From the IMG/VR virus record IMGVR_UViG_3300007541_000317, positions 1 through 20,408 of that record: a stretch of 20,408 nucleotides of DNA; one strand, written 5' to 3'. The notes under the pieces were generated by a model, which was not told where the DNA came from, searched no databases, and worked only from the letters and a program-made list of their open reading frames with translations. This DNA comes from a virus. The translations under genes and the position numbers were made by a program. The number at the start of each line of letters is the position of its first letter. Position 1 is the stretch's first letter. Below, piece after piece: positions 1 through 20,408 of this stretch.

Positions 1-3
1 GAA

Positions 4-54
4 ACCCGCTCCGGCGGGTCTGGCGGTGATGCCGCCACTGATGAGGCCCATCAG
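4..54. other. Three tandem perfect hairpins at the left edge
   Basis: Three back-to-back inverted repeats with almost no spacing. 4-9 ACCCGC pairs with 14-19 GCGGGT around the loop TCCG. 21-26 TGGCGG pairs with 32-37 CCGCCA. 38-43 CTGATG pairs with 49-54 CATCAG. No T-run follows on the plus strand, so this is not a plus-strand terminator. On the minus strand the first hairpin runs into TTTC at the window edge and could be the start of a terminator for a leftward gene. No open gene can be assigned to 1-73. An origin, a processed leader or the 3' end of an upstream gene are alternatives. Confidence 0.55.
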
Positions 55-73
55 CGTCTAAACAAAAAACTTG

Positions 74-103
74 TTGACATGTTCACAGTGCAGCGTTTAC
101 ACT
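74..103 (+). promoter_or_regulatory. Promoter P1 (sigma70 type) for the SprT/MoxR operon
   Basis: TTGACA at 74-79, an 18-base spacer, then TACACT at 98-103. The -35 is preceded by a run of A and ACTTG. The same arrangement, including the flanking ACTTGTTGACA, recurs at 2557, and the -10 form TANACT recurs at 2581 and 9077. The predicted RNA starts near 110 and would have a leader of about 40 bases before the ATG at 152. Confidence 0.75.
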
Positions 104-151
104 GCGAAACATTCGAACAGCGCACCAACAAAACAGCAGGAGTTTTCACCC

Positions 152-757
152 ATGTTCACTGAAAGAGAAACTTGGCTCGCCGCCGCCGCCGTCGCACTTC
201 AGCACGAAGTGTTCACCGCCGCCCATATCGATCCCGCGCAATGGCAACAACGCAAGTATCGTGTTGCCTGTGGGTTCCCAATCGGATATCGCGGTTCACG
301 CACCGGCAAAATTACCCTCGGTCAGGCATTCGATCCGTCCATTTCGGCGGACGGAACCTTCGAGGTGTTCATCAACCCGATCCTCGACAAGCCGCTCGAC
401 GTCATCGCGGTACTCGCCCATGAGTTTGGGCATGTGCATGCGGGGATCGAGTGCGGTCACCGTGGCGAATTCGCCCGAGTGTCCCGTGCCATTGGCCTCG
501 AAGGCCCGTTGACTTCCACGGTTCCGAGTGACGCCCTGCGCGTCAAGTTGCAGGGGATCGTGGATGTGTTGGGGGCCTACCCGCATGCCAAAGTCGATCC
601 GAATGCCCGCAAGAAACAGGGGACTCGGCTGCTCAAGTTGCAGTGCAGTTCCTGCGGGTGGACGGCTCGGGTCTCGGCCTTGCAGGGCAATCGTTTACAC
701 GCTGCGTCTGCATGCCCCGTGTGCAACAGCATCAACTCACTCATCGTGGAGGGCTGA
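152..757 (+). CDS. SprT-like zinc metallopeptidase
   Basis: 201 residues. The HEFGH motif at residues 90-94, followed by VHAG, is the catalytic zinc site of a gluzincin-type peptidase. The C-terminal pairs CSSC (165-168) and CPVC (188-191) form a zinc ribbon as in SprT/Spartan-like proteins. Members of that family cleave proteins, in eukaryotes notably DNA-crosslinked ones; the phage substrate is unknown. The frame is open back to a TTG at 71, but that codon overlaps the -35 box; the ATG at 152 follows a good AGGAG at 139-143, so it is chosen. The stop lies 2 bases before the AAA+ ATPase gene, implying one transcript from P1. The N-terminal 80 residues show no motif I can name. Assignment to the peptidase clan is firm; SprT in particular is likely rather than certain. 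Confidence 0.78.
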   Translation: MFTERETWLAAAAVALQHEVFTAAHIDPAQWQQRKYRVACGFPIGYRGSRTGKITLGQAFDPSISADGTFEVFINPILDKPLDVIAVLAHEFGHVHAGIECGHRGEFARVSRAIGLEGPLTSTVPSDALRVKLQGIVDVLGAYPHAKVDPNARKKQGTRLLKLQCSSCGWTARVSALQGNRLHAASACPVCNSINSLIVEG

Positions 758-759
758 TC

Positions 760-1761
760 ATGTCCAAGCGTACCTTTTCACTGCCCCTGTCCGACTCGGA
801 TCGGGCCTATTTGAAAATGCACTCGGTGCGACAGGGCAAGTCGCCGAATGCTTCGGACGATGTGCTTCTCGCGGTCTGGAACGGGGTTGATCCCGCCCCC
901 GTCCGTGCGGAACTGGATGCCGAGACCATCGAGTCGATTCGCCGTGACGCTGTCGCAGCAGCCGTTGCGGCAGTCGAACAGCACCGCCCCGTGCGGATCG
1001 AACTCAAGCAGGGTGCGGAGATTCGTACCCTGCCTGAGGGTCACCGTCACCCCGTGTTCGCGGACGTCTTAGCGGCCCTCTCCGTGCGTGAGAATGTGTA
1101 TTTGGTTGGCCCCGCAGGGTCAGGCAAAACCACCATCGCGTCGCAGTCTGCTCACGCTCTGGATATCCCGTTCTACAGCACGGGTGCAGTGGGCATGCCG
1201 TACCAGTTGCTCGGGTTCCTGAACGCCGAAGGGCGGTACATGGAGACCGACTTGTATCGGGCCTATGTGAACGGTGGCGTGTTCCTGTTCGATGAAATCG
1301 ATGCGTCATCCGCGCAGGCACTGCTCGCATTCAACGCGATTGCCGCCAATGACCTTGCCGCCTTTCCTATCGGCACGGTTAAACGGCATCCGGACTTTGT
1401 GATCATCGCCGCCGCGAATACATGGGGATCGGGTGCGACTGCCGAGTATGTGGGCCGCGCCCAACTCGACGCCGCTACGCTTGATCGATTCGCGTTCATC
1501 ACCATGGACTATGACGAGCGTCTGGAACTTGCGATTGCAAGTAATGACGAGTGGACGCGCCATGTCCAAGCGTTCCGCCGCATCACCCGCGAGTTGAAAA
1601 TTCGCTGCGTCGTGTCGCCCCGTGCGTCGATCAAGGGCGGCAAGTTACTCAGCGCGGGTCTCAAGTGGAATCGCGTCGAGGAAATGCTTTTGATTCGCGG
1701 ACTGTCGGCCAATGAAGTCGAACAAATTCGCTATCAATTACCCGCGAGGAAAGTCGCATGA
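760..1761 (+). CDS. MoxR-type AAA+ ATPase
   Basis: 333 residues. Walker A GPAGSGKT is at 117-124, Walker B GVFLFDEID at 173-181, and the sensor-1 stretch AAANT at 217-221. An arginine-finger candidate (R243) sits in the LDRF segment. This is the AAA_5/MoxR arrangement: a hexameric chaperone that usually works with a von Willebrand A (vWA) protein. The first 100 residues are an extension outside the ATPase core, ending in a helical Ala/Val-rich part (64-75). The start is the ATG at 760, after GGAGGG in the tail of the upstream gene; an upstream start at 643 would overlap that gene heavily and is rejected. The stop overlaps the next start as ATGA, so it is translationally coupled to the vWA-like gene, the expected partner. 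Likely cytosolic. Confidence 0.85.
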   Translation: MSKRTFSLPLSDSDRAYLKMHSVRQGKSPNASDDVLLAVWNGVDPAPVRAELDAETIESIRRDAVAAAVAAVEQHRPVRIELKQGAEIRTLPEGHRHPVFADVLAALSVRENVYLVGPAGSGKTTIASQSAHALDIPFYSTGAVGMPYQLLGFLNAEGRYMETDLYRAYVNGGVFLFDEIDASSAQALLAFNAIAANDLAAFPIGTVKRHPDFVIIAAANTWGSGATAEYVGRAQLDAATLDRFAFITMDYDERLELAIASNDEWTRHVQAFRRITRELKIRCVVSPRASIKGGKLLSAGLKWNRVEEMLLIRGLSANEVEQIRYQLPARKVA

Positions 1762-2537
1762 TTTACCGCTACAACGCAGACTCATGGGATGAATTCATCC
1801 GCGACCTACGCACCCGCAAAATCAACTGGTGCGATGACGGCTCCGAAGGACGGGGTAGCCGCAGTTGGTATGGGTGTCGGTCATGGGAAGAGGCCCTCGA
1901 CTATGCAGCCAAGGGTCACCCCTCTGCCCGTGCCGCAGTCGATTCGGTCACCGTTAAGGTAACGTCCGCACCGGAACCGCTCTGGGATGTCGCCCCTGTC
2001 GGCGCGTTCCCGTGCATCCCTGCGTATGCCGCAGGGGTTCCCGAGGACATGTTCGTGCAGTCCGAGGATGCACCGCCGACTTCGACACCGATTGTCAAAA
2101 TCGCAGTCAACATGGCTGCGAGTGCGGGCATCGATGCGGATCACATTGTCAATCGCGGTGCTGCGATTGTGACATTGATCGACCGCATCCAATCGACAGG
2201 GCGGCGGGTGGAGTTGATCGCGTTCCAACACTGCTACAGCGGTGACAACAAATACATTTGGAGCGTGACGGTTAAACGCCCTGAGGAACCGGTCAACATC
2301 GACCGTATCGGTCTCGCATTCGCGACGCCGATCATGCTCCGCCGGTTCTTCTTTCGGGTCATGGAATTCATGACACCGCGAGTCGTATATGGGTATGGAA
2401 AACCTACGCACTTCGAGGATGAGTGCAACGGGTTCCACCTAACGATCCCGAACATCAGGGGCAGCGACTACTGCACCCCTGATATCGCGAATCGTACCGT
2501 GCAGGGTCTCTGGGAGAGGGCGGCACTCGCCGCCTGA
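1758..2537 (+). CDS. vWA-like partner of the MoxR ATPase, metal site degenerate
   Basis: 259 residues. The segment at about 112-155 reads as a von Willebrand A core: a hydrophobic beta strand (VKIAVNMAASAGI), the RGAAIVTLIDRI helix, then GRRVELIAF as the next strand. This matches phage proteins found beside MoxR ATPases; I recall a family named DUF7192 but cannot verify it here. The MIDAS sequence DxSxS, which binds metal in classical vWA domains, reads NMAAS, so the usual Asp is missing. Residues 1-60 are rich in Trp and charged residues; 68-105 is a Pro/Ala-rich linker. Start and stop are clear: the ATG overlaps the ATPase stop by 4 bases. Probably it presents substrates to the ATPase; that is inference from family pairing. 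Confidence 0.6.
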   Translation: MIYRYNADSWDEFIRDLRTRKINWCDDGSEGRGSRSWYGCRSWEEALDYAAKGHPSARAAVDSVTVKVTSAPEPLWDVAPVGAFPCIPAYAAGVPEDMFVQSEDAPPTSTPIVKIAVNMAASAGIDADHIVNRGAAIVTLIDRIQSTGRRVELIAFQHCYSGDNKYIWSVTVKRPEEPVNIDRIGLAFATPIMLRRFFFRVMEFMTPRVVYGYGKPTHFEDECNGFHLTIPNIRGSDYCTPDIANRTVQGLWERAALAA

Positions 2538-2556
2538 TCCCCCCACAAAATACTTG

Positions 2557-2586
2557 TTGACAACAGAACAACGACACAACTAAACT
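2557..2586 (+). promoter_or_regulatory. Promoter P2 (sigma70 type), sequence twin of P1
   Basis: TTGACA at 2557-2562, an 18-base spacer and TAAACT at 2581-2586. ACTTG directly before TTGACA and the AC-rich leader ending in ACAGCAGGAG match P1. It lies in the 76-base gap after the vWA-like gene and would start transcription near 2593, shortly before the ATG at 2614. It gives the small-gene cluster its own transcript. Confidence 0.75.
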
Positions 2587-2613
2587 TTGAAACACCAACA
2601 GCAGGAGAGCGAC

Positions 2614-3276
2614 ATGACACAGATCAACATCCCGTCGATCAACATCGACACCCCGATCCCCTACACCCTGCAATTGCGAGGCAACGGGCAACCCTTGGAG
2701 GGACTCCGTACCCATGCTTGGAGTCAACTGGCATATGTGAAGATCACTGAACGCCATTCAAGGTGGAGCGGGGGTGTTGGCGAAGTGATTGGCTACAACG
2801 TCACGACCGTAGGACTCTCGCCGCAGACCAAGCGTCAGAAGGATTTCAACTTGAAAGAACGTGATGACATGGTGAAGTTTGTCAATGATTGGATCGCAAA
2901 GACCGTGGCGGCAGGACTCAAGAAGATGACAGAGCGGCAAGCCGAACTAAATGAGATGGAGCGTTCCCGTAACGAGCGCATCGCACGGCAGATTGAGACG
3001 GCGGGTGGCGTTGAGGCACGGCGGCAGGAGATCGTGCGAGAAGGTTACGACCTCGCCGCGCATGATGCCATGCAGTACGAGTCTACCGAGGTCTACGGAG
3101 CCATCATCACCGCACTCACCCACTCCACGCCCATCGTCCTCGACGAGAAGATACGCGACAGAATCCTCGCGAAGTACGAGAGCAGTAAAACTGATTGGAG
3201 CGTGGAGAATTACATCAACAATCGAACACAAGAGTTGGATGAATACTTGGGCAAGACCAAGACGGAGGCAGCATGA
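2614..3276 (+). CDS. Hypothetical protein with central coiled coil
   Basis: 220 residues, not recognised. Residues 1-70 look like beta strands (short hydrophobic and Thr/Ile/Val stretches). About 80-145 is strongly helical and charged (KERDDMVKFV, then ERQAELNEMERSRNERIARQ), suggesting a coiled coil or long helix pair. The rest is helical with an acidic-basic tail ending TKTEAA. There is no signal peptide or membrane segment. The ATG at 2614 follows GCAGGAG by 8 bases and is preferred to an in-frame TTG at 2587 that lies in the promoter. As first gene after P2 and by far the largest in this cluster, it is probably the most highly made. Its stop overlaps the next ATG by 4 bases. Confidence 0.7.
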   Translation: MTQINIPSINIDTPIPYTLQLRGNGQPLEGLRTHAWSQLAYVKITERHSRWSGGVGEVIGYNVTTVGLSPQTKRQKDFNLKERDDMVKFVNDWIAKTVAAGLKKMTERQAELNEMERSRNERIARQIETAGGVEARRQEIVREGYDLAAHDAMQYESTEVYGAIITALTHSTPIVLDEKIRDRILAKYESSKTDWSVENYINNRTQELDEYLGKTKTEAA

Positions 3277-3470
3277 ACTTCAATCGCAACATGCTCCCGA
3301 CTCTGGGAGTCAACTGGCACTACTTCAACAATGAAAAGGACGCGCTCGCATTTGCCAATTGGGCGGAGCGCGAGACCCGTAGAGCGGAGCATCCCTGCAC
3401 CGCTACGGTCATCGTTGAGGATGATCGCCCTGCGGATGAGCGATACGGCGTCAAGGTTTCCAACTGGTGA
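3273..3470 (+). CDS. Small hypothetical protein
   Basis: 65 residues, not recognised. The order is an aromatic N-terminal part (NWHYFNN), an amphipathic helix rich in Ala, Glu and Arg (KDALAFANWAERETRR), then a beta pair (TATVIVEDD and GVKVSNW). This helix-then-hairpin pattern suits a small globular DNA- or protein-binding domain, but no family is evident. The ATG overlaps the previous stop as ATGA, so it is probably translated by re-initiation. No transmembrane segment or zinc site is present. Confidence 0.65.
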   Translation: MNFNRNMLPTLGVNWHYFNNEKDALAFANWAERETRRAEHPCTATVIVEDDRPADERYGVKVSNW

Positions 3471-3478
3471 GGTGCAGC

Positions 3479-3688
3479 ATGAGCATTCAACAAAAACTCG
3501 AAGCGGTTTCGCCCGCTGCTAAGTATGCGTATCACATTGGCGTGAACCGTGCGAGTCGTGACAACGCATTGAGCCGCGCCAGAATCGAGACGGACGCATG
3601 GCGAAAGCATTGGATACACATTGCCCGTGCATACCATTTAAACATGATGGGGTGGATCGCCATCCTGAACATAGGGGAACAGCAATGA
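3479..3688 (+). CDS. Small basic hypothetical protein
   Basis: 69 residues, not recognised. It is almost wholly helical and basic, with many Ala, Arg and His; Trp and Ile cluster at the C-terminal end (MMGWIAILNI), a possible membrane-touching or packing helix. The ATG at 3479 has GAGGTG just upstream. A GTG at 3467 that overlaps the previous stop as GTGA is an alternative giving four more residues. The codon pair for Leu-Asn near its end forms part of ATTTAAAC at 3636-3643, one of the recurring motifs in this window. Its stop overlaps the next ATG by 4 bases. Confidence 0.6.
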   Translation: MSIQQKLEAVSPAAKYAYHIGVNRASRDNALSRARIETDAWRKHWIHIARAYHLNMMGWIAILNIGEQQ

Positions 3689-3819
3689 CCAGAGCAGACA
3701 AAATTGGTGGGGCCATTCGACTCGGGTTGATTGCCCTGATTTATATCCTCGCAGGATTCATTGAGCCTTGCGACAACGAACCCAACTGCCATGCTCCAAA
3801 GGAGTTTAAACATGAGTGA
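3685..3819 (+). CDS. 44-residue single-pass membrane protein
   Basis: 44 residues. A short basic N-terminus (MTRADKIGGAIR) is followed by one hydrophobic segment at about 11-27 (IRLGLIALIYILAGF). The tail is acidic then basic and carries two Cys (CDNEPNC). Charge placement suggests N-in topology. Size and form fit small phage membrane proteins such as holin-like or superinfection-exclusion factors, but one such segment is not enough to assign function. The ATG overlaps the previous stop as ATGA. The last 8 bases overlap the next gene, whose ribosome site AAAGGAG and the motif GTTTAAAC (3804-3811) lie inside this frame. Confidence 0.6.
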   Translation: MTRADKIGGAIRLGLIALIYILAGFIEPCDNEPNCHAPKEFKHE

Positions 3820-4003
3820 TCCTTATGCCGCCATGCTCGATGCCGAGTACCGCGAACTCAAGGCACAGCTACATCGCCATGCGGCGAAGTTCGAAGCCTT
3901 GCAGGCACAGTACCTGCGCGAGTCCAATCAGCTATCGGATGCACTCACAAAAAAATGGATTGAGTTACAACAACACCGACAGGAGATGTCCCGTGGACAA
4001 TAA
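3812..4003 (+). CDS. Small helical hypothetical protein
   Basis: 63 residues, not recognised. Residues 8-58 form a continuous charged amphipathic helix with hydrophobic residues at heptad-like spacing (YRELKAQLHRHAAKFEALQA), so a dimeric coiled coil is likely. There is no membrane segment. The ATG at 3812 is preceded by GGAG at 3801-3804; the 8-base palindrome GTTTAAAC sits exactly between the ribosome site and the start codon, the only case in the window where it occupies a translation-initiation spacer. It overlaps the previous gene by 8 bases and the next by 11. Confidence 0.6.
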   Translation: MSDPYAAMLDAEYRELKAQLHRHAAKFEALQAQYLRESNQLSDALTKKWIELQQHRQEMSRGQ

Positions 4004-4151
4004 TCAAATTGTTTTTCTGCTACAAAAGATCCTGCTTGGGCAGGCTAAGATCGAAGAACGGATCAAGGTAATCGAACAGGCACTGGCGTCAGACCCATGG
4101 ACGCAAGGGCGTAGAGAGTACGAAGAGTTCGAAAACGAAATCCCTTTTTGA
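3993..4151 (+). CDS. Small acidic hypothetical protein, GTG start
   Basis: 52 residues, not recognised. An N-terminal amphipathic helix (IVFLLQKILLGQAKIEERIKVI) is followed by a short acidic, aromatic tail (EYEEFENEIPF). A tail ending in acidic residues then IPF recalls the partner-binding tip of single-stranded DNA-binding proteins, but the body is too short for an OB fold. The GTG at 3993 lies 7 bases after AGGAG (3981-3985), placed within the end of the upstream gene. An earlier ATG in this frame at 3816 would overlap the upstream gene almost fully and is rejected. Confidence 0.55.
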   Translation: MDNNQIVFLLQKILLGQAKIEERIKVIEQALASDPWTQGRREYEEFENEIPF

Positions 4152-4161
4152 GGTGACCACT

Positions 4162-4491
4162 ATGAACGAAGAACGCATGTTTGTTGATCCCGAGACCGGT
4201 GACATGCATCCGGAGTCCTACTATCGGATGGAGAACATCGACCTCGATACCCTGCTAGAGGCCGTCGAAATGGACGGTGATCTAGCGTTCGAAATCAAGG
4301 TGCAAAACCTTGAACGCATGAACATCAAGCACCCTGTGGTGTTCGCTATCTTTGCAGACTTCTGCCAATCCATGCGGGAAGCTGCCGAGCAGGCCGAGAG
4401 CGACGATGATCGAGAGACCTTTGAGAATGTCGCTGCGTACACGGCGCGGGTGATGCTTCAAAAGTTGGGCAAGAAGGTGACCCAACATTGA
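4162..4491 (+). CDS. Acidic hypothetical protein
   Basis: 109 residues, not recognised. It is strongly acidic, with a patterned N-terminus (FVDPETGDMHPESYYRM) and then several helices (DLDTLLEAVEMDG, FAIFADFCQSMREAAEQAE, TFENVAAYTARVMLQKL). A small acidic phage protein in an early-type cluster could be a nucleic-acid mimic or an inhibitor of a host enzyme; that is only a suggestion from charge. The ATG at 4162 has GAGGTG at 4150-4155; GTG at 4153 is an alternative start. Its stop TGA overlaps the next gene's TTG start. Confidence 0.65.
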   Translation: MNEERMFVDPETGDMHPESYYRMENIDLDTLLEAVEMDGDLAFEIKVQNLERMNIKHPVVFAIFADFCQSMREAAEQAESDDDRETFENVAAYTARVMLQKLGKKVTQH

Positions 4492-4682
4492 TTGAGTTCA
4501 AAGATGCGGAGGGGAACACTCTGGTCTGGGTGTTCCCTTCCGAAGGACGGTTCTGGAAAGACCGGTGGATCGCCTTCACTAATTCAGGCGAATTTATTTA
4601 TCACAAAGGATCTAAAGACTCTGCTTATAATTGGGCGAGAGAGTATGTGAGTCAGGTAAACAAAGAGGAGACGAGAGCATGA
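4488..4682 (+). CDS. Small hypothetical protein, TTG start
   Basis: 64 residues, not recognised. It is rich in aromatic residues (Trp, Phe and Tyr in about one in six positions) with predicted short strands (EFKDAEGNTLVWVF) followed by a helix (DSAYNWAREYVSQVNKEET). This fits a small beta-sheet plus helix fold. The only sensible start is the TTG at 4488, which overlaps the upstream stop as TTGA and follows AAGGTGA. The next gene starts within its stop as ATGA. The weak start suggests low expression dependent on translation of the gene before it. Confidence 0.55.
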   Translation: MIEFKDAEGNTLVWVFPSEGRFWKDRWIAFTNSGEFIYHKGSKDSAYNWAREYVSQVNKEETRA

Positions 4683-4867
4683 AGAGATTGATTGTGTTGA
4701 TGGCTGTGTTGGCGAGCGCGTCAGCGTTTGCTCAGAACAGAACGGCGTTCTTCAAGTACGAGCGGGTAACCGGTTCGACCAAGCAGTGTTACTACGACTA
4801 TTTGGGTAGCGAGTATGTCCGCACCATGCGGTCTATCGATCTCTGCCCCTTGACGATTCGCGTTTAA
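4679..4867 (+). CDS. Small exported protein with signal peptide
   Basis: 62 residues. Residues 1-19 are a textbook Sec signal peptide: MKR, a hydrophobic core LIVLMAVLASASA, then the cleavage motif AFAQ, leaving about 43 residues outside the inner membrane. There is no lipobox Cys, so it is not a lipoprotein. The mature part has two Cys (KQC and DLC) that could form a disulphide in the periplasm. Function is not recognised; periplasmic phage proteins of this size include superinfection-exclusion and lysis-control factors. The ATG overlaps the upstream stop as ATGA. The stop codon TAA lies inside a GTTTAAAC palindrome (4862-4869), and a terminator follows within 20 bases, so it closes the P2 operon. 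Confidence 0.65.
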   Translation: MKRLIVLMAVLASASAFAQNRTAFFKYERVTGSTKQCYYDYLGSEYVRTMRSIDLCPLTIRV

Positions 4868-4882
4868 ACTCCTTCAGTGGGA

Positions 4883-4917
4883 ACCCCGATACCTGTCATG
4901 GGTGTCGGGGTTTTTTT
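4883..4917 (+). terminator. Intrinsic terminator closing the P2 operon
   Basis: ACCCCGATACC (4883-4893) pairs with GGTGTCGGGGT (4901-4911), 11 pairs with one G-U wobble, followed by seven T from 4911. The polarity fits plus-strand transcripts only. The opposing minus-strand gene ends at 4916, so its last bases touch the T-run. Confidence 0.88.
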
Positions 4918-5398
4918 ATTTCAGGACTCTATCAATCGGTAACAGTTCGTTTTGTGTGGCGGCATAGCCTTCGCCATGACCCAAGTTAATCAGCCGACTT
5001 GGCTGAATGAGTTCCGTCGAACTCATGAATCCCGCGCAACGATATGTCGGGAACTCCCCCACCATCAGCACAAAAAGATCGACCTTCGTCACATCCTTCC
5101 ACCGCACCGAGAGCAATCGCCCTGAGGCGTAGGTGGTGGACTTCACATCGACCGCCCTGCCATCTCGAAGATAGCAATCGGCAGCGTTGGTGTGATCGAG
5201 ATCTAAATCAGGGTAGATGTTCGCGAGTTTACAAAAGGCAATCTCTGAGGCGATCCCCTCAAGGTCAGTGAGTTCGTTCGACTGATCCCCCATCTTCGCA
5301 TTGAAGAGTCCCTTCGCCCTCGCGTTCTGGTATCGGCGAGTAGCTAGGAACTTAGCAAGCCTTTGCTCTGCTTCACTCAGCACAATGAACTGGCTCAC
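4916..5398 (-). CDS. PD-(D/E)XK-like nuclease candidate
   Basis: 160 residues. The pattern EGIASEIAF (47-55), D74, and GRAVDVKS (80-87, with D84 and K86) matches the E / D / (D/E)xK active-site layout of restriction-endonuclease-like proteins, where a lone acidic residue precedes a strand ending in DxK. Family knowledge suggests phosphodiester cleavage; I cannot name a closer family, and an inactive fold is possible. The start is a GTG that overlaps the stop of the primase-helicase as GTGA, so the two are coupled. No ATG near the start is available. Being downstream of primase-helicase, it likely works in DNA metabolism, for instance host DNA degradation or replication-intermediate processing. 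Confidence 0.6.
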   Translation of the reverse strand: MSQFIVLSEAEQRLAKFLATRRYQNARAKGLFNAKMGDQSNELTDLEGIASEIAFCKLANIYPDLDLDHTNAADCYLRDGRAVDVKSTTYASGRLLSVRWKDVTKVDLFVLMVGEFPTYRCAGFMSSTELIQPSRLINLGHGEGYAATQNELLPIDRVLK

Positions 5399-7080
5399 AG
5401 GTTCCCCCAGTCGTAGTCTTGGGTGGGATCAGGCTTGTCGGAGTATCGGCCTGTCGGTAGGTCATAGTTCAATTGGACTTCGCCGACCGCCCCGACCCAT
5501 TTAAACCGGCTCTTCCAGACATGCACTTCGGTTTCGTTTCGATTGCGATGAACCGTCACCCCGCAGTCTGCTTTCGCGAACCATGCTGCCGACCCGCTGA
5601 TGTGCTGACCCTTCGGAACCCCACTGTCAGGGAGTTGCTTGGCAGGATGAGCCACAAACCATGCATGGATCTCATGCGACTTACAGAAGAGGACGATGTC
5701 GGTCAGCATCTTGCTGATCGCTTGATGCTCGGAGTCACCGGCCATGTCGAGGTAGTTATAGGGATCGATGATGAGTCCTCGAACCCCCATCCTCATGACC
5801 GCCTGCTTGGTTCTGTCGATGATCGATTGCACTGTCGCAGGCGCACCGTCATGCGATTGCAGGAACACGAAGTGCTGATTGAGGAATGCGAGAGCGTAGT
5901 CACGCTCGTCCGTAGTCATCCGATCCTCACCGAAGAAGGGTTTACCGATGACCTTCTCGGCGAGCTTGGCAATGTGCATGCTCGGTGGATTCTCGAAGGA
6001 TGCCACCGCAAACCGCCATCCTTTTTGGACGGCAATGTTGACGCATATCTGATCGATTAGCTCTGACTTACCCGAACCGGGGAGTCCGGTCACCACCGAC
6101 AACTGGCCGGGGAGTATGGTGTAAAGTTTGTCGAGGGTATGGAGTCCAGTACTCGCCCCCTTGATCACGCCGCTCTCGTAGAGAGAGACGATCTGAGCCT
6201 CGAAGTCCTCAGGGAGATAGACGCCTTCGAGTGGAAGTGGTTTAGCGGCTCCTAGAGCTTCTCGTAAAGCCTCAGCACCATGTTTAGACAGGGTCTCGTT
6301 GGCATCCTTCTCGGGTAGGGTCACCGTCCAACACTTGGCTCGGCCAATGCGTCTTGCGAGTTCCTCGACCAGAGCTTGGCCGGGTTCATCATCATCCGGA
6401 AAAAACACTACCCGTTCGACCGAGTCGATGAGTTCCCGTGCCTCCCATACATAGCTGAATCTGCCGTCCTGTTGGGGATCAACCTTGCCATCACTGATCT
6501 TGGCAGGCGCACCATTCGGAACCGACACCGCAGGGATACCGGCGGATGCGAGGGCGAGGACATCCATTTCCCCTTCGCAGATGACGAGTTCCGTCAGCCC
6601 CTTGGGTAACTGGTTTAAACCGAAAAAGGATCGGGCGGAACCCTGCTGGGTGAATTCTTTTTCGCCTGTGCTACGCCACTTGATCGCCTCGGGATGCTTC
6701 GGGTCTCCGTACACAAAGCCGATAGCGGGTGTCTTCCCTACCCCCGCAAAGTACTTCTCGGAACCGACAAGGGGAAACTGAGTCGCAATCTCAGGGTTGA
6801 TTCCCCTTCGTGTGAGGAACTCTGTGACGATGTCAGGGACATGCTCGGTGGGAGGATCGACAGGCTTGGGTTGTTTCTTGATCTGTTGGACTTGATGCAT
6901 CATCTTGTTTCTCCTGATGGCCCCGCTCGCCCCGCAATGAAAGCACTGGTACACGAATCGATCTGATTCGACCGTGACCCCCATGGATTTCTCATGGGAT
7001 TTCTTGCGGGATTCTGAGCAGAGAGGGCATGTGATTCGACCGGTCTCAAGTTGACTGGTAATGATTTCTTCTGGGGTCAT
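5395..7080 (-). CDS. Twinkle/T7 gp4-like primase-helicase
   Basis: 561 residues. The zinc-binding domain has CPLC (18-21) and CFHC (46-49). A TOPRIM domain follows, with EGEMD (169-173) as metal-binding motif and DDDEPG (229-234) as the second acidic motif. The C-terminal helicase of the DnaB/RecA type carries Walker A GLPGSGKS (332-339), the following SFEN (361-364, catalytic Glu) and Walker B LIIDPYN (436-442). It therefore both primes and unwinds, in one ring, as T7 gp4 does. Length fits. The ATG at 7080 follows AGGAAATGA; the recurring motif ATTTAAAC overlaps that ribosome-site region. The gene sits after a 368-base leader or gap and shares a transcript with the downstream PD-(D/E)XK-like gene. 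Both zinc pairs are intact, so primase activity is expected. Confidence 0.93.
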   Translation of the reverse strand: MTPEEIITSQLETGRITCPLCSESRKKSHEKSMGVTVESDRFVYQCFHCGASGAIRRNKMMHQVQQIKKQPKPVDPPTEHVPDIVTEFLTRRGINPEIATQFPLVGSEKYFAGVGKTPAIGFVYGDPKHPEAIKWRSTGEKEFTQQGSARSFFGLNQLPKGLTELVICEGEMDVLALASAGIPAVSVPNGAPAKISDGKVDPQQDGRFSYVWEARELIDSVERVVFFPDDDEPGQALVEELARRIGRAKCWTVTLPEKDANETLSKHGAEALREALGAAKPLPLEGVYLPEDFEAQIVSLYESGVIKGASTGLHTLDKLYTILPGQLSVVTGLPGSGKSELIDQICVNIAVQKGWRFAVASFENPPSMHIAKLAEKVIGKPFFGEDRMTTDERDYALAFLNQHFVFLQSHDGAPATVQSIIDRTKQAVMRMGVRGLIIDPYNYLDMAGDSEHQAISKMLTDIVLFCKSHEIHAWFVAHPAKQLPDSGVPKGQHISGSAAWFAKADCGVTVHRNRNETEVHVWKSRFKWVGAVGEVQLNYDLPTGRYSDKPDPTQDYDWGNL

Positions 7081-7448
7081 TTCATTTCCTGTTTAAATAG
7101 TTCGCCCCTTTTCCGGGTGGCCGGGGCCAGTCCGTACTCAGTGCGCCACGCATTTCAGCGTGACTCTGGAACTGCTTTCATGGGAACTCCAAGAGTTCAT
7201 GCACTACTCACACAAGTCCAGACCGGTTTGGCCGTATTGCCACCCACCATGTTGTCAGGGGCAGACAGAGCATGGATTTAACTTGGCACTTTGGGGCGGG
7301 CAGGATGTTCCCCCTGCGCTCATTCACAGCTCGCCTGACTGGCGAATCAATGACGGGGGGATAGGAATTGCTATTCCAAGGAGATCCATATAGGATCTCA
7401 CCCGTCTCGACTTGCACCTCAGAGACTACCGTCCCCCAATCCTGACGG
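7081..7448. other. 368-base region without a supported gene; hairpin-rich, probable primase leader
   Basis: Perfect hairpins lie at 7331-7345 (TCGCC/GGCGA), 7364-7377 (GGAAT/ATTCC), 7381-7399 (GAGATCC/GGATCTC) and 7147-7162 (CACGC/GCGTG). The minus strand has a plausible promoter at 7423-7452, so most of this would be a leader of about 330 bases before the primase. Competing weak reading frames exist: a minus one ending at 7208 and a plus one of 77 codons at 7160-7393 with a GTG start and no ribosome site; neither resembles a known protein. One minus frame reads like a small zinc-ribbon protein (NPCSVCP, then GQTGLDLCE) but contains two stops. I treat it as a regulatory or origin-like region. 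Confidence 0.5.
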
Positions 7449-7452
7449 TCAA
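7423..7452 (-). promoter_or_regulatory. Possible minus-strand promoter P5 for primase-helicase
   Basis: On the minus strand, TTGACC (7452-7447) is followed after 18 bases by TAGTCT (7428-7423). This matches the -35 of the 9055 promoter exactly and its -10 TAGACT at five of six positions. Transcription would start near 7416 and enter the three tandem hairpins directly. It lies at the end of the RusA gene. Confidence 0.45.
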
Positions 7453-7892
7453 GCCCCAGTTGAGAAATCTTCTGGGGCTTTTTTATTCCAGTACTGATTC
7501 CATGCATCACTCGTTCTCGTAATCACAATTTCTGAGCGGGGATTCGCTTTGTCGAGAGCATGGTAGACATGCTTCTCTTTCACCTGCCTGTCGTTCTCGT
7601 AGATCAATCCCTGCATGGCATCGAGTATCACCGACTCATCGAGATCAGGTCTGCGTGAGGCATAGAAGATCCGTAGATGTACGGCAAGATCCCCCGATAA
7701 CAAAGGATCTAATTTGGGACACTGCCATTGGAAATCTTTGACGTACGAACGAGCCTTAGCAGATTTTATAAAAGCTGGCCTGCCGTTTAAATGGACTAGC
7801 TTCCTGCTGTTCGCTTTGCTCGCTGGTTCGCCGCAGACAATAAACGAAACAATCGGTAAGTTGGTTGACATGTTATCTGTTAATATGTTCAC
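7449..7892 (-). CDS. rusA: RusA-family Holliday-junction resolvase
   Basis: 147 residues. The core RPDLDESVILDAMQGL (82-96), then ENDRQV (99-104), matches the RusA motif in which three Asp bind the catalytic metal: here D83, D85 and D101. RusA resolves four-way junctions during recombination and in phage replication. The Lys four positions after the second Asp, which I recall as important in E. coli RusA, is Ile here. The start is GTG at 7892 with AGGAAG upstream; an ATG at 7871 lacks a ribosome site. The gene begins 29 bases from the divergent plus-strand gene at 7922. Its last codons contain a plus-strand terminator. Residue HLNG near 35 is coded by part of GTTTAAAT (7785-7792). Confidence 0.88.
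   Translation of the reverse strand: MNILTDNMSTNLPIVSFIVCGEPASKANSRKLVHLNGRPAFIKSAKARSYVKDFQWQCPKLDPLLSGDLAVHLRIFYASRRPDLDESVILDAMQGLIYENDRQVKEKHVYHALDKANPRSEIVITRTSDAWNQYWNKKAPEDFSTGA
7451..7485 (+). terminator. Plus-strand intrinsic terminator inside the 3' end of rusA
   Basis: AAGCCCCAG (7451-7459) pairs perfectly with CTGGGGCTT (7472-7480), with six T at 7479-7484. Its polarity is plus, although all confident genes from 4916 to 7892 are on the minus strand. It either stops antisense transcription towards rusA or ends an unrecognised plus-strand RNA in 7081-7450. On the minus strand no T-run follows, so it should not stop the rusA transcript. Confidence 0.75.
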
Positions 7893-7893
7893 A
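7865..7893 (+). promoter_or_regulatory. Weak candidate promoter P3 for the central plus operon
   Basis: TTGACA at 7865-7870 has TTCACA or TCACAT at the expected -10 distance, a poor match. It lies within the 5' coding end of rusA and 52 bases before the ATG at 7922. Position favours it; the weak -10 does not. It may need an activator. Confidence 0.35.
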
Positions 7894-7921
7894 TTACTTC
7901 CTGTTACAAATGGAGGAGCCT

Positions 7922-8167
7922 ATGAAGATTGATAGAAATGTTCCATTGCCTGATCGAATCGCAAAGCGATTTAAGATAGGGCCATTACCACTCGATGATA
8001 TGAATGTAGGAGATTCTTTTCTCATAGAGATTGATGCAGATGATATCGAGTTGACTCGTATCCTGCACTCACTTCGTGTAAGACTGAATAGATACACCCA
8101 AAAGAACCCGAAGCACAAGTTCAGTTCGAGCAAAGATAAGAAAGGCTTGAGAGTCTGGCGCGTATAA
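7922..8167 (+). CDS. Small basic hypothetical protein
   Basis: 81 residues, not recognised. The middle reads PLDDMNVGDSFLIEIDADD, a pattern of two short strands around a Gly turn. The end is a basic helix and tail (LHSLRVRLNRYTQKNPKHKFSSSKDKKG) closing with a strand RVWRV, so nucleic-acid binding is plausible. Many small phage and plasmid proteins of this size share the VGDSFLI-type turn followed by a basic helix, without known role. The ATG at 7922 follows GGAGG by 6 bases; in-frame starts further up lie in the divergent promoter area. It is the first gene of the central plus block, 11 bases before the exonuclease gene. Confidence 0.68.
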   Translation: MKIDRNVPLPDRIAKRFKIGPLPLDDMNVGDSFLIEIDADDIELTRILHSLRVRLNRYTQKNPKHKFSSSKDKKGLRVWRV

Positions 8168-8178
8168 CAGGAGACAAC

Positions 8179-9063
8179 ATGAAACTCACCAATAAATATG
8201 GATTGCCTGACACCGTTGTTCGTGCGTTAACCCGTAGCGAATACAGTAAAGGTGAAAGCAATCGATCCATTACCCAACTCATCGATTCCCCCCGTGTTCG
8301 TATTCTCAGGCAAGAGAATTGGAACAACATGGAAGAGGATGTCAGTGAAAAAATGTGGGCGGTACTAGGCTCTGCCGCACATCGAATGTTTGAGGAAACC
8401 GGTGATGATAAGCACATTACCGAGGAGCGATTGTTCTGCGAGATCGAAGGTTGGGTGATCAGTGGGGCCATCGATGTTCAAAGAATTGATGAGGATGGCA
8501 TCACCATCATGGACTACAAGACCACCAGTGTGTGGTCTGTGATCCTCGGCAAAGAGTCTTGGGAAACCCAGTTGAATTGCTATGCGTCCCTCGTTCGCCG
8601 TGCCAAGAACCAGAGAGTCAAAGCTCTCAAGGTGGTGGCTATCCTGCGCGACTGGAACCGAAGGGATGCTGAAGAGAAGCAGGACTACCCGAAGGCTCCC
8701 ATTGTCGAGATCGATATCCCGATGTGGCTCGAAGACAAACAGGATCAGTACCTCGAAGACCGTGTCAAGTTACACCAAGAGGCTGAGTTCCAACGGCTCA
8801 TGGGTGAAGAACTTCCTGAGTGTTCTAAAGAAGAACGATGGGAGAAGCCTTCCGTGTGGGCAGTTAAGAAGACGGGCAACAAGCGGGCTATAAAACTTTA
8901 TAGCAATGAGCAGGAAGCCAAAGATGCTTTGTTGACCGGTCAAGAAATTGAGTTCCGTCGTGGGGAACCTACCCGTTGTTCAGCCAACTGGTGTCGTGTA
9001 AACGCATGGTGTTCCCAGTATAAAAAATATCTGGATGAAACATCAGATAACGACTTGACCTGA
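8179..9063 (+). CDS. Cas4/RecB-like PD-(D/E)XK exonuclease, probable Fe-S protein
   Basis: 294 residues. Motifs in order: GSAAHRMFEE with H68, SGAIDV with D99, MDYKTTS with D112 and K114, and ETQLNCYA with Q131. These are the active-site motifs of the RecB-nuclease/Cas4 superfamily. Four Cys (215, 267, 272, 278) follow, the last three in RCSANWCRVNAWCSQY, resembling the iron-sulphur cluster of AddB/Cas4-type enzymes; here one Cys precedes the triplet rather than the nuclease core. It would resect DNA ends to give the single strands used by the annealing protein encoded next. The ATG follows AACAGGAGA. The IR GCTATAAA-AC-TTTATAGC (8887-8904) inside the gene uses codons uncommon in its neighbours. 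A promoter lies over its 3' end. Confidence 0.85.
   Translation: MKLTNKYGLPDTVVRALTRSEYSKGESNRSITQLIDSPRVRILRQENWNNMEEDVSEKMWAVLGSAAHRMFEETGDDKHITEERLFCEIEGWVISGAIDVQRIDEDGITIMDYKTTSVWSVILGKESWETQLNCYASLVRRAKNQRVKALKVVAILRDWNRRDAEEKQDYPKAPIVEIDIPMWLEDKQDQYLEDRVKLHQEAEFQRLMGEELPECSKEERWEKPSVWAVKKTGNKRAIKLYSNEQEAKDALLTGQEIEFRRGEPTRCSANWCRVNAWCSQYKKYLDETSDNDLT
8887..8904. repeat. Perfect 8-base inverted repeat inside the exonuclease gene
   Basis: GCTATAAA, two bases (AC), TTTATAGC. It codes for part of RAIKLYSN with ATA, AAA, CTT and TAT, A/T-ending choices that are less usual in the flanking sequence. Could be a protein-binding site; no function is known. Confidence 0.5.
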
Positions 9064-9082
9064 ACTCTATAACTTGTAGACT
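9055..9082 (+). promoter_or_regulatory. Promoter P4 for the recombination/glycan operon
   Basis: TTGACC at 9055-9060, a 16-base spacer and TAGACT at 9077-9082, the same TANACT form of -10 as P1 and P2. It begins at the stop codon of the exonuclease gene and would start RNA near 9090, 17 bases before the ATG at 9107, which follows AACAGGAG. Confidence 0.6.
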
Positions 9083-9106
9083 CGTAACAAACAAACAGGA
9101 GATGTT

Positions 9107-9811
9107 ATGACTGAAGTAGTAAGTCCGTCGTATGCGGAGATCTGGGCGACTCTGTCTAAGATCGATGTCTCAAAACATGTTGAGAAAAAGAATGGATTGA
9201 CGTACCTGTCATGGGCGTATGCATGGGGCATTCTCATGCAGCACTATCCGCAGGCAGAGTATTCGTTTGCTCACCATGAAGTGCATCAGGATGGAACCGT
9301 GACGGTTCATTGCGATGTGGTCATTGGTCAGTGTCACCGGAGCATGTGGCTACCGGTGATGGACTACAAGAACAATGCCATCAAGAACCCGGACGCTAGA
9401 AAAATTTCCGACACGAAGATGCGCTGCCTAGTGAAGTGCATCAGCATGCTCGGATTGGGATGGGCAATCTATGCGGGTGAAGATATTGCGGGGGTGACGG
9501 AACCTGATTCCGTTCCCGCTCTTACCGATGAGGAAATCAAAGCCTCGAAGGAACCGCCGCCTAAGAAGAAGGTTCCCACCAAACAGGGGGCCAATGACAT
9601 CCCCTCGGAGGAAGGGGCCGCAGAGATTGTCGGGAAACTCATGGAGTTTGCGAACAAGTTCTGCACTGACGAGCCGGGACTGGTGTCGTTCTGGAAAGAG
9701 AACAAACAGATCATCGATATTTTGGATAGCAATTATCCGAAGCAATACGAATCCTTGAAGAAGGGGTTCACCGAACTGAAAGCCAAACTTGGAGGCAATG
9801 CAAATGGCTGA
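9107..9811 (+). CDS. Sak/DUF1071-type single-strand annealing protein
   Basis: 234 residues. The segment EKKNGLTYLSWAYAWG (26-41), then HYPQAEYSF (46-54), is the hallmark N-terminus of the DUF1071/Sak family, whose founder is a phage Rad52-like annealing protein. The core runs to about residue 132. A charged, Pro- and Lys-rich linker (about 136-165) leads to a helical C-terminal part (170-234). It anneals complementary single strands, for phage recombination and replication-fork repair, typically with a 5'-3' exonuclease, encoded just upstream, and an SSB, encoded just downstream. The ATG at 9107 follows AACAGGAG. The stop overlaps the next gene by 8 bases. Confidence 0.87.
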   Translation: MTEVVSPSYAEIWATLSKIDVSKHVEKKNGLTYLSWAYAWGILMQHYPQAEYSFAHHEVHQDGTVTVHCDVVIGQCHRSMWLPVMDYKNNAIKNPDARKISDTKMRCLVKCISMLGLGWAIYAGEDIAGVTEPDSVPALTDEEIKASKEPPPKKKVPTKQGANDIPSEEGAAEIVGKLMEFANKFCTDEPGLVSFWKENKQIIDILDSNYPKQYESLKKGFTELKAKLGGNANG

Positions 9812-10082
9812 TTATCAAAACCGCGACATCACTCAGGGTGCGCTATTCGTTAACAACCGAAAGAACTCTCAGAACCAACCCGATTTTCGGGGGGAACTCA
9901 CTCTGAGTAAGGCGCTACTCAAGGAGTTAGTGGAGAAAGTAAAGGCCGGTGAAGAGGCGAAGATGTCTCTCTCGGTCTGGAAAAAGAAGTCCAAGGCCGG
10001 TAACGAATTCATGTCCGTCGCAGGACAGATCTATACCGATTACAAGAAGGCCAAGACCGAAGATATCGAAGTCCCGTTCTAA
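9804..10082 (+). CDS. Small SSB-like protein
   Basis: 92 residues. The pattern of alternating strands (GALFVNN, FRGELTL, MSLSVWKKK, FMSVAGQIYTDY) is that of a small OB fold or DUF736-like domain. The acidic end EDIEVPF resembles the DDDIPF tip by which bacterial SSB recruits partners. I therefore read it as a phage ssDNA-binding protein serving the annealing protein upstream. The fold call is inference, not a family match. The ATG at 9804 lies 8 bases after GGAGG; an ATG at 9798 is too close to that site. It is 11 bases upstream of the next gene, whose ribosome site AACAGGAG follows its stop. Confidence 0.62.
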   Translation: MADYQNRDITQGALFVNNRKNSQNQPDFRGELTLSKALLKELVEKVKAGEEAKMSLSVWKKKSKAGNEFMSVAGQIYTDYKKAKTEDIEVPF

Positions 10083-10093
10083 CAGGAGCCGTT

Positions 10094-10333
10094 ATGAAAA
10101 AGGTAAACAAGTCGCAGAAGATTCGAGAGTTACTCGATCAAGGTCTCTCGAATGCAGAGATCGTCAAGAAGCTGAAGGTCTCACAGCAGTTGGTCTACAT
10201 CGTGAGCCGAACCCACCGGGGTAAGCACAATGTAGCCAAGCCGGTTAAACAACTTCCGAAGGTCAAGCGGTCGCGGGTCTCAGACCTGATCGCCTCCTTG
10301 AAGACGATCATCAAGGCTCTGGAGAAAGCGTGA
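10094..10333 (+). CDS. Small HTH regulator, first gene of the overlap chain
   Basis: 79 residues, very basic. Residues 7-41 (SQKIRELLDQGLSNAEIVKKLKVSQQLVYIVSR region) form a helix-turn-helix of the transposase/sigma-region-4 type, with GLSNAEIVKKL as first helix and VSQQLVYIV as recognition helix. The rest is a Lys/Arg linker and one helix (SDLIASLKTIIKALEKA). It probably binds DNA and may control this operon or bind the recurrent GTTTAAAC-like sites; both are inference. The ATG at 10094 follows AACAGGAG. The frame itself carries GGTTAAAC at 10243-10250. Its stop overlaps a 43-codon gene. Confidence 0.7.
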   Translation: MKKVNKSQKIRELLDQGLSNAEIVKKLKVSQQLVYIVSRTHRGKHNVAKPVKQLPKVKRSRVSDLIASLKTIIKALEKA

Positions 10334-10464
10334 TGATCCGGTGGTTGCGGGAACTGGTTGAGAAATACATCCAGCTCCGTGACTGGAAGTGGCGACATGT
10401 CCCTCCCCCGAACTGGCGATCCAGTCGGGGTGGGGGCGGGTCAACCGACAGGGACTACTGGTGA
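10333..10464 (+). CDS. Very small Trp/Arg-rich protein
   Basis: 43 residues, not recognised. It is rich in Trp (six of 43) and Arg, with an N-terminal amphipathic helix (MIRWLRELVEKYIQLRDWKW) and a Gly-rich tail (SRGGGGSTDRDYW). The ATG overlaps the stop of the HTH gene as ATGA and its own stop overlaps the GTG of the glycosyltransferase as GTGA, so it bridges two genes with no spare base; this supports reality. It may serve as a coupling leader rather than a working protein: its last third holds a strong hairpin (10406-10430) and G-runs. Confidence 0.5.
   Translation: MIRWLRELVEKYIQLRDWKWRHVPPPNWRSSRGGGGSTDRDYW
10406..10440 (+). promoter_or_regulatory. Hairpin followed by G-runs upstream of the large glycosyltransferase
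   Basis: CCCCGA, a bulged A, CTGG (10406-10416) pairs with CCAGTCGGGG (10421-10430) around the loop CGAT; 10 pairs with one bulge. Directly after it come GGGG, GGGGG and GGG runs to 10440. It ends 20 bases before the GTG at 10461 and could slow ribosomes or hide the start. Confidence 0.45.
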
Positions 10465-12290
10465 AAGACGAACTACTCAAACGCATACAGGTCGGGGTCA
10501 ACCTCGCGAACGAAGATAAGTTCGAGGAAGCCATCAAGGAATTCGATGGCATCGCCGAACTCTACCATGCCATGGTTCAAGTCCTCATCCAGAGGGGTCG
10601 CGCCCACTGGGAAATGAAACGGTGGGAGATCGCCGAAGAGGACTTCATCAAGGCCCGTGCGATGGCTCCCGATAATGTGGACATCCCATGGACGATGGCA
10701 TTGATGAACCTTCAACAGCGAAAGTTCTCAGAAGGATGGAAGACCTTCGACTATCGATGGCAATCGAAGAAGTTCGATAGCCCTCGTCTCAAGACTTCCA
10801 AACCCCAATGGGAACCTGACAAAGACTACAAGGATCTTCTGGTGTGGTCGGAGCAGGGGATAGGCGATCAGATCCTCTACTGTTCCCTGCTTCGGCATCT
10901 CAAGACTCTCGTCCCGGAACTCACTGTTCTGATGGACGCTCGCCTGATACCGCTGTTTAAACGATCATTCACGGACATCGAGTTCATTCCCCAAAATGCT
11001 CGGGTCTGGGACATCGATTCTCAGATTCCTATGGGGAACATCGCCAAGGAACTGATCAAGGAGATGGACGATATCCCAAGGTTCCGGTCAGACCCCTATC
11101 TGATACCCGATTACAGCCGCGCTAGTGCCATTAGAGCGGACTTCAACCTCAAGCCGGGGGAGAAGATGGTCGGGATCTCTTGGGCCTCAGGAGCGCCGAG
11201 AATCGGCAACCATAAGTCGGCGTCGTTAGAAGAGTTGTTGCCCATCTTGCGTATCCCGAACACCCGCTTTGTGTCTCTCCAGTATGGCGATCATTACGCT
11301 GACATGTTTGAACTGGAAAAGACCCATGGCATTCAGATCGAACAGGTTCTGGATATCGATAACACCCAAGACTTGGACGGTCTTGCTGCCCTCATCACCG
11401 CCTGTGATGCAGTGGTGACGGTCAGTAATGCGACAGGCCATATCGCAGGAGCGGTCGGAGCCAAGACCTTTCTCCTCGATTCCAACAAGCTCTGGTACTG
11501 GAACAGTAAGGTCGGAAGAACCAACCTCTGGTATCCCTCAGTCAACACCTACCCTAAAGCCCACGCAGTGGCTCCATGGGAGCCGCAAATTACGGAGGTG
11601 GCCCGAGACCTCAACCGATTCTTGAACGGCGGAGAGAGGCCCGTATTCGTTTTCTTCCGGACAGGAACCGAGGAACAACTCTGGTATTCCCGTAAGTTTG
11701 TAACGTCTTTGCTGGAAACCAATCCCGATGCTCGGGTCATCATGTGTACGGACTCCAAGACCCCCGTCATTGCAGGGACTGAGCGGTTCGAGCTTGATCT
11801 CGACTGCGAAGACTACATGGAATACCGGCTCAAGATTTATTCAGCCCTCAGTTTAAACATCCCTGCCATGTACTTGGACGATGACATGATCGTTCGAGAG
11901 GCCATTGATCCGGTGTCCTTGTTGGGCGACAAGCAGGCTCTCTTCTGCGAGCGGTACTTCGATAAGGATCAATACTTCAACCCGAACATCAAAGGTCTTC
12001 AGTTCGAGGAGCATCGAGGCAAGACCCTATATGAAACCTTCCCCTATCTTGCCTGTGCGACAGTGACCCGAGACTTCAAGGTATGGCAGGAACTCTTAGA
12101 CATCCTGCAACACATCGCACCGAAGTATCGCACTTGGTATGGCGATCAAGAGGCCATGAAGATCTGGGCAAAGATGCATCCCCATGGAACCTTGAGCGAG
12201 GAAGAGTACGCCTGTCTTCCTGAATATCTCTTTGGTCGGAACCCCAAGATCATCCATTACAAAGGCAACCGCAAGGAACAAATGCGATGA
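10461..12290 (+). CDS. Three-part protein: TPR, GT-B glycosyltransferase, GT-A-like domain
   Basis: 609 residues. TPR-like helices cover 1-100. A GT-B/heptosyltransferase-like part spans about 120-390, with EQGIGDQI (131-138) and the nucleotide-site segment TVSNATGHIAGAVG (320-333), as in O-linked GlcNAc-type or ADP-heptose-type transferases. The third part, about 395-600, contains YLDDDMIV (471-478), a DxD-type metal and sugar-nucleotide motif, and GDQEAMKIW (561-569), as in GT-A enzymes. It thus appears to carry two transferase modules. The start is GTG at 10461, overlapping the previous stop; a GTG at 10389 would overlap the small gene. The next gene starts at its stop as ATGA. Acceptor unknown; host surface polysaccharide or virion protein are candidates. 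GTTTAAAC lies at 10955 and 11851. Confidence 0.78.
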   Translation: MKDELLKRIQVGVNLANEDKFEEAIKEFDGIAELYHAMVQVLIQRGRAHWEMKRWEIAEEDFIKARAMAPDNVDIPWTMALMNLQQRKFSEGWKTFDYRWQSKKFDSPRLKTSKPQWEPDKDYKDLLVWSEQGIGDQILYCSLLRHLKTLVPELTVLMDARLIPLFKRSFTDIEFIPQNARVWDIDSQIPMGNIAKELIKEMDDIPRFRSDPYLIPDYSRASAIRADFNLKPGEKMVGISWASGAPRIGNHKSASLEELLPILRIPNTRFVSLQYGDHYADMFELEKTHGIQIEQVLDIDNTQDLDGLAALITACDAVVTVSNATGHIAGAVGAKTFLLDSNKLWYWNSKVGRTNLWYPSVNTYPKAHAVAPWEPQITEVARDLNRFLNGGERPVFVFFRTGTEEQLWYSRKFVTSLLETNPDARVIMCTDSKTPVIAGTERFELDLDCEDYMEYRLKIYSALSLNIPAMYLDDDMIVREAIDPVSLLGDKQALFCERYFDKDQYFNPNIKGLQFEEHRGKTLYETFPYLACATVTRDFKVWQELLDILQHIAPKYRTWYGDQEAMKIWAKMHPHGTLSEEEYACLPEYLFGRNPKIIHYKGNRKEQMR

Positions 12291-12916
12291 AAAAAGTTCA
12301 AGGGTGGTGGCTACCCGATAACGAAAGTCATATCGGCGACTACTTCGAGGCGGTCAAACAACCGAACTACCAGCCTGTTCACCAGCAGACTGCGGTTAAA
12401 CACTGCACCCAGTTCCGGACAGCCCTTGATATCGGAGCGCATGTCGGACTCTGGGCAAGAGGATTAACCGATAGGTTTGAGAAGGTCATCGCCTTCGAAC
12501 CCTGCGATGAGTTCTCAGAGATCCTCATCAAGAACGCTCCCAAAGTTCACACCATCCACCGCTGTGCGTTGGGAACAGAACAAGGGTTCGTGAAGATGGA
12601 CATTGCCCCAGAGAATACTGGGGCTACCCATGTGGTGCGTAACGCCACAGGTAACACCCCCATGTTCCCCCTCGATTATTTCCAGTTGACCGATGTGGAC
12701 TTCATCAAGATCGATGTCGAAGGATTCGAACTCAATGTGATTAGGGGTGGATTCGATACCTTCAAGAACAATGATCCGGTGGTGATCGTGGAACAGAAGG
12801 ACAAGTATGTGGTTCCCGAAGAAGGGAAGCATGCGGCAGTGCGATTCCTCATGCGGGAATTGAACTATCGGGTGATTGGTCGTGTGGTTGATGACTGGAT
12901 ACTGAAGAAGTTATGA
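12287..12916 (+). CDS. FkbM-family methyltransferase
   Basis: 209 residues. ALDIGAHVGLWA (47-58) is the glycine-rich SAM-binding motif I, FEP (70-72) ends strand 2 with the acidic ribose-binding residue, and FIKIDVEGFELNVIRGG (139-155) is the FkbM signature. The family O-methylates sugars or hydroxyls, often in glycan gene groups. Placed between two glycosyltransferases, it probably caps or decorates the same sugar. The ATG overlaps the previous stop as ATGA, and the next starts within its stop likewise. Length is near the minimum for the family, with the core intact. GGTTAAAC at 12394-12401 codes for Val-Lys-His. Confidence 0.87.
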   Translation: MKKVQGWWLPDNESHIGDYFEAVKQPNYQPVHQQTAVKHCTQFRTALDIGAHVGLWARGLTDRFEKVIAFEPCDEFSEILIKNAPKVHTIHRCALGTEQGFVKMDIAPENTGATHVVRNATGNTPMFPLDYFQLTDVDFIKIDVEGFELNVIRGGFDTFKNNDPVVIVEQKDKYVVPEEGKHAAVRFLMRELNYRVIGRVVDDWILKKL

Positions 12917-13140
12917 CAATAGAAATCAAAGCTCTGCCGGGAACCCGGCCAAAGATTACCCTTGAGCAGTACCGAAAGATTGTTGCACTCAAGAACTCAA
13001 AGGATGGCCCGGTTAAACAGATGACCTATGCTTTTCTGGCTAAGCAGTTGGGGTTAAGACCTAGCTCTGTATTGAATGCTGCGAGGCGTGGCATCAAACG
13101 ATACGACTATATTCTTTGGAAGGAGAAACAACGCCAATGA
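12913..13140 (+). CDS. Small HTH-like basic protein
   Basis: 75 residues, basic. The C-terminal half (about 40-70) reads TYAFLAKQLGLRPSSVLNAARRGIKRYDYI, a helix-turn-helix: LAKQLGL as first helix, PSSVLNAARRG as recognition helix. The N-terminal half includes LEQYRKIVALKNS, a helix of the sort that precedes such motifs in phage HTH proteins. It resembles small putative endonuclease-associated or NUMOD-like HTHs, but no catalytic domain is present. DNA binding is probable, target unknown. It is coupled to both neighbours by ATGA overlaps. GGTTAAAC at 13011-13018 codes for its Val-Lys-Gln. Confidence 0.65.
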   Translation: MTIEIKALPGTRPKITLEQYRKIVALKNSKDGPVKQMTYAFLAKQLGLRPSSVLNAARRGIKRYDYILWKEKQRQ

Positions 13141-13259
13141 ATATTGAAGACCTAATGTGCAAGATGTTTTCATGGATCGTTATCTATCTTGGCATCGCCT
13201 TAGGTCTCTTCATTGCACTTGCAGCCATCATGTTATGGCGAGAATGGGTATCCCTATGA
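13137..13259 (+). CDS. 40-residue single-pass membrane protein
   Basis: 40 residues. A short acidic head (MNIEDLMCKM) is followed by one long hydrophobic segment (about 11-33: FSWIVIYLGIALGLFIALAAIML) and a short tail WREWVSL. The N-terminal side is slightly acidic and the C-terminal end has one Arg, so an N-out arrangement is possible. Both ends overlap neighbours as ATGA, filling exactly the gap between two genes, which supports it being real. A pinholin-like or other small membrane role is conceivable; no motif decides it. Confidence 0.6.
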   Translation: MNIEDLMCKMFSWIVIYLGIALGLFIALAAIMLWREWVSL

Positions 13260-13588
13260 ACGACAATGAACTACACCAAGAATCAGGAGTGACTTGGGTT
13301 GGCTTTCGTGACTACGACAGCGCAAACAAGATGCTGCAACAAGCGGGAGAGGACTACGCCATTGTCACGATTACGGTTGATTCATTTGATGGTGAAGTGT
13401 TGAGCTATGTCGTGATGCGAAAAGATGTTGATCCGATTTTAGATCAAAAGAAGAAATGGATTGGCCTGACCGACGAAGAGTTTAACGATTGTCTTGTTGC
13501 AGGTGATCCCTGCGAGAACCTAGCCGAACCCGAAGCATGGGCTGTGATGAAAGAAGTCGAAGCCAAGCTGAAGGAGAAGAACAAATGA
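13256..13588 (+). CDS. Acidic hypothetical protein
   Basis: 110 residues, not recognised. Residues 10-62 look like a small alpha/beta unit (VTWVGFRDYDSANKMLQQAG, AIVTITVDSFDGEVLSYVVM). Next come an acidic loop and two helices (LTDEEFNDCLVAG, EAWAVMKEVEAKLKEKNK). The ATG at 13256 overlaps the membrane-protein stop as ATGA; an in-frame start at 13157 would overlap that gene and has no better ribosome site. The following glycosyltransferase starts inside its stop. Lying between glycan genes, it may have a helper role, but nothing in its sequence shows this. Confidence 0.6.
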   Translation: MNDNELHQESGVTWVGFRDYDSANKMLQQAGEDYAIVTITVDSFDGEVLSYVVMRKDVDPILDQKKKWIGLTDEEFNDCLVAGDPCENLAEPEAWAVMKEVEAKLKEKNK

Positions 13589-14265
13589 AAGTCTTTATTG
13601 GATGGGATAGTCGAGAGGACATTGCCTTCAAGGTGTGTCGGGAATCTATGGCTAGGCATTCCTCGTTGTGGCTTGATATCAAACCGATCAAGCAAACCGA
13701 GATGCGAGAACGCAGTTTGTATTGGCGAGACCATGATCCGCTGTCCTCCACCGAGTTCACGTTTACACGCTTCCTCGTTCCCTACCTTGCCGGATACGAA
13801 GGCTGGGCTTTGTTCTGCGATTGCGACTTCCTGTTCCGAGAAGACATAGGAACTTTGGAAGATTACATGGATGGATCTAAGGCGGTCTATGTGGTTAAAC
13901 ATAACTACGAACCCACCGAGAAAACTAAGATGGACGGGGCAGTGCAGACCCAGTACCCGCGCAAGAATTGGTCGAGCTTTATGTTGATCAACTGTGGTCA
14001 CAAACAGGTTAAAGAAAACCTGACATTGGAGACCGTCAACAAAGCAAGTGGTCTTTATCTGCACCGATTCCAATGGCTCACCGATGATGTGATCGGGCAA
14101 CTACCGGTGGCCTATAACTACCTCGAAGGATGGAACACCAAGGACGATTGCCCGAACCCTATCGGAGTTCACTTCACCCGTGGAGGCCCTTGGTTCAGGG
14201 ACTATCTGCATGTGGAGTACGGTGATGAATGGATCCAATACGCAAAGAGGCTCAGTTATGAATGA
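13585..14265 (+). CDS. GT8-like (GT-A) glycosyltransferase
   Basis: 226 residues. It opens with MKVFIGWDSRE, a start seen in many phage and bacterial GT-A transferases. PLSSTEFTFTRFLVPYLAG (52-70) leads to FCDCDFLF (77-84), in which D79-C-D81 is the DxD metal/sugar-nucleotide site. A later HFTRGGPW (about 195-203) supplies the His expected to close the metal site. It likely transfers a sugar from a nucleotide donor to a glycan, with the two enzymes upstream. The ATG at 13585 overlaps the previous stop as ATGA and follows AAGGAGAAG. It overlaps the next gene by 8 bases. GTTTACAC at 13761 and GGTTAAAC at 13893 lie inside. Confidence 0.82.
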   Translation: MKVFIGWDSREDIAFKVCRESMARHSSLWLDIKPIKQTEMRERSLYWRDHDPLSSTEFTFTRFLVPYLAGYEGWALFCDCDFLFREDIGTLEDYMDGSKAVYVVKHNYEPTEKTKMDGAVQTQYPRKNWSSFMLINCGHKQVKENLTLETVNKASGLYLHRFQWLTDDVIGQLPVAYNYLEGWNTKDDCPNPIGVHFTRGGPWFRDYLHVEYGDEWIQYAKRLSYE

Positions 14266-14494
14266 AGAAGATGTGTCTTACTTAGATGTCCCGCAGCCTG
14301 ACTCGAAAGAAAAAGTCTGGTGCAAGATCGGGGAAACCGGCAACTTAGAATTTGTGGACTGGGACATCATCAAAGGGATGGCCGAGTCCTTTGATCAAAG
14401 GCCCCCTCAGGAACGAACAGAACAAATGCTGATTGCGAAACTCATGTGGTTGACACGGGAGGAAACCCGTAAGGAGTTTGCCAATGCTCATTGA
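14258..14494 (+). CDS. Small acidic hypothetical protein
   Basis: 78 residues, not recognised. An acidic start (MNEEDVSYLDVPQPDSKEK) is followed by a possible strand pair (VWCKIG, LEFVDWDII), then a helical end (MAESFDQRPPQERTEQMLIAKLMWLTREETRKEF). The ATG at 14258 has AGAGG upstream; an ATG at 14262 is in another frame. It overlaps the glycosyltransferase by 8 bases and the next gene by 11. No domain match. Confidence 0.6.
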   Translation: MNEEDVSYLDVPQPDSKEKVWCKIGETGNLEFVDWDIIKGMAESFDQRPPQERTEQMLIAKLMWLTREETRKEFANAH

Positions 14495-14714
14495 TAAAGA
14501 AAGCCCACCGGGATCTTGGGAAAAGGAATGGGATGCCAGATCCCATACCGTCAGCGAATATCAAAAAGAGATTCGGGATCTGCGTGATCGCATCAGGTCA
14601 TACATGAGAGAGATTGAAAGTCTCAATCGCACCATCGAATCCATGCGTGATGAAATTGCTTTAAACAATAAGTACTGGCAGAAGATGATGGATGAGCGGA
14701 AAAACTCAAGATGA
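14484..14714 (+). CDS. Small coiled-coil protein
   Basis: 76 residues, not recognised. From residue 20 to the end it is a regular charged helix with leucine/isoleucine spacing (YQKEIRDLRDRIRSYMREIES, then LNRTIESMRDEIALNNKY), a probable dimeric coiled coil. There is no membrane segment or signal, so it is not a spanin in this form. The ATG at 14484 lies 7 bases after AAGGAG. CTTTAAAC (14659-14666) codes for Ala-Leu-Asn near its end. It is coupled to the next gene by ATGA. Confidence 0.62.
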   Translation: MLIDKESPPGSWEKEWDARSHTVSEYQKEIRDLRDRIRSYMREIESLNRTIESMRDEIALNNKYWQKMMDERKNSR

Positions 14715-14908
14715 ACTGGCAACGGGAAGATATCCTTGAAGTATTATCTTGGGTCGAAGAAGCCGCCGATGATGTCAATGCCATCACTACCGAGCTTGAG
14801 TACATTGTCATCAGCGAACTGCTAAAGAGATGCGCCAATGAAATACGATCTCTTAGAGAAGAAGTGGCTGAGTTGAAAAGTAAGAAACCTAACAGGAGAA
14901 AGAAATGA
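14711..14908 (+). CDS. Small helical hypothetical protein
   Basis: 65 residues, not recognised. The first 40 residues are acidic and helical (REDILEVLSWVEEAADDVNAI), followed by a helix of coiled-coil type (ANEIRSLREEVAELKSKK) and a strongly basic tip (KKPNRRKK). It could pair with the coiled-coil protein encoded just upstream. Both junctions are ATGA overlaps. Confidence 0.6.
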   Translation: MNWQREDILEVLSWVEEAADDVNAITTELEYIVISELLKRCANEIRSLREEVAELKSKKPNRRKK

Positions 14909-15093
14909 ACTTTGATAACACCCCCTCGTTTACGGAAGTGGACTATGCTTTGGAAGAGGCACAGTTCCTCACACAAAAAGATAAGATCAGCTATTCCATT
15001 GTTCAGGTCACCGCCCGAACTGGGTGTAGGTTCTATGTGGTGCCGACAGATAAGGTCATTGAGGTTTCTATTCTCGAAACCTTTAGTCCATGA
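14905..15093 (+). CDS. Small hypothetical protein
   Basis: 62 residues, not recognised. It has an acidic helix (FTEVDYALEEAQFLTQKD), then two or three strands (YSIVQVTA, CRFYVVPTD, VIEVSILE). This small alpha/beta pattern is common among phage proteins of unknown role. Its ATG overlaps the previous stop after AACAGGAGAAAG, and its own stop overlaps the ninB ATG. Another frame of similar length is open over the same bases but lacks a start with a ribosome site. Confidence 0.58.
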   Translation: MNFDNTPSFTEVDYALEEAQFLTQKDKISYSIVQVTARTGCRFYVVPTDKVIEVSILETFSP

Positions 15094-15413
15094 ACCCTGA
15101 ACTCGAAGCGATCATTGGCAGGATTGTCAAACAGAACCGGCGCAGTGTCGGTCAGAACGCTTTGATGTGGGCCTTGCTCAGTGATATCTCGAAGCAGGTC
15201 GAATGGTTCGATCAGAAGCTATCCAAGAACGATTGGAAATGGATCTTCACTGCCGCCCTACGCAAGCAGAGGATGGTTCCGGGAATCGATGGGGGCATGG
15301 TCTTTCTGGGGGAACCCACCTCCGGTATGTCCAAGGAAGAACTCTCGGACTTGATCGAACTCATCTACCACTTCGGAGCAGAGCGGGGTGTTGAATGGAC
15401 AGAACTGGACTGA
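15090..15413 (+). CDS. ninB: NinB-family recombination protein, short form
   Basis: 107 residues. NRRSVGQNALMWALLSDIS (16-34), DWKWIFTAALRKQ (48-60), PGIDGGMVFLGEPTSGMS (64-81) and HFGAERGVEWTE (94-105) follow the lambda NinB family in order. NinB (Orf) binds ssDNA and SSB and helps load recombinases, standing in for RecFOR. Lambda NinB is about 140 residues, so this one lacks most of the N-terminal strand region; no earlier in-frame start exists because the upstream gene overlaps its ATG. It is the last gene of the central operon, 58 bases before a strong terminator. Confidence 0.85.
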   Translation: MNPELEAIIGRIVKQNRRSVGQNALMWALLSDISKQVEWFDQKLSKNDWKWIFTAALRKQRMVPGIDGGMVFLGEPTSGMSKEELSDLIELIYHFGAERGVEWTELD

Positions 15414-15471
15414 TACCCTAAAGCCTGACGGCGTTCTCCTGTTTGCTGTCAGTTGGTGAAACTCAAACCTT

Positions 15472-15502
15472 GAGGGGGGTCAATGTGACTCCCCTCTTTT
15501 TT
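15472..15502 (+). terminator. Intrinsic terminator after ninB
   Basis: GAGGGGGGTCA (15472-15482) pairs with TGACTCCCCTC (15486-15496) around ATG, 11 pairs with one G-U wobble, followed by six T (15497-15502). It ends the rightward operon; the leftward HNH gene reaches 15480, so its last codons lie within the stem. Confidence 0.9.
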
Positions 15503-15782
15503 CATCCAACATTCGGATCGTCTCGGCCAAGAGATCCAGTTCCGATAGCTTCGCAATCTTCATCAGAGCCTTGGTTCCGTGGAACCCATGATTACCCCGA
15601 TGACATTCCACACAGAGTGCAACGGTTAGGAAGTCACTGGCGCGGTCGCCGAGTCCATGCCCTGTGCGGATATGGTGGGCCTCTGTGACGTCGCTCTGAG
15701 GCTGTCCTAGAAGGCTACAGAGGACACAGGGGAGAGCTTTGACCTTACCCAAATAGTCACTGGCCTGTTTGTCCCGCGCCAT
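15480..15782 (-). CDS. HNH nuclease of Ref type
   Basis: 100 residues. YLGKVKALPCVLC (10-22) gives the first Cys pair (19, 22), EAHHIRTG (34-41) the H-H catalytic step, LCVECHRGNHGFHG (56-69) the second Cys pair and the N/H of the HNH fold. The order and the GxGxHG-like end resemble phage P1 Ref, a RecA-dependent nuclease, and its many short homologues. Metal-dependent DNA cleavage is expected. The ATG at 15782 overlaps the giant gene's stop as TGATG; a TTG one codon earlier is less likely. It would be made from the same leftward transcript as the giant gene. Its 3' end sits inside a plus-strand terminator. Confidence 0.8.
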   Translation of the reverse strand: MARDKQASDYLGKVKALPCVLCSLLGQPQSDVTEAHHIRTGHGLGDRASDFLTVALCVECHRGNHGFHGTKALMKIAKLSELDLLAETIRMLDEKRGESH

Positions 15783-18700
15783 CAACTGATGCCCATACCG
15801 ATTCGTGCTGCGGCACGGCGATATTCACGGTCTGCTCGGAGAATCAAATCCACTTTCTCCTTCGGCAGATTCTGTTTCGCCCAACGCATAAACAGGATTC
15901 GCTCTTCCTTGCTCGGGGCATTGCCCCCAATCTGAAGCGGCTGACGATTGCGGATGGAAGACTGAATGCTCTGTCGAACCCGCTGACGTTCCTTCGGGGG
16001 AACCCCCATGATGGCCTCCCGCATGATGATCCGTGCTGCGGCAGCATCCCCCACATGCAAGGCATCCGTGATGGCTTTGTTGACCGGCGTCATCTCAGTG
16101 CGAATGGGAGACCCGGGGGCAGTAGATCGTTTAAACTCTATCCCCATCTCATCGCTGAACCGGCGACCGTACTCTCGAACTTCGCGCAGATCACGGAACG
16201 CAGCGAACCGTTCTACTTCCTTCGCATCCGATCCCATTTCATCCATCACCGCCAAACCGATTCGTTTGTTAGCGCGATAGAATGACATGGTGGTTTCCGC
16301 AATCTCATCCAAGTCGCGAGCCGTGATGGTCTTCTGATCTCGAAGGCGGTTAAACACATCGATGACCGCATCGACAGAGGCCAATCCCGGAGGACTCATG
16401 GGATTCTTAACACGCTGCTGGTCCTGCCAGTCTTTCGCGAACTGGGCATAGTTTGCAAAGAAACCAAAGCTACCTGCGGCCATGATGTTTTCCATCGACC
16501 GAGACAGGATCAATGCCCATGCTCTAGCGGTGTCTTCGTTTTTCAATGCCTCGTCGAGTTCGTCTAAGTCTGGACCCGGATCTCCGTATCCAAAGGCTTC
16601 TCGAATCGCAAGGATGGCACCACCACCGACAATGGCTGTTCCCACAAAGCCTAACGCTCTGAGAATGTTTCTGCCGCGACGGCCCTCCTCAGTGAGGATG
16701 GGCTTCAAGAAATGGTTGTAGAAGAACCGATTGATCTGGGTGCCGAACTTCTGGTACTTGAAGAAGAAGCGGCCTGCGGTGGTGTCAATGAACACCGGAG
16801 TCATGTCGATCTGATAGGAACCCTGCGGGATGTTCACCGCACGACGCATGTACTTCTCAGTCTCTCTGCCGCTACCGTTCTCTAGAATCAATGCCTCGAC
16901 ATTGAGGTTCTCTCGTTTTGCCCATGCATTGAACTTCTTGACGTTCGCAGAATCAGGACTGTCGTTCACCTTCTTGAGGAAGGTATTGAGTCTTGCTCTT
17001 GCCGCCAACATGGCTGATGAACGCACCACATTTTCTGCGGCATTGAATCCACCGAAGGTCAATGCGGTGTTGGCGAATCGAGCCAAGGACTGGGAGATTC
17101 TCTGTTCCTTTGAGAAGTATTTGTCGGCGTCCATCTCGACATGGTCTCGAAGGATGTTCATGAAGTCTTTGTTCAGGATACCAAGGCTTGTGCCTTCTTC
17201 CTGAATCTTTCGCCAGTCAGTGAGTAGATCAAGGTACGACTTCGCCACTGCACGAATCCCAAACTCTTGGATGTTCGCAATGGTTCCGCCGAACAAGTTA
17301 AGGCTGGCGCTGATGGGGTTACCCAGTTGGGTTGCCGTTGCCAGAGAGTTTAACCAGTTCGCCATGTTCGACAGGGTGTCGAAGGGTTCGATCTCGTAGA
17401 TCCGCTCCCGAATGGTGTTGACATAGTTCTGGGTTTCTTGATCCCGAATCTTCGGGAGGTTGGCACCGAACCATTCTTTCTTGAACTGACCAAGTTCCTG
17501 ACCGAAGTTCTCGATCTGAGAAGTACGTCTTGCCCACTTGTTTAAATAGCGGGTGGCGGCATCCCATGAGTAATCATAGAAGATCTCAGGCAACGGTTCT
17601 GTTCGTGCCTTCTCGACACCGGCAAAGTAATCATTTTTGATTTCATCTGAGAACCATTCGCGGAGCAAATACTTCTCGGCATCCGCAGGGTTCTTGATGT
17701 CTTCTCGGCCAGACTGAACCAATGAATCAAGCAGAGACTGCCACAACTCAGGATCAAGGTCAGGGTTCTTCATGACCTCCATCACTTCCCTGCGAAGGGT
17801 GCGCGGGAAGAATGCGGCGACCGTTCCAATCGGTCTCCATCCACCCTTGCCATCATTTAACTTGGCGTCATACACCTTCATGGGTTCGCCATCAGGGGTA
17901 CGCACATTCTTGTTGATGTTGCCCGTCTCATTAGAGATCTGAGTCCATGCATCAATCAACTGCCGTTCGCTTTCGCTGGCATTGTTGAGGATCGCCATCG
18001 CTTCATTGGGCTTCTTGTTTTCCCTCGCCCGCATGTAGCGTTCAAAGGTTTCCATGGCTGCATCTCTGCTACCCAAACGAATGTTCCGATAGGCATTGCG
18101 GATCAGGTTGTTGACGATACCCAGTTTGGCAGCGTAGCCGTCGTAATAGTTTTCGATACGGTTCGCTAAATCATCTAACCCAAAGCCTGCACGAAGTTTG
18201 TCTGGCGCAGACTGAATCAATTGCGAGACCAATCTTCGGGTGATCGGTGCAATACGGGCGCGAGAAATGTCTACGGTCCCATCGGGTTCCGTGTCGCCAA
18301 TCACTGGACCGATGGCGACACCCATCGAATTGACAGGCTGTCCTTCGTTTAAAGCCTCTGCGGCACCGGTAGTATCAGTGTCAACCGCAGGCCCCGGCTG
18401 TTGCGGAGCGGCGGTAACAGGAGGTGGCGCTCGACGCGCTTCGCGGATTACCGGTTCTTTTGCTGCGGCTCTTCTTGCGGCACCGCCCTTTCTTCCTGTT
18501 TTCCAGACGATGCTTCCGTCACCGGCAAGGTCGATGCGCGATGGAGGGTACCGACGCTGTAGAAGTTCAGCTTCTTGTAGTCTTCCTCTGTCGCGTAATG
18601 AGGCGAGATACGATTCTCCATTCCTGTTCTCCTTCCAATCGTTCTTTGTAGAGGATAGCACAACCTGACTAACTATTGAACGGTCAAGTTTTACTTTAGT

Positions 18701-20408
18701 TTCATTCGCTGCTTTGTTCGCTGCGTTAACAATATTTTCAACTTCGTTCTTACGCCAATTACCGGCAAAGTTTAAAAGGCGAATACCCGGCATTCCATCG
18801 ATAAGAATCTGTTGGAATCCCGGAGCAATCGGCTCGCCTTCTTTGTTCTTTGGCGCGAACTCAAGGAACTTTGAAAAGAACTTGGTCGCACTATCAACAG
18901 AATCAAGGTTAGGCGATAGGATGTCAACCGCCATGTTCCTGCCAGACTTTAATGATCTGGTGTTAATGATTTCAGTTTGTTGGAAGACATAACCAACCAT
19001 ATCCATGAAATCATTGACAGCTTCGGGACTTGCAATAGCATCCAATTGTATTGCGCCTTCAAGCCATTGCAGGTATGCGCCTACACCAGCGACGTTTTGT
19101 TTAACCCTGATGCCAGCAAGATTTGCGAGGAAATCTATTTCTCTCTGTGCGACCTCGACGGGTATTTCCTTCCCTACAAGTTTGTCTGCGAGAGCAGAGT
19201 TTGCACCGGGTGCCAAGCCAATAGAGATACGTCGAGTGTTGCCACCAATAATGTCACGCACGAACTCCGCATCGACGCCCATGGCGCGTTGCATGGTGAC
19301 CCAGCCAACAGCCTGCACTTCGCGAGCAGTCCAGCCGCCGCCATCAAAGTTCATTCGATTCAACATTTCAGCGACATCGTTATAGAAATCGATGCCGTAT
19401 TCGTACTGCGTCTCGCCGGAGGTGGTCTTATCTACCTGAAGGCTCTCAGCCGCCTCGTCCCCAAAGTTCTTCCGAATGTATTCCTGAACAGTCGGATCGA
19501 CAAAGCCAATATCGCGCTGCGCCCAGACATCAATTGCAGCAGGCTGTCTGCCACGGACATCACCACGAACCACGGTTCTCGTATCCAATCCGAGTTCGCT
19601 GTCGAGGAAGTCAAGGAGCTTGTCACCTACACCACCCTCAGGAATTCTATCGCTCAAGACATCAATCAATGCTTGTTGGTTTAAACCTGCAATCTTGACT
19701 TGGGGTTTGCCGAGAGCCATGTCTACTGCTCTTAACACATCAGTGAATCCCTTCGTGGGACTGGCGCGTTTTTGTGAAAGCAGCCATGCAAGTGCGTACT
19801 TTGGGGTCTCGTCACCGAAGATAGGACGGAAGGCTTCGTCTAACTGTTGATACCAAGCGCGAGCATCTTTGATTTCCTCCATGCTCAGAAGGTTGCTAAC
19901 GCGGTCTAACCAGTCTTCGTTGGTAATCTTCCCAACCAAGAAAGGTTTTTTGCCTTCAGTCTTGAATTCAACACGTTCATTCCGAGGCGCACCAACACCG
20001 GGTTCCCGTGCAAGACGGCGACGAATACGCGCTTGGGCTTCCTCAGGAGAAACAATATCCTCAAGAGGATTACGAACACGCGCTTCCCGAATGCTAGGTG
20101 CTGCGCTTTCTCTTCTGGTAGATTCTTCCTCCATTCTGACTTGAAGCTCATAGGCTTCTCCGCCAATATCATAAAAGCGCCGACCTTCTGGGCTTCTTCG
20201 ATCAATACCAAAGTAGTCATCTATTTTGTTACGCAACGCTTTGGTTGCTTTCGTTGCATTTGCCCTGAGCGTGGGGCGTGATTTCCCACGTTCAGAATCA
20301 TCAGTGCCTCGTTCTGCAAATAGATCAGCCTGCCTAGACTTTTCATGGGCATCCCATACTTCTTGGGGAACCCAGTCTGGTGCCGTACTCCTTGATACAC
20401 GCGACTCC
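15782..20408 (-). CDS. Giant virion-internal/polyvalent protein (5' end outside window)
   Basis: At least 1541 residues; the frame is open to the right edge, so the start is not visible. A TTG at 20236 is only an internal Leu codon. Proteins of this length with mixed helical modules, a central Pro/Ala-rich linker (DNA 18365-18480) and a hydrophobic segment (about 16600-16665) near the C-terminus fit phage internal or ejection proteins and the large polyvalent protein class. Residues around FFFKYQKFGTQINRFFYNHF, followed by the hydrophobic LGFVGTAIVGGGAILAI, are of the kind seen before membrane-entering parts in such proteins; no catalytic motif is evident. Bases from about 18640 to 20270 are visibly richer in A/T than the rest. 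Codons for GLNQ (19679) and EFKRS (16129) build GTTTAAAC. Confidence 0.72.
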   Translation of the reverse strand, partial: ESRVSRSTAPDWVPQEVWDAHEKSRQADLFAERGTDDSERGKSRPTLRANATKATKALRNKIDDYFGIDRRSPEGRRFYDIGGEAYELQVRMEEESTRRESAAPSIREARVRNPLEDIVSPEEAQARIRRRLAREPGVGAPRNERVEFKTEGKKPFLVGKITNEDWLDRVSNLLSMEEIKDARAWYQQLDEAFRPIFGDETPKYALAWLLSQKRASPTKGFTDVLRAVDMALGKPQVKIAGLNQQALIDVLSDRIPEGGVGDKLLDFLDSELGLDTRTVVRGDVRGRQPAAIDVWAQRDIGFVDPTVQEYIRKNFGDEAAESLQVDKTTSGETQYEYGIDFYNDVAEMLNRMNFDGGGWTAREVQAVGWVTMQRAMGVDAEFVRDIIGGNTRRISIGLAPGANSALADKLVGKEIPVEVAQREIDFLANLAGIRVKQNVAGVGAYLQWLEGAIQLDAIASPEAVNDFMDMVGYVFQQTEIINTRSLKSGRNMAVDILSPNLDSVDSATKFFSKFLEFAPKNKEGEPIAPGFQQILIDGMPGIRLLNFAGNWRKNEVENIVNAANKAANETKVKLDRSIVSQVVLSSTKNDWKENRNGESYLASLRDRGRLQEAELLQRRYPPSRIDLAGDGSIVWKTGRKGGAARRAAAKEPVIREARRAPPPVTAAPQQPGPAVDTDTTGAAEALNEGQPVNSMGVAIGPVIGDTEPDGTVDISRARIAPITRRLVSQLIQSAPDKLRAGFGLDDLANRIENYYDGYAAKLGIVNNLIRNAYRNIRLGSRDAAMETFERYMRARENKKPNEAMAILNNASESERQLIDAWTQISNETGNINKNVRTPDGEPMKVYDAKLNDGKGGWRPIGTVAAFFPRTLRREVMEVMKNPDLDPELWQSLLDSLVQSGREDIKNPADAEKYLLREWFSDEIKNDYFAGVEKARTEPLPEIFYDYSWDAATRYLNKWARRTSQIENFGQELGQFKKEWFGANLPKIRDQETQNYVNTIRERIYEIEPFDTLSNMANWLNSLATATQLGNPISASLNLFGGTIANIQEFGIRAVAKSYLDLLTDWRKIQEEGTSLGILNKDFMNILRDHVEMDADKYFSKEQRISQSLARFANTALTFGGFNAAENVVRSSAMLAARARLNTFLKKVNDSPDSANVKKFNAWAKRENLNVEALILENGSGRETEKYMRRAVNIPQGSYQIDMTPVFIDTTAGRFFFKYQKFGTQINRFFYNHFLKPILTEEGRRGRNILRALGFVGTAIVGGGAILAIREAFGYGDPGPDLDELDEALKNEDTARAWALILSRSMENIMAAGSFGFFANYAQFAKDWQDQQRVKNPMSPPGLASVDAVIDVFNRLRDQKTITARDLDEIAETTMSFYRANKRIGLAVMDEMGSDAKEVERFAAFRDLREVREYGRRFSDEMGIEFKRSTAPGSPIRTEMTPVNKAITDALHVGDAAAARIIMREAIMGVPPKERQRVRQSIQSSIRNRQPLQIGGNAPSKEERILFMRWAKQNLPKEKVDLILRADREYRRAAARIGMGIS

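What the first reader, a model, noticed from the sequence alone, without database searches (positions are those of the whole stretch)
3804..19686. Strong excess of the palindrome GTTTAAAC
Seven exact copies in 20.4 kb. With equal base frequencies 20408/65536 gives about 0.3; in a genome this rich in G and C fewer would be expected. Exact 8-base palindromes are usually avoided or neutral in phages, so seven copies suggest a function: a site for a dimeric DNA-binding protein, a replication or recombination signal, a packaging or segregation mark, or a methylation target.
Basis: seen in the sequence. Interest (0 to 1): 0.78.

Follow-up and report, generated by a model that had tools for sequence, protein, structure and literature searches.

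The report
Evenly spaced palindromes dotting phage genomes
A group of uncultured phages keeps a short palindromic DNA site about once per kilobase along the genome, under strong selection, and these phages also carry a small DNA-binding protein gene whose product probably binds the sites.

Summary
The window has 7 GTTTAAAC (expected 0.12-0.42 by Markov orders 0-3) and 27 sites counting five one-step variants. Ten related contigs (437 kb) hold 94 GTTTAAAC; inside genes 65, against 2.2 after synonymous-codon shuffling. The tolerated variants show a dyad: one perfect half-site (GTTT/AAAC), a looser other half. At 74-80% DNA identity ten comparisons between contigs keep 59-87% of sites in place (controls 12-38%). 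Spacing is more even than chance in 8 of 11 long contigs; gaps pile up at 600-1000 bp. The sites track a small helix-turn-helix gene, HTH38 (window 10094-10333): 27 of 27 loci that have it are enriched; of 64 that lack it in the covered slot, 1 is enriched and 2 weakly. A nested lineage without the gene has largely lost the sites; a divergent relative found later (L171) has both. No integrase and none of three DNA methyltransferase families were found in 11 contigs. Best reading: a genome-wide array of sites for a phage-encoded dimeric HTH protein, probably architectural. Binding is inferred; the function is a guess. Exception: L016 (sites, no gene in its 13.9-kb contig). The host is unknown.

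The parts
3804..3811 (.). GTTTAAAC, directly before the ATG of a small gene (ATG at 3812)
4862..4869 (.). GTTTAAAC, intergenic
6613..6620 (.). GTTTAAAC inside the primase/helicase gene (read as Gly-Leu-Asn)
10955..10962 (.). GTTTAAAC inside gene 10389-12290 (read as Phe-Lys-Arg)
11851..11858 (.). GTTTAAAC inside gene 10389-12290 (read as Ser-Leu-Asn)
16129..16136 (.). GTTTAAAC inside the giant ORF (read as Phe-Lys-Arg)
19679..19686 (.). GTTTAAAC inside the giant ORF (read as Gly-Leu-Asn)
56..19106 (.). Twenty variant sites, first bases at 56, 95, 693, 1377, 2270, 3636, 5499, 6282, 7091, 7785, 8996, 10243, 12394, 13011, 13761, 13893, 16348, 17348, 17540, 19099 (variants GGTTAAAC, ATTTAAAC, GTGTAAAC, GTCTAAAC or their complements)
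   Evidence: variants in excess
10094..10333 (+). HTH38: 79-aa helix-turn-helix protein with a separate C-terminal helix; proposed binder of the sites
9804..10082 (+). Small gene before HTH38 whose C-terminal tail (IEVPF) recalls bacterial SSB; no Pfam match and no fold match
9107..9811 (+). Sak-type single-strand annealing protein
   Evidence: PF06378 E 3.1e-39
8179..9063 (+). PD-(D/E)XK exonuclease
   Evidence: phrog_2139 E 3.6e-42; PF12705

Best explanation
The palindromes are binding sites of a dimeric sequence-specific DNA-binding protein, most likely the phage's own 79-aa HTH protein at 10094-10333, encoded directly behind the exonuclease, the Sak annealing protein and a small SSB-like gene. 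About one site per 0.8-1.1 kb is kept along the genome, in genes and between them, and long stretches without a site are rarer than chance in most contigs. I infer that the protein occupies this array and organises the phage DNA during infection (bridging, bending, compaction, or marking it as phage DNA) rather than controlling single promoters. Shown: the excess, the dyad grammar, purifying selection, even spacing in 8 of 11 contigs, co-occurrence with the gene. Inferred: that HTH38 is the binder (about 0.65). Guessed: the architectural role (about 0.35).
For: Excess: GTTTAAAC 65 vs 2.2, ATTTAAAC 83 vs 4.2, GGTTAAAC 102 vs 10.5, GTGTAAAC 43 vs 7.0 by synonymous shuffling in ten contigs, while GCTTAAAC (7 vs 7.1), GTTCAAAC (18 vs 15.7), GTTGAAAC (15 vs 13.8) and GTATAAAC (2 vs 5.3) are not enriched; ATTTAAAT, imperfect on both sides, 0 vs 1.8. 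Selection: G001 to G003 keeps 34 of 39 sites (control 0.25), G006 to G003 24 of 35 (control 0.20). Spacing: six contigs at p 0.0005 or less and two at about 0.013 with coding and noncoding densities fixed; even inside the single giant gene. Gene association: 27 of 27 loci with HTH38 enriched; slot covered but HTH38 absent: 61 of 64 not enriched, 2 weak, 1 enriched. Primase tree: one gain and two losses of HTH38; L023/L024 lie inside the group, and there G003 to G008 keeps 6 of 21 sites against 25 of 38 from G003 to G006 (p 0.008), G001 5 of 20 against 17 of 24 (p 0.006). L171, found only afterwards, has a divergent HTH38 in the same gene order and GTTTAAAC 21 vs 0.6. HTH38 model: HTH plus a C-terminal helix.
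Against: No binding data. L016 is enriched (13 sites vs 1.1) and keeps shared sites (5 of 8 from G006) but has no HTH38 in its 13.9-kb contig although the slot is covered. The association rests on few independent events: one gain and two losses, one of which (L016) goes against it. Other genes are also missing from G008, among them the MoxR-type ATPase and DUF7192 genes, so HTH38 is not the only correlate. G010 to G008 keeps 9 of 17 sites, and the G006 to G008 comparison is weak against G006 to G009 (p 0.13). Some pairs that are both enriched keep few sites: G001 to G014 6 of 20, G010 to G001 3 of 12. Even spacing is not significant in G001 (p 0.076), G014 (0.60) or G322 (0.10). The model has pTM 0.47 and no significant fold match. 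The host is unknown.
Confidence: 0.6

Rival explanations
1. The sites serve a host-encoded protein (a nucleoid-associated or regulatory protein); the phages keep them because their hosts share that protein, and the G008 lineage changed host.
For: L016 has selected sites but no HTH38 in its contig. The host is unknown, so its proteins could not be examined. G008 differs from the rest in several genes.
Against: GTTTAAAC reaches at most about 54 per Mb in 299 Pseudomonadota and 99 Bacteroidota genomes, against 215 per Mb in the ten phage contigs; other phyla could not be sampled. The tie with one small HTH gene, also in divergent L171, would need another cause.
Confidence: 0.22
2. HTH38 binds the sites, but as a transcription roadblock or dispersed repressor (stoperator-like), silencing or terminating transcription from many places.
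For: Dispersed sites for one phage protein are known from stoperators (PMC6550527, passages). Site density is higher between genes: GTTTAAAC 0.50 per kb noncoding vs 0.17 coding; 16 of 75 noncoding sites next to a gene start lie within 10 bp of it.
Against: 239 of 328 sites in six contigs are coding. No strong orientation to transcription: GGTTAAAC 59 sense, 43 antisense in the ten contigs, although 8 of 9 in the window are co-directional (read). No integrase PF00589 in 11 contigs, so no sign of lysogeny.
Confidence: 0.17
3. HTH38 on its sites acts as a barrier or attenuator for exonucleases or the phage recombination machinery (a Chi-like role without strand polarity), limiting loss from any DNA end to about one spacing.
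For: Gene order exonuclease - Sak - SSB-like - HTH38 in the window and in L171. Long site-free stretches are rare: 10 gaps above 2300 bp vs 32 expected.
Against: No direct evidence. Neighbourhood alone does not show function; distant relatives keep the exonuclease, Sak and SSB-like genes without HTH38 and without sites.
Confidence: 0.15
4. The word is a methylation or restriction target, or a mark read by a modification enzyme.
For: Palindromes are usual targets; over-represented HIP1 in cyanobacteria goes with orphan methyltransferases (PMC4390886, abstract start and passages).
Against: Graded half-site tolerance. No match to PF01555, PF00145 or PF02086 in 11 contigs; other methylase families were not searched. 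Words that look like avoided restriction sites in these phages (CCAGG, AGCT) are absent rather than enriched.
Confidence: 0.03
5. Chance or codon usage.
For: Many coding copies are read as a few codon pairs (TTA AAC, GTT AAA, TTT AAA), seen.
Against: The shuffle does not model codon-pair bias, but noncoding enrichment does not depend on codons.
Confidence: 0.01

Closest known systems
Stoperators of Cluster A (L5-like) mycobacteriophages
   Same: Many near-identical sites for one phage protein spread over a phage genome; as many as 30 per genome (PMC6550527, passages)
   Different: Stoperators are 13 bp, asymmetric and mostly in one orientation to transcription, and belong to a lysogeny repressor (the repressor is monomeric, PMC9283540, title and abstract start). 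Here an 8-bp dyad, no strong orientation, mostly coding, no integrase found.
HIP1 (GCGATCGC) of cyanobacteria
   Same: Highly iterated 8-bp palindrome along a genome, function unsettled
   Different: A cellular genome feature linked to orphan methyltransferases (PMC4390886, passages). Here in phages, with graded half-site variants, no methyltransferase of three families found, and a linked HTH gene.
DNA uptake sequences of Pasteurellaceae and Neisseriaceae
   Same: Short word over-represented and evenly spaced, in and out of genes, denser in noncoding DNA; even spacing was once read as a sign of a role in replication, repair or compaction (PMC1939737, passages)
   Different: Not palindromic, bacterial, kept by uptake bias
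Lambda NinH, a Fis-like protein
   Same: Small phage HTH homodimer binding a dyad, described as a phage nucleoid-associated-protein mimic (PMC7166090, passages); the window also has a NinB gene
   Different: The NinH family PF06322 (name from the paper) is not among the 23 Pfam families that 12 HTH38 members match at E up to 1. NinH sites have a 15-bp G-N13-C signature; no genome-wide array was mentioned in the passages I saw.
T7 Gp5.7
   Same: Tiny phage winged-HTH-like DNA-binding protein acting on the phage genome (PMC5569994, abstract and outline)
   Different: Represses host-RNAP promoters on the phage genome; no iterated palindrome array mentioned in what I read
Dispersed operators of P1 c1 and conserved inverted repeats of phiC31
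   Same: Dispersed sites for one phage protein; dyads in phiC31 (recalled, not looked up)
   Different: Longer sites, fewer copies, temperate phages (recalled)

Membership tests
Stoperator system (L5-like) | Asymmetric 13-bp sites mostly in one orientation to transcription | tested here: not met
   The site is an 8-bp dyad; GGTTAAAC 59 sense vs 43 antisense
Stoperator system (L5-like) | Immunity repressor of a temperate phage | tested here: not met
   No integrase PF00589 in 11 contigs, which may be fragments; other lysogeny modules (serine integrases, partition genes) were not searched
Stoperator system (L5-like) | Binding stops transcription elongation | not testable with these tools
   Needs biochemistry
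HIP1-type iterated palindrome | Strongly over-represented 8-bp palindrome across the genome | tested here: met
   94 copies in 437 kb; 65 vs 2.2 in genes
HIP1-type iterated palindrome | Linked DNA methyltransferase | tested here: not met
   No PF01555, PF00145 or PF02086 match in 11 phage contigs; host methyltransferases could not be examined
NinH / Fis-like family | Matches the NinH family profile | tested here: not met
   Not among the 23 families matched by 12 members at E up to 1
NinH / Fis-like family | 15-bp G-N13-C site | tested here: not met
   Conserved core is 8 bp, flanks weak
Phage-encoded nucleoid-type DNA-binding protein | Small dimeric or oligomeric DNA-binding protein acting genome-wide | tested here: inconclusive
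   70-92 aa, HTH plus C-terminal helix in the model; sites genome-wide; dimerisation and binding not testable here

The most novel reading that the evidence does not exclude
A phage lineage without visible lysogeny genes carries a genome-wide spacing code: a selected array of near-identical dyad sites, about one per 0.85 kb whatever the gene boundaries, read by a dedicated 70-92-aa HTH protein that organises or marks the whole phage chromosome during infection, as a phage-specific nucleoid system with sequence-defined anchor points.
Probability: 0.35. Interest if true: 0.86.

Novelty: new variant of a known kind. Interest (0 to 1): 0.74.

Why it matters
The dispersed phage sites I could compare with are mostly operators or stoperators of temperate phages. 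Here the sites run through coding sequence, are kept in place by strong purifying selection, tend to even spacing, and track one small gene whose product can be made and tested at once. If the architectural reading is right, this is a phage nucleoid whose anchor points can be read from sequence, and a direct way to ask how a phage organises or marks its DNA inside the cell. The tests used here (synonymous shuffle, site retention, gene gain and loss) could be run on other phage groups.

Tried and rejected
Codon usage: rejected by synonymous shuffling, both-strand use and noncoding enrichment. Variants as mutational decay of perfect sites: rejected, because T-to-G at position 2 is enriched (GGTTAAAC 102 vs 10.5) while the transition T-to-C is not (GCTTAAAC 7 vs 7.1), and central changes are not enriched. 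Second HTH protein at 12913: rejected by its distribution. Lysogeny and DNA methylase genes: one integrase and three methylase families searched in 11 contigs, none found. Frameshift signal (TTTAAAC resembles a slippery heptamer; recalled): set aside because sites use both phases, both strands and noncoding DNA. Even spacing as a by-product of gene layout: rejected by the gaps inside the giant gene and by the null with fixed coding and noncoding density. Host through related sequence in bacterial genomes: the one scan gave three distant loci, which I take to be misbinned phage contigs or remnants; no host call. tRNA genes: none in 20 sources. blastn of window 1-8000 against annotated phages: none. 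HTH38 by tblastn in 50,697 phage records: none at E 0.01. Fold searches of HTH38: no match at E 0.001 or better in PDB or viral models. SSB-like gene: fold not identified. Papers: searches listed no report of such a phage array by title or abstract start; only open-licence papers are held.
Full report
OBSERVATION. The window is a virus record of 20,408 bases, 52% G+C. GTTTAAAC has the highest 8-mer z-score of the window and GGTTAAAC the second.

RELATIVES. Scans of IMG/VR with the primase and the giant ORF gave L002-L044. The excess recurs in contigs close to the window and is weak or absent in L023-L026, L028, L029 and L044. Twelve contigs were fetched in pieces. G001 (52.5 kb) is 97.9-99.2% identical to the window over its three aligned stretches. 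Ten contigs (G001-G007, G009, G010, G014; 437 kb) form the working set; G008 (weak) and G015 (not enriched) were kept apart. GTTTAAAC occurs 94 times in the ten, 67 in coding and 27 in noncoding DNA, 0.17 and 0.50 per kb. The reversed, non-complemented control word occurs 0 or 1 time in 19 of 20 records and twice in the other, G008.

GRAMMAR OF THE SITE. Synonymous-codon shuffling inside each contig keeps proteins and codon usage. Observed vs shuffled, both strands: GTTTAAAC 65 vs 2.2; ATTTAAAC 83 vs 4.2; GGTTAAAC 102 vs 10.5; GTGTAAAC 43 vs 7.0; GATTAAAC 32 vs 8.1; GTCTAAAC 20 vs 5.3; CTTTAAAC 17 vs 5.8. Not enriched: GCTTAAAC 7 vs 7.1, TTTTAAAC 6 vs 4.7, GTTCAAAC 18 vs 15.7, GTTGAAAC 15 vs 13.8, GTTAAAAC 2 vs 5.1, GTATAAAC 2 vs 5.3. 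ATTTAAAT, imperfect in both halves, is 0 vs 1.8. So one half must be perfect and the other may be relaxed in set ways. TTAA as a whole is under-represented, 769 vs 986, so this is not general A+T enrichment. The first six words are called sites below; CTTTAAAC was left out. Flanks add only a weak pyrimidine before and a weak purine after. The subgroups favour much the same variants, though the ratio of GGTTAAAC to ATTTAAAC varies and small groups have few counts.

SELECTION. Contigs were aligned in pairs and each site was asked whether the partner has a site at the same place; 90 permuted motif families were the control. G001 to G003 (80% identity) 34 of 39, control 0.25. G001 to G004 21 of 26 and to G002 24 of 31, controls 0.26 and 0.25. 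G006 to G009 20 of 34, control 0.23. G006 to G003 24 of 35 and to G001 17 of 27, controls 0.20 and 0.16. G006 to G010 12 of 17, with a high control of 0.38. Lower: G001 to G014 6 of 20 (0.13) and G010 to G001 3 of 12 (0.14), both at 72-73% identity.

SPACING. Over the ten contigs (494 gaps) 168 gaps fall between 600 and 1000 bp against 91.5 expected, 39 between 100 and 300 against 92, and 10 above 2300 against 32. The coefficient of variation is 0.56-0.70 in G003, G006, G009, G002 and G005, and none of 184-283 hexamers of similar abundance is as even. With coding and noncoding densities fixed, p is 0.0005 or less in these five and in G007, 0.012 in G004, 0.013 in G010, 0.076 in G001 and 0.60 in G014; G322 gives CV 0.85, p 0.10 under a uniform null. 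G005, G006, G007 and G009 are related, as are G002 and G003, so independent cases are few. Inside the giant gene of the ten contigs (2457-3209 aa) gaps run from 192 to 1903 bp, with one of 3960 in G014, so gene layout does not make the pattern.

WHO BINDS. Comparing gene content pointed to a small HTH gene right after the exonuclease, Sak and SSB-like genes. In one search, 114 loci were scored: the window, L002-L030, L077-L079, L081-L137, L142, L143 and L169-L190 (loci fetched with the giant ORF, L031-L044, were not included). The slot behind the SSB-like gene is covered in 91. HTH38 present: 27, all enriched. HTH38 absent: 64, of which 61 are not enriched, 2 weakly (L023 and L024, with identical primases) and 1 enriched (L016). 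Of 23 loci without the slot 8 are enriched. Many loci are near copies; on a primase tree of 33 rows the gene needs three changes, read as one gain and two losses. L023/L024 lie inside a well supported group of seven rows whose other five have the gene; the fork that joins them to L020/L022 has support 85/68 only. G008, the contig of L023, keeps 5 of 20 sites of G001, 6 of 21 of G003, 11 of 29 of G006, 5 of 21 of G009 and 9 of 17 of G010, controls 0.15-0.22. Fisher tests, uncorrected: G003 to G008 against G003 to G006 p 0.008; G001 p 0.006; G006 to G008 against G006 to G003 p 0.023, but against G006 to G009 p 0.13. L171 came from a later scan with the L023 primase, to which it is 66% identical; it has a divergent HTH38 (54.6 bits) in the same gene order, and GTTTAAAC 21 vs 0.6 in its 43.4-kb contig. 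Its shared sites: 6 of 16 kept in G001 (control 0.05), 3 of 13 in G006 (0.11), 1 of 13 in G008 (0.22). A profile scan for HTH38 returned 24 loci: 22 in contigs already held and two new ones, L142 and L143, both enriched.

THE PROTEIN. Twelve members of 70-92 aa; invariant M1 K6 S7 I10 R11 G17 S30 Q32 L33 V37. The model has an HTH and a separate C-terminal helix, mean pLDDT 78, pTM 0.47. Pfam matches are sub-threshold HTH_23 (8 of 12 members) and HTH_7 (6 of 12). Foldseek has no match at E 0.001 or better; the weak ones are LuxR/NarL-type, paired-domain and serine-recombinase HTHs.

FUNCTION. No match to integrase PF00589 or to methylase families PF01555, PF00145 and PF02086 in 11 contigs, which may be incomplete. 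Sites are spread over the whole of G001, G003 and G006 (2-13 per 5 kb), so over structural and replication genes alike. That is why I favour a genome-wide, position-independent role over promoter control; it is an inference. A resection barrier or a transcription roadblock remains open.

HOST. Unknown. GTTTAAAC is at most about 54 per Mb in 299 Pseudomonadota and 99 Bacteroidota genomes, against 215 per Mb in the ten contigs. No other bacterial phylum could be sampled.

LITERATURE. Comparison papers were seen as passages, as abstract and outline or in listings. Searches listed no report of such a phage array; the library holds open-licence papers only.

Noticed in passing
Ten contigs G001-G007, G009, G010, G014 and most distant relatives: CCWGG (CCAGG/CCTGG) is almost absent: 1 in the genes of ten contigs against 1065 by synonymous shuffle, and 0 in 40 of 50 distant relatives L088-L137. 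Family-wide avoidance of a restriction-type site; L126, L125, L088 and G015 do carry it.
   Followed up: partly
G002-G007, G009, G010, G014: AGCT occurs 0 or 1 time per contig in nine of the ten enriched contigs, but 88 times in G001, the close relative of the window.
   Followed up: no
Ten contigs and G008: A second word, CGGGAACC/GGTTCCCG, is enriched (112 vs 16.8 by synonymous shuffle). GGGAACC is also frequent in G008, which lacks HTH38 (49 copies), so it is a separate signal.
   Followed up: no
window, whole: CGATCG is absent (0 vs 14.2 expected by order-2 Markov).
   Followed up: no
G014: ACGT occurs once in 31 kb, against 62-123 per contig in the other nine of the set.
   Followed up: no
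window 15782-20407: The giant ORF is the C-terminal part of a protein of 2457-3209 aa in the ten related contigs; in G001 it carries an ADP-ribosyltransferase domain of polyvalent proteins (PF18760) in a part that lies outside the window.
   Followed up: partly
window 10389-12916: A 633-aa protein with a weak TPR match and an FkbM methyltransferase follow HTH38; possibly surface or glycan modification.
   Followed up: no
window 15090-15413 and 7449-7892: NinB (PF05772) and RusA (PF05866) genes: a lambda-nin-like recombination set.
   Followed up: no
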